Shown in pieces: positions 1 through 64,000 of a DNA stretch of 64,000 nucleotides; positions within the stretch are counted from its first letter, which is position 1, and the number at the start of each line of letters is the position of its first letter. Source of the stretch: Owenia fusiformis (Eukaryota > Annelida > Polychaeta > Sabellida > Oweniidae). The notes beneath the pieces were generated by a model, which searched no databases, was not told where the DNA came from, and saw nothing but the letters and a program-made list of their open reading frames with translations. The position numbers and the translations under genes are program-made. Where the stretch lies: positions 32,989,375-33,053,374 of the forward strand of contig CAIIXF020000005.1 in NCBI GenBank assembly GCA_903813345.2. Reading direction: 5' to 3'.

Positions 1-1625
1 CTCTAATAGATCCATCTAATGGATTTATTTGAGGAAAATTGCTTTGGAATCTTCTATTTTTAGACAAATTTTATTCAAGACTTCGAGCATATGTGGCTTG
101 TTTGCTAACATGCTCTTCTTACCCTTGGGTCTCTCCTGTCTGTGCTTATAACAGAAATGTTAAATCTTTTCAAGCATTTAGTTCATCATTCCATTTCCCT
201 TGTTATTACACTAGGCATTTACCTAATATTGAATGTCAGTCTTGTGTAGACCATTTGAAGAAGTCTCAGCTAGTTACTGCCAATAAACAATTTAGGAACC
301 CAAATGCTGATTTTATTCAAAGGATTTTGTGAGGATTTATATTTGATTTGGTTGTTTTATAGAGTTTATAGGGTTTTTGTGACCCAATAGTCTGATGCAA
401 TCTCTAATGTGGCATTAACAGCGGAATTTATCTTTAATACATTCACATTTAATGTTAAATGAAGCAGTACTTTTATGATATATAAAGAAAGGTTTCAAAT
501 CTGTCGCTCGTGTTTTTAATGGAATAAGACATGAATTTCTTCCTTCTGGCAAGATGAGGAAAACATGAACTTGTTCTTGAATCTATAAATTCAACTTTAA
601 AGATATCTGGCACATAACCAGCAATTCAATTATTAGACTTTGAAGATTATATTGAGCTGACACTTTTCATTAGCAGATATCATCCTAAAAATATTGGTAT
701 CATAATGTTAAGGTGCTAATATAAAAGTGCTTTAATACTTTAAGTCTAACATACTTTCCTGTCTTCTTGTTTTCTGTACTTATTGCATCTTAGATGTAAC
801 AGCTATAATTTAATGAAGCTTGAAATACTTGGAATGAATTGCCTTACCTGGTAACCCCAATTTATCATCTGATATCGAGCATGAAAATAATTTCATGAAA
901 CAATTAATCAAAGAAATATTGGCACACACTTCAGCCTATTCAACTCAATACACAGAATAATGATCGGTCATTCAATAAAATGGGTTGTAGCTGTTATATT
1001 TTTGCATCATCTTTTCCCATATGACCAACCTACAGGGTAAGCCATGAAACATGACCATATTTTTGCAATTATTTTCTTTTTGATGTTGAAAATAACATAA
1101 TGGCTGTATTTGGCAAACTCTTTATATTCACAAAATGACATACACATATGGCCAAAATATAATTTGAATTTAAAAAAGTTGTTACTTCGGTGCAAATAGA
1201 TGTTGAAATACCTTTTGCATTGAAATAGATATGTAATCTTTTTTTGAAATAGATATGTAATCTTTTTCTTTTTTCATTACACTGATAAATTTTATATTTT
1301 CTTGACAAAATGTGAATGTATCTTGTTTAATATCTTCAAATTATTCCTATTAAGAACCACCAAGCTTTGATTAGATTAATTTTTCAAGATCCATTTTGAC
1401 AAGTGGTTCCTGTCACTAATTGAATAATTCTCGCTACATCAAGTGTTATTTGAAATGTATGTCCTGATGTGTTGAAAGGCTGTAAGCCTCTGATATACAG
1501 ACAACATAAGTTACTCTCTGAAGTAAGATTATGTTTATTCAACCCAAGAGAAGCAATATCCATTATTTAAACAATGTCAGTTTTTTCATTTTCATTTCCA
1601 TATCATATGATAGCTGATATTGCCT
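1..1625. other. AT-rich non-coding stretch, no gene seen
   Basis: I see no supportable gene here. A 98-codon open stretch near the left edge (33-332, +) has no ATG at its head and looks like chance. At 1220-1268 a 23 bp unit (core GAAATAGATATGTAATC) is directly repeated twice. An ATG at 1021 runs 16 bases to a GTAAGC site at 1037, but it is too short to call. Confidence 0.5.
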
Positions 1626-1910
1626 TCAGTACATGATATTATTCAAATCATGAAGTAGACCGGCTGGCACTTCGGTGGTTTCTGGTAAAATAGAATATGT
1701 AAAACTCTGAATAGTTCGTTTCAAACCGGATATCAACCTATGCCATAATTCATTTGCTTTCAATCCAGAGCAAGTTATTATTGAATTGAATTGAGACCAT
1801 TGAAAATTTAAAGGAAATGGATCTGAGCGAACATTGAAAAGAACACAGCATAGGGAGAAAGTTGCAGATGTAATTAACTGTGAAAACCCAAACCCTGCTC
1901 TGTTATTCAT
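1626..1910 (-). CDS. unassigned 94-codon open frame, minus strand
   Basis: An ATG-to-stop frame of 94 codons reads on the minus strand. An in-frame TAA lies just upstream of the ATG, so this start is the only one available. The product is not rich in Asn, Lys and Ile as chance frames in this AT-rich DNA tend to be. It carries Gly, Ala, Pro, Trp, Cys and Thr in ordinary amounts, and stretches such as QWSQFNSIITCSGLKANELW and LPETTEVPAGLLHDLNNI look protein-like. I do not recognise a family, a signal peptide or a membrane segment, and I cannot place splice sites around it. It may be a small exon, a decayed transposon gene or chance. Confidence 0.2.
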   Translation of the reverse strand: MNNRAGFGFSQLITSATFSLCCVLFNVRSDPFPLNFQWSQFNSIITCSGLKANELWHRLISGLKRTIQSFTYSILPETTEVPAGLLHDLNNIMY

Positions 1911-3740
1911 ACCCTTTTACGCTCAAAATATTATGTCATAATCAATATTTTGGAAATGAAACAGTCTTTTGAGACTATCTATATTTCCATAACCTCCAGT
2001 GAACATATTAATCCATTTAGTTAGTGATTCCACAGGAGTATCTCTGAAGTGCATATTTCAGATCAATTATTTATTGATGGTGGATGAGACACTAAAATAC
2101 ATAATTATTTAATTACAGTGTGAATCTTAAATTACAGAGGGCAACATTTGGAAAACAAATGTCATGTAAGCCATGTGAACCAAGGTGAAAATCAGGTGTT
2201 CTTCGCCTGAACCATATTGAAATATGTTTACAAATCCTGATGTTACATGATATATCCAAACCCTGGTGTGTCTACAGCTGTTACTTTGTTTTAGTAAAAT
2301 TGTTATGAGACTACAAATGTTGAAATGTTATACAATTACAATTCACTTTAACAAGGCTATGCTGTTTTAAATTCCATGATTCCTCAATTATAAGATGTTT
2401 TACAAATGTTATTTGTAATATTTGCTTGATATAATATTTTGGTTTGTGTGTTTTCAAACATTTCCATATGTTTCAAGATAATACATTTTACTTGAGCACA
2501 TGCTTTTGATTGATTCAATATACCATCATATTATACCTTATCTATAATTAAATGGCCAGAGATTAGTTATTCAAAGACTTTTATGCTGTTGATTATAGAG
2601 TTGGCAAAAATACATCAGACAATTGTCTTCATAACTACCAGGTATAACTACCTAACGTGTCTGGCTTACAAATGGATACATATTTTAAAGACATGCTGCC
2701 ATTCATGGATTAGACACAATGTTATTATCTCAGGTTTGAAACTAGACATCCACTCAGTAAATTGGATAGAAGATGTTCCACAATAAAGCTGTAGAAACTG
2801 CTGTGTTAGTTCACATAAAAATCAAATAAACCTCAAGAAAAACATAATCATTGATAGGACAGATACTCGTAATTTATCATAAATAAAACAGTAAAACATC
2901 TAGAAATATAGCCTTTTGGTTAATTAATGCTATGCCCAGAAAAACAATTCACACACTTTTCAAGGTACATGTAATTTACAAAATAGCATTGTAAGGATCA
3001 TTAAAAACCCAAAACAATATATGCAATGATGTACAAAATAAAAGAGGCAAGGTCAAATGTATTATGGAGTTCCAATAAGTAATAAAAAGAAAGATGGAGT
3101 AAGGTACATCAATTAATTGCTTGAAAAGCAAATGAGTCAAACTGATGTTAATGATAGGAATCGATACAAAGTCTCCTTATGTAAATCTTATTATACGAGA
3201 ACGTTTAAATGCAAACATTAAACGCAATGAAAGCTCCTATTTACTTAGACTCCCAAACATTCATATTCCCTAAATTAGATTAGGTGAATGTAACAACTTG
3301 TAGTTTTCAGATTATATAACATAATCAAGTGTCATTTAGTTGGAATTTAGAGTGTATAATTGAGTTTTGACATATTGGCTCATGCATTATAATTGTGGTT
3401 AAGATGTCTAGAATAAGATCATTAATTATGTAGTCTGCCTATGATTTTATTACTTTAGCTAAATGTTGTTCAGAATGCTGTAGACTTAAACTGAGGGAAG
3501 GCAACCATTCTAGCTCTCTTAATCAGGAATGGTTCTCAAATGTTTTCTTCCAGGTGTGACCCTAACATTGGACTAATGTCAATTGCTGCTAGGACTTTTA
3601 TTGTGTCTCAATTATTATTTGCTAGAAATAGCTTTGGAGACTTTGGAGGCTTTGTAATGCGATTTTTGAACCATCAGATAATTACCCATTTTCATTTTCT
3701 GGAAAACATCTGATGAAAGAATAAATTAGATTAATGTTGT
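1911..3740. other. AT-rich non-coding stretch
   Basis: I see no gene or transposon end in this stretch. It is A/T-rich throughout, with short homopolymer runs and no tandem array. It would be intergenic or intronic. Confidence 0.5.
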
Positions 3741-4022
3741 TTGGGCTCTTTAATTTTGTATAAACATCTTGGTGTATTCCTTGAAAACAAGCAAGTTCAT
3801 CCTGATCTCCAACGTAGAATAAGGCAACTGCAGAATAATTTAACAGAAATTGATATATACTTGGAGCATATTAGCAAATGTGCCAACGTGCCAGAGGTGG
3901 AAAAAGCAAAAGTAGAACTCAGTAAGAAGGTGAACATGGGAAGAGAAGCAGTTTTAAGGAAACAAACCACAGAGATTACAGCTGTGTTTTTGAAGAGTCA
4001 CATGTTTCTAGGACCATCTTAA
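3741..4022 (+). CDS. terminal-exon-like coding segment, unknown product
   Basis: An open frame ends in TAA at 4020-4022, and two overlapping AATAAA poly(A) signals lie at 4032-4041. From about 3765 the product is charged and helical. It contains HPDLQRRIRQLQNNLTEIDI, then a segment around SKCANVPEVEKAKVELSKKV, and ends in FLKSHMFLGPS. There is no ATG at the head of the frame (it begins TTG after an in-frame TAA at 3732-3734), so this is best read as a 3' terminal exon. Possible acceptor AGs lie near 3790, but none has a strong pyrimidine tract. The amino-acid make-up differs from chance frames here. I do not recognise the family; a coiled-coil or helical-bundle protein is a reasonable guess. 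The gene would be distinct from the alternative-first-exon series that follows. A retrocopy or pseudogene is possible. Confidence 0.4.
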   Translation: MGSLILYKHLGVFLENKQVHPDLQRRIRQLQNNLTEIDIYLEHISKCANVPEVEKAKVELSKKVNMGREAVLRKQTTEITAVFLKSHMFLGPS

Positions 4023-4075
4023 AACACATAAAATAAATAAAGTCGAAAGAACTTGAAATCACATAATTTCATTTA

Positions 4076-4200
4076 GTGTTTTTCAAAATGATCTTATAGA
4101 AATCAATGGGACAATAATATCAAAAACATAATATATTCTTCCTTTTAATCTGGTTGGACAATCAACATTGGTTCATTTTTGAAGTTTAGCATATTTAAAA
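4076..4200 (-). mobile_element. fragment of the 45.6-46.9 kb repeat family
   Basis: Read on the minus strand, this stretch matches about 46395-46575. Shared landmarks are CCAATGTTGATTGTC, then an AACCAG/GATTAAAAGGAAGAATA block, then ATTATGTTTT and a conserved TTTCTATRAGA. It is a second, truncated and diverged copy of the repeat at 45651-46935. It lies just downstream of the 3741-4022 coding segment, and no ends are visible here. Confidence 0.5.
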
Positions 4201-6108
4201 AAGCTTGACATGGATTTTTTTTCCAATTTTCACACTTGTACTGTACTGAGTGTGGGGGCAAATAGATTAATTAGCCTCTTTAACCTGGTAACAGGTATCA
4301 TTCTTTCATTTCACCAGGAGTTGGTGGTTTTATTTTACATTTGGATATCTCTATCATTTGGATTATTTTTAGAATAGCGTTTAACCTTCAACACATCCAT
4401 TTATTTTGGAATTGCATGTAATGAAGATGAAATAAAAACTTCTCCTTCAAGCTAGTTTTCAAATTTTGTATTCTTGGTTAGGCAAACAAATCATTATTGA
4501 TGATAGTTTTCTATCAGCAATGTTACTGACAAGAATACGAAGAACATATAATAAGATCTGAATTAATCCCTGGAATAATCATTTATCAAGGAATAAAAAT
4601 GCCAGTTCAATTGACAACTTAATCTTTAGTTCTCAAGGGGAAAGTTCTAGATTTTATTTAGTCTCAAATAAAAAAGATTAACTGAAACAGAATTAGGTTG
4701 CATGCTTCACATAGATTGCAATTTTCGTAGGTTCTAAGGAAACCTATCTGGGGACAAATGTAATCTATCAACAGTTACGAGAGTGTCAATGTTGTGACTT
4801 GGGATATTAATGTACAATTTACCTTCACAGAGGAACATTTCAAGAAGCTTACTTTCGCATGTGTTACTCTCAAAGTACATTGCATACAGTCAGTGTCAAA
4901 TGTGTTGGATAGATCATGGAAAACTCAATTTTACACACACGTTTGAAGTTCATCTAACACCCCTATCTATTTGATAGCATCCAAAACCTGTTTAGCCTTT
5001 AAATGGCATATGCTTTTCAATATGAGATAACTTCCTTTATGAACAACGCTTTGGTGCTGAATTGATGGGAAATAACGCTTACATTTTCTTATAGCAATAT
5101 CAATAGCTCCAATAATCAGGTCCAAGTCAAATGAATTTAGTACAATTAAGCAAATGGCATATTTCTCCTTTTCAGTTGCCTTTGAGGGTATCTAAATCTC
5201 ATGTTGCCCCTTGGCCTTGCATGTTTCCAATTTACCATATTATCATTTTTCCTATTTCAAAGCTCATAACAAAATTGAAATTTATTCTCAAATCTGCCTT
5301 TCACTATCAAAAATCTGAAATCTTTACTTCAAGTATGTACAGCTTATCTTGAATTTTCTAAAAATGCGGGTTGCATTTCCGAAATTCATCATACTATGGT
5401 GATGGAATTAATACCAGATTTCCTTACTATATGATGAGGAGTGTGGAAAAGAAGGAAGAGCACTCCAACAATTATTCATCTTCAATTAAAGCAGAATAGG
5501 TCGTCTAAACTGATGGTTTATAGAATAGCTTCTACAACTAAAGCCTCTGAACAACCTGCTGCACTGCAAATTTGCATCACTTAGAGCCTGCAATAGCTCA
5601 GCAGATGAGGTTAGCTTCACAAGCAGTATTATTTTATGAAGATACACAATGTTCCATTAGGTGAAATTCTTGTGAAGGAATCAATCATTTCAATGATAAA
5701 ATATTACACTTTTCTAAGCTATTTTGCAGCATTTCCATCTACATGTACATCACGGGATGGATAATAGTAAAATACTGGATTGATTATTGCCTGATAAATA
5801 CATACACCTGATATTCTTCAGCTGATATTAGACATGATAGCAGTTAGAAAGTCTAGCAAGAAAATTATGCCCAACTGACTGTATTACATGGATATTTGGC
5901 ACATTTATATTGGGCTGCTAACGCATAAACTTCTGACAAAGATTTGACTAGTTTTTACTTTAAACTGTGTTTAAATATTAACTTAAAAAGGAGTAATTAA
6001 GGATTACAAGCAGTAATATCATTGTTTGGACAATTTGAAAAAGCACTATCATTCAGTTTCAAAGACTAATGTCATAAGTGGGCGTAACGCTCCACGCAAC
6101 TTTAGCCG
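4201..6108. other. AT-rich non-coding stretch
   Basis: I see no supportable gene or repeat in this stretch. A box-A-like string near 5590 lacks a box B and is not called. Confidence 0.5.
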
Positions 6109-6232
6109 ATGCATTTAGAGTCACTAAAAAATTCTTCGCTGTTGACAAACACGTGTTTCATGTTTTGCATGAAGCTTCAAAAGTTACTACCCGATGCTCT
6201 GAAAAAGAGGTTTGTGAAGGAGACAGACACTG
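6109..6232 (+). CDS. candidate alternative first exon (phase 1)
   Basis: An ATG opens a frame of 41 codons plus one base (G) that stops exactly at a strong donor, TG|GTAAGTT, with the GT at 6233-6234. The C-terminal part, KLQKLLPDALKKRFVKETDT, looks like an amphipathic helix. The start context is poor (C at -3), and downstream in-frame ATGs at 6160 and 6169 are alternatives. The exit phase is the same as in the other short exons of this window, which is the main reason for the call. An alternative reading is an internal exon in another frame, from a weak acceptor at 6104-6105 and also open to the donor. Product not recognised. Confidence 0.3.
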
Positions 6233-6969
6233 GTAAGTTTTGGTATACTTTGATCTTGAAAATACAGATCAAAAGCGTGTTTAATTATTAGCAAATATCA
6301 TTCACATGAATGGATTACACGAGTTGTATACTTCCAATAACATAAAGATATGATGTTTTAGTGCATGTTAGTCAAATTAGTTGATTGCTTATCCATCGAG
6401 TTGTTTTTCTAAATATTGGCAAACAATTAGATGTGCAAATATGGATTAGAATTCCTACATGTTATGTTATTATCTTTAGACATGAAAAATGACTTTATCA
6501 AGAGTTACTGAATCTAAACTGCATCAAATCTAAATTGCATACAATAGTTTCATTTGTTTGGGTCCTCCTTTTTGAGATATTCCAAAACTGAATAACTCAG
6601 TTAACCTATCTCAAGTTAAACCATGGTAACTATTTTTCGAGATAACAAATCCTGGTGTTTACATTCTAAATCAAGATAGCTTGGATTTGATAAAGTGCAA
6701 AATCCTCGTTAACAAACCCTTTTTATCAAATCTCCTCCACGCAAATGTTTTGCAGTCTGAGTTTTCATGTCATGCACATTTGTTGCAATAGTAATTCTAA
6801 AAAACATTTACACAGCAGCCATTGTTGGTAAAAATAGTGAAAACAAAATAGTACTGTATAAAATATGCACAAAAATCTTCTATAGTGTGTCAAACCTACA
6901 TGGAATATTGTCCATAGCAGTGTCCTTTTTATATTTCATTATTTCCATCAATCAATGGGGCAATATCCT
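6233..6969. other. non-coding, start of a putative intron
   Basis: If 6109-6232 is a first exon, this is the beginning of its intron. No other feature is visible. Confidence 0.4.
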
Positions 6970-7384
6970 ATTTGCGAGTAGAAATAATCTTGATTTACAT
7001 CATAAAAGTTCCAAATTCAGTCGAGTTGATGTCATATTTGGAATCTACATGTGAAATTACATCTAGAAATGTGGTATTGAAAAGAGTTTATCAACTTTGA
7101 AAATTTAATTTTCTTTGAAAATGTGACTTCTAGGTCGGGGAGATTCCCCATAGACCCCATGTTGTAAAATCACAAAAATGTAAATATCTTTTCTTGTGTT
7201 GGGCATATAATATTTTCTTTTACTGGACATATTTTAATTTGTATAACTATCAGTTACATAAGGTTAATATGAAAAGTGAACCAGAAAAAACTGATGAATA
7301 TTCAAAATTTGTAATACCCTGCCGTGTTATTTCCCCCGAATCAGCCACCTGTTGGCGAAACTGGTAACTACCTTCTCGCATCTG
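6970..7384 (-). mobile_element. MITE family A, copy 1 (ends TTTGCGAGTAG / CTTCTCGCATCTG)
   Basis: This stretch matches 38532-38950 in opposite orientation over its whole length. Shared blocks include GACTTCTAGGTCGGGGAGAT, AATATGTCCAG-like sequence and the cluster ending in GGCGAAACTGGTAACTACC. The two ends are imperfect inverted repeats of each other, and the intact form is the 13 bp CAGATGCGAGTAG. No transposase is encoded, so this is a non-autonomous element of about 415 bp. I see no clear target duplication, so the superfamily stays open. Confidence 0.7.
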
Positions 7385-7835
7385 AGTTATTTGGACATCT
7401 TATTCCTTAGGAGCACTGTGTGACACATCAGGTCTGGTCCTGGAAATCAGGGGAGGTGGACAAAATCCAGCTGGAAAAGCTTTGGGCCCAAATTATGAAA
7501 TTTGTGACCCATATTCTTTAAAGTTAGTCCCATAAATAAAAATGATGCACGGTTATGTCAGTCTATATGTATTTCTTCCAGTAAATAAAGGGAGGGGAGA
7601 TTTTCGGGGATGTCTGCTGCGGGATAATTTCCATTTCATGTAAGATATATTTTTATATAAAAAACAGGATCTGTGTTGCATTATTCTAGTTATCTGAGAA
7701 TATTCATGACTTGAGTACAGGTAAATGCAAACTGATATCTGGTACACTAGGCCATCTCATTGCAGTCATATACTATGTATAGTTATAGCAAGGGCCAGAT
7801 GAAATTGTTACACATCAATGTTATTTGATTGATAA

Positions 7836-8000
7836 ATATATAAGCACTAGTGCCAAAGGGAAGGGACCAAAAGTTGGAATGGAACTTAGCAAGAAAAAAC
7901 AAACTCTAAGTGCATACCAGTCAAGAAAAACAAACCCCATATAGCCCAAAACAATGATCTAACGTGAAAAGAAACAATGTCTAATACCCCCTTTCCCCCA
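7836..8000 (+). mobile_element. repeat family B, copy 1
   Basis: About 165 bp is shared with 43491-43657 (same strand) and with 40041-40116 and 41725-41895 (opposite strand). Landmarks in order are AAGCACTAGTGCCAAAGGG, GGACCAAAAGTTG, TTAGCAAGAAAAAACAAACT, TAAGTGCATACCAGTC, GATCTAACGTGAAAAGAAAC and a C-rich tail. No coding capacity and no terminal inverted repeats were identified. The element's true ends and class are unknown. Confidence 0.6.
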
Positions 8001-8352
8001 CCATATTATCATTAAGCACTGTATGATTTCTGTATTTGTTTTACATATTGTCATACATTCTGCACAGTGGAAATATTATTTTTTACCTCAGTGCCATATC
8101 ACTGAAGGCTCTTACTAGCTCCATTTTAAAGCAGCTGTTATTATATAGTTAAAACAACAGGAAACCTGCAACTGGTTTTTGTATCAAGTCTATATCTAAT
8201 ACACTGTTCTGTTGACATTTATTACACACCGAAGGCCAGATTAAAATATTGTTATTGTTAATTTTGCATTCCCAATGGTTGTGTAGAGTATTGAATTAAT
8301 ACTTAAAACATTCATCATAAGATATCATTAAGAAAAGTATAATGTTTCAAAT

Positions 8353-8375
8353 ACAGACTGTCCCAAAAGTAACGC
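8353..8375 (+). mobile_element. solo mariner-like terminal repeat
   Basis: The string CAGACTGTCCCAAAAGTAAC follows a TA dinucleotide at 8351-8352 and resembles the outer end of mariner-type elements. I found no matching inverted end nearby and no transposase, so this may be a relic or chance. Confidence 0.25.
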
Positions 8376-8970
8376 CTATTCTTGTATTTTGTTGATTCTG
8401 CAAAAGTAACATTCAAATATTTTCCACCATATGTAAATGGGGTATTTATCAGGTCAGTGGTTTTGACAAAAATTATGATTTTAATCTTGAATTTATTCTT
8501 CATTGGCATGCTTTACTAGTTTTGGTTTATATGGTTTTAACAGTTGTTACATGTATCATGCCAAGTATTCATTCTATTCATCAAACAGAATTCATGGATA
8601 AGAAAATCTCATACGATTATCAACATTGTGTGTTTTATGCTTTTATCGCAATATGCTCTAGACTTGCTTATTTTTTCATGTCATTCACCTCTTATTGATT
8701 ATTGTCAAAGAGGGAAGTGATAATTGATGACCATTTTATTAGTTGAGATTGGGAAATGGAAAAATTCTAGAAGCATTATGCTGGATTTCTTCATAATTAC
8801 CTATATCGTGCTGTCTGCATATAAAGTTTGATTCTGAATAGTACATACTTCAAGTTTGATTTATAACTAATCATTATGAGGCTGGTAAATTGTAGCAAAT
8901 TATTGTAATATGAAGTGGTAAATCATTCATTTTCCTTTTTATTCTGTTTGAAAGTCATTTGGGATTTTTT

Positions 8971-9082
8971 TCATTAAATTGCGTTATTCCAATCAGAGTT
9001 TGAAGATATGGAGAATGCCTCCATATTCATTAAATTGCGTTATTTCAATCAGAGCTCGGGGATATGGAGAATGCCTCCATCC
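8971..9082 (+). repeat. two tandem copies of a 56 bp unit
   Basis: Units 8971-9026 and 9027-9082 both begin TCATTAAATTGCGTTATT and end GATATGGAGAATGCCTCCAT. The end of the unit contains an inverted repeat, ATATGGAG/CTCCATAT, and resembles the segment that precedes the (CCGT)n tract in the rolling-circle-like elements at 10446 and 34159. It is most likely a duplicated 5' fragment of that family. Confidence 0.7.
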
Positions 9083-9152
9083 ATCTGTCTGTGTATCTGT
9101 CCTTTCATTATCTGTTCGACTTTCCATCCATCCGTTCGTCCATCCATCCATA
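9076..9152 (+). repeat. (CCAT/CCGT)n-type microsatellite
   Basis: This is a degenerate tetranucleotide tract rich in CCAT, CTGT and CCGT steps. It directly follows the 56 bp duplication and matches the microsatellite position in the elements at 10446 and 34159. The array of longer repeats that normally follows is absent, so this is a truncated copy. Confidence 0.6.
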
Positions 9153-10009
9153 TGCCATATGTAAATACAAGTTCTTCATGTCCAGATATGTTATGTATTG
9201 AAGCATGAGGCAGTGTTAAATTTATTCAAATATGTCTGCCATTTTTAATAGTTTAGGCCATTTTCTTGTGTCATTTTATGTTATAACTCAAAAACCACTA
9301 AAATGACATTTTAATTTCAAATTCATTATGTAAATACTGGTACATGCAAGAATGAATGTTCTTTTGGCATTTAATTCATTGAGGATGATAATCATTTTGA
9401 GAAATGATTTTTAGCAATCTGACATGTATAAAATGTTCTATGGCACGTGCTACTCTGTGGTGGTTGATAAATATTTCTCACAGCCAGTATTATTTAGAGA
9501 GTGTGAAATCATGAATATCGTTCTTTGTTTCATTAGTGAATTGCATAGAAAAGTCATGGTTATTTAATATTCATTCCCATTGGACACATGAAAATCATAC
9601 CCATTAAACATATGAATATTGCAGGTTGTCACATTTATTATGTCACATTTAGCTGACAAGGTTATATTTTCTGAGTTATAAGGCACCTAGTGAGTAATAT
9701 ATCTATAGGGTAGTAATCCTCACCAATAAATCAATGTCTGATTATGTGCATCACAGTGCAACACAGGTTCCTACTATTACTGCAGTACATATCTAGTTAT
9801 TAGTTCTTGCTGAGGTTTAGGAGATTGCCTATAAGGTGCAATGATCCATAGCAATTTATTGTTCCATTAAAGTTCAAGTTTATCTTAGTATCCTTCATAG
9901 TTTATCTTAGTGTCCTTCATGATCAGTTGTAATCAGAAATTACAGCTACATTGCTCAATTAGGGAGATATTGTCAACCTGTAAATGCAAACCTCTCTAAG
10001 ATATAGAGG
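9153..10009. other. AT-rich stretch with one short tandem duplication
   Basis: I see no gene. A 22 bp unit (AGTTTATCTTAG, one base, TCCTTCAT core) is repeated twice at 9877-9898 and 9899-9920. Confidence 0.5.
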
Positions 10010-10410
10010 TTCTTGTATGAGTACCGGTGCAAGATCGTCCATTCTTGATGAGCTTTGATAATTCTTCTTTTATCGAGTCGAAGACGAGATAAAGAAACAT
10101 TATCAAAGCGAGTACAGGTACAAGAAAGTTGTTATCCTATGACTCTAAATTATGCCATATTTTCATATTTTATGATCAAAGTGAGTGAAAATAGCTTCAA
10201 ATCAATGGAACTCTTTCAATTGTTATGACATCATAACAATGATGTAGAGTATACATGGCTATGCGTGGCAACTAAGTCCTATTGTTATGACGTCACAACT
10301 TATTTTTGTAGAATGAGCTTTGATACTCATAGCAACAATGTATCCGTTGTCATGTTCCTGATGTTTATAAACATGTGATGTCATAAGTAAATCTCATCTT
10401 GCACCTGTGA
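10010..10410 (+). mobile_element. hairpin-capped non-autonomous element (GGTGCAAGAT family)
   Basis: The left side holds a long imperfect hairpin at 10052-10109. Its arms begin GCTTTGATAAT and end ATTATCAAAGC, and its apex is GTCGAAGAC. GGTGCAAGAT at 10026-10035 is repeated in inverse at 10396-10405 as ATCTTGCACC. The interior has several TGACRTCA-like palindromes, one of them exact at 10288-10295. The plan (hairpin with a CGAAG apex, subterminal inverted repeats, T-rich 3' end, no coding) resembles the rolling-circle-like element that begins 40 bp downstream, but the sequence family is different. The exact ends are uncertain. Confidence 0.45.
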
Positions 10411-10488
10411 CTTTTTAGGATAAAAGATGGCAATATCTTGCATCTTTGTTATCCCATCGAACTAAGTTCGGAGGGATATAGGAAACGC

Positions 10489-10553
10489 CTCCGTCCGTCC
10501 GTCCGTCTGTACATACGTCCATACGTCCGTCCGTCTGTTCATCCGTCCATCCG
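10489..10553 (+). repeat. (CCGT)n microsatellite inside H1
   Basis: Four-base steps of CCGT, CTGT, CCAT and ACGT follow the 5' hairpin. The copy at 34199 has the same tract in the same place. Confidence 0.85.
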
Positions 10554-10559
10554 GGCAAT

Positions 10560-11530
10560 AAATCAAATACCGTTGGCCCGATTTTGTTCATATTTTGTAC
10601 ACATATACCCTATGGGAGTAGAAGTTCTGCTCGAAAAAAAATTTTCAAAATGGCCGCTCATTTTAAAATGGCGGCCATTTTAGTGACGATTTTACAGTAA
10701 TTTAGGTGCAATATGTAAAACTGTAATAGCAATATGTTTTAAATGTAAAAAATTATAAAGGACATTAATAATGCTACAAATTTAGATATTAAAGAAGCAC
10801 ATGGCAGCCATCTTGAAAAATGGCGGCCTTTACTCGTCATTTTACGATTTTTGCTGCAACTCAAAAAATAGTGGAGCGATTTTGTTCATATTTGGTATGT
10901 GAATACTATAAGCATTGCACACTGTCTAAAGACACTTTTGGTAGAAAGCGGCTATTTTGAAAAATGGCCACCATTTTAACGTATTTTACTATAACTCAAA
11001 AAGTAGTGGAGCGATTTTGTTCATATTTGGTATGTGAATACTATAAGCATGGCACACTGTCCTATGACACTTTTGGTAGAAGGCAGCCATTTTGAAATTT
11101 TTTTTTGAAAAATGGCCGCCATTTTAACATATTTTACTTTAACTCGAAAAGTAGTGGAGCGATTTTGTTCATATTTGGTATGTGAATACTATAAGCATGG
11201 CACACTGTCCTATGACACTTTTGGTAGAAGGCCGCCATTTTGAAAACAATTTTGAAAAAAGCCGCCATTTTAACGTATTTTACTATAACTCGAAAAGTAG
11301 TGGAGCGATTTGTTCATATTTGGTATGTGAATACTATAAGCATGGCACACTGTCTATTTCTAATGACGCTTTTGGTAGAAGGTGGCCATTTTGAAAAATT
11401 GTCGCCATTTTAACATATTTTACTATAACTCGAAAAGTAGTGGAGCGATTTTTTTCATATTTGATATGTGAATACTTTAAGCATGGCACATTGTCTAATA
11501 AAACTTTGGGGAGTAGTCGGCCATTTTTAT
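10560..11530 (+). repeat. about seven tandem 140-150 bp repeats inside H1
   Basis: Each unit has, in order, an AAAATGGCxGCCATTTT block, TATTTTACTATAACTCGAAA, AGTAGTGGAGCGATTTTG, TTCATATTTGGTATGTGAAT, an ATAAGCATGGCACACTGTC block and CACTTTTGGTAGAAGG. Copies near 10860-11410 are the most alike, and the outer copies are more diverged. The ATGGCGGC core resembles a YY1 binding site. Confidence 0.85.
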
Positions 11531-11752
11531 GTGTGTTATTTTACAATACGTGTACGATTTTTCAAAAATTTTAGAGTTGGCTACTTAAAAGCATATTATT
11601 TCTTCTGATGACAACTTGGCTAGTGAGCAACCATTTTGAAAATGGTGGCCTTTCTGGTGTGTTGTTTTATGATATTTGCACTTCGTTTGTAAAAATGCCA
11701 GCCATTTCTATTCGATGGGATTCGCTACGCTTTGGCGTTGCAATTGTTCTGG

Positions 11753-14269
11753 TTAGTCACATGAGAAAAAGCAATTTTTGCTACACATTGATATTCACTT
11801 ATAAATTAATCTGTGATCCCAATGATAGATGATTGTTTCCTTTTTGAGAAACTTATATTTATACCTTGAGTACTGTATTCACATTTAGAGCCAATGCAAG
11901 TGTACTTGATACAATTACATCATGTAAAATGAAGTGTTATAATACAGTATACAAATTGTATTTTGCATTCAGTGTTCATAAAGATGTTCTATTATACTGC
12001 TGTATATACACACCATTTAGGATATTTCAAAGTGTAATTCCTTGGATAAATGTATCTTTCTTGACAATAATTGAAATGCTGTTTTCAAGACAGCTGTGAT
12101 ATGGAATGACATGTTCCTTCTCCAGACAGTAATCCTCAGATGATTAAAGGACATTTTATTCAGCAGAGCACTTTGACTGAAACTTAATGAATCCTAGTTC
12201 ACTCTCAACATCCGTTTTCCTAATCAATGTACACATTTACAGCATCAGACATATTACATGTTATGTATTTAAAATTGTTACATTGTGGACTTTGCATGCC
12301 CAAATATCCTCAGGTCATCTCAGGTTGCCTCAACATCAATTCTTAAAGTGTAAAATACCTTCATTATTCACAGGATTCATTCGATAAGGGAAATGTTATA
12401 GAGGTCTGTCAAGGGTTTGCTTTTAATGAAATGAATCAGTCTCAGTGTAAGAATAAGAATATGTAAAACTCCATAAAAGAATAAAGATGTCGCCCTGTGC
12501 TATTAAGCTAATTTTTCAGCCACTCAATCTCAGTGCATAGTTAGTTATCAACAGCTTTTGTTCGCGGAACAAATAGAGTAATGATGAGAAAACGTTTCTT
12601 TAGTAGAGCTATTCTTCAATTCCTGAACTCAGGGAATAGTTTAAATACTGAGAGATCAATAGTCATTTCTTGAGAGTTATCAATCACGTTCATGGATTGA
12701 TGTTTGATATCCTCTTATAAACTGGTTAATGGAAATATAATGTAACACCCAACCTGCCATATGATCACATTTCTAAATTATATTTCTCACTAAGTGATTT
12801 TTTATGAAACCTTTTATATCAATACCAATCTTTATGTACAGTGAACACTTGAGATGACCTTGGTCTAAATATATTTTATATCTTAATCAAAACTATTCTT
12901 GATTGTAGTGATATCTGAAATGTCTTGAAAGGAATTGACAAATGGATCAATTAGACTTATTTCTAAGATACCATGTCTTTTTACTTTGATTAAACTATAT
13001 AATTATGATAATGGTTCAATTGTTAATAGTGAGATATTTCCTATTTCTCTTTAGCTTTTTTATTTGAGCAACATTATGAATGGTTGGTGTCAACATTGAG
13101 TTCTTCCTTCATTAAAAGCTAAACTATCAGCATCAGTATATTTCATTTTCTTATAAAGATATGTAACGAGAAAGTTAACAACAATTGTTCAGAGCCATTT
13201 TGAATCATTTCCTCTACCATCAATGATGATCTTTGGTGAGACAATGAATTGATAATAATGCTTAAAGAAAAATATTTTTGAAAATAGATGTCAGGCAGTA
13301 TCATAGCAGATTATTTTACTATCCCATTGATAGATGTCAGTCTATCTTTGTGTGATGAGTAAAATATTACTTATCTCCAATAACGTTTCTAGGTTTAAGC
13401 CACATTAATTTGAATCCTCACAAAAAATTCATAAAATAAATCCATAAAATGGTGAAAATAAATACTTGTTGTTTGTTTGTCTAATTTCATTAGCCTTTAG
13501 CAATTATCAATGTTAATGAACCATATTTATTTTCAAGTATTGGAGAGAAACAGCATTCAAAAACAAAATATCTTTGTAACTTGTAATATAATATAATTTA
13601 TTTGGTAAATGCACTGTATATCATCTCTTATCAAATATGAATATTACTTTTCATTTATAATCCAAGTCTATTTTGGGCTTTCTCTATAAACTGACTGGAA
13701 TCTATATTGAATTGATGGGTGTCTATGTTCAGAGAATTGAGTACCAAAGTTGAATCACTTTTTTATTAGGTAAAACAGTATATTTTGGGGAAAGGTAAAA
13801 AAAATTTAATGGCTCAAGATTGTGTTGTTATCACATCGGTTCAATTTCTTGATTAATATAATTGGGTGTTATAAATTGTGTAAAGTATGCATTTCATGAG
13901 CCTATTTCTCTTGGATAATATCTACAGTACATCAAAGAATGCAACCAAACTAGTGCAGGTATATTGTTGGATTTTAATGTCTCCCAGAATACGAGTGCTT
14001 TGGTGAATGAATATTAAATGTTCCAAAAATTAAATCCTTTTTCATCATGATCTCCCTACGAGTAATTATTGAGGCATATTCATGAAAAGTAATCAAGCAT
14101 GTTATGAAAGAAGTTTCAACTGAAATTATCCTAATAACGTGAGTGTAATTTACAGTTTGTTAATACATTTTACTGTGACTTTGTTGACTCCTGATCATCA
14201 GACATTCTATTTAGATAATTTGTTAACTTGTTTTGTGCAGTCCATTATGTTGATGATTCAGTGATCAGC
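11753..14269. other. AT-rich non-coding stretch
   Basis: I see no gene, repeat or transposon end that I can support. ATG ATT-type chance frames around 11866 and 12187 look random in composition. A five-codon ATG frame ends at a GTAAGA site at 12447 and is too short to call. Confidence 0.5.
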
Positions 14270-15640
14270 TTATGAGTGGCTTTCAACTGACAATCTGTAG
14301 CATTGCCAGGATGAGGCAGACAAGTTGATTTTCTCCTCGATTTTTAACATCCCTCTCTCAGTGACGCTGTCAATGCCAAACTTTTATTGATTTTGAATCT
14401 TAAGTATCAATTTTTGCATTTTTTCAATACAATTGTGCATAATCTTGTCACCTAAGTGTTATCACTATGTTCTTCTATTGCCATCATCAAATAATTTAGT
14501 TCCTATTTTCAATGGTGTTTTACCTAACATTACGTTTATATTTCTGAAGAATAATTTATGTACATATTTATGTACAGTCAGTGAAATATTAACAATCAAA
14601 CTGGCATAATATACATAGTTAAGTTGTTTGGTGTTGAGCATAATGATTGGCTGCCCTAGAAAATCTCAATGATTATGTTGACACCCATTAAGACTTCTTG
14701 TTTTGTAATTTGGACTTTGGAAATATCAATTTTGCACACTACAGTGCCATTCATTTTGGCGGACACCTCTGTTATTTCATTTTGTCCTATCTTGATGACT
14801 TTTCCCAAATTTGAATTCTCAATCACCATTTTCATTGATTAAATGAGACAATGTGCTTCAAGGTTGATTGTCTTTATTGTCATTGAGAATATGTTTTCAA
14901 CATCAATGAGAGCAGTTAATTAAACTTAACACTTCCAATGAATTACTTGAAAAGGTCTTCGCAATATTTTTGTCATTTTTCACTATTTGATCTTTGGTTC
15001 TTCAGAAAGACAGCATTATCATTTGTTTACATCATTGCTGATTCTGCCATTAGTTGAAATGATTTTAATTTTATAATAGTTAATCTTGTGCAAATTCCAG
15101 CTTTTCAACTCTTCAGTTTGTTCTCAATTCGTTGGCTTGGCACTGTTATCATCAATTTGTAGAATCAGTTGTCTTCTTCAAATGAACAAATGAATGCTGA
15201 TCTAAAGAAGGTTGAAACAGTTCTGCTCAATTGGTTCATATCCAAGTATCTCATAAATCAGATTATTCAAGTGCAAAAGAGTTGGAAGCTATTTTACAAG
15301 TTGTTAAGATAACGCCAAGCCAATTCAAAATCTTGCATTTACTGTGCCATGTGTGGTTAACTATGTTAGAGTTGTTGTATAGGTTTGTCAATCAAATGCG
15401 ATAGACATCCATTTAAAACACCTCTAGAACAATCATTGATAATAATTTGTACATTTGCTTTAAGAAGCCATTCCTGGATGGAATATGTAGCTAATGGTAT
15501 TAATCTCAATTTGAATGTTTTGACTACCAAGAAAGATAAAAATGATGAAAAGTTCTCCAAGGTTAGAGTAACGTCATCTAATATTATGCTTCTCTTGATG
15601 TTTCCCAACTGAAACTCTAAACATGCATCCACAAAATGGA
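14270..15640 (-). pseudogene. decayed coding sequence, minus strand, unknown family
   Basis: Several open pieces with ordinary protein composition lie in a row on the minus strand, separated by stops and frame changes. An 88-codon ATG frame at 15366-15632 includes DDVTLTLENFSSFLSFLVVK and YSIQEWLLKANVQIIINDCS. Broken pieces near 15000-15180 include EELKSWNLHKINYYKIKIIS. A 59-codon ATG frame at 14656-14835 includes GKVIKIGQNEITEVSAKMNG and KIDISKVQITKQEVLMGVN. A tail ending at 14270-14272 includes VTERGMLKIEEKINLSASSW. Together this looks like one long intron-poor coding region, a retrocopy or transposon gene, that has lost its frame. I do not recognise the family. The plus strand at 15175-15310 has an open piece that faintly recalls LINE reverse transcriptase, but it is not convincing. 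A real multi-exon minus-strand gene cannot be excluded. Confidence 0.3.
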
Positions 15641-15686
15641 ATTACCAATATTATGCACTTTAAAAGGTTGAAAAAAGCATTTTATT

Positions 15687-15735
15687 ATGATAACCAAAAC
15701 AACAAAAGATCTTGTAAAACAACCAAGAAACAAGG
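15687..15735 (+). CDS. candidate alternative first exon (phase 1)
   Basis: An ATG with A at -3 opens 16 codons plus one base (G), ending at AAG G|GTGAGC with the GT at 15736-15737. The peptide is MITKTTKDLVKQPRNK, which is basic and hydrophilic. Exit phase and final base agree with the exons at 18254, 31379 and 36088, so it could join the same downstream exon. The donor is GTGAGC rather than GTAAGT. One short open frame of this size could easily be chance, so the call rests on the series. Function unknown. Confidence 0.3.
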
Positions 15736-15739
15736 GTGA

Positions 15740-17039
15740 GCACAATCAACACAATTGATACAAGTCAGACATATATAAACATGAAATCAAGCTCATGTTA
15801 TACATGGGAACTTGCTTCTTGTTTTATATTGAGTCATCACGTTGTCTATATTGTTGTCATTCTGGACTATTGCATTTTAGTCTATCATATTAGTTTATCG
15901 CATTTTACTGTCACCCAATATTCCTTTTATAGCTATCCTAAAATGATAGCTACTTACTACACTTCAAAGGCCACCGAAGCTTTTAAGGGGCATTAGATTC
16001 CCCTGAAGATTTCTTAATAAGAATAAACATGAAAGGTTCATATATATGAAAATTATGTCATGTATTCTCTGTAAAAATAGCTTTTGTTGTACTGTTTCAA
16101 TTAACTGTCAAGAGATTAGAAAATTTGATGACAGGTATATGGTGATCAATTTCTGTTTTTGAGATTTTTGAGAAATTAGGATAAATTGATTTTGTAATTT
16201 GTATTTCTTTTTTTTCATTGTTTTCTAGATTCTAGTTCAACACTTTGATTATTGAATTGTTACATTTGTATTTTGTTTTCCTGATATTTTCTAATGGCTA
16301 AAAACAATTTAAACCATGGCTTATGTTAGTTGATAGAACAACATGGAATAATAACACTTGTAATACATGTATTATCTTAAATTGGTAGAAAGATTACAAA
16401 GTGAACTAGTTACGGAAAAGCACTTATGAAGTGATTAGATTAAAAGTGCTCTCATCTGACAAGAACTCACTTACTTGACTTGATAATTTCATTAGCACAG
16501 ATTGTAGATTACCCTGACCTACATTTGTTTTGCAATGTTGTGATTCTGTTTGATGTGTGGTTCTCTAAGGTACTCTAATCAGAATTGATAAAAGCAAACA
16601 AAGCAAAAGGTCCATAAAAATGTGAAAATGGATTATGAGCAGAAAATCTAAGGCATAAAAAATGTTGTGTTGGTTCACTGAAAATATGGAATAAAGAATT
16701 TTTTATATTACAATGGTGCCACGTGGTTTAGTTCAATGGTCACTCAGGACTCCCATAGTTATAACTCATTAGTTCTTTAGATTATCTTAGTAATAACATA
16801 TTAGCCAATAACACAAAACCATGACATTCCAACTGTGTGCACCCGACAACAAATGGTGCCATTTTTTAAAATATAGAATTATCATGCACTGTTGTTATGG
16901 CAACCTCTAGCTTCAGAGAATATCTGGCTGGATATACAAATCAATGTTTTGAGAAATAATCATGTCTTGCTAGTCTTAACTTAAAAGTTGAATTCCCCTG
17001 ATTACATATTGGAACAAAAATATATTTCCTTTTTAGTAT
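15740..17039. other. AT-rich non-coding stretch
   Basis: I see nothing supportable beyond AT-rich sequence. It is a putative intron of the first-exon series. Confidence 0.4.
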
Positions 17040-17437
17040 GAGTTCATCCCGGGGGGTTCACTCCAATATACCTCTTAATACCTATGTGCCGTGCCAAAGA
17101 CCCCCTTTTTTAGCATTTTTTCCATGTAAATTTCCTCTCAAGATTGAAAGTTTCCATGTATACTTCCTCTCTGACTTATAAAAGGGAGTAAATTTCCTGA
17201 AATATTGGAGTATACCTATAAAATCAACTTTTTAGGTGATTTTACCTAGACATGGCCAACTGATTTTACCAATTTATTACCATTATTTGTAGAAAAACTG
17301 ATTTTTTGCTTAACAAAGGCTCTCCAACAAATTTTCCATGTCTTTTTCCTCTCAGATTGGCCAGCTTCCATGGTTTATGCCCTAAGCCAAAATTGCCCCT
17401 GATGCCCATGCCTACCCAAATTATTTGGGAGTTCATC
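17040..17437 (+). mobile_element. non-autonomous element flanked by 9 bp direct repeats
   Basis: GAGTTCATC occurs at 17040-17048 and again at 17429-17437, bracketing about 380 bp that is more GC-rich and lower in complexity than its surroundings. The inside begins CCGGGGGGTTCACTCC, has GTGCCGTGCCAAAGACCCCC, and contains repeated TTCCATGTxxxxTTCCTCTC blocks at 17128, 17151 and 17333. A 9 bp duplication would fit a Mutator-like insertion, but the ends are not clear inverted repeats, so the class stays open. Confidence 0.45.
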
Positions 17438-18150
17438 TAGGGTTATTTTACTCTATTCAAACCAATTTGAAATAGGCCTAAATGGAATTTAAAGATAATG
17501 AGTACATTTCTCTAACAGCAATGGTTGTATTGAACATACCCAGGATTGATAGAACATAAGAAGGGATAATCATGAAAGTGATATCTCTTGCTATGGGCTA
17601 AAACATATGTTCTTGGGATTTTCAAGCCTATAGGCTGAAACTTTTCAAAGGTCTGTGATTCAACAGAGATATGGTTACAAAAAATTACTTTGAGCTGTTT
17701 TCTTAACACTTGCTTGATTAGAAAACGATATTGGGTAGAATTTGAAACATATTATTCAACCCCAGCGAAACATGGGGTAAAGAAAATATGCCTTGCCGTC
17801 AAGTGTAGGTATTTTTAGCAGAAGTAGAAACGTTAAACTTCTTCTGCTGATTGGCATTTTGAATGGAAACCGCCATTAAGATATTGGCCATTGATTTTAG
17901 ACAGTGCAATTTATTCATAGTCAGCAATTAAAATAGATGGGTGAAAAATATTTGATTAAAGAGCCTTATTATTGGATTATTATAGCCAAGCGCACGGATC
18001 TATAAATTTGATCTATTGAGATGATGCTGAAAAGTTGCTGCCTATATAGGGGATGTAACATAACAATACTCATTTAAACCAGTGATCTGCGGATAAGTAC
18101 TGCCTTTGAATTTAGAGATTAAGTTGCATTGTCATTTCATGCTGCACAAT
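17438..18150. other. AT-rich non-coding stretch
   Basis: I see no gene or repeat here. It lies upstream of the candidate promoter of the exon at 18254. Confidence 0.4.
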
Positions 18151-18200
18151 GCATTAGACAGGGTATATATTATCTGCATTAGACAGAGTATATATTATAT
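18151..18200 (+). promoter_or_regulatory. duplicated TATA-like segment upstream of exon 18254
   Basis: A 25 bp unit beginning GCATTAGACAG and containing GTATATATTAT is repeated twice (18151-18175 and 18176-18200). The second TATA-like string lies about 55 bases before the ATG at 18254, a plausible distance for a core promoter with a short leader. In AT-rich DNA this is weak evidence on its own. Confidence 0.3.
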
Positions 18201-18253
18201 AGGGAATAAGGTCTCCTTACCACTAAAAAGCATTACAAAAATAATAACACAAA

Positions 18254-18320
18254 ATGAACCACGTGGATTTTTCAAACTGGGTGCATATGATCACCAAACT
18301 CATGACACCTGCAAAGAAAG
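18254..18320 (+). CDS. alternative first exon, NWxxxITKLMT type (phase 1)
   Basis: An ATG (A at -3) opens 22 codons plus one base (G), ending at AAG|GTAAGAG. The C-terminal part is NWVHMITKLMTPAKK. It aligns with the exon at 52896-52953, 34 kb downstream: both have D, F/L, N-W, then ITKLMT, then KK, and both leave the codon after one base. At DNA level the pair differs at the third bases of the conserved Asn, Thr and Leu codons (AAC/AAT, ACC/ACT, CTC/CTT), the pattern expected if the peptide is under selection. I therefore treat both as real duplicated first exons of one gene. The peptide is probably an amphipathic, basic helix. The gene is unidentified because the common downstream exon is outside the window. 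A duplicated TATA-like segment lies just upstream. Confidence 0.6.
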
Positions 18321-20441
18321 GTAAGAGTTGTCTTGCAATGATATTAATGTCAACTGATGATAACATTTGACACATTTTCGTCAGATTCTTGCTTTTTTCT
18401 TTTTTGTGCCATTTTAGTAATTAGTACATTTTGTCAGATTTGGAGAACTTGATGCAAAAAAAGAAACAAGTGACTGACAATACCTTTTTCCAAAACAGGT
18501 TTGACTAAGGCACAAAAACTCATAAGCTTTAGAGTTATAGTATTTTAGACAGTTAATACCAATAGGCAACCCTGCAGGCAATTACATAATGATATATAGT
18601 GCCAATAACTAACAATGCTCTGAATAGATAGTGGAACGAGTACCAATTATCATTAAGGATATATGGTATTAGGAGTTTATTGACACAATCTCTATCTTCC
18701 AGTTTTCACAAGGAAACTTAATTGTGAAAACAACCATATACTGCCAGCAAACGTCATTAACAGTATGACGTAAAATAAATGAATCCAACAGATGAATTTA
18801 ACTTCTCAAATATATGGATTATCGATTTGGAAAACATTGATCTCTGAAATTCTTGAAATAACATTCTCACTAACATCAATGTTTATGTAATGCTATTCAA
18901 AGGCTGCAATATCAAAGAAAGATATGTTCTCACATTGCTATATGATCATGCACATAAATGTTATCACCTCATTCAAAATGAATGATGAGGCCATATGTTG
19001 CTTCATAAAAATGTGCATTATTTGCAGTAGTAGGCTATATATCCTACCTATTTTGTATGAATACTATGGAATGTGCAAGATATAAATTGTTGATTAAGTT
19101 CATTTACATTTGTATGTTTTCACTATTTCAATGTTGCCATATGTGCAAAACAGCAGGTTGTGGTTCAAACATGAGGGGCTGTGAGTTTGTAAGATCTTAG
19201 AATTTATCCAGATTCATTTTAACTATAGGGATAAATTTTTGGATTATTGATCCAGATAAATATTTGGTGAATTGATACCATCCTACGACTTTTGGGGAAT
19301 CCCCAAGATTTATCCAAACTACATTGGAATTTGAATAAATGTTATCCAAAAGTTAATGAATCTATGAAGTTGGATTGAGATAAGGATAAGATTTATTCTT
19401 GAAGATTGTTTGAATTCACCAGTATTAGGATAAATTCCAGGATTTAATCCCATAATGCATCATAACTATGGAAACATTTTTCCGGATGAGATTGGATAAT
19501 ACAAAATCATGGCCCCAGGTAATAGTTGAGAAGCATGCAACACCCACATAAACGGAAATTGATATTTATTGTACAAAATATGCAAACGGATGCACAGTAA
19601 ATAATTGTGAAATAGGTGCATCATGTGCATTCATTATATATGCCTGTTTCAAACAATGTAAATAAGTTAAATTCAAAACTATTGATCAATCAAAGATGGA
19701 TCATTGATTAACCAAAGTGAAAATATTTAACAGATAAATGTCGGAACTTGTGATCTTGTATGGGCACATTAAACAATGTTTCCCCATTTTAAGCACGAAG
19801 CAGGCTTATAATTGGTGTCAAAAAGTTTTGCTTATGTGAGGACCAACTAATGCTTTGTTTGTCACACATTCTACATCTAAGATATGAAGCTTTCATTTCT
19901 TCTTAGGATTATCATTGATGCCATCTGTATGTTTAGAGTTGGATGTTATGTGCTGCTCTATGATTGATGAAGTGAATTATAAAGAAAAATTGACATAGAA
20001 TAAAGGTCTAATCCAAGGCAAACATAAACCATTGATCAATATAGAATCAGAGATGAATTATATGTCAAGCCTAATGGTATCTAGGTAACTGTTTATCTAA
20101 GTAAATGAATTGATGGAGAAATTGATTTGGACAACATTGCAACATTATTCCAGCCATATTGAGAACTTTTTTTGTTACTTTGCTTTTTTAATTAGTAGCT
20201 TTTTAAACTTGCTCTTTGGGGCTTTTCATTTCTAATTTGTGTATAGTAAAAGCAACTGCCATTGGTTCACAAAAATCACACTTCATTAATACATTTTTCA
20301 AATCAAATGGGAAATTATCTTTTCTGATAGGATTATAGCACTTTTGTTCTTGAATTTACATTTGAAGGTTATGGTACAGCTTCCTTGATTTTGGTTTCTC
20401 CATACTTATTCTTATATAGCATCTTATATTTATTCAGTATT
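18321..20441. other. AT-rich intron-like stretch
   Basis: I see no gene. The region 19190-19500 is dense in GGATAAAT and ATTTATCC-type strings on both strands (19205, 19229, 19307, 19340, 19384 and 19428, for example), suggesting an old, degraded inverted or tandem repeat, but I cannot define a unit. Confidence 0.4.
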
Positions 20442-20645
20442 TTTTTCAACTTGCTTCAAATTGACCGAATTGTTTTTTCAAATAATGTACAAGTTCTCAG
20501 AAGTTCAAATCTGACTTAAGATTTGAGATTACACCTTCAATGACCTTTTCAGGTTCAAAAAGGTCTTTTTCGACTTGCTTCAAATTGATCAATTTTTATT
20601 TTCAAAATCATCTACAAGTTCTCAGAAATTCAAATTTGACTTATT
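20442..20645 (+). repeat. partial tandem duplication, about 123 bp period
   Basis: Copy 1 from 20442 and copy 2 from 20565 both start TTTTTC(A/G)ACTTGCTTCA and continue with TACAAGTTCTCAGAA(G/A)TTCA and a CTTA/CTTATT end. Copy 1 includes a spacer with the hairpin GACCTTTT...AAAAGGTC. The duplication is diverged, so it is old. Confidence 0.7.
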
Positions 20646-20977
20646 GTGAGCAACTAGGTGGTGACATTTTGTCATGTTAATGCCTTGTTTAAGTTATGTT
20701 TGTGTTTCAAACATAGCTTATATGTGTTCCCATTATCCAATGAATCTAGATTTGTTGCAGTATTAAGTGTGACAGGCTGAAACAAAATACTATTAAACCA
20801 AATCCCTCAGTAACGAAATGCCATTTATTTAGAAGAGTCCTCTATCAAACTAATACATCTAGAATAACATTGCAACATTATTAGGATTGAAATAGTTTTT
20901 CTGGATGTCAGAAGAATATTGATATGTGGTTTCATATTTTCTATTCAAACATGACCGTGCTCTATTCGAATTTCTCA

Positions 20978-21075
20978 ACCAATCAGAATGCAGCATAGCC
21001 AATATAGAACGTTCTCTAATTCTCTATTCTCATGCTCTATTCAATCTGCAAGTTGCATTGTTTTGAGTGACGTCA
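20978..21075 (+). promoter_or_regulatory. promoter-like pair: CCAAT box and CRE palindrome
   Basis: ACCAATCAGA at 20978-20987 is a full NF-Y type CCAAT box. TGACGTCA at 21068-21075 is a full CREB/ATF palindrome. An ATG follows at 21157. This spacing is promoter-like. However, CTCTATTC/AGAACG repeats around it and the palindrome just downstream suggest that the region may be a transposon end carrying such motifs. Confidence 0.35.
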
Positions 21076-21156
21076 CATCTCAGCTGCACATCTGGGGCTC
21101 TGTTCGGGGATAGCTGTTATTTTTACTCCCTCCGTAACTACTGTAACTATTTAACT

Positions 21157-21261
21157 ATGGCTGACTTCAAGTTTATACACCGTATAAAATCTAAAACGGG
21201 GAGTAGAATAGAACAGCCCAAACAAATTCTAAAATTTTTCCGGCCGACTTCAGAATCTTAA
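21157..21261 (+). CDS. 34-codon small open frame below promoter-like motifs
   Basis: An ATG in good context (ACTATGG) opens a 34-codon frame beginning MADFKFIHRIKSKTGSRIEQ and ending PKQILKFFRPTSES. The peptide is basic, and its tail PKQILKFF resembles a PCNA-interacting motif without the leading Gln. Such tails also sit at the N-terminus of some transposases. No donor lies before the stop, so this is either a small protein, the remnant first segment of a transposase, or chance. It ends 70 bases before the long palindrome at 21331. Confidence 0.25.
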   Translation: MADFKFIHRIKSKTGSRIEQPKQILKFFRPTSES

Positions 21262-21330
21262 CAGCATGCGTATTCTTCCTTCATGCCCGTTCCACAGACA
21301 CTGCTTTTACTAATTTTTATGTTTGAATCA

Positions 21331-21487
21331 GAATAAATAATGATAGGCCATTCAATATGGTGAAATTCAGCACTCGTTGGACAGAATGTTAGTACAAATG
21401 CACTCACCTTCGCATCGTGTTTGTACAACATTCTGTCCCAACTCGTGCTGAATTTCACCATATTGAATGGCCTATCATTATTTATTC
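21331..21487. mobile_element. near-perfect 157 bp palindrome (foldback element)
   Basis: Two arms of about 70 bp run from GAATAAATAATGATAGGCC at the left to GGCCTATCATTATTTATTC at the right. They have only a few mismatches and a loop of about 20 bases around 21400-21420. The arms include GTGAAATTCAGCAC and GACAGAATGTT. Such near-identity of arms points to recent origin or gene conversion. It encodes nothing. It may be a foldback MITE or the terminal part of a larger element that includes the upstream promoter-like region. Confidence 0.8.
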
Positions 21488-21489
21488 CT

Positions 21490-22466
21490 TAATCATCACA
21501 GGGTGGCTGATTAATGACAGGGTACAGTGAAATATTGGAAAATTGAAAAAATGATTGAATGTTTTTTATGAAGCTTGTTTTGTTTTCCTTGGTATTGACA
21601 ACATATAAAGAGTATTTATGATCAATTTAGATTATTTCATTATAATGTGCATTACATCTGAGTTAATATTGAATATAGAGGTTGGTGTCCTCTGTTTTTT
21701 TAGTGTTGCCATATGTTTCTGAATGGAAGTACTGTATTCTACGTTAATTTTATAAATTTTGAGAAATCACAATTTCGTAGCTATTTATTGATGCGATTTC
21801 ACAAATTTAATCTATATACCTTATTTACAGTCATTGCACCTTCCCTATGTCATATTTTGGATAAGATTTACAATTTACTAGTTCTTGGTCAAGTTGGCGT
21901 GGCATGCTGCACTCTCAACCTCTATTCCATTGTCATTTTTTTGGGGTTTAGTTGTTGCTAGTTTCCGATTTATCTCCCAATTACACTGGATGAATGTTTT
22001 ACACGAATAAAACACATTGAAGTCCAAGGTAATAACAAATCCCCTGGGATTTAAATGTCAAATTTCACGACAATTGTTTTTTTAGCAAAACTAAATCGCC
22101 CACGAAAAATACCGGGAGTACAGTAGTTACATTTTTTGTACAAGACGAAATATTGATCAAATACCACTGAATTACTCCTGACATTTGAGAACTGTGATGC
22201 CATCAACTAATACACTTGATGTTTTTGCTCATAACATTGGTTATCCCAAATTAATATATTTGCCTGGCATTCCTTTTTTATGGAAAAAGCTAAAGGGTAT
22301 CTGTTCAAACAGTGTACATGTGCAATATGATTGTTTTTCTACATTTACTATATTGGAAATATATCAGGTTTCCTCCGAGGGTCTGTTCTGTAAATATTAG
22401 TGGGTTATCTGAAGGATAAATAGTATTGATCCCCGTGATACACTTCACACTGTTCCAAGATATACT
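21490..22466. other. AT-rich non-coding stretch
   Basis: I see no gene or repeat. Open frames at 21713 and 22185 (+) have chance-like composition. Confidence 0.4.
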
Positions 22467-22468
22467 TA

Positions 22469-23566
22469 GTACCCCACACACAATTTTGTCGCCTACTTTG
22501 ATGTGTTGTAGAAAAATATCCAATAAGAGTTTTCTCATGAAATTTGGCATACATTAAATTGAAACAATTTGTGACACTCAAATTTTTTTGTTTGTGGTAA
22601 TATGACTTCACCACAATTTGACTTCAGTTTCTAAATTGCTACGCATTTACAGATTTGACCTAAATCAAGCTAAATTTTGAAACAATTTGTAACAAATTGA
22701 TTACAAAAACAATTTGAATATTCTGGTCAATCCTATCCTATTAAACACCATTATAATCCACTGGTAAAAAAAACTGAACCAAGCAGGAGTGACTGTTACA
22801 ATGTTATGATGTTACCCCTGAAAGTTCACATGTTAAATCCATGTGAATCATTTCCAACAAAAGGTAAGCCGTCGGTGGCCACCTGTGAGGTATTGGGTGA
22901 ATATGGCCTCCCGATCGTAGGCCAATGGAAAATTGATTGCAAGCTCACTGTTAATAATGCCTCAATTGACTTAAACAAAATACAACCATTTTCTTGAGAT
23001 TTTATGAGATGCGAACTATTGGAAAGGATTTTTTAATCAAGTGGGACAGTAGGAAATGCTGTAGGGGTAGGATGGTATAGAAATTCAAGCAGGGATGTCT
23101 TTCAGTGCCCTGATAAACCTTTTTAGACTTAAAGCCAACAAATCATATGATACATGCACCTGTCCATGTATTGAAAGTATTAAAAAGGGTCTTCACTCTT
23201 AAACAATAATAAAATCACACTTACAATATTCCTATTTAGGAGTTAAACATCTCCAACACATAGTAACAGTATCTTAAGAGAACAGACAAACCATATGTAA
23301 TGCAATAGGTTTGTGATCAAAATGTAATCAAAATGATTTAAACTCTCTTTAAAACTGCAAAACTGGAAATTTTCGTCGAATTTTGTTAAAACATGAATAT
23401 TTTAAAATTGCTTGTTTTTCGTCAATATTACTTAAATTTCCAAATAAAAAAATTTGAGTGTCACAAAATGTTTCAAGTTAAAGTATGCCAAATTTTATAA
23501 ACAAACTCTTTTTGGATATTTTTCTACAATACATCAAAGTAGGCGACAAAATTGTGTGTGGGGTAC
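22469..23566. mobile_element. 1.1 kb element with 125 bp terminal inverted repeats, TA-flanked
   Basis: The left arm is 22469-22593 and the right arm 23443-23566. They are about 85-90% alike, both starting GTACCCCACACACAATTTTG when read inward and including TCGCCTACTTTGATGT and GACACTCAAATTTTTTT. TA precedes the left end (22467-22468) and follows the right end (23567-23568), as expected for the Tc1/mariner superfamily. No transposase is recognisable. A 63-codon frame at 22806-22997 lies inside, and its first 58 bases run from an ATG to AAG|GTAAGCC in phase 1, which I treat as probable coincidence because of its location. Confidence 0.75.
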
Positions 23567-23916
23567 TAACTTATTAACCCCATGTGAAATTGGGTTATCA
23601 TTTAATTAAAGAAGATGTTGTATGTTCTGTTTGGATAGCAATTGTTTTTTTGGATACATATATTTCTAATTAATTATGGATAATATAATTTACATGTTTT
23701 GTACAGCTGCATGTGCTAGCTGATTACTTTCTAGATTTTGTTTTGTCAATATCACGCTTTCCCTATCATAATTCAGTCTTTCCTGTATTGTCTATTGAAA
23801 GCCCATGATTTTGTTTACCACCTATGAAGGTGAGCAATACCTCTTTGGTATATATACGGTCATAATTAACACATGTAATCTCCTTGAAGGTGCCCTGTGT
23901 TCTTTTATGTGCACAT

Positions 23917-24794
23917 TGTTGAGTATTGTTCCGCTGTATTGTGGGTGTTACAAGCATGTACTCAAACAGAAAGGTGGTATTGGGTTGAGCCTATTGTTGT
24001 TGTGGTGGTTCAGGTCTGCACAAAAAAAGTTTCAAAATGACCAACTTAAAATGTGAACATTTTCATTTTTCATTTTCCGATTTTATTTTTGAGCCCATTA
24101 TAACAATTGGTAAATAAAAACTGGTACTAAGATACCTTGGCAATCATAGAGCATATTGTAGGGTGGAAATGACATCAAGGAGTAATTCATAAGAATACAT
24201 TTACACCACTGGCAATTTAAAATCAGATGACATCACAGAGAAATTACATCACAACAAAATCTGTAGAGAATTATGTCATCAACAACACTGCTCAGAATAT
24301 CAATAATATTCAGCATCAAATTAGAAACAGCTTCAAGCTCTATATACTCCTAGGTAAATCAAAACAGGATACAATAAAGGACATCCATGAAGCATATTGG
24401 AAGGACACTATATATACCCCCTATATATACCCCTGGCATGTATCCCTAATACCGCTATTTCAAAGGAGGGAGAAAGTCAATTAAAGACTAGCTGAGACAG
24501 GGTTAACCAAAAGCTTTAACTTCCCCTAGACAGATTGATGCAATAAAAGAAATATTGGATGAATTCCTATCAAATAAATTGCAGATATGACTGATTCAAG
24601 TGTTGGTCACACACAGCATATTATTCATAATAATTAAGAAATGAAATTGATGTGTAACAAGTTACCTGGTCATTTTGAAACCTTTTTCGTGCAGACCTGA
24701 TCCACCACATACTACCTTTTGCTCAACCCAGCACCACCTGCCTGTTGGAGCACATTCCTGTAACCTTTACAGTACATCAGTATAATACTCAACA
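23917..24794. mobile_element. foldback element with about 129 bp arms
   Basis: The arms are 23917-24045 and 24666-24794, reading inward from TGTTGAGTATT through GTTACA, AGGTGGT, TGGGTTGAGC and CAGGTCTGCAC to TTTCAAAATGACCA. Similarity is about 75-80%, best in the inner 35 bases. The 620 bp interior carries an 85-codon frame at 24227-24484 of chance-like composition. No target duplication is evident. The outermost 19 bases (23914-23932) recur exactly at 53104-53122. Confidence 0.7.
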
Positions 24795-25636
24795 TCGTGA
24801 AAGTGTCGTCGGCAATCTTCGTCACTTTCCGTGATTGGGAAAATAAATTCCCGCGTAAATTATTGTGTTCATTGTACATTCTGATTTAGAAGTAAAAAGT
24901 CAGATTTTCTTCCAGGATCATTTGCATAATTGGTACATGAATTATAACAAATTAACTGTTTTTCAAAATAACTTGGTTTAAACAAGGCATGACAATACAG
25001 TATGTCATCACAATAAAAGCCATTGCGAATGATGACAAAAATTTAAAGTGATAAATGACACATCCGACTGCCTACTGCCAATAACTGAATGCTATCAAAT
25101 GAACGATGCCTTTTCCACAATATGTGACCATTTTTTGTTTTAATCTTGTTTGTATAATAGTTCAATACCATCATGGATTACCATGACAATCTCTTCATTC
25201 ATATCTGTTGAAAATAAAGATGTGGTATCACAATAGTTCATTCTAAGCAAAGCTATGAGTTTACCCCTTGTATTTTCTGGTATTTTCTGCTGAACACTTG
25301 CCATTCCAAGGAAATGCTGAATGCACCCGATGTCTGGAGAACATTTATTATATATACATATATGAGTCTAGAAAATTCCATATTCAAAACAACATTGATG
25401 GTCTTATGGTTTGCTTAGAAGATAGATTACATAATTATGCTTGTATGTCTCTCTAAGTTAGCATTACAGCTCTTCATTCTTATTTATTGCATTTTCCAGA
25501 TGTGTTGCATAACAATTTTGAGCATTTAGAATGTAAGCCTGATTGATACTGTATATTCTACTCGTATATTAGAAAGGGTACATCAGCCATGGCTATTGGA
25601 TTTAGGTTTTAGACTTTATATAGGTTTAATCATTTA
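24795..25636. other. AT-rich non-coding stretch
   Basis: I see no gene or repeat here. Confidence 0.4.
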
Positions 25637-26020
25637 TTAAAGGTCAAGTGCCCTGAAATATTAAAACAGTTGTTGAACAACTAATATACATACTTTTTGT
25701 GGCTTGGTTGAATGGCTATGAATCCAAAGTTCCGATGTGTCTCATCAAGAAGACAATAGAGTAACAAGGATTATGTCAAGCAGAGTTTATAATTTTTGTG
25801 CAAATTTTCTTCTTGAATCGAAAAATTTCATTTTAATTTGATTAATTAACAATAGGTAGCAAAAAATCTAAAGGTTGGTCACCTGCCCTACAGCAAATCA
25901 TATGACACGAAAACAATGATTCATTCGCCAGATGGCGTAGTTAAAGGTTTTGAGGCATCAACGATTTATTTTGAGTTTTTCTAAGGAATTATACCCGATT
26001 TCAAGCTACTGCACCTTTAA
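25637..26020. mobile_element. 384 bp MITE with TTAA ends
   Basis: The left end TTAAAGGTCAAGTGCCCTGA and the right end, read inward as TTAAAGGTGCAGTAGCTTGA, are imperfect inverted repeats. Both begin in TTAA, consistent with a TTAA target duplication (piggyBac-like) or with terminal TTAA. No coding capacity. The interior carries CGCCAGATGGCG, a short palindrome. Confidence 0.55.
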
Positions 26021-26289
26021 CACTATTTATTCATAGATTGGGAAAATGCAAAAAACATTTGAATGTATGTAAATAGCACATTTTGGATGAGTTGGATAGA
26101 CCAAAGGTTAAACTTAGAACTAGCTTGCTCTGAAAGAAAATCCAAATTTTTGGTGCACAGGTCTAACATTTTTGTGAAATCATGATACACCCTTTACTAA
26201 ACGCATCATTTTTTAAAAATAGGTAAATGTTTTCTATCATTTTTATTCTCAGTAAACATTATCAAAACAAACAGACAATCAGACCCAGG

Positions 26290-26457
26290 CAGAAATTCTT
26301 TAATGAAAATCATGCCGATTTTCACCATTCTGAGCACTTTTTATATAACTTTTTGCCAAAACTGTCAAAAAGGCCCCCCCCCTTGGCAAAATCTCTCCCC
26401 TTGGTAAAAACCCCCGGTAAAACCGCTCCCCCTCAGTAAATCCTGGCTACAGGACTG
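26290..26457 (+). mobile_element. fragment of the CAGGCCCxTAG element family
   Basis: This matches 39757-39902: AAATTCTTT, AAATCATG, TTTTCACCATT, TGAGCAC, CAAAACTGTCAAAA, a C-run, then CTTGGCAAA and AAATCCTGGCTAC. The left inverted end is missing and the right end is altered (AGGACTG). The poly-C runs make this stretch locally GC-rich. Confidence 0.6.
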
Positions 26458-28241
26458 ACAATGTGGAATGAGTTTTATCTTGTATAGCAATCATGCAATT
26501 CTTGTTCATTTCAGTTGCTTTCCTAAACATGCCAAGGAAATAGAGTAAAGTTATCACGTAATCCATATTGACATGTTAGAAGATGTATCATTAATTACCT
26601 TCATGAAGAAAACCTACTCTTTTGCTTTCCAAACATATTACTGGAGGAATGTGTTCATATTACACTGTTTCTTTGAACTTGTATCATTGATTGAGATGTT
26701 CTGGGCTTATACTTCCACATATAATTGACTGTTTATACTTTGGATGGAACTTTTTTTGATTCTGTTTTTAATATCACCATGGTTTTACTCTTTGGTTGGC
26801 CATAACAGTCTGTATGCTGTGTTCTATAAGCTATGCTGTACTTTTGCATTCTAATTATACTAAAGTAATGATATTTTTATGTATCTATATGTTCACCATT
26901 TGTGGTTTCATCAGTTAATTAAAATAACAGCATAGTTTAGAATGTTTTATCATATATTCAGTAATGGATTTAGCAATCCCTATAATGATATAGACCAGTC
27001 TGTCTGAATATTGAGGCCTTGGTATTGAGGAATTTTTATATACCGTAATTCTCATAATTGCTAGGAAGGTTGAATAAAGGGGAATATGAAAATGCCCAAG
27101 AAAATAAGTATGCCGCAAAAAGTTTATATTTTTCAATATTACCAATATGTATATCAGAGATATACAAATTAAAATATGTCCAGTGAAAGAAAAGCTGTCC
27201 AAACTCCACTACTTGGGATCGTTCGCCATCTTTATTTTGTCATCCCTAGTTGTCTAATAAAATATTTTAACTTAAAGCATATATTTTAAATGTCATATTG
27301 TGATATTTTCTTGAATACTCATTTTAGGGAATCATATTTTGTTTGTGAGGATTTCAACTGTTACTCAATGAAATTGCCATTTTTGAGAAAATAAGAATGG
27401 ACCAAAAGTACAGTGTTACTTTCCGATTTGCAAATCTTATAAAAAATACTAAACATTAAACTTAGCCAATGAAAATTTAGCATTTTATAGTGCTGTTAAT
27501 TAAACTTACTTTCTATAGCATGATATAAGTATGGATGTAACCCGATATTTTAATGAGAGTTGCTAGCAAGTTTGAAATCCCCCTTAAGGGCCACAACCAC
27601 TTACCTTTTATACTTTTCATGTTACATGATTAGAATACATTATTCTCAATGTTTATTTTATGATGGTACATAAGTGAAATGCCATATTATAAATTATTGG
27701 AAACTATGTCAAAATGACATCCAGGAAAGGTTTCTAATTTCCAATTCCTTTTTGATGTTGTCTTTAAGTTTCATAATTTCCTTCATAGGTTTGTGATGTA
27801 GTTCAGTTAATGTTTCCAATGCAACACTGGCAGGTCCGGAAGCTAACAAGGTGGTGCCCACATTTCAAGTCAGAAGAAAATTTCTGGGTCTGCACATAAA
27901 ATATTTTGGGTCCCTAAAACCAGAAATTAAGTCCAAATTCTGATAATTTAAGACCCATTTATTGATAATTTGGTCTAAAATCTTAAAATGAGGCCAAGTA
28001 ATATTCAAAAAGGGGCCCATGTGCCCCCTGAATCAACCAGTGTATAAATTGTATAGATTTATAAATAAACTACTATTTTAGGGACTGGTCAATTAGAAGG
28101 GTTGTTTTCTTGCTAGGCCTAGTATTGTGGATTAAGTTGAACACCGGACAGTAGTAAATTTGCATATGTTATATTCATTTGTATCAATAAATTTATAAAT
28201 ATACTTGCACAACAGTGTCAATGTTAGATTTTATTAAAGGT
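26458..28241. other. mostly AT-rich; short MITE-A fragment at 27131-27200
   Basis: I see no gene. 27131-27200 contains CATATTAC/CAATATTAC, TATACAAATTAAAATATGTC and CAGTGAAAGAAAA as in the interior of MITE family A (38640-38710), so it is a fifth, internal fragment. 27830-28060 is more G/C-mixed and may be an old repeat. Confidence 0.5.
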
Positions 28242-28499
28242 CTACATTTCTCTACTTTCATATTCTTCTGCCACTTCACTGATGTACTCAATTGGTGCCC
28301 TGTGGATATCTGGGACTTGATCTACACTTAACTTTTTAAGGTAAGTGAATATACATTGTAAAACATGATTACCTTCCCTCTTGAGAACAATATTATCATG
28401 TAAACTATTGCCAATTAACACTTTAAAAACAAGCTCATTAAACATGAAATGTTCAAACCATAAGGAGTAATTTTCCAAATATTTATTAAAAATGATCAT
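28242..28499 (-). CDS. 85-codon minus-strand open frame, unknown product
   Basis: An ATG (context AACAAATGA) opens 85 codons ending in TAG, and AATAAA on the same strand follows about seven bases later (28230-28235). The product includes NKYLENYSLWFEHFMFNELV, a middle DNIVLKREGNHVLQ, and a tail PDIHRAPIEYISEVAEEYES with acidic residues. The composition is protein-like, with several Trp, Pro, Gly and charged residues. It could be a terminal exon whose acceptor lies before the ATG (a TTAG followed by a T-run is poor), or a small gene nested in the long intron on the opposite strand. I do not recognise the family. A perfect plus-strand donor-like AAGGTAAGTG at 28339 lies within it, but no plus-strand frame fits. 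Confidence 0.35.
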   Translation of the reverse strand: MIIFNKYLENYSLWFEHFMFNELVFKVLIGNSLHDNIVLKREGNHVLQCIFTYLKKLSVDQVPDIHRAPIEYISEVAEEYESREM

Positions 28500-29639
28500 T
28501 TGTTAAAAAAACTAACACACTTGATATTAAGCAAAAAATCTATAAGATAAGTAAAAAGGTATATGTTCTCAAGTCTAATATGATTAAAACACATGCAGTG
28601 TATATTAAGTGTAATAGAAATTCCAATGAAAACTGCTTAAACTGTTCAGTGTAAATTATGGCCATTTTGCCTCGGCATTGTTTTGAATAGTATAGTCAAT
28701 ATCACTGACATCTATTTTAAACCTCTGACATTAAACCATTATAGGTGGAAGTTAATTCTGATAGATAGAACTTTTTTTGGATGATGCAACTAATTAACAA
28801 AGTTGAGGGATCTTCCCTTGCTTGTTTAAGCCTCATGAAGAAATAAAATGCACATTATCACAGAATCATATTTAAAGCTGACAAGTGACACTGACCAGTA
28901 CAAAAAAAATTGCCAATATATAGTTGATATTTTTCTGTTAATCAACCTGACAATTTTACATACCATAACACATTGATATTTCACTTGCACTTGTCTTTAA
29001 TTGGCAACATTTATTCAATTGACTAAAGGAAGGTGCTTAAAGCCACTTTTCTTGCCAGCATATTATATGTAATATTTTGACAAACATTTGTGTTTCAAAA
29101 ATCTACAAAACCATTAAAATTGAAAAATGTTTACCATATACTCAATGTAGCATGTGCTGAGGAAAGGTTTTTCTACAGATATGTGTTCACTAGAGAGGGG
29201 TGTAACCTCTCTATTCTTGCATCTTAATCACTCTCTATTTTTGCCCTATTTATTCAATGAAATACAGTTGTACTCAATTTTTCCATTTTTTATTCAGAGT
29301 GTTTTGTGCTATGTTGTCTTTGTCCTCATATGAATCTCAGTAATTCCTTTGTGATCAAAATATGCCATAATTTCACCCCAAAGGAATATGTCATTCATAT
29401 GTTCTACTTAATCATGAGAAATAAGCTGTATACTATAGGCATTTTGAGGTTATATATTAGGAAAGCATTGACGTCATCTAATTAGAGATATCAGCTGTAT
29501 ATTGACTTATATGACTAAGTATGAGGATGCTCTATAAGGACTGTCGTATCTCTACAAGGCTTCCTTTGATAGACACTGTTCCTAATTAGTATCTTAGAAA
29601 TAAATAAATAATTGGATACATATGATGTATGCAAAAACT
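28500..29639. other. AT-rich non-coding stretch
   Basis: I see no gene or repeat. One exact TGACGTCA palindrome lies at 29469-29476. Confidence 0.4.
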
Positions 29640-29870
29640 TAAACTTAAGCTGCAAATTATACATAAGGTACATGCCATAACTTATACATATTTTTTTTGA
29701 TATAATTTATGATTGAGATGTAATGTCATAACTTGAACATAGTTTGCATGCCATAAAGTATGCTTACCGTTTATGCCATAAATTATACATAAGATGTTTC
29801 CATAACTCAAACGAAGGTGCATATCATAACTTTGTAACTATATCATAACTTACAGATACTGTATACATCT
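29640..29870 (+). repeat. degenerate minisatellite, CCATAACTTATACATA type
   Basis: About seven to eight diverged units of roughly 25-35 bp share a GCCATAACTTATACATAAG-like core (for example near 29670, 29700, 29730, 29752, 29776, 29804 and 29826). Units vary in length, so the array is old. Confidence 0.55.
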
Positions 29871-30104
29871 GGTGATATTGGCTATTTTACTGTTAGTTTA
29901 ATAAATATTTCAGTTGGGGGTAGTGTGGTGACAGTGGTCAAGACAAAACTAGATGTGTACATATCATAAAGTGCCAATGCAACATTCTCTCCCCCATAAC
30001 CACTAGGCCTACAGCAATACAATGTATACTTCAAAAAATATAATACTTCTATTGACTTCATAAAACTACTCTTAACAAGATTTGTAGTATAATTCTATGT
30101 GGGT

Positions 30105-30190
30105 TGTCAAGTTGGCCGAGAGGGCTTGAGAGCCGGCATGTTCGAGATAGGCGACGAGGTTGTGAGTTCAAGACACGTGTGCTCCTTGTG
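30105..30190 (+). mobile_element. tRNA-derived SINE head
   Basis: TGGCCGAGAGG at 30113-30123 fits the Pol III box A, and GTTCAAGAC at 30166-30174 fits box B. The 42-base spacing is that of a type II (Leu/Ser-like) tRNA. The acceptor and T-arm do not pair well and no clean anticodon arm forms, so this is not a functional tRNA. It is best read as the head of a tRNA-derived SINE or a tRNA pseudogene. The following 100 bases may be its body, but no A-tail is clear. Confidence 0.6.
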
Positions 30191-31378
30191 TTTATTCATT
30201 TACAAATAGTTCAAATAGTTTTGTGATTGAAAATTGTTTTAAAGTATCTAAGTGACTGAGTAACTAACTCAATAACTTAGTACCTACCTAAGTCTGAGTA
30301 ACTTAACTTAATACATGTAACTAACTCATGTAATTTGGACAAAGAGTTTTTTTCTGTACAAAAAGAATCCTTCCAAACATCATGTGGTTACAATTCACTG
30401 TGTGAGCAAAGGGATGTGGGTCCTTTGTTATACTCTTAAAGGGTAACATATAATGTGTTACTCCCCATCTAGTAGGCGAGAGGGGTAATCACAAAATAAA
30501 ACTCAAGGGTACACAGGTTGAGGTCAATTTGTGAAGATGTCTGTCAGTTTATGTAGCAATGATGTAGTATAAATAGCCAATCATTTATATAAGGGAAAAT
30601 TTTGACAAATCAATTACACATTTTGTTGGTAAAGTTTAAGTATCTTTTTTTGTTAATGGGAAAATGTGTATGTATCAATATTATGATGATATTATTGCAT
30701 TGTATTACCACATTCTTTTTATAATTCATTCTCTCAATGTTTACAGATTGTAAACTTTCCTATGGATTGTTTTATCTTCAGGAAGCTAACTTCAGTAAAC
30801 TGTAATTAACAAACTGTAACTTCCCTGATTTCTTAAAAATATACTGACCCAGGAGACTCACTTGGACTGGCAATATTGTACGGTCTACATAACTCAGGTA
30901 CATAACCCTTTTTAATCTGTTTCCTACATATTGACATATACTTAACATGGTTCAAAGAAATGATCCTTTTTTCATATTGAAAGACATCAATTCTTTTTAT
31001 ACACTTGCACCTGCCCACATTTCCTCGTATTGCATTCTTAGGAGATGAAAACCATTGTTAGTAATATAGCTCTGATATTGCATTAATAACTGCCATCGCA
31101 GATGTGCTAGTCTTACCTGAAGTCAAGATTATAAAATAATGCGGAAATTCTGGAATATAAGATACCTTTGAACAACACGGGAATATAATTGAATTGTTCA
31201 GATTTACGATGTTGGACAACCCTTTACCGCAGATGTATTATGCCTTCGGTTTGCTAAAATAAGACTTACCTTATTCAATTAAGTGATGATTGTCTAAAAC
31301 AAATGGTGTAATTTGATCAGCATCAGTAGAACGACTCTTAGATCGAAGTTATAGTGGATAAATATATACATCTAAATC
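30191..31378. other. AT-rich stretch upstream of exon 31379
   Basis: I see no gene. 30240-30330 has a loose ACTAACTCA/CTTAGTACCTA repetition. 31100-31378 is slightly less AT-rich and would hold the leader and promoter of the exon at 31379. GGATAAATATATAC at 31356 is TATA-like, but it lies only about 20 bases from the ATG. Confidence 0.35.
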
Positions 31379-31412
31379 ATGGGAAACACTGTGGAAAACA
31401 TGTTTCAACAAG
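31379..31412 (+). CDS. alternative first exon MGNTVENMFQQ (phase 1)
   Basis: An ATG in a strong context (A at -3, G at +4) opens 11 codons plus one base (G), ending at AAG|GTAAGTG, a perfect donor consensus. The peptide MGNTVENMFQQ starts Met-Gly-Asn, the arrangement seen in N-myristoylated proteins, although Glu at position 6 is not favourable for the transferase. Phase and last base agree with the exons at 15687, 18254 and 36088. PKA catalytic subunits also have alternative, sometimes MGN-starting, first exons joined in phase 1, so that gene is one candidate. Nothing else in the window supports it. Confidence 0.5.
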
Positions 31413-34158
31413 GTAAGTGAATATTATGAAAGTAAATAAAAATGTCCAAAAGGATTTGCTTTGGCATTGATTGAAATAGGTTCTTGCTAAAAATAAGATG
31501 TTTTTCATTAAATGAATGTGATGTGGTGTCTTATCTATAATATGATATTTGTTGCAGAAATCGTGTCCTTATGATCCCTTAGTAATGAGATAAATAAACT
31601 AGATTTTATGTGTTAACAAAACAAATAATTTAATATTGCATTTAATTCTGATTTTATTTTATCGTCCAGTGTTTTCAGATTTAGACTGAGGCAAAATTGG
31701 AAACATATTCCATTACACACATTTCAGTTGAAAACAATTGCATTGATTTTCAGTTGATGGAAAGGTAATGCCCTTCAAGTAAAGTGAGGTTCTTCAATCA
31801 CAGATTCACTAATTCATATCACTCATACTGATTTTTTAACCCTCCACGAAGACATTTTTTATTCTAAAGTACATTATCATGCAGTATGTATCATAGTTCA
31901 TCAATATATTTGATGTTATAAGTTTTGATTATCAATTTGTATTTATTCTTTGACTTATATTGTTATGGCTTCTGTATGAATGAAACGTCCCTTGGTGTTA
32001 TGGTCTTGGATCGTGATAATATATTTCTTACATACATAGGCGATAGTATATAGTTGACATATTTAGATATCCCATAGGACACTCATATTATAATGTGTCA
32101 ATGCAATTAGTTAAGTTTTAACACATCCTTTTATATTATTTGGTGATACCTTGTGTGTTTTCTATCATTTGCTATTCATGTTAACTTTTACACCCATATT
32201 TCATTTTGAAACAATGATCAATTTTATAAATAATATGGAATGTATAGCAGTTTAAGGTACTTGGGGGATTATTGTATCATTTTTATTTTCATGAGTGTTA
32301 CACTACAACATGCTGACTTTGAATATTGGTTGGTTGAAGGTATTTTAAATGTTTTTGTTCTTCAAATGAACCTTTTGCTCTGTCTGATTGAAACTAACCC
32401 TGTCTCACATTATAGGCAACTAAGGAGTCATTCATTTTAATTACAATACCAATTACAGAGCCCTGATATAGTGAGTTATAGATTACATTATTTTTAGATG
32501 TTCTGTATGTCCACAGAATTTCTAATGATAACTAATGATATACTTAATGTTGACACAAAAGGAACAGAATATAGGAAGTCCTCCTGTGAAGGGAAACATT
32601 GTGTTAGACTAAAAGTGTATAATAATTAGAAATTTAAGAAGCGTTACAGTTAACCAAAATAATACAATATACATACCATTCTGGGAGTTCATAATTATTT
32701 CATAAATCAAAAGGGTGATTTATTATATCAGTGTCATTAGTGCAGTCGGTTCATTACTCTATTTTTGGCATTTAATCATGAATGGCAACAATCTTTGATT
32801 AATATTCTTTGGAATCAGTGGATGAATATCTTCCAGAAACATCGCTAAGTTAATCTGATTTTCAGTATATATAGCGGAACAAAAAGTTATATAAAAATGT
32901 GGCCTAAATCAACAGCCAGCAGGTTTGTATCCATCTGAAACTTATTTTTAACTGAAACTAAATGACCAACTTACATATTTTGGACAAAATTATGAAAACA
33001 ATTTTACATCCAAAAAATCAAGGAGAGAGAAAGTGTAATATAATCTACTACATGTATAACAGTTAAACAAAGCACCAAAGCAAAATGTTTATCATACTAA
33101 ACATTTTTGTCCAACAGAAAAAATTCCTCAAATCCTTAAAATTGTTGTTGACTTGAATGCATTCAAAAGTCCCAGAATGCTTGATATTTGTGACTGTTGT
33201 GGTTTGTGATGATGGTAACCATTTATAAAACCAATATCTTTGGTGTGTTTATGCTGTAGTGAATACAAATGGAAATTTACTCTGAAATAAATTTTTAGCC
33301 GTATGGTGGTCCAAAACATGAACCATTAGGACAAACTGTTATTCAATATAATATTTATTTAGGTGCTCTCCATTTCTATTTTTCTTTCAGAGATTTAAGG
33401 CTGTAATGCATGTATTTTTTAAAATACTGACCTATACTGACAACTATTATGAATTCATCTGTGTTGCTCAAATTTAATATTGAAAGATACGAAAATTTGA
33501 TATATAGCAATAGTAATAGTAAAAAGGCTAAAAATAAACATAATTTAGTCCAGATCTGCTTCTATGACTTTGACTATTTTGGCTATGTGGCGCCCTCATT
33601 CTGATGTATTGAATTTAGTCTACTGTGTAAAAATGCCAAGTATAAATCAACATTTGGACATACACTTTCCAATGGTTTGTTTTTAGACCACCCTGTGGCT
33701 AATTGCATTAGATATACTTGTATTACATTTCATTCATCACATGCAACTGTACATTGATAAGTTAATGTTATCTAAAACATTATCAATAATTTAGAGTACA
33801 GTCAATTTTTCGTGCCATATGAAAAGAATGGCAGTTAATTGAAATGAAAAAATCAACTCCATTAGCTAATTGCATAATTGGTCAATACTTACCAAAATCA
33901 CAAATGGAATCTGCTAGCTTAGATGTATGACAAGGCTGATTATTAGCTTGTTTTTTGGCACTTATTTACTCTGCCAATATAGAAATGCTTAATTTTGGGA
34001 TGAAACTCTGTACTTAATTTTTGCAACATGATTCATTTAAAATGGAGACTTGTTTATATGGCGGCATATATTATTATAGGTGCCACTTTTGCGACTGGAA
34101 TTGAACTAATTCAAGTATGCCATGTGCATTTTAATTTGTGTCTCATCTAGTGACTCCT
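31413..34158. other. AT-rich intron-like stretch
   Basis: I see no gene or repeat that I can support. Frames at 32240 (+) and 33128 (-) have chance-like composition. Confidence 0.4.
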
Positions 34159-35300
34159 TGTTATCCCACCGAACGAAGTTCGAGGGGGATATAGAAAAGC
34201 TGTCCATCCATCCCTCCGTCCGTTCATGTGTCCAGGCATTAACTCAAATACCAGTTGACATATTTCATATTTCAAATTTTATAGGCTTATGCCTTATGGG
34301 TGTAGGACCTCCACTCGAGAAGGAATTTTCAATATGGCTGCTAAATTCAAAATGGCGGCCATTTTTCAGAAAAAATTTAATCTTTAATAACTCAAATACT
34401 AGTAGATGGATTTGGTTCAAATTTTATATGCTGTTGCCTGGGTACAAAGAGCTTTGCTCAAGAAGACATTTTCAAGATGGCCACCAAATTTGGATTTGGT
34501 TCAAATTTTACATGCTGATGCCTAGGGACATGGGAGCTCTGCTCGAGAAGGGATTTTCAAGATGGCCACTAAGTTCAAAATGGCCACCATTTTTCATAAA
34601 AGAACGTAACCTTTGATAACTCAAATATCAGTTGATGGATTTCGTTCAAATTCTATATGCTGATGCCTCGAGACAAAGAAGTTCTGCAAAGAAGACATTT
34701 CCAAGATGGCCACTGAATTTCAAAATGGCCACCATTTTTTGTAAAAAAACGTAGTCATTGATAACTCAAATACCAGTGGATGGATTTGGTTCCAATTTTA
34801 TATGCTGATGTTTAGGGAGAAAGGAAATCTTCTTCAGAAGAAATTTCAAAGGTGTCAGCAGAATTTAAAAATGGGTGCCATTTTTCATAAAAAAGGTAAT
34901 CTTTGATAACTCAAATACCATTGGACGGATTTACTTCAAATTTTATAAACTGATGCCGAGAGATAAAGGAGCTCTGCTTGAGACGAAATTTTCAAGGTGA
35001 CTGCTATTTATCAAAATCTCTGCCATTTTCCATTAAACATGTAATCCTTGATAAATCAAGTACCAGTTGACGGATTTTGATTATATATGCTGATGCCTTG
35101 GGACATAAGAGCTCTGCTCAAGAAGAAACCTAAAGATGACAGCTGAATTTCAAAATGGCAACCATGTTTCATAAGAACATAACCTTTGATAATTCAAATA
35201 CCAGTGGATGGATTTGGCTCAAATTTTATATGGCTGCTATTTATCAAAACATGTTTTGTTCGGTGGGATTTGCTACTCCGTGGAGTTGCTGTTTTTCTAG
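34159..35300 (+). mobile_element. Helitron/HINE-like non-autonomous element, copy H2
   Basis: The 5' hairpin at 34162-34191 (TATCCCACCGAAC GAA GTTCGAGGGGGATA) is followed by a short CCAT/CCGT tract at 34199-34232. About seven tandem units of 140-150 bp follow, with GATAACTCAAATACCAGT(G/T)G, ATGGATTTGGTTCAAATTTT, ATATGCTGATGCC, GCTCTGCT and CAAGATGGCCACC. The 3' end has GTTCGGTGGGAT (35258-35269), an exact inverse of 34163-34174, then the hairpin GCTACTCC GT GGAGTTGC, seven bases, CTAG (35297-35300) and TT. The internal repeat differs from that of H1 while the ends are shared. A 164-codon frame at 34122-34616 is repeat-derived, not a gene. Confidence 0.75.
34360..35230 (+). repeat. about seven tandem 140-150 bp repeats inside H2
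   Basis: Units restart near 34383, 34490 (a partial copy), 34611, 34759, 34903, 35047 and 35186 with AACTCAAATACCAGT or its variants. Each includes an AAAATGGC(C/G)(A/G)CCATTTTT block. Divergence between units is high, so the array is older than or differently maintained from that in H1. Confidence 0.75.
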
Positions 35301-36067
35301 TTATAATGGTTATGGCTTTTAAAAAGACTTCATATACCACTGACAGTCCAGTTTCTTATTAGCTTAATTTATCAAAGAAATGCCATAACATGAAGTCAAC
35401 TGAGGATAATATTTGATTATCCTTTGAGAAATATATTGTCTATAATAAAATATTAGGAATTTATCTGAGAGCTTTATCTGAGAGATTTATCCAAGATTTG
35501 GTAAGTTCATGCCAAAGTAATCCAATATGAACCCTGCTTTATGCTCATTCCTGCTTGCAATTCTTAAAACATTATAATATATTGAACCAATATAAAGATG
35601 TCTCTGTTATAATCAAAGTTATTAACTCATAGCCAGCTTTCCATAGCTTTATCTGACTAATTTAAATCCGCACCAGAAGAGAAGCCTTCAGTATCTGCAC
35701 TCTGTTCTATCTTCAGCTTAGGTAGCCAAGCATCCTCGAGATTTACCTGTTAACTTATATTTAGAATAATTTTGGTTATTTATTTGGATTTCTTCATTGG
35801 AACCTTAGATATTACAGAGCATTACAGTTGGAAACGGATTGAGTGTTCCTTGCAATTGGCTGTTAGGCAATAAGCCTAAATGAAATCAGTGATTATGCAC
35901 TAGATCCCCATTTATGTCTTCTGCTATATATATACCATACATCTGTGATTCTATGTACATACATATGGTTTTATCTTATTCATTTACAGTAAGTTTACTG
36001 AGAATACATGACCCCTGCTTTTAAGGATTAAAACCACATGTTTTGAGGAGTTGAACGGTTTTCTTAG
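35301..36067. other. AT-rich stretch upstream of exon 36068
   Basis: I see no gene. A short direct repeat TTATCTGAGAG occurs at 35461 and 35477. Confidence 0.4.
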
Positions 36068-36145
36068 GAGACACCATTCTTTTTATTATGGTGTCTGTTG
36101 TTTGCGCTTTGAGGAAAACAAAAGATATAATTATGAGCAATTCAG
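36068..36145 (+). CDS. candidate first coding exon with ATG at 36088 (phase 1)
   Basis: GGTTTTCTTAG|GAGACACC gives a plausible acceptor at 36067, and TTCAG|GTAAGTT a strong donor at 36146. Within this exon an ATG at 36088 in strong context (A at -3, G at +4) opens 19 codons plus one base (G): MVSVVCALRKTKDIIMSNS. The N-terminal third is hydrophobic and the rest basic. The frame is also open back to the acceptor, so it could be an internal exon, but the phase-1 exit and the ATG match the first-exon series. If the acceptor is used, an upstream non-coding exon would exist. Function unknown. Confidence 0.4.
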
Positions 36146-36648
36146 GTAAGTTTTACACAACTTTGATTAGTAAAAGTATAAAAATACTTGAAATGTAAAT
36201 TGTTTTACATCTACAACTATAACAGGAATGGTAGCAAATGGAGTTTGGTTCAACATGAGGTATTTCTGCAAAATAATTGTGAATCAATAACTGCTTCACT
36301 TTGATAACTCAGTGTTTCGTAAGACAAATAAATTATTATTTTAAAATAATTTTGAAATTAAAAACTGAATGAACATGTTGCACATCCTGGGAGTTATGTA
36401 CTGATTCACTGATTCAATAATCATTGAATAAATGAGTGCAATTCATCAGCAATAATCTTTGGATTTGCTTTCTTTTTTTGAGGGGAGGGTAGTTTTGGCC
36501 CATCTTATGAAGGATCTTGAGTTAAACAATATTATATGTGTATAGTTACCTGTGTTACTTGTACATTGTTTTGTTTTACCTTGCTTTCTATAATATAGAT
36601 TCCCTGGAGCAAATAGCTGGGCTTAAGTAATACATATTTTTTTATTTA

Positions 36649-37696
36649 CTCGGGTGCATCAAAAAGTTTTGCAATTTTGACTCTATCACAATAACTATAT
36701 TAAGTTATGTCATTATATTTGGCACATACAGTGATCATACATTTGTGGACATACCTGTTAAATTTGGAGACCGGACCTTCAAGAAAATATAGTTGTCATT
36801 GCAACATAAGATGCAACCTCATAGTTCAATGAAAATTTAGTATTATGCAATAAACAGAATAAATGACATCAATTTACCAACACCTTGTTTAGTCTCATAT
36901 TAACAAATTTCTGCATATTAAAACATTGTTCTCAAATTCCTATTATCAATTTTCTGCAAACATTGTTCTTAAATTATTCAAAACAATCGCCCCCAGCTGC
37001 CAAACATTGTTGATGTCTGTTGACCCAGTCTCTGAAGACAGCCTGAAATCCCCCTTAGGTCTACCTTTCCGTGGCTTATCTGAGAGAGTTTTACGCTTTC
37101 CACTTTTGAAGCCATTATACCACCTCCACAATAATAAAATAATAATAATCACCAAATGCACCTTTGACAATGTCATATGTCTCTTTAAGGGTTTTTCCAT
37201 TGTTCACCATGCATTCAATAAGGTTTCTGTGTTTCCATTTTTGAAGTTTACTTGGTGTAAACGTATCAGTCATTGTCCATTAGCAGAAAGAGAAAATTAA
37301 CTTGATACAAAATGGCTGCCAGAATTCACAAGTTCTCCCCACAATCTACATCACAATGTAAATCCATATGTCATAGGTCTTGTGTGATGTCATCAGAACA
37401 ATAAGAAAAAGAAAAAGGGGGACGAAAAGACACACAAACCTGTAATTTTGGTGTCTGAATCATGATAATAACAGAATATAATTGAATTTAAAATTAACAT
37501 ATTCTAGGTGGAACCAAGTACACTATGGTCCCATTACAATAGCAACCATATCTTTTTAACCGATCACAGATGAGCAACCAAACCATGACACATTATGTAT
37601 ATATATATGATCTATAATTGTGCCAAATTTCAAAGCAAAGCTAAATGTAGAACTTGAAATAGTGTCAAAATTGCAAAACTTTTTGATGCACCCAAG
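36649..37696 (-). mobile_element. mariner-type transposon, defective
   Basis: The terminal inverted repeats are 33 bp, with left 36649-36681 (CTCGGGTGCATCAAAAAGTT...) and right 37664-37696 nearly identical in inverse. TA flanks both ends (36647-36648 and 37697-37698). The length, 1048 bp, is short of the usual roughly 1.3 kb of intact mariners. The transposase gene reads on the minus strand from an ATG at 37271-37273 and is broken (see separate entry). The element is dead, and its near-identical ends could still be mobilised in trans. Confidence 0.85.
36946..37273 (-). pseudogene. mariner transposase N-terminal remnant
   Basis: The first frame, from the ATG at 37271-37273, encodes a helix-turn-helix-like start including KWKHRNLIECMVNNGKTLKE. 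After a frame change near an AAT-repeat run at 37129-37151 the adjacent frame continues with WYNGFKSGKRKTLSDKPRKG and RPKG, then INNVWQLGA. This is the mariner order: N-terminal helix-turn-helix, WYxxFKxGxxxLxDxPRxGRP, then the second DNA-binding helix. The frame stops at 36946, and the DDD catalytic core is not visible, so it is lost or badly decayed. It clearly belongs to the mariner family and is non-functional. Confidence 0.75.
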
Positions 37697-37698
37697 TA

Positions 37699-38366
37699 CT
37701 GTTCTTGCCATATAGCATTATAGTATTTGACATTTGCATTATAATTGTATATCATCCATGCCATTGTCTAACAGAACATTTAATATCATCTACAAAGCTT
37801 TACATTTACAAAAAGATGTCACCCCTTTGTAACACATAGACACTGTTACAGCAAAACTGTTCCACCTGACCAGACTATTTCATTTGTATACCAAGCCTGA
37901 CCAGGTTATTCAAAATCATATTGCAAATAATGTTCAAAACAAAGCTATCAAAAGTCCTCCTTTCATTTTTAATTGATCTTTGTATTTTTTATTGGCTGAA
38001 ACTGTTGTAATGAATATTTTCATTCTTTGTTCAAGGGTATTTTACTTCATTTCACAGCTGCTGTATAGAAGTGAAGCCCAATCTTGAAGGATGAATATTT
38101 TGACATTGAAGAGATGTTGATATGGTGATCATACTGACAGAATAAACAGTTCATTCTTTACCAATCATTATCAGGAGCATTATTACAACTCAAAATAATA
38201 TTTTGTTCTGTTGCTTAATTTGAGTTTCTCTTCTACATTTGGCCTCATGCTACTAAGGTACAGCTGGAAAATAACATTTTGGTAAAAAATTGCTATACCT
38301 GCACATGTTATTTTCTGGTACAAAATAAAGTATGAAGGTATGTGTTCATTTCCTTGCTTTTTTCAG
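37699..38366. other. AT-rich non-coding stretch
   Basis: I see no gene or repeat. Confidence 0.4.
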
Positions 38367-38397
38367 GAAAGTACATTGTCTACTTTTAGTAAATCTG
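38367..38397 (+). CDS. possible 31 bp micro-exon (phase 0 to phase 1)
   Basis: A strong acceptor, CCTTGCTTTTTTCAG, precedes 31 bases that end at CTG|GTAAGAG. Read in phase 0 the exon gives ESTLSTFSKS and leaves the codon after one base (G), again phase 1. Entered in phase 1 it hits TAG, so it cannot follow the short first exons; it would need a phase-0 or non-coding exon before it. The signal strength is good for an AT-rich intron, but a chance pair of sites is possible. Confidence 0.25.
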
Positions 38398-38531
38398 GTA
38401 AGAGGTCAATGGGAACTTCAGGAAATTCTGATATTTCATGCTTTCTATTTTTCAAACTTTTCTTTTAAAGTTTCCAGACAACAGAGTCTGATTTAGAATG
38501 ATGACCCTTTTTATTCACCAATTCAATTACT

Positions 38532-38950
38532 CAGATGCGAGTAGGTAGTTACCAGTTTCGCCACAAGGTGGCTGATTCGGGGGAATTAACATGGCAGGGT
38601 ATTACAAAATTCCATTAAACTTGAATATGCATCAGTTTTAGTGGTTCACTTTTCATATTACCCTTATGTATCTGATAGTTATACAAATTAAAATATGTCC
38701 AGTAAAAGAAAATATTATCTGCCCAACAGAAGAAAATATATTTCACTTTTTGTGGTTTTACAACATGGGGGCTATGGGGAATCTCCCCGACCTAGAAGTC
38801 ACATTTTTAAAGAAAATTAAATTTTCAAAGTTGATAAACTCTTTTCAAAACCACATTTCTAAATGTAATTTTACATGTAGATTCCAAATATGACATCAGT
38901 TTGACTGAATTTTTAATGACGTAAATCAAGATTATTTCTACTCGCATCTG
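38532..38950 (+). mobile_element. MITE family A, copy 2 (most intact ends)
   Basis: A perfect 13 bp inverted repeat, CAGATGCGAGTAG at 38532-38544 and CTACTCGCATCTG at 38938-38950, bounds 419 bp. The body matches 6970-7384 in inverse, 40431-40731 and 48265-48606. Interior landmarks are GTAGTTACCAGTTTCGCCAC, GGTGGCTGATTCGGGGG and GGGGAATCTCCCCGACCTAG. There is no coding capacity and no obvious target duplication. Confidence 0.8.
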
Positions 38951-39690
38951 GGATATTGAATCTTGTATATAGTTGTACTATCCTTTGTTAAATATTATAA
39001 ATAATTTAATCCTCCATTATTCTCATTCTGCTTCATTATTACATGTTAGCTTTCCGGCTGTGTTGAAAAAATCAATTGTACATAGTATTGAAGATCCAAG
39101 GTTATGAGGTACAATTCAACATTCAGTTACATTTACATACTCTTTTCTCATTCTGTTTTATTGAATGCTTCTAATCCATGTGCATCATGGTCAGTTGTCT
39201 AAAGAAATAGGATGGAATGTAAGAAAATAAGAAGATGCCCAATACCTGTCAAGGCCAATATTGAATTAGTAACAATAGCATGGAGCTATATAATCTTAGA
39301 ATCCTAGTAAGAGGTGCTTTCTATAGATTATGATGTGAAAATGTTCTTATATATTTAGTGAATTTGGGTAAATCGTGAAGTATGTTTCCTTTTTTGTTTT
39401 TATTCTTTTATTATGTTTAATGTGAAAAATACTAATAAATAAAGACCTTTGAAAGATTTGAAATTGCAGATGCCGATAAACACATGTCACATACTTTTAT
39501 TCCACTTCAATACCTGTTCAGCTTCAGTGTTTCATGTTTAGGACAAGAAATTTGAAGTAAGACATGGTGCCATGGGAATGATTGTAAATATAATATAGTG
39601 ACATATTTCAGTTTCATCAATTAAATTTGTTCTTTGGGATATCCTTCTCAGTATGGTTGCCATTTTCAAGTTAGTCCTTGATATATGTTT
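38951..39690. other. AT-rich non-coding stretch
   Basis: I see no gene or repeat. Confidence 0.4.
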
Positions 39691-39902
39691 CAGGCCCATA
39701 GTCAGGGGGGGTTCGCAGGGTTCGGGCGAACCCCCCCCCCCCCACTAGCCAAAAATTCTTTCAAAATCATGCAGTTTTTCACCATTTTGAGCACTTCTCA
39801 AGTGATTTTAGCCATATTTGGGCCAAAACTGTCAAAAGTGAACCCCCCCCTGGAAATTTTTGAAAAATGAACCCCCCTTGGCAAATCCTGGCTACGGGCC
39901 TG
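39691..39902 (+). mobile_element. 212 bp MITE with CAGGCCCxTAGxCAGG ends
   Basis: The left end CAGGCCCATAGTCAGG and right end CCTGGCTACGGGCCTG are inverted repeats with two mismatches. Inside lie poly-G and poly-C runs (GGGGGGTTCGCAGG, GAACCCCCC) that could form a strong stem. It matches the fragment at 26290-26457 and weakly 54880-54950. The family is non-coding and widespread-looking. No target duplication is visible, so the superfamily (hAT-like or other) is not decided. Confidence 0.7.
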
Positions 39903-40040
39903 TATTTAAAAGGGTAATAGCATTCTCCATTCCTCATGTTTATTGAATACTGTGCTGGGAGTTCTGGTTTCTAGGCACAGAAGAGTATGTTCTGAAGAAT
40001 ATTAGTGTATGCCAAACATGTTATAGTCCAAATATCTTAT

Positions 40041-40116
40041 ATCTTGCTTTTTCTTGCTAAGTTCCATTTCAACTTTTGGTCCTTTCCCTTTAGCACTTGT
40101 GCTTAGATATTCATAC
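40041..40116 (-). mobile_element. repeat family B, copy 2 (fragment)
   Basis: This stretch matches 7843-7915 in inverse: CTTTTTCTTGCTAAGTTCCA, TTTCAACTTTTGGTCCTTTC, CCTTTAGCACTTGTGCTTAG. It is truncated at both sides. Confidence 0.6.
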
Positions 40117-40430
40117 AATGTTTAAAATATATATCAGAAAATCAGCTACAGATTTAACAATGGATTCTCATTTTAATTTATTGTACTGAAAGTCCAAATC
40201 CATCTCTCACATGCAGAACTCATAGTATGCATATACATGTATTATGTATGTAGCATGTACATGTATAATGTTATGAGTTCCTCTACAATTATATTCAAAG
40301 AAACATAACTGCATATTCAGTAAATATGAGTATAATTGCTTCCAGAGACACCTGTTATAACCTCAAATGTCATATTCTCAAGATAAACACGGAAGCTGGT
40401 CAGGTATGAAATGGAACAAATGTAATAACC

Positions 40431-40731
40431 TAGATGCCAGTTGGTAGTTACCAGTCTCACCACCAGGTGGCTAATTCAGGTCAGATAACATGGCAGATAT
40501 AGTAGAAAATTACCTTAATCTTGAATATTCATCAGTTTTAGTAGATAAATTTTCATTTTACCCTTTTGTATCTGATAGTTAATGAAAATACATCCAATAA
40601 AACAATCAGTCCAATACAAGAAGACATTTCACTTTCGTGATTTCATAACATGGGGTCTATGGGGAATCTAGCCGATCTATATGCTATCACTTTGACTGAA
40701 TTTTGAATATTTCATAATGTACTTGCGTCTA
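40431..40731 (+). mobile_element. MITE family A, copy 3 (internally deleted)
   Basis: The left end TAGATGCCAGTTGGTAGTTA and right end ACTTGCGTCTA correspond to the inverted ends of copy 2. The interior keeps CACCAGGTGGCTAATTC, ATTCATCAGTTTTAGTAG and GGGTCTATGGGGAATCTAGC, and has lost about 120 bp near the right side. Confidence 0.7.
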
Positions 40732-40905
40732 TTCCATGTGCGTGCAACACATTATTATACTACATTCTCATATTGATTTTATGTGCAACTCCGTCTCTAA
40801 TGCACTGAGCCCCATCCTTTAGTTCACAACAAAAAAAATCTACAAAGGGCAATCTGTATCTGGTTAGTTATTTTGCATACATTTTTAGCGGAACTTGAAT
40901 TTGAT

Positions 40906-40948
40906 TAGTCTATATTTCCCCTAGTGGTCTCTTCATCTTTATTTATTG
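40906..40948. repeat. short hairpin GGTCTCTT ... AAGAGACC
   Basis: Inverted octamers are separated by 18 bases, with GCACAAGAGACC on the right as in the 5' hairpin of the element at 49432 (GCGCAAGAGACC). It may be a degraded 5' end of that family. Confidence 0.35.
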
Positions 40949-41289
40949 CACAAGAGACCATACCACCGATACCTTATTAACACTCAAAATGACAGAAATA
41001 ATTCCTTAGGAACATGAAACTTCTCTGACTCATCATTATACAGTAATCTTAAATGATGTATTTTATTTTTGTAAGAGAACAGAATCATTAAATAGTGTGA
41101 CATCATGGTTGTTAAAGATTTTGTATTATACATCGTGTATTGTAATGACTTCAGTATAAATGCCCCTTGTCGCTCTTGTCTTGGATTGTGATATTGGTTC
41201 TTAAAGCAGATATGAAATGGTATTTTTTTTAACCTAAAGGAATCAATATAATTTTTTGATAAATGTATTTGTACATGTTTTCTCATCAG

Positions 41290-41600
41290 TAGTGTGAAAA
41301 TTATTTCACTCTAACGATCGTTATTATCTGATTAATAAGCAATATTCGAATTGGTTGTGACGTTATTGGCCCCCACGTGATCTCTCACTGGTCCCCACGT
41401 GGTCCGTTTTTGTCCATTAGATCATGACGTCATAATGCCAAAATGTTTTATTATTTGTTTACACAACAATCCTATGGTTGCCGTGACGTTGCGATTACTA
41501 AGGAACCAATAAACCAAAGCTATATTTTGTATATGACATTACTAATCACGTGGGGGCCAATTTGATTTATCAGTTAGTTTTATTTCGTTATCCATGACTG
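41290..41600. mobile_element. small element with CACGTG inverted repeats
   Basis: ATTGGCCCCCACGTGAT at 41365-41381 is exactly inverted at 41545-41561, and a third CCCCACGTGG lies at 41393-41402. The 190 bp between also has TGACGTCA (41425-41432) and two GTGACGTT strings. It stands out as GC-richer than the surroundings. It is likely a MITE whose outer ends I cannot fix. E-box and CRE motifs could give it regulatory activity. Confidence 0.5.
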
Positions 41601-41724
41601 TTAGCAGTTATCTAACATTTATTTTATAATTGCTATCGCAAGAAATCTACGTTGGGCTTACAATGGAGAAAACCGCATTTTTGTAGCTGCAAGTTCAGAA
41701 AAGCTATTTCAGTTGTCCTTTAAA

Positions 41725-41895
41725 TGTTGGGGGAAAGGGGTATTACACATTGTTTCTTTTCATGTTAGATCATGATTTCGGGATATATGGGGTTTGTATT
41801 TCTTGGACTGGTATACACTTAAAGTTTACATTTTCTTGCTAGGTTCTATTACAACATTGGTCCTTTACCTTTGGTACTTGTTCTGAGATACATAT
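41725..41895 (-). mobile_element. repeat family B, copy 3
   Basis: This matches 7836-8000 and 43491-43657 in inverse, with GGGGGAAAGGGGTATTACAC, TTGTTTCTTTTCATGTTAGA, CCATATATCCC-like sequence, CTTGCTAGGTTCTATTAC and TTGGTCCTTTACC. It is full-length relative to the other copies. Direction is given relative to copy 1. Confidence 0.65.
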
Positions 41896-41899
41896 GTTA

Positions 41900-43490
41900 T
41901 GAGGAGGTTATGTAACCCACAACATGGATGTTTCGCACTCCACCTAGCTAATCCTTTCTTTTCCTCATTCACTGTTCCACAGCTGGATGACTCTAACTGC
42001 AGTTAGCTTCATTCAAGATGGTTGCCCAGATTCTTTCGTTTGCGATAAACCACTGATTTCAGCTAAACTAAGTTGAATCTTGATTCCAAAAGTTTTGCCA
42101 TGCAAATTAATAAAACTATGATTGTATTCAACCACAAATGATCTACGTCATCATTCCGTCATCATCAACTTCAGTTAAAGTCATTCTAAGTGAAGCCTAT
42201 ATCGGTACCGATATGCCTATATGTAGGCCTATAATAAAATAAAGAAACAAACGTCAGTTTTTAAATCAATAATTATATTTTATTCAAGAGTTCCCTTGCA
42301 CCTGTTGCATTATATATAGGAAATGAATATTGCCTAAGTGTGATTGAATTTGAATCATGTGAAACATTAACAGCACATGTGCATTAATTGATCTAAAACG
42401 TAACCAATTGCAGGAGGCACTCCCAATATAAATATATGTGTAGCTTGAACGCCCTTACTTTTGTTTTTTTTTCATTTCAAAGGTTGAAATAACAATTTTT
42501 TGAGGAATGATTTGATCAGTTAATAGGTTTCATTAGTTTCACGATGGCTTGTTTATATAATGCAGTGCAGTTATATGAAATACTGTGTTCTCAATTGCTA
42601 GAATTGGACACACCTTGCCTATGTGTGAATGAAACATCCCTCTTTGGAAATTAAATAATTTTATTGAAAAGTAGATTGCAAATTAGATTCATAAAATCTC
42701 AAATTAGGTATTTATAATTTGGTTGATTGGATCTGCTTTACTGTCATGTTGTTGTTTTCTGAGAATCAAATGGTATAATTTATTTAACAGCATGGCAAAC
42801 CCTAGGCTAAATGATATGCAACAATAAAGGCTATTGCCTATATTTTCAAAGCTAACTAAGCCAATTGACTTATTGATATGTCTTGTTCCAGAAACATTTT
42901 TGAACAATTTTACTTGATCTTCTGAATAGAACAAATTCTTATCTTCAAAAATTATATTATATTAGTTAATTCTTTTGGGAATTTTATCTTGCTAATGTTA
43001 GGAAAATCTAATAACTGTATCCCCATTGGAGAATTATTGACCTTATAAGCTAACATTTGGAGGAAGATCAGTTCCTAAATACAATCAGAAAACACCAGGG
43101 ACAACTTGTGATCAATTGTGATGTTAAATGTTTGTAATGTAGTGTACTAGTTGGCTATGTGGCATTGTATAACTGTTTAAAAAGACATCCCAGCATACAA
43201 TTGTCATCTAAAATTATTCAACATATTTGAGCGCCAATACGTGGAAAAAACATGATACACAACAATTTAGATTGATTTAATTGATAAACATTCTTTTAGA
43301 ACAATTACAACCATTCTCTGTAATATCATGGTCTAGTCTAGATTGAAATAACAACCTATACAATAATAAAATGTTCTCACCGCAGTACCATACTTGAAAA
43401 ATATTTCCTTTAATATGATTATTAAAAAGATATTGCTTTTATTTTCTTGTTTTCATTTTTCTTAGTTACGCAGCCTTCTCATCAATAATT
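41900..43490. other. AT-rich non-coding stretch
   Basis: I see no supportable gene or repeat. A minus-strand frame at 42704-42934 looks like chance. Confidence 0.4.
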
Positions 43491-43657
43491 CTACGTAAAT
43501 ATCTAAGTACAAGTGTCAAAGGACCAAAAGTTGTAATGAAGTAGCAAGAAAAAGCAAACTCTAAGTGTATACCAGTCGTAAGAAATAAAATTTTGTATAT
43601 CCTTTAACTATGATCTAACATGAAAAGAAACAATGCATAGTATCCCTTTCCCCCCAT
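43491..43657 (+). mobile_element. repeat family B, copy 4
   Basis: This is same-strand similarity to 7836-8000: AAGTACAAGTGTCAAAGGAC, CAAAAGTTGTAATG, GTAGCAAGAAAAAGCAAACT, CTAAGTGTATACCAGTC, GATCTAACATGAAAAGAAAC and a CCCTTTCCCCCC tail. Confidence 0.65.
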
Positions 43658-44906
43658 TAAAAATACTTTATAATTATCTGAAATATTGTGCCATGTTTCT
43701 ACAGTTGTAGATAAAGATATCCAATTCATCCCCAGGATATTATATTCTTGAACGGCCAGATGCTTTAGTATAATAAATTATTCCATCATCCAAATGCAAT
43801 GGATATCCAGATCAGTTAGTATATTCCCCCTGGATTGATTATTTGAGGAAGTTCCCTATGGGATTAATTATCCCAACAAATGAAGTTTGATGAGGATACA
43901 GTGAAACCCTCAATACATCTCAGTTTGTCCACCCATCCAGAAAATATCTTGTGGACAGATTTTTTATGTTTGAAAAGATGTATACAAGTATCAAATGTAT
44001 AGTATAGTATAAAATATAGTATTAGTAAATATTTTTTGACACAGTAGATTATAAATATAGTTGTGACATATTTCGGTTTCATTAATAATTTGTCGTTTGG
44101 ATTTGTTACTCTGTAGATTTGCCATTTCCTAGCAAGTCTTTGATATATGTAATGAAGAATAACAGAATTCCCCCTAATTGATTTGAAATTGTTTTATACA
44201 TGAAATCAGATATTATACTGTATATATAAGATATGGTTATTACATGCTGGCATTATATTCGTTTTTAATATCATGAGTGTCCTAAACAGCATTCCATTTG
44301 ATAGCTTGATACTACAGTTGCATGGGGACATGGCATTCTCTTCAAAGATCAAAAGGGCCACAATGGTACAATAAAAACACCGCTACTAAATATGGTAGTT
44401 AACAAATAATTCATGGATCACATTAATTGTTATAAATCAATTGTATGACAAACTAAGCTTCAATTGTTGTATTTTGAATGCCAGTCAGGCAACACAGAGG
44501 TGCCAGAAATGTAAAAAAATCCATCGTAAGCTTGCATGCTAGATCCGGAGTATAATCATCAAACTACAAAACAATCAAAAGGGAATGATAGCCATTGCAT
44601 GCTATTCAATTATTCAAACCTTCTGGACAATCAGAATTATAGAAAATACTCTTGACATGCTATATTGGACAATAGAAGCAATACTACTTATTTACTTCCT
44701 TGATATGTCATGTATCAAATCCGATGTTATGCTGTTGTTTGATAAGAAATCATCACAATACACATTATAGGAATTATTGATTACCATTTGTAAAACTATA
44801 GCAGGATTTCTAATCAAATTCGGGAATGCTATTATTTTATAATTATTAGTGGATATATATTTGGAATAGGAGAATACAGTTTTGGATATAAAGGATACTC
44901 TCAAAC
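43658..44906. other. AT-rich stretch upstream of exon 44907
   Basis: I see no gene or repeat. The TATA-like GGATATATATTTGG at 44851 lies about 55 bases before the ATG at 44907, which is a plausible but weak core promoter signal. Confidence 0.35.
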
Positions 44907-44949
44907 ATGTTTGCTGTAATTTCTAAAAGCATTGGTGGAGCAAAAAGCA
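44907..44949 (+). CDS. alternative first exon MFAVISKSIGGAKS (phase 1)
   Basis: An ATG with A at -3 opens 14 codons plus one base (A), ending at GCA|GTAAGAG. The peptide MFAVISKSIGGAKS is short, with a hydrophobic start and Ser/Gly/Lys end. The phase equals that of the other first exons. The last base is A, as in the exon at 52896, whereas the others end in G, so the residue at the junction would differ between isoforms. Product unknown. Confidence 0.4.
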
Positions 44950-45650
44950 GTAAGAGTATGTATATATTTAATTCATGAATTTTATGTATCATTTTATTTT
45001 ATTGTTTTTTGTCAGGTTTTTATGCTTGGTATAAATAGTTTTTTTTCATGTGATAGAATGTCGGACATGGGGCAGGTCTTGAATAAAAATTGGATTCCAT
45101 AGAAATCTTTTCTTTGAATTTATACTATTATAATGTGTTTTATTCAGTGAAAAAAAATCAAGGCCTTGTCATCATGTGATTATAACATTCATTATAAGGG
45201 ATATCAATTAAAAGCTTAAAAACCATTGTCAACAGTTTGGACTTAGGATTTCACATTTATGATCATTAAGGCAACAATGGCAATATGGCAAGTGCAAAAA
45301 TAGATGTTCATTTTTCAATTCTAATGAATTTAGACATTTCTGATATTCAAACCTGTATGCATCATACAGATTTCAGACATGCTGGTCAAAGATGAACTAT
45401 GGACCATTTGTAATGTAATTTTCCTATTCATGCTGAAAAAGTAAGTTGGTCAAGACCAAATGAAATGGGACAGGACCAATGGATCAATTAGAACCCTGCT
45501 TCAAAATAAATCTTCATAACCATTCTCGATTGTTTTTTTGCAGAAAATTAGATTAAGATTGTACACGAATCCTCAGCATGCTTTTTGAAAAGGTTGCTTT
45601 AAACATGTAAAGGACAACTTTCGGTTCCGTTATAAATGTCGCCGAAAATA
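44950..45650. other. AT-rich non-coding stretch
   Basis: I see no feature. A GTAAGTT site at 45441 has no phase-1 ATG frame. Confidence 0.4.
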
Positions 45651-46935
45651 TCATATTTTACCTATTGTAGACTTAAATGTCTTCTTTTGCATACATTAGT
45701 TTTAATGATGGTAATATTTTTATTTTTTTCATAAAAAATATAAGTGACCCCCCCCCTACATCGTTTTCATGATTCATTCCAACTTTTGAACAACATGTAT
45801 TGCATAATTCTGTTGGACTGATGTAAAAAGTTAATCGATAATGAACCTTGACATAAACATAAACATATCATGAAAAAATCATTTGAATATGATTATTAAA
45901 AAGATTGAAAAACAATAAATTCTTAAATTGTGTTTAACAGAATTATGCAATACATGTTGCACGGATCATGAAAACAACAAGGGGTTCCCTAATATTTTTT
46001 TATGAAAAAATAAAAATATCACCATCATTAAAGTCCCCGTCTAAAGTTTGAAAATATTTTTTATCATTCATTTACTATTTGTCAGGACTTAAAAAGTGAT
46101 TTTAGAGATTTTTGAACAAAAAAAAATTTTTGAAAAAAAAGTTATGAGCATTTCATTTCTCAAATATTCAAATTTCCCGCCATTTTTCATAATTTCTTAA
46201 TCATCAAATATTTCTTAATGCATTTCAAAAAAGATTATCTTTTTAACACCAATGGAAAGTTTGAACAAAGGACACACTATTTCAATAATAAAATGCCATA
46301 TTTAATGGGCCACTTTAATGTTTTAACATATCAAAAATATTTTGAAATATTAGTGATGTCACTGAGGTACCAAAAACTTTTTGAAAAAATTGAATTTTTT
46401 TTTCGATGTCAATCTTTTTATGTTAGACTTTCATAAAAAAAATTGATAAAAAACCAATGTTGATTGTCATAAAAAACCAATGTTGATTGTCTAACCAGGT
46501 TAAAAGGAAGAATAAATTATGTTTTAGATATCATTGTACCATTGGTTTCTATGAGAACTAAAATTTTGAAATGCATTTTTCTCAGAACCATTTTCATGCA
46601 CTGATAAGTTCATTTCTTGCTTATTTATGAACCGATTTTCTTAATTTCTTCGGCAAAAAACATGGGAGGATGAATGCTATGCATTGGTATGAATTGTGGC
46701 TAATTAGAAGATATGAGTGACCTCTAAAAGTTGGTTTTAAATAAATTCACAAATTTTGGAACAAAAAGTCTATCAAAAACCACTTTTTGAAATTTAAAAA
46801 AAGTTTCACAAATCACACTTTGATAACATTGGGTAAGACTACAATATAAGCCAAAGTGGTTTAAACTTTATATGGGGCCTTTAAAACAAAAGTTTACAAA
46901 AGAGGACATTTAAATCTACAATAGGTAAGAATATG
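45651..46935. mobile_element. 1.3 kb element with inverted ends and a nested inverted repeat
   Basis: The outer arms 45651-45703 and 46882-46935 are inverted copies (TCATATT, ACCTATTGTAGA, TTAAATGTC, CTCTTTTG). Inside, a second inverted repeat pairs 45701-45814 with 45935-46031. Its arms include TTTAATGATGGTAATATTTT, TTTCATGAT and ACATGTATTGCATAATTCTG. The right-hand body holds T/A-rich sequence and a 23 bp tandem duplication. No transposase frame is recognisable. A related fragment lies at 4076-4200. It is either one complex foldback element or one element inserted into another. Confidence 0.6.
46446..46491 (+). repeat. two tandem copies of a 23 bp unit
   Basis: ATAAAAAACCAATGTTGATT plus GTC is repeated exactly at 46446-46468 and 46469-46491. 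The copy of this repeat family at 4076-4200 has the unit only once, so the duplication is specific to this copy. Confidence 0.85.
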
Positions 46936-47584
46936 AAAATCTTTGGTGACATTGATAATATTGAAATTGTAATATGCCGATGAATTTGGTTCTCCAAACC
47001 AAGAATCAACACTATGCTATTTACTTCCTTTATGAAGTAATGTAACATTTACTACCTTCCAAATTCATGACATAAAATTATTGAATTACATACTTCATTT
47101 ATTAGAATAGACAAGTAACAAGTGCTGGAAAATGACATATTGGAAATGACATTGATTTATGCATGAAAATTCAACAAATTTGGATGATTTATTTTTTCAA
47201 GAAACAAACAAATACACAAATTTGTGTGAATTATGTTCCATCTTAAAGACATATTGTGAATTGATTCATTTCATACTTTTTCTATGTTTGTTAGATTGTT
47301 ATTTTGAATATTTTGGACTATCACTATGTAACATGTGATTCCTTAGATGCTTATTTTTAATGATTTAATTTTTTTAACACAGATATGGATGTTTTGTTTA
47401 AGTCACAGAGATTTTAAAAGGTGTGTACTACTGGTATTCTTTCTTTAACAAGTTGATCTTCCTCTTATAAATACCAATATATTTCAAATGAATAGAAAGA
47501 TGGTGCTAGTATCCATCTTCTAGCATGTCTTGAATATATATATGCAAATATGTGCCTGGCAAATAGTTAGATGGAGGTGTTATA

Positions 47585-48217
47585 CAGGGTGTCAAATAAG
47601 TCTGTTCTCCCCCCTTAACTTTTTCAATTCAGAAATAATATAGGGTTGTTGTATATCATCTTAAAGGGAATTTAATTTGCTGATCACACACCAAATTTCA
47701 GAGTGATTGGTTTAATTCCAAATTTTTTAGAGTATTTTTAGTGATGTCCATATTTCATTTTTTTAATAGTCTGTATGTCTCCCCCAGCAGCCCAGATGGC
47801 CTCAATTCTACGAGGATATGATCCTGTATAAATCACTCAGAACATTTATTTTTGGCTGTTATCAACTATTTTGTGATGAAAGATGTCCCTGCTTCAAAAG
47901 CTCCCCTAAATGTAACACATTTTACTCTGTTACGATATCGAAAAACATTGAAATCACCCAATGTTGGCATTGTCACTGCATTATCAACTTTTCACTTTTG
48001 GTTCACTATACCTGGTAATTTTACTTGTTTTGACCTAATCAAAGGTCAACTACAACCTTACAAGAAACATTGTAGCATTTTTATTAGGAGGAGTTTATGA
48101 TTGATTTTTTGAGGGTGATCAGCATTTTCCAAAAGCTTCAAAATGATATATGGGAAAGTATGGTTTCTTTAAAGATAAAAAAGTTAAGGGGGGAGAACAG
48201 ACTTATTTGACACCCTG
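47585..48217 (-). mobile_element. 633 bp Tc1/mariner-type element, near-perfect 40 bp inverted repeats
   Basis: The left end 47585-47624 (CAGGGTGTCAAATAAGTCTG, then TTCTCCCCCC and TTAACTTTTT) and the right end 48178-48217 are inverted copies with no mismatch that I see. TA flanks both sides (47583-47584 and 48218-48219). Near 47780-47830, read on the minus strand, RRIEAIWAAGGDIQ resembles the C-terminal tail of some Tc1/mariner transposases. The element would then be an internally deleted derivative with its gene on the minus strand. Plus-strand frames at 47818-48100 are not convincing. The near-identical ends suggest recent activity. Confidence 0.8.
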
Positions 48218-48264
48218 TAGAACTCAATTACTTCCTGTTCTCTCTTTGACCAAAAGCTAATAAC

Positions 48265-48606
48265 CCAGCGCGAGTAGGTAGTTACCAGTTTCACCACCAA
48301 GTGTTCCATTCTGGGCAAATACCATGGATTAGCAAGTTCTCTTAAACTTGAATATTCATCAGTTTTAGTGGTTCAATTTTCATATTACCCTTATCTGATA
48401 GTTATACAAATTAAGATATGTCCAGAAAAAAGAAAACATTATCTGCCCAATACAAGAAATAGTCAAATTTAAAAAAGAAAATTTCAAAGTTGATAAACAC
48501 ATTTTAAAACCACATTTTTAAATAAAATTTTGCACGTAGATTTGAATTGTGATATCACTTTGATTGAATTTTAATTCAAAATCAAGAGTATTTCTATTTG
48601 CATCTA
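48265..48606 (+). mobile_element. MITE family A, copy 4
   Basis: The left end CAGCGCGAGTAGGTAGTTAC and right end TATTTGCATCTA match the ends of copy 2. The interior keeps TTGAATATTCATCAGTTTTA, GTGGTTCAATTTTCATATTA and TTCAAAGTTGATAAACAC, and has lost the GGGGAATCTCCCC part. It lies 47 bp to the right of the 47585-48217 element. Confidence 0.7.
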
Positions 48607-49431
48607 GTCCTATTATGATAAATTGAATTAATCATGAGCTCATTCAAAATAATTCCTCATAAATTAATTATTTTGTAGTTAAAATGTTATTTCAAAAACA
48701 TGCACACAAAATCCTGAATGTTCATATTTCAATGTGCCACTGAAGAATAAGTGATTATCAATTCTTAACTCAGTATGACATCTAGAACTTTTAATTGGAT
48801 GATCATATCTTTTCCCGAAAGAATAGTTGTTCTTTCAAAGGACTCTAGTGAATCAGAATGACAGTTTCCAAGTTAAACAATAGGTTTATTTCATTGATAT
48901 ATTTTTCATGCCATAATTCACAATCATGCGGCAAATAGCCTTATGGCATTGTATGTCTGCTTTCAATAACAATGTTACACATAAAATAAGAAAAATAAAA
49001 AAATAAAACACACCCACTGTTTAGATCTGGCATGTTATAGATGAAGAGTACTGGTGGGGACCTGCTGCAATAAAGATGGGGCAACCAATTACACTGAGGG
49101 CTTGAGTAGGTGGGGTCTAAGGTAGTCGGATTACGATTATGAATGAATGCATCCTTAACAGTTTTCAAGACAAGAAGAAATGTTGATGTCAAACGGAATA
49201 GGTTGTCTAATTTATCATGGGTGAGTTCGGGATCACCAAATATATATAAGTCAATTTATCTTGTTGAGAATTTGGTGGATCGCTGGTATATCGTTTTGCT
49301 TAGTGATGTTTTAATGCTCTTTCAATCAATATATATAGCAGTATGTAGATTAAATGGCATTTTCTTATCCTATATATATATATATCATGTTTAGCTTGTT
49401 CTTGTCTTGACTGAGTTTTTTGAGGTCTCCT
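48607..49431. other. AT-rich non-coding stretch
   Basis: I see no gene. Frames on both strands around 48941-49394 overlap each other and look like chance. A short (TA)n run lies at 49370-49384. Confidence 0.4.
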
Positions 49432-50329
49432 CTGCCGAAGGCAGCGCAAGAGACCTCGAGCCAAATGTGATCACATTTGCTTTTGTAATAATTCACTTCT
49501 TCACCTCCTTCCACCTTGATTCAAATCATTTGATCAAATTTTCGGATTTAAACTCAAATTCATACATAATTATTTTTTAGAAAAACTACTGACTCATTAT
49601 TATATTTTTAAAAGTCCTCAATATAACTTCAAATGAAGCCAAAATTAGCTAAAATTATGTAATGTTGTAAAATGGCGTGATACATATTCCATTGTCATCG
49701 GTGACGTCAGACGTGTATTGCCCCAGCAACAACTAACAAACAAATCATCTAGACCTGGCTGATTGGTTTTAAGTTTTTTAATCGTATGTGATGTCATACA
49801 GTAAAATTTTAAATGTTTGGAACTACTTTGAATTAATAAGCAATCAAATGACTATATTGCAACAGTATATGAAAAATAGAAACATATGTACAAGTCCTAA
49901 CTTTTGTATATTTCAGATAATTATGTATAATGTGCAGCAAAGCTGTAGCCTTTTGTAATTTAAGGAGTTTCAGCCATGTTAATTTTTTCAAAAATAACAT
50001 GGCAGAGAATAAGCATCAAAATATAAGAGGCCAAAGATATGATAGCTAAACTACAAAACAAACTAAATATACAAAAGTTAGGACATGTATAAATGTTTCT
50101 TTTTTTGTCATATTCTGTTTCAATATGGTCCTTCATTTGCTTCTTTTTTAGATTCAAAGTAGTTCCAAACATTTAAAATTTTACTGTAGGCATGTAACCA
50201 ACAACAAAACAAACAAGCATATGGTTTCGTTCAGTGCCTTGCTCTTTGGTTTTTGGACAATGAATCAGGGCTAGGTGACTTTTTGACTTTGAGACCTCGA
50301 CCACAAGGAGATTTACAAGCATTTTCTTG
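49432..50329 (+). mobile_element. GAGGTCTC-family hairpin-capped element with an insertion
   Basis: The 5' end is a compound hairpin at 49432-49458. The outer pair is GAGGTCTC/GAGACCTC and the inner pair CTGCC GAA GGCAG. GAGACCTC recurs at 50291-50298 near the 3' end, followed by ACCACAAGGAGATTTACAAG and CATTTTCTTGTT. The plan matches H1 and H2 (5' hairpin with CGAAG apex, subterminal inverted repeat, T-rich 3' end finishing CTxGTT), although the sequence is different and the last four bases are CTTG, not CTRG. It contains a TGACGTCA at 49702-49709 and is interrupted by the foldback MITE 49799-50186. Confidence 0.5.
49799..50186. mobile_element. 388 bp foldback MITE, TA-flanked, nested
   Basis: The arms 49799-49924 and 50061-50186 are inverted copies of about 126 bp. 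They start CAGTAAAATTTTAAATGTTT and include GGAACTACTTTGAAT and CCTAACTTTTGTATATTT. TA lies directly outside both ends (49797-49798 and 50187-50188). The minus-strand frame 49960-50172 is a by-product of the arm. It is inserted in the element at 49432-50329, so it is younger than that copy. Confidence 0.8.
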
Positions 50330-52767
50330 TTTTCATATCATAACACTGCATTAACTGTCTTGGGTCAATTTTGTTGATTGCATTTTTCTGATTTAGTGCA
50401 TGTTTTACACATTCATATCAATGACTAATGCTACTGTTCATTGGACTAATCCGTATCCATCGATTGTGTCCATTAGCAAATGGAGTCCTTAATTTTTTAA
50501 TTCACTCAGCTGTTTAACAATTACCTCATTATTAATCCTCCAGGGTAGAACTTTCATGGTTAAATAAATATTATAGACCTATACTTGCAAGTGGGATATT
50601 GGTAAACACTTGTATCTTGCAAATTTTAAACAAATGCAGATTATGCATTTGTTAAATTAGTTAAATTAATTAAAAGAAGTATTTTTGGTTCACAAATGTG
50701 CCTGTAAATATGCAAGCTTATTACAGCAATGGAGATGAAAAACTGTACTGCAGTAATGCTTCATAAAACACAAAAATTCACCAACATTTTATGCAAGGAT
50801 GGAAACCTTGGGAAATATGTTCTTCATTTGACAGTAATCTTCTAGGAAAGGTAATACACATTTAACATTATTGAGATGGATTAAACAGTTGTATCGATCT
50901 ATAATTCATATAAGCTAATTGATTTGTAGGTATGTGAGTAGACTGGAATCAATCTTTCTGGTAGTCAAGAGAAACATCTTAAATATAACACATACAATTT
51001 ACCTAACTCTCTCCAATCAATGAAAATGGCACATATGTGTTTTAAAGATTTCTATACTTATTACTCCAAGATCAATGATTTGCTGCTTAAATATTGGGAA
51101 AAATAATGTGGTTAAGTAGATGAAAATTTCATGACAAAAGAGATCTACAGGAGAGCCAGAATGCTGTCCATTTAACCTTGCATGCAATGTGATTATTAAG
51201 TCTATCAGTAAAAGGTGATACATTCATGAATATTTTCACAAGAATGAGATGCCAGTGCCCTTGAATATCATATCACCTACTTACATCAAAGGTCATTTCA
51301 AAATTTGTATAACTTTTAAATGATCTTGTTAGGATAATTTGAACTTTTCTTAGTTACCAATACTTATGTTAAATAGGATTTTGAATAATACAAATGAAAG
51401 AATTAAATAATCTATGAATGTGTACTGTATATTACATTATCCAATTGAGTTTCAGTACTAAGACTTATTCTAGTTCCTTCTTATAATAGGTCTTTCACAA
51501 AGCAATAATACACTAACTGATCAAGAATAATAGATTACCAGCTCCATAAATATGTTAACAAGAAATGGAAACATTCTGAATACCAATAGGTTAAACTGTG
51601 GCAAATATAATATGCATGTTTGAAACATAACAGCTGCCTTTGCATTGCTGTCAAGGATTTCCCCATACAGTCTTTATCCTTTACCTCAGAATCTCTGGAA
51701 ATGGTATATTATATTTTACAATACAGTAAGAGGAAATGGATTTGATTCTCAAATGTAATTGGTCTTCAGAGACTAGAATGGGACACTTTTGATGGCTTAT
51801 GTGACTTTGTGTCAAGGAACTGTTGTCTGGGGAAGGCAATAAATGATAGTGTTGAAGCAACTGGATGTGAATAATTGCTTTCTAGGAACTTTCATGTAGA
51901 ATCAAATTGCAAGACTAATCAAAGACGATAATAGGAATAATAGGATTTGTGTCTTAACTAGGACAAATCTGCTAAATTGCTACTGAAGGGAGTGAACAAT
52001 TAATTACATCATGAAACACAGATAAATCACCTTCAAGATCAATGAAATATTTTGTGAAAAATCTGCAGTAAGACATTATGAAATAAACAAATTACTTACA
52101 CAGTAGACTCAATTATATGTAATGGAATTCATCAATATAATTATTCATAAACTTATCAGCTTCAAAGTCAACTGACTAGAAGTAATAATCAACATTGCAT
52201 TGACACATTCGCAAAGCTAGACAGACTTGTATAGAATATTATACTGTCTTACTGCCACTAATCAATTACAACCGACAAGAACAGAGAATAATCAAACTTT
52301 ATGTATAATAATGATACACAACTCTGGTATATTTGGATTGATTGATTGAAGTAAAGGAATCTGAAATTAAGGAAAGTTGGACACACAACTATAAAACTGG
52401 ACACATATTATTCATCCAATGATATGTAATTTGAATGTTTTACTACCAACTTTTATTAGCTAATAAAATTTAGAAGGAAGGAAAAGATTCAGTTGAAGTG
52501 GATAATTCAGGGAAACACTTGATATTGTGCCAGAGCAAAATATCCATCTGTTTGAAATACATGTATAACTACATTGGATGTAAAACCTGTACTAAGGGAT
52601 TTTTAGACTGATTGGAATGATTCAATTAAAATTGATGTGATATATTCTGAGAGAATGGCAATGACTTCATAAGCTAATCTACTGATCTATCAGGCACATT
52701 GACATTTCATCAAATCAGGAATGACAAGAATTGGAGTTGTTTCTTGCTATATTTGAATTCTAAGCTG
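50330..52767. other. AT-rich intron-like stretch without repeats
   Basis: I see no gene, inverted repeat or tandem array. This is the longest apparently transposon-free stretch before the exon at 52896. Confidence 0.4.
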
Positions 52768-52775
52768 TATAAATA
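52768..52775 (+). promoter_or_regulatory. TATA box upstream of exon 52896
   Basis: TATAAATA is a full consensus TATA box about 120 bases before the ATG at 52896. It would give a leader of roughly 90 bases. In AT-rich DNA this is suggestive only. Confidence 0.35.
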
Positions 52776-52895
52776 AGATACATATATACAATAATAAGTG
52801 CAGAAAGATTTTTCACTTGTGTGAACTAAGGTAACCTCATGCATGAGTTTTAAACAAACAAATTTGAATAACTGATACAACAGCAGCTTATCAAC

Positions 52896-52953
52896 ATGGA
52901 TTTACAAAATTGGATGCAACAAATCACTAAACTTATGACAAAAGAGAAAAAAA
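52896..52953 (+). CDS. alternative first exon MDLQNWMQQITKLMTKEKK (phase 1)
   Basis: An ATG in strong context (A at -3, G at +4) opens 19 codons plus one base (A), ending at AAA|GTAAGTC. The peptide MDLQNWMQQITKLMTKEKK is homologous to the exon at 18254-18320: D-(L/F)-x-N-W, three residues, ITKLMT, two residues, KK. The donor position is equivalent. Silent third-base differences in Asn, Thr and Leu codons argue for selection on the peptide. I infer a duplicated first exon with its own promoter (TATA box at 52768). The helix is amphipathic and basic at its end. The gene is not identified; the next exon lies outside the window. Confidence 0.6.
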
Positions 52954-55279
52954 GTAAGTCAGTTAAAAAAATAGATGAATATTTTTGGTTTTATTTTTAC
53001 TTTCATAACTGACTATATTAAAATTAATAAAGTCCATGTATGAATTACATTTAATCTAACATACAAGATTTATCTTCAGGCTATTTTTCAGGTTCATGTC
53101 TATCATTGTTGAGTATTGTTCCCAGTTTTGTTTGATGATTATACATTATATAAACGTTATACTTTTCATAGTGCACTGATAGGATACATAATTGTTAAAT
53201 CAAAAATACTTAAACTACAACTTAAAAGTGTCACAGAAATAGATTCATATAGTTTCCAAAAATATGGGTTTACAAAAAAGGTAACCTCAAAACAGGGTTA
53301 GAGGTTAACGGGTAAAAAACAACCATATGTGTAAAAGACCAACCATATGTGAAATCTTAGATTATTTATATAATTCAAATTTGACTGTATGTCAATCATA
53401 GCAAATGTTTTTTTCAATTTTTTCCCATTTTGTTACTTTTCATTTTGTTAAATATTTGAAATGCAAAGCAATCATATTGGGCAGGACGGTCCACCAGACT
53501 TGATTTTCCTGCTCCAGGTTTCAGACATATCATCCTTCTTTCTTAAAATTTTACTGAAGTTCATTGGATTTCTAAGAAAATAACTGAAGCTGAATGTGAT
53601 GTAATGTTATGACATTTCTCTTGTCATGATCAATGTGACTCACCATTCAGGCACTCCCTCAAAAAAACTATTTTTGTTATTCATTAATACATAACTTATT
53701 TGTTTTTTATGGTTTATATCACAACCCAATAAGGTGTGTATTAATGATTAATTTTCCTGTTATCTCAAAATCTGCTTGGAACTATACTATTGGATTATTA
53801 TAGGAATTCCTCAGAGAGATAATTCTAGGGATGAAGGAATGTGCACCATTTATACAATTTGAGAACTTGACATACAAGATACATGAAACCTATTGAACAC
53901 AGCATTTATATTATTCAAAAGCGTTCATAATCAATGATTCCCAGCCCTCTGAAGTTTGAAAAATAAAAATACCTGGGTGTTAATCCATAGATAATCCTTG
54001 AAAATTAGAAATATTTTTGGGGATTATATGGTGCTTATAGTCAGAAAAATGTTTAAAGTGATTTGATATTTTTAGATGAAAAACACAAGCGAAATGCATG
54101 AAAAAAACTCCCCCGATTCATTCTACAAACAACTCATAGTCCTTTGGCAGCTGTCTCCGTGTTTAAACTTTGATTTGGAAAAATGTGCCTGTTTTGTTTT
54201 GTCTTGCTTTTTCTAAAATTTATATGAAACCCCTGGTACTTGTAAATTCATGTTCATTTCCTGTTTCATCTGTTTCTGAATGTTCATGTCAGCTTAAATA
54301 CAGAAAGTCCACTCATCTATCTGTTTGTCCATCTCTCTACAATTTTCATGTAACTGCAATTTGTCTGATCCAATATTTACTTTATGGCAGTCAATACTTG
54401 TAATTGAACACTATTGGTTCTGGCTCCTACTCTTCTTATATTTTTGAGACATTTGTCATCAAACATTTCACCTTCTAAACATATACAGGTTTTGTTAGGG
54501 GCTCATGTGTCTTGCCACAATTAAACTATGCATTTTGCAGACCAAATTTTTAAAGTTTTGTCCCATTATCACTTTGTAAACCTCCTTTAGATGAAAGAAT
54601 ATCAAGGGATGATTCATATATTCTGAGAAAGATGCTCTCATTTTTGTTTTTTCCTATTATCCCTCTCATTTTTTCAGAACAGAAAAATTATGTAATGCTA
54701 AAATATTATATCTTAAATTAATTTTTGAGAGAAGGTTGCCATGGTAACCTGTACTGAGCATAGGATGGTCAGTTAAATTATAACATATAAAAATTGTTAT
54801 TTATATTAAATTTTTTAATAATTCTTCGCGACGGTACCTATTTTGAGCTGATCAAACACATCAGAGCGACTCCCCACCCCTTGACCTTAAGTTGTCTGGA
54901 TTTTTTTAAAATGGACCACTCCTGGGCAAAAACTGGCAGCAGGCCTAATACATGTATTTTAAATCTGACATTGATGAGCAGTTAGATAATTTGTCATTTG
55001 CCAATACTTAAATAATACTCTGATCAAGTCATCTCATACTGTTGCACCATGGGGACTATTTGTGAAATTGTGGGGACTATTTGTGAAATTGTCTTTCATC
55101 TCAACTTTGGCGTTCATATCTCTTTTGTGAATGCAGGATATTAAATATTCAAATATATCTAGCTGCAAAAAAAATAAATTTCGGATTTAGAGCTTATGCA
55201 AACCAACTGATACATTTTTAACAGCAGGCAAACTGTGATGCTTTGGATATATTGTTTTCTCGTGGTTGTATTACCCCCC
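52954..55279. other. AT-rich intron-like stretch with small repeats
   Basis: I see no gene. 53104-53122 repeats exactly the outer 19 bases of the foldback arm at 23914-23932. 54880-54950 weakly resembles the CAGGCCCxTAG element (AAAACTGGCAGCAGGCCTA at its right). A 21 bp unit (TGGGGACTATTTGTGAAATT + G) is duplicated at 55050-55070 and 55071-55091. Confidence 0.45.
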
Positions 55280-56027
55280 TATCACACCAAACTAGTTCTT
55301 ACCCGTTCTTGGCAGTCATACGAAAAAGTTGTAAAATGGGCTCAATCTGGCTGTGGTCGGGAAATATGTCTAAAACAATTAGCTACTTTGTTCATAAACA
55401 GTCTTCAATACGTCCATCTCATTCGCAGTTCTTTCAGGTCGCACCACGTACCTTAGGCTAGAAGGTCATCATGACCTGATTACAGAACGGCATGGTCGCC
55501 ATTATCGAATTTTGAATCGATTCAAAATTCTAAATCACATTCCCCGTCCGAGAAAGTCCATGAAGTTCGTAAACAGACCGTAGAACATTGTAGCTATGTT
55601 CATTCCGTTCGCACACAGTTTAAAACCAGTTTTGAAGGACACAGTGGCAACTTGCTTGGTGTGATAGCTATATTTTTGCTAACTCATTGATAAATATGTT
55701 CTTAATCAGTTTTAACCCGTTTGCAATTAGTTCTACCTCGTTCTCAATACGTCCTCAGACAGTTCAACTTGTTGTAAAAACGTCCCTAGTAGGATTGAAG
55801 TACGACGGTTCCATTCGTAGTACTCATAGTTGTCACTCGTTCTAATTGTAGAACATGATGACCAAGAGAACATTTTGAGCATGTTTTAAGTTCTAGAGGA
55901 CATTCCCATTCGAGTATGTTCGATGAAGTTTGTAAATAGACCCCAAATGGTTCTAAGTACGTCCAGTCCGTTCAAACACAGTTGAAGCCCGTTTTCAAGA
56001 ACGTTGTGAGAACTAGTTTGGTGTGAT
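55280..56027. mobile_element. TATCACACCAAACTAGTTCT element with internal duplication
   Basis: The left end TATCACACCAAACTAGTTCT is inverted at the right end, GAACTAGTTTGGTGTGAT (56010-56027). About 125 bp at the right (55903-56027) is a diverged direct copy of 55545-55665, which also ends in TTGGTGTGAT, so the element is a partial tandem dimer or has captured a second right end. It is full of GTTC, CGTCC and TACGTCC strings and is clearly richer in G, C and CpG than its flanks. The short frames at 55235-55461 are by-products. No transposase is seen. Confidence 0.7.
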
Positions 56028-57120
56028 TAAGGGTTATGTACATTTGTGTACTGTTTGGAAACTTATTGCACAAATCTAAAGCAAAAATACCAATATAAGA
56101 AAAAATCAGAAAATGAAAGCATTTTTATCAAAATAAATGGATTGCCCCTTAATCAGTTAATTGTATTCTGCTATTAAAGAATGCTTCATTTACACCACCA
56201 TGGGAGCCCACCACTTAATGATACCAGCATAGCAATTTCATCTTCTTGGTTGAGAGATTACATTAGATATGTATTATTGCATGCAGACTGTACTTCATTT
56301 AGATTGAGAAAATAATTGCAGTCAGCTAGTTTATAAAAATAAATTGCGTGCTTGCTGGTTTAATACAGACTCATCTTCATAAACAAAAAAAATGTAACAT
56401 AGGTCTTTCACCAATAACCAAGACCTCCTTGTGGCATTTCAGTTGTACAGGATATTGCTTTTATCATTCTATAGATATTCTTTGCAGATTATGCATTTGA
56501 AGAGAAAAATTGTCCAATATTATTTTAGAAGGAATGGAGCAAAAATATTTGCCATATGTGACAATTTTACCTAATGGATGATTCTTATTTGGTCATATCT
56601 TAAAATGTGCTTTGAGCAGCATCAGTAAAACAATTGCCTTGATATGGTGTCTCAAACAATTATGTGATTGCAGATGTTTTGATGTCTCAATTGGTATATT
56701 GTGATTGAGTTGAATGTTATATTATAAATTCATTACTGCCAGTTTCAATAACAGATTAAGACCTGTTATTACAGATGAATTGTGCAATTAGGTAGGTTAA
56801 GATTCCCAAGGTGAAGTATTGCTCCTATCCAGTCTGGTATTATTGGACTTTATGCAACAGTTTTCTGTTTGTAACATCCTGCCATCACAAGACAGATGAT
56901 AGTAATGTAAAATGGCAATTTTATGAATCGAACCAGAAATGAAAAAATACAACGAATTGAAGAGATTCTGGAAAAATGGAAAAAACAAGGAGATTACCAG
57001 CAAACAATATAGTAACAGATCTAAATTGAAACATATGTCCAATTTTCAGTTCATTGTTTCTCCAGTATGTAATGATGATGGTCTGAGTGAGAACACCTGC
57101 AGGCTCTTTGGGTTAACTGG
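56028..57120. other. AT-rich stretch with one small open frame
   Basis: I see no firm gene. An ATG at 56923 opens a 29-codon frame to TAG at 57010-57012 with a strongly helical, charged product (NEKIQRIEEILEKWKKQGDY). It has no splice signals that I can support and may be a transposon protein scrap. Confidence 0.3.
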
Positions 57121-57210
57121 TTGTAAGGGTTTGCGTTTCATTGCAAGGGTTTGTGTTTTAGTGTAAGAGTGTGTTTTAGTGTAGGAGTGTGTTTTAGTGT
57201 AAGAGTTTAT
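57121..57210 (+). repeat. minisatellite, 18-20 bp GTGTAAGAGTGTGTTTTA unit
   Basis: About four units of GTGTA(A/G)GAGTGTGTTTTA and GGGTTTGYGTTT variants lie in a row. The three best units (57160-57205) differ by one base. Confidence 0.75.
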
Positions 57211-60200
57211 GTAATTTGTTCTATAAAAGTGTGTTGCAAATTCTCTATGAATGTCTCGAAACCTACATCTCCCTGTTTTTCTAATTGCTTTTCCCTGACA
57301 TGATGAACTATCACAATGTAATTATAAACTTATTACCCACATTTGAATGGTATTGTTACAAATAATATTATGTAAAATATCATGTTCCCATCTGCTGACC
57401 AACGGACGTCATAGAATATTATGGATAATCGAAAGATCTGATTTATAGTCATTTTTGTTCATTATTTATTAATTCTATGTTGTTTATGACTAGATATTGG
57501 ATTATATGCATGCAATATGGCAGGTATAACACTCTTATCTATCCTTACTAAAAAAATATTAATGAGAATCTTTGAAATTCTAAATGTTATTCTGTTGCTT
57601 TAACATTCAAGGTTCAAGATTGTCTCTCATATCTGGGATTTAATAAATCATATTAAGATTCTTGTTGTTGCCAGAAGAATTTGAGAATTGTACATTAATG
57701 ATGAAGAAATAAATAATTGATAACTTTTATCATTTGGTTAATGACAGTGTGGCCCCTATCCAAGATATATCTCATAAATACAATAGGAACATTAGGTATT
57801 CAGGATAGTGAAAAAACAATTGTTGATGAAGCCTACTGATTAGAAAGCAAAAGAACATAAATTAATCCTTATATTAAACATATCAGCCAAAAAAGCAAGT
57901 CACAAAAATATTCCACGATACCACAAAACTCACCCTACCAAAGATAAAACATTTTAAATATTGATAAATTGGACATTGGACAGCTCCTAATAAAGGATTA
58001 ACAAATGACCCTTAACATTTCTGAATGTGATATTAACGTAACATCTTCACAGATCTTGATTAGATAGTTGGTCAGTGGCATTGATCATGAATAATAGGCA
58101 AATATGCACACAGATGTGTCTTTTGGTTAAGCTGATGGTTCCAAATTGAATTCTCGTTCATGATGATAATATAGACACACAACCAATGTCTTGAAACATT
58201 AGATTCAAAATTGGTTATATATCAAATATCTTTACTATAATTGAAATTATTGACAATTTAAGTCAATAATCTTTGCTTCTGACAGTTGGAATTGGTGATC
58301 TAGGCACAACATTGATTTATCCAGGTCATCTGCTCGAACTTATTAACTTTTCAATTACTTAATCTTGGTTAGCAATATGCCTTTATAAAGAGACAAAAAT
58401 CAGAACATCTGTACATTGGTTTTCATATTCAAAATCATGAAATTTCATTTCTTAAATAACAGTGATAAAAGAGAAAAACAAACATACATATTCCATGCAA
58501 GACATTAAATAATCAGTTTTCTAAGAAATAGATAGCAACTTCTATTCAGTAAGCATATGATAGGTTAGACCTTCTTTTACTAGAGGTCACTACTGTAGCC
58601 GTTCAAATCACAAGAAATAGTTTGTGGCCTACTGAGAGCCCAAAGCAGCATATTGCAGGAAGTAGACCAGATTAATTCAGATACAGGTGGTAAATCAATG
58701 GAAACATTTATGCAATGTTATATCATGGGTGAAATAAATCCACAAATTCCCCAGAGAAAATCTGAAAAGTAGATGACCAATAATGTCTTACTCATTAGAG
58801 ACATTTCACAGTTATTAGTGTTCCACATATTCCAAACTGTTACACAATAACAATTTTATACCAGGTGAAAAGCATTATCAACATATTGGACCTCTTAAAA
58901 AGTAAATCAACTTAACATTTTCTGTACTATCCTGTACCATACCATTCCATACTACACTATAATATACCATACTATACTATACTAAAAAATCACCACCAGT
59001 TGTACAAGACATTCTAGGCATACAAAGCAGGTGTTCAAAATTACCCCCATGGCATACCTTTAAAAAACAATGTAAACACTAGTTATATGATATTAGACAT
59101 TATGTCTGTTTTATGAAGATGTTAACATTCTATAGTCATACAGGAATTGACTAAACTAAGAGGAAATACGTATTTTAGTATTAACAGTACAAATTTATCA
59201 TGGAATAGAAATTCCACCTCCAAGACCTTTTAGTTATTGGTTGAACCTATTAGTTAGCTAGCAAAGGTGATATTTATTTCAACTTCTTGTTTCTTTCTTG
59301 ATTAATGAAAGCTTGTGTTGGGCGTGCTTAAGTGTAGGTTACTCTGACATTGCAACTTGGCATAATGTGTAGATGGAATATTGATTTACCTTAGAGTTCA
59401 TTATTTAAAGTATATAACATTTCACATTGGTTATTTTATATGGTATAAAAAATGTTATGTTTTTTGTGGCTTTGTCTGTTACACTCTACTGGTTCATAAT
59501 TAACTGGGATTTCCAAACATTGCATCTGTAATGTAATGTCAGTGAAATAACCATAACCAGTATATTAACAAATTATTGATACTTCATTTCATACAATACT
59601 GAAACATCTCATTTGAAACACTCCTTATGGAATGGTAGATAGTAGGCCTCTGAAATATCCCTCGACCTTATTAGTTGTATGATAGATGGCAAACATGCAA
59701 TTCAGAAATAGATTGGAGTTGTATATCTTTGAACTTTGGATAATTAATAGATGGCAGTACACTTATCTCTCGTCTTAACAGAAAATGTAGGTTACCGAAA
59801 TAATAATACAACATTGACTTGTTTTCATATATTTAAACACTTTATCATACTTATAAGAGCTAATCGATTGCAAAATAAGACAAATACAAAACAAAACAAA
59901 TATCCTAACAAACAAGTTATATCACAACTGTTTTCATTGTTTTACTTACTTATACCAGAAATTCTTCTTTATTGAAAGAGACAGATAGTACCTCATCCTT
60001 GGTGACTTTAATTATTGATGAAGCTAAGATAAATCATTTGTTGTTGAGCCTCTGCAGCAAATTCTCTATTGGCGTCAATGTTTATGGGGCTCCAAATTTC
60101 TGTTAAGCTTATTATTAGGAGGATATTAGAGTGAATAGGCCTCAAAATTAGTCAATTATTAGATATTAAAACTTTTTAATACAAAATGAACTTTCTGTTT

Positions 60201-61619
60201 TGTATTTGTTTGAAAATGAAAATGTATCACCAAGCAAGCTAATGTTAAACTTCTTACAAAATTTCAAAAAATATTTATGTTTAATGACAAATGATATTTT
60301 TTTATATTTATTACATAGGAATTAACACAAATGTAAACTAAAGTTCATCTGTTTAAGTGTTTTTGAAAGACCTTATTTATAGAAAAATATGATAATGTAA
60401 ATATATGGTTATAAATGGATATTTTGAAAAAAAAAGTTTTTTCTGCTCTTTTATAGGTCACCAAATTGCCTTGTGATTGGAACAAAGGAACCGTTTCTTC
60501 AATTTAGCTACCAAATTGTTAATTAACTTTACAGAGCCCCACCACTTTTCAGTAATAAATAATGCTTAAAGTATACCCAAATGCATTTCTAATAATCAAC
60601 AATGGCTTTACTAACCATAGCTCAAGCAATATATATACCCCTTGTGGTTTTCTGTCTTTGTAATTTGATTATGGAGACCATTAAATAATGCATAAGATAG
60701 ATGAAGACACTCTCTACATTTTCTGATATTGCCAAGTGGGTTCTCTACCAAACAATCTAGCGTTCATCCATAATAGTTTATACAGAAGGTTATTTTACTT
60801 TTTACTAGTTCTTTGATATGTAGAGTAATCATACTCTTTAACTCATTCTTCAATTCTTGCTCATTGTTTCTGACTTTAATATTTTGCAATATATAATTTT
60901 TACTTCATAGTGTTACAATCAGACCATATCGTGAATATTACTGATATCTATATTGACAGATCCAGTGGCATATAGACCAACCAAATTCCTTGGCTAATAT
61001 TTACTACAGGCACTAGATATATTGAAAGAATATTTCATAGCACTAGGAGTACAGTATTTGGTGATATACTCATTAAATTTTGACTTTTTAGGCCAGAAGT
61101 TTAAGTTGCTTAATTAATATAATAATGGATATGACAATAGAAATAAAATTTCTTATTATAATCTACCTACATGGTGCAGAGGTACAAATGTTGGTCTAAT
61201 TTGATCTGTGTGAAAAGATTGTATGATTCTTTTACTCTTAAACTAAACATGGTCTAAAAAAATTTCTTTAATTTGGCAATTTTGTATTTTTGGGCCTATT
61301 GCTGTCTATTTAATTTGGCTTTTTCTAGTGTCCCCGACATTCTCCTGTCAAACAAAAATCAAAATACTCATTGTCCGTGTTATTGATGAACAATTTCTTC
61401 AATATTTCTTGTTTGTATAAATTTATTCAATATTTCTTGTTGTTTCTATCAATTTAAACGGCCCGGCAATTTTGGTATCTTTTTTTATAACTTGAAATTC
61501 ACCAAATGCAAAATATGCCATATTCCTGGGCAATTTGGCTCCTATTAAAATTGGCAATTTATTTAATTTGCCCGGCCAACTTAAAACACTCGCCAAATTA
61601 AAGACAAATACAGTAATAA
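57211..61619. other. AT-rich stretch, one microsatellite
   Basis: I see no gene. 58924-58985 is a degenerate (ACTAT/ACCAT)n pentanucleotide tract. TTCAATATTTCTTGTT is repeated at 61397 and 61426. A frame at 59751 (+) has chance-like composition. Confidence 0.4.
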
Positions 61620-61983
61620 GAAACATATTACACTTTCTTTTGACAATTTGGCTAGTTAGTGGCCATTTTAAAAAATGGGCACCATTTTTATTTGTGCTAA
61701 TTTACATTGTTGGCTATAAATGGAAAAGCAGGGGAGCAGTAAGAAATTTTATATGTGAAAACTTAAAAGAATATTACACTATTTAATGACAATTTAGCTA
61801 ATAGGCAGCCATTTTTATGTGTTATTTTATGTTTTGCCATAACTGGAAAATGGTTGAGTGATTTTGTTGATTATGTAAATACTTAGAAGCGTATGACAAT
61901 TTTGCTAATAGTAGTCCAGTTTCAAAAATGGCAGCCATGGCTGTTCACTGGGATTTGCTACGTTTGGTGTTGCAGTTATCTAG
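61620..61983 (+). mobile_element. Helitron/HINE-like element, copy H3 (5'-truncated)
   Basis: About two and a half diverged repeat units with GACAATTTGGCTAGTTAG, GGCCATTTTAAAAAATGG and AATGGCAGCCAT blocks precede the family 3' end: TTCACTGGGAT, hairpin GCTACG TTTGG TGTTGC, six bases, CTAG (61980-61983) and TT. The 5' hairpin and (CCGT)n tract are not found. Some repeats from 61460 on (GGCAATTTGG, GCCCGGC) may also belong to it. The frame 61535-61786 is repeat-derived. Confidence 0.6.
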
Positions 61984-63419
61984 TTGGAAATTGATCGGTT
62001 ATTAAGTATGATCAGTATTAAATCATATACACATTCATTTTGTCATATTGTATCAAGATATGCAGTATTACCACATAAGGCTCATCAGCTATGGAGAAAA
62101 AGAATGTCCTCCAGAAAACTGTATAGCCTTAACAGCTACTAACATAAACATGATTTGGAGTTTTTTTCTTTAATGCTAATGAGGTAACAGTGGATGAACA
62201 GGGGTCTGTGGTCCTTAATTGATATGTAGGGTTGAGGCTCATTTAAAGATGATAAATGATGCAATCAAAGCTCATAGCTTATCGCATAACAGCATGTAAC
62301 AAAATTAATGTTGACACTTTTCAGAACTCTGTTATTGTTACAAATTAGTGGAAACCCTTGCCGAAAGAAAAGAATGATTAACACAATCTTGTGTAATCTT
62401 CATGTCTATTTATCCTTATGCTTTTATTGATTATAAGAGAAATGAATTGATATTTCTGGTCATCTAAACATTATAGTTATCGAAGATTTAAGATGCAAAA
62501 ATGTCCAAATTCATAAGAGGCAGGGCTTTCATTAGCAACAGGCAACATGTTATTTTCACTGGTTGTTTTCAAAAAATCACCTGTTGTTTTTAGGGTATTT
62601 TCAACTATTCCATGTTAAATTTATGATTTCCATTAATTCTGCCTGTTGTTTTCATTTATTTAGCCTGTTGTGAGAAATTCTAGTGCAATCCCTGAGAGGG
62701 CATCTGGTTTTTCAAAGAATATTGTAAAGAATATTGTTAATAATGATGATTTTAATTTGGTTTAAAATGTTGTTCTTTTGAAATTTCCAATTGTGTAACT
62801 TCAATACATGAGAAACATTTAGTTAAAGCACCTCTTGAGTATCTTCTGCAGCTGTACATGTGGAAGATGCTGACAAAAAGTCAATAAACCTTAGTGAACA
62901 TTCATATTTTCATGATGTATTATTGTTCATACATGTATTGTAATTAATTGATCCTATTTTCCAAACTAAGACTAATGACACATGTACATGTATGACTGCA
63001 CACACATATTCAGTTGACGACAAAGTATACCTGTCTCTTCTTTTAATATATGCATTACTTTCTTACATGCAAGTCTTAATCAATACTTGGATGCTAATGT
63101 TAGAATCAGTGGATCACTTATTAGATAACAAAATATCCCAAGGCATCATATAATAAAATTGATAATTTTAAAATGCTCATCGATCCAGTATTACCCATAT
63201 CGATCCTGGAATAAATTTAAGTATTTTTTACTTAGTAGATGAGTAGAGTCTGTGTGTAAGTGAAACATTTGATTGCTACCTCTTTGGATATACTTCATAT
63301 AAATTCATGGAGCTTCCATCTTGTTGATTCACAACTTCATGAACAAGCAGCTTAATTGCAGGTCAATGAGTAGCACACATATTTAATTCTATTGAATTAA
63401 CTCGATCTCTTTATTTTAA
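61984..63419. other. AT-rich stretch with a CCTGTTGTTTT repeat
   Basis: I see no gene. Around 62553-62670 the string CTGTTGTTTT or GGTTGTTTTC occurs four times and CCTGTTG five times in about 120 bases, probably an old transposon fragment. Confidence 0.35.
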
Positions 63420-63447
63420 ATGGAAATTGCTAACTTATTTGCATTGG
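63420..63447 (+). CDS. weak candidate alternative first exon (phase 1)
   Basis: An ATG (G at +4 but T at -3) opens nine codons plus one base (G), ending at TTGG|GTAAGAT: MEIANLFAL. The phase fits the series, but the frame is so short that chance is quite possible. It is listed because it would be the most 3' member in the window. Confidence 0.2.
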
Positions 63448-64000
63448 GTAAGATACATCAGACTGAACAAGTACAATTCATTTAACATTTATCCAGACAA
63501 AGAATGGGACTTCTGTTTATACTTGATGGATAATTCCATTGTGTCTGTTTTATCTGATTGATAATATAGCTTATACCCCACTAAAAATCACAAGGAATAT
63601 GAAGAGGGGCATTTTAGAAATCTAAGATTCTATTCCATAAAAATAAATTGAATGGAATTGAAATCAACACCCGAAAATAACTGATTCCAGTCAAAATTTC
63701 TCACTAAAATATTTATACTTTCATTTCCGATTATGTGACATAATATATAGAAACAAAACCTAAAAATGAGAAATCTAACATAATAAGCCATTCTGGATGT
63801 TGCTATGGTCTAATATTGTACAAGACAATTGTGGAATTTGACAGAGATCATGTTTCATACCGAAGGTACATTGCTTAATTAGAATCTGTGGCAGGCATCA
63901 CTGGATTATCGACTAGCTCCATTGATAAGTGAGATAAGCTTGTATTGGATGATTTTAATTTGTTGCCTCTGTACTGTAAATTAACATAAGTCCATTCTTT
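63448..64000. other. AT-rich stretch to the right edge
   Basis: I see no exon or repeat. The common acceptor exon expected for the first-exon series is not visible here. Confidence 0.4.

Follow-up and report, generated by a model that had tools for sequence, protein, structure and literature searches.

Several short candidate first exons before a KChIP-type gene in Owenia fusiformis

The stretch of Owenia fusiformis DNA analyzed here (64,000 nucleotides; "the window") appears, judging from its sequence, to cover the front portion of an invertebrate gene for a KChIP (Kv channel-interacting protein), a gene that we call gene A. We put at roughly 0.86 the probability that it holds the 5' part of a KCNIP-type gene with several short alternative first exons over ~58 kb, and this claim stands even if some of the eight sites listed below are false. 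The initial annotation had proposed one plus-strand gene whose first exons all join an exon to the right of base 64000. Such an exon is present, with a phase-1 acceptor at 65480 on the + strand, 1.5 kb outside the window; the acceptor, the side, and the phase were thus correctly anticipated, and splicing to it is what we infer from them. The features are as follows, a slash marking each splice border.

6109..6232, + strand: candidate first exon 1, MHLESLKNSSLLTNTCFMFCMKLQKLLPDALKKRFVKETDT, donor ctg/GTAAGT, phase 1; single copy
15687..15735, + strand: candidate first exon 2, MITKTTKDLVKQPRNK, donor agg/GTGAGC; single copy; doubtful
18254..18320, + strand: first exon 3, MNHVDFSNWVHMITKLMTPAKK, donor aag/GTAAGA; NW/TKLMT family; single copy
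31379..31412, + strand: first exon 4, MGNTVENMFQQ, donor aag/GTAAGT; MGN-type start; single copy at the DNA level
36088..36145, + strand: candidate first exon 5, MVSVVCALRKTKDIIMSNS, donor cag/GTAAGT; single copy
44907..44949, + strand: candidate first exon 6, MFAVISKSIGGAKS, donor gca/GTAAGA; single copy
52896..52953, + strand: first exon 7, MDLQNWMQQITKLMTKEKK, donor aaa/GTAAGT; NW/TKLMT family; single copy at the DNA level
63420..63447, + strand: candidate first exon 8, MEIANLFAL, donor tgg/GTAAGA; single copy
64268-64334, + strand: first exon 9, right of the window; third NW/TKLMT member; donor score 3.8 (weak)
65480-65604, + strand: common exon 2, acceptor ttttgctttcag/AC, phase 1
65480-77112, + strand: common exons of gene A, right of the window

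The identity of the gene comes from its common core. Searched against PDB with phmmer, the core matched 12 KChIP chains with E values from 3.6e-81 to 9.4e-74, the next best being NCS-1 at 1.4e-51; among neuronal calcium sensors it is therefore nearest to KChIP1-4. The alignments with vertebrate KChIP chains begin at query residue 41-42, which is the exon 1/2 border, in six of the seven chains that reach there (five further chains are shorter constructs and stand outside this count). Pfam places EF-hand_1 on three stretches of the core (E 2.8e-21), together with EF-hand_7 (1.3e-19). To the right of gene A, tail-to-tail with it, lies a second KChIP gene (gene B), a full paralogue that also holds phase-1 first-exon candidates. 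A search for Kv4 gave one Shal N-terminal family match and, 103 kb away on the same strand of C5, one match to PF11879, which we take to be the Kv4 C-terminal region. Binding of the Kv4 N-terminus by the gene A protein is predicted, and these Kv4 matches in the genome bear on it only indirectly.

All eight sites within the window are as first described: an ATG frame runs to each donor without a stop and leaves the codon after one base. The frames measure 124, 49, 67, 34, 58, 43, 58, and 28 nt (8/8 being 1 mod 3), each has an in-frame stop 0-11 codons upstream, and A stands at -3 of six of the eight ATGs, or seven of nine when the exon at 64268-64334 is added. The earlier count of such frames at about 12 of about 27 donors could not be reproduced. 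On the + strand of the window beyond its first 200 bases, 16 of 65 GTRAG sites carry a phase-1 frame of 9-41 codons, and these represent 14 distinct starts, as two donor pairs have a common ATG. The corresponding rate is 15.6% when positions are drawn at random (binomial p 0.04), and first-order Markov sequence gives 14.0% (sd 4.3). The excess is thus modest over all sites; it is clear for strong donors. Where the donor matrix (a general consensus) scores at least 10, the frame is phase 1 at 7/9 sites, phase 0 at 0/9, and phase 2 at 2/9. Third-order simulations put the phase-1 rate at 0.168, which gives p 1e-4 for 7/9, and seven was reached in 0/60 of them.

This strong set holds five of the eight sites; 44949, 52953, and 63447 score <9. 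With 22864 and 23830 removed as repeats, 5/7 strong donors keep a phase-1 frame (p 0.002); the repeat test covered the donors with such a frame, and the two that lack one are 1037 and 28341. The strands were compared as well: strong donors carry phase-1 frames at 7/9 sense sites in gene A and 5/8 in gene B, versus 2/11 and 3/8 antisense, or 12/17 against 5/19 overall (p 0.01). When 22864, 23830, 119470, and 138546 are left out, a filter on the sense side alone, the contrast weakens to 8/13 against 5/19 (p 0.05).

The exons differ in how well each is supported. As first exons, the sites at 18320, 31412, and 52953 are well supported and 36145 is likely; 6232, 44949, and 63447, for which the evidence consists of the frame, the donor, and the single-copy state, are possible to likely, and 15735 is doubtful. 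The last is the weakest because its donor also closes a 37-codon phase-2 frame, longer than the phase-1 frame. The start of exon 6109..6232 is uncertain because it has C at -3; further in-frame ATGs follow at 6160 and 6169. These differences feed the most serious alternative, to which we give a somewhat less than even chance, that the genuine first exons are only a handful (the NW/TKLMT trio, the MGN exon, perhaps 36145) and the rest are chance frames before chance donors. The small overall GTRAG excess and the competing frame at 15735 speak for it, as does the fact that no paralogue was found for 6232, 15735, 36145, 44949, or 63447 (5/8). Against it are the excess that survives among repeat-filtered strong donors and the copy number, since each of the eight exons matches only itself in the 498 Mb genome (in a search that skips very common words), unlike three other window candidates. 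Such an outcome would narrow the multi-first-exon reading, not replace it.

The exons at 18254, 52896, and 64268 are, by their sequences, one homologous family: their pair scores of 61, 72, and 56 compare with maxima of 37, 48, and 44 in 5,000 shuffles each. Over 19 codons the first pair shows dS 1.6 and dN 0.30. When the peptide of the first member was searched against the whole genome, it found itself (E 4e-10), the third member (E 0.3), and no others; the reach of this search is limited, as it missed 52896. Downstream flanks, compared in one pair, do not resemble each other, nor do the upstream flanks in two of the three pairs; in the third pair, 18254 and 64268 have in common a 15-base TATA-like stretch whose score was reached by 11/500 shuffles. 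TATAWAWR lies upstream of 3/9 candidate first exons, versus 11.6% of all window ATGs, and lends weak support to separate promoters.

These signals bear on a second alternative, which we consider unlikely: a non-coding first exon would lie far upstream, the candidates would be internal exons, and translation would begin in whichever of them a transcript contains, one promoter thus serving many N-termini. Acceptors upstream of the candidates would allow it, and a TATA-like element before only three of nine exons agrees with it; the stretch common to 18254 and 64268 argues against it, as do the multiple start sites of vertebrate KChIP genes (PMC3973911). Still less probable, and in our view very much so, is that each of the homologous exons opens its own KChIP gene copy in a tandem array. 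That gene B is a full paralogue and that both genes carry a tripled exon 3 would suit this idea; among the matches listed, however, the window has no significant core-exon match on either strand, and in a search of the genome with the core the nearby matches are confined to exons of genes A and B right of 64000.

Several candidates were rejected as first exons for lying inside dispersed repeats: 22864, 23830, and 38398 in the window, 119470 in gene B, and -11932 and -11436 in the left flank. Good-donor frames of this kind therefore also arise without function, and part of the "12 of 27" cannot be real. The notion that transposable elements with donor-like sites produced the whole series incidentally draws on these cases, but is refuted for the 8/8 single-copy exons at the sensitivity of the genome search that skips very common words and is hardly credible. 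Of the gene B candidates, 138546 was set aside on visual inspection as resembling a retroelement, although Pfam gave no confirmation, and 151830, a partial copy (82%) of which lies on C1, was counted neither for nor against. Rfam and tRNA scans gave 0 matches, and Pfam found no family at cut-off in ten window ORFs (including five of the seven of at least 100 aa).

Gene B extends the pattern. Its MGN-type exon MGNSVANKA is the counterpart of MGNTVENMFQQ in gene A (shuffle fraction 0.001). In all, 27 comparisons (three gene B candidates by nine gene A exons) gave two with a shuffle fraction <0.02; the other, gene B 123072 with gene A 18321 (0.003), is suggestive only. The usual N-myristoylation pattern has a small residue four after Gly2. 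On this pattern MGNSVA fits and MGNTVE, with Glu at the small-residue position, does not. Exon 3, which encodes EF-hand 1, is present as three tandem intact copies of 70 nt in each gene, all with AG/GT borders, phase 0 in and phase 1 out. With equal length and these phases, a transcript that took in two copies, or left out all of them, would lose the reading frame, and exon 3 would by frame be a mutually exclusive cluster in both genes.

Reading promoters, splicing, and function from the observed sequences, phases, homology, and copy numbers, we infer that each first exon supplies an ATG, 9-41 residues, and a phase-1 donor, probably from its own promoter. First exons need no acceptor, so a longer transcript would pass over any that lie farther along it, and every donor would join acceptor 65480 in phase 1; the junction would complete an Asp or Asn codon ahead of NDLDDLEM. 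Seven common exon positions would then code for the KChIP body including its EF-hands, with only one of the three exon 3 copies includable without frameshift, so that a chosen N-terminus could be combined with a chosen EF-1. The N-termini (the cationic amphipathic stretch of the trio, the MGN start, and others) would most likely tune membrane attachment, trafficking, and Kv4/Shal gating.

Protocadherin and UGT1A clusters splice several variable first exons onto shared downstream exons. DPP6/DPP10 have a similar arrangement (PMC3973911). Compared with all of these, the variable exons here are very short and, except for the trio, unalike. Nearer at hand, the same source describes 17 mammalian KChIP proteins from four genes, vertebrate KCNIP1-4 placing variable 5' exons on a common core for the EF-hands, with N-terminal classes that govern membrane association and gating. 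As there, gene A has candidate first exons before a common core, which aligns with the vertebrate proteins almost from end to end; in contrast to what is described there, gene A alone has ~9 candidates, three of them mutually duplicated, exon 3 is tripled, and two genes lie tail-to-tail. Five vertebrate KChIP N-terminal stretches have no convincing counterpart here (best E 0.54 in the 184 kb region); the resemblance of ALKKRFVK in exon 6232 to ALKQRFLK of KChIP2 (E 3.8) is only a lead. Mutually exclusive tandem-duplicated exons are known in ion-channel genes, and a tandem-duplicated exon event is on record for human KCNIP4 (PMC9741552). The adjacent homologous exon 3 copies, equal in length and phases, are like such clusters, but here they concern a channel's auxiliary subunit and EF-hand 1, and each of the two paralogues has three of them. 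Vertebrate KChIPs already provide examples of alternative first exons; a threefold EF-1 exon was less to be expected. Among the matches listed, the open-licence literature reports no invertebrate KChIP or neuronal-calcium-sensor gene with such exons.

Phase bookkeeping on raw sequence can expose a gene whose coding core is outside the window. Whether the locus, with its two linked KChIP genes, is truly combinatorial, with ~9 (gene A) or some three (gene B) first exons for three EF-1 versions and one Kv4 found, we regard as evenly balanced; gene A alone would then offer about 27 forms, with diversity in the calcium-sensing partner and EF-1 tripled in both paralogues. If our reading is true, an invertebrate shares the N-terminal "tool kit" of vertebrate KChIPs, has enlarged it by duplicating tiny first exons, and pairs it with mutually exclusive EF-1 exons; the calcium-sensor subunit, not the channel, would bear much of the isoform diversity. 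Which parts of a KChIP tune Kv4 gating would then become a directly askable question.

The window spans bases 32989375-33053374 of contig C5 in a 498 Mb eukaryote assembly, and a tblastn search with a vertebrate KChIP core located, immediately beyond its right end, the exons of gene A, a KChIP gene whose 5' part probably lies in the window. Flanks of 20 kb on the left and 100 kb on the right were taken in, and numbering above 64000 continues that of the window. The initial annotation had proposed that many phase-1 first exons of one large plus-strand gene join a common exon right of base 64000, and an exon entered in phase 1 is indeed found there, exon 2 at 65480-65604. A second KChIP gene, gene B, runs along the minus strand in a tail-to-tail arrangement with gene A; the two cores have 136 of 181 residues in common.

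Exons of genes A and B, all outside the window
65480-65604, plus, gene A exon 2 (acceptor ttttgctttcag|AC)
68444-68513, plus, gene A exon 3a
68919-68988, plus, gene A exon 3b
72256-72325, plus, gene A exon 3c
73504-73574, plus, gene A exon 4
73758-73825, plus, gene A exon 5
73966-74110, plus, gene A exon 6
74976-75038, plus, gene A exon 7
77065-77112, plus, gene A exon 8 (carries the stop)
113244-113120, minus, gene B exon 2
112914-112845, minus, gene B exon 3a
111947-111878, minus, gene B exon 3b
110680-110611, minus, gene B exon 3c
108921-108851, minus, gene B exon 4
108022-107810, minus, gene B exons 5 and 6, fused
107683-107621, minus, gene B exon 7
from 100194, minus, gene B tentative last exon, DDMISQSMAVLDTRL

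Common exon positions 2-8 of gene A measure 125, 70, 71, 68, 145, 63, and 48 nt, with AG/GT borders on the internal exons. The top-scoring matches of the spliced core are calsenilin/KChIP3, KChIP2, KChIP4, and KChIP1, and NCS-1 is far lower. When a first exon is included in the query, six of the seven chains reaching so far align from residue 41-42, where exon 1 meets exon 2; in the seventh, KChIP2 7w6s, the alignment begins weakly at residue 28. Given how exon 2 opens, a phase-1 donor ending in G yields Asp at the junction and one ending in A yields Asn, followed by NDLDDLEMQVV.

All eight phase-1 frames previously proposed (plus-strand donors 6232, 15735, 18320, 31412, 36145, 44949, 52953, and 63447) are present, each with an ATG, no stop, and a donor one base into the next codon. 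Every candidate exon length is 1 mod 3, an upstream in-frame stop lies 0-11 codons before the frame, and six have A at -3. Over all GTRAG sites the claimed phase-1 excess is modest, and the original estimate of 12 in 27 was more striking: a phase-1 frame of 9-41 codons precedes 16 of 65 plus-strand GTRAG sites (14 distinct starts) versus 15.6% of random positions (p 0.04). The excess is sharper when donors are sorted by strength, using scores from a general consensus donor matrix. At scores of at least 10, seven of nine plus-strand donors in the window have a phase-1 frame, two phase 2, and none phase 0; no third-order simulation of 60 reached seven. Simulated p values were 4e-4 at a score threshold of 8, 9e-4 at 9, and 1e-4 at 10. 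Leaving two repeats out of the window's seven gives 5/7 (p 0.002). Upstream of gene B the fraction is 5/8, and on the antisense strands 2/11 and 3/8. Pooled over both genes, sense versus antisense is 12/17 versus 5/19 (p 0.01), or 8/13 versus 5/19 (p 0.05) without three repeats and one candidate dropped by eye.

Putative first-exon family of gene A, and candidate first exons of gene B
18254-18320, plus, MNHVDFSNWVHMITKLMTPAKK, homologous to 52896-52953
52896-52953, plus, MDLQNWMQQITKLMTKEKK, homologous to 18254-18320
64268-64334, plus, MADLSNWLNTVTKMMTPNAKKG, just outside the window, phase 1, ATG context AACAATGG
139825-139759, minus, gene B, MLLVKLFFKKTMKRIFDSFGKK, among the better candidates
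132481-132454, minus, gene B, MGNSVANKA, phase 1, donor cag|GTAAGA
123136-123073, minus, gene B, MFKVDLSVKFAYMLKPLPTKS, among the better candidates

The first two peptides score 61 against each other, the runner-up among ~3,400 candidate pairs being 38 (shuffle-based p 1.4e-7, corrected 5e-4). Downstream flanks of this pair are unalike, as are the 200-nt upstream flanks of all three, bar a 15-base TATA-like stretch common to 18254 and 64268 (score reached in 11 of 500 shuffles); the coding part has thus been kept while the remainder diverged. A genome-wide search with the MNHVDFSNWVHMITKLMTPAKK peptide found itself and, weakly, the third member (E 0.3), no other, missing 52896; the third member's donor, GTATGT, is weak (3.8). 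Judged by these likenesses, 18320, 52953, and 64334 are nearly certainly one exon family of gene A. MGNTVENMFQQ, at 31412, resembles MGNSVANKA of gene B (shuffle fraction 0.001). We regard 31412 as very likely a real first exon, 36145 as likely, 6232, 44949, and 63447 as possible to likely, and 15735 as doubtful.

Repeat tests covered the best 40 candidates, except that a query of the eight proposed exons alone had all eight scored and returned eight matches, each to itself. Candidates 22864, 38398, and 23830, none among those eight, were rejected as lying within dispersed repeats. At -9986 to -9920 (L002:14-80, in the left flank), a phase-1 ATG frame, MYSIVTSIRSSIRRRSRRGKKG, precedes donor gag|GTAAGA; among the matches listed it matches only itself, and it is possibly one more first exon.

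The window is 32% GC and CpG-depleted. No Pfam family reached cut-off for ten of its ORFs, including five of the seven of at least 100 aa. A 95-codon plus-strand frame at 3735-4019, also below cut-off, is protein-like in composition and coiled-coil-like. Tandem arrays at 10858-11527 and 34271-35232 (units ~145-148 bp, flanks related) probably represent a single repeat family. Two direct repeats of 2,634 bp with 100% identity, both outside the window (77869-80502 and 85387-88020), enclose a minus-strand 945-aa ORF (82115-84949), gag-like by eye with a zinc knuckle; this is probably a recent LTR-type insertion between genes A and B. In left-flank piece L001 (-19513 to -16629), two long minus-strand ORFs resemble a chromodomain-bearing integrase and a Polinton-type ATPase.

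Each gene carries exon 3, which encodes EF-1, as three tandem copies (A, 68444-72325, plus; B, 112914-110611, minus), all six intact. As each is 70 nt, phase 0 in and phase 1 out, including two copies or none breaks the frame. Change between close pairs is mostly synonymous (A3a/A3b, pS 1.0, pN 0.13; A3a/B3c, pS 0.94, pN 0.10); constraint on A3c, B3a, and B3b is less clear because their pairs have pN 0.28-0.53 with pS 0.55-0.91. A3a is 18/23 identical to both A3b and B3c, and B3a is closest to B3b (12/23), which, on 23 codons, hints at separate tripling in A and B.

This kind of architecture is already known, since vertebrate KChIP genes have several start sites and 5' exons that are optional, so that four genes yield 17 proteins, which fall into cytoplasmic, myristoylated, palmitoylated, and transmembrane classes (PMC3973911). 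Among the literature matches listed, no invertebrate KChIP gene had so many first exons or mutually exclusive EF-1 exons, and the accessible portion of a review (PMC10377897) mentions neither exons nor invertebrates. Caution on novelty is warranted, as an extract of PMC9741552 records a tandem-duplicated exon event in human KCNIP4.

We propose that each first exon has its own transcription start, that its donor would join exon 2, the first common acceptor, and that one exon 3 copy would then be picked per transcript. The Shal N-terminal family and PF11879 each have one genome match, 103 kb apart on C5, which is consistent with a single Kv4 gene. The three related first exons encode cationic, amphipathic peptides (hydrophobic moment 0.59-0.66, uncontrolled, all candidates spanning 0.35-0.77) that could sit on the membrane or occupy the groove of KChIP. 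PMC6104694 describes EF-1 as degenerate in NCS proteins, so the choice of exon 3 would alter a binding surface rather than calcium binding.
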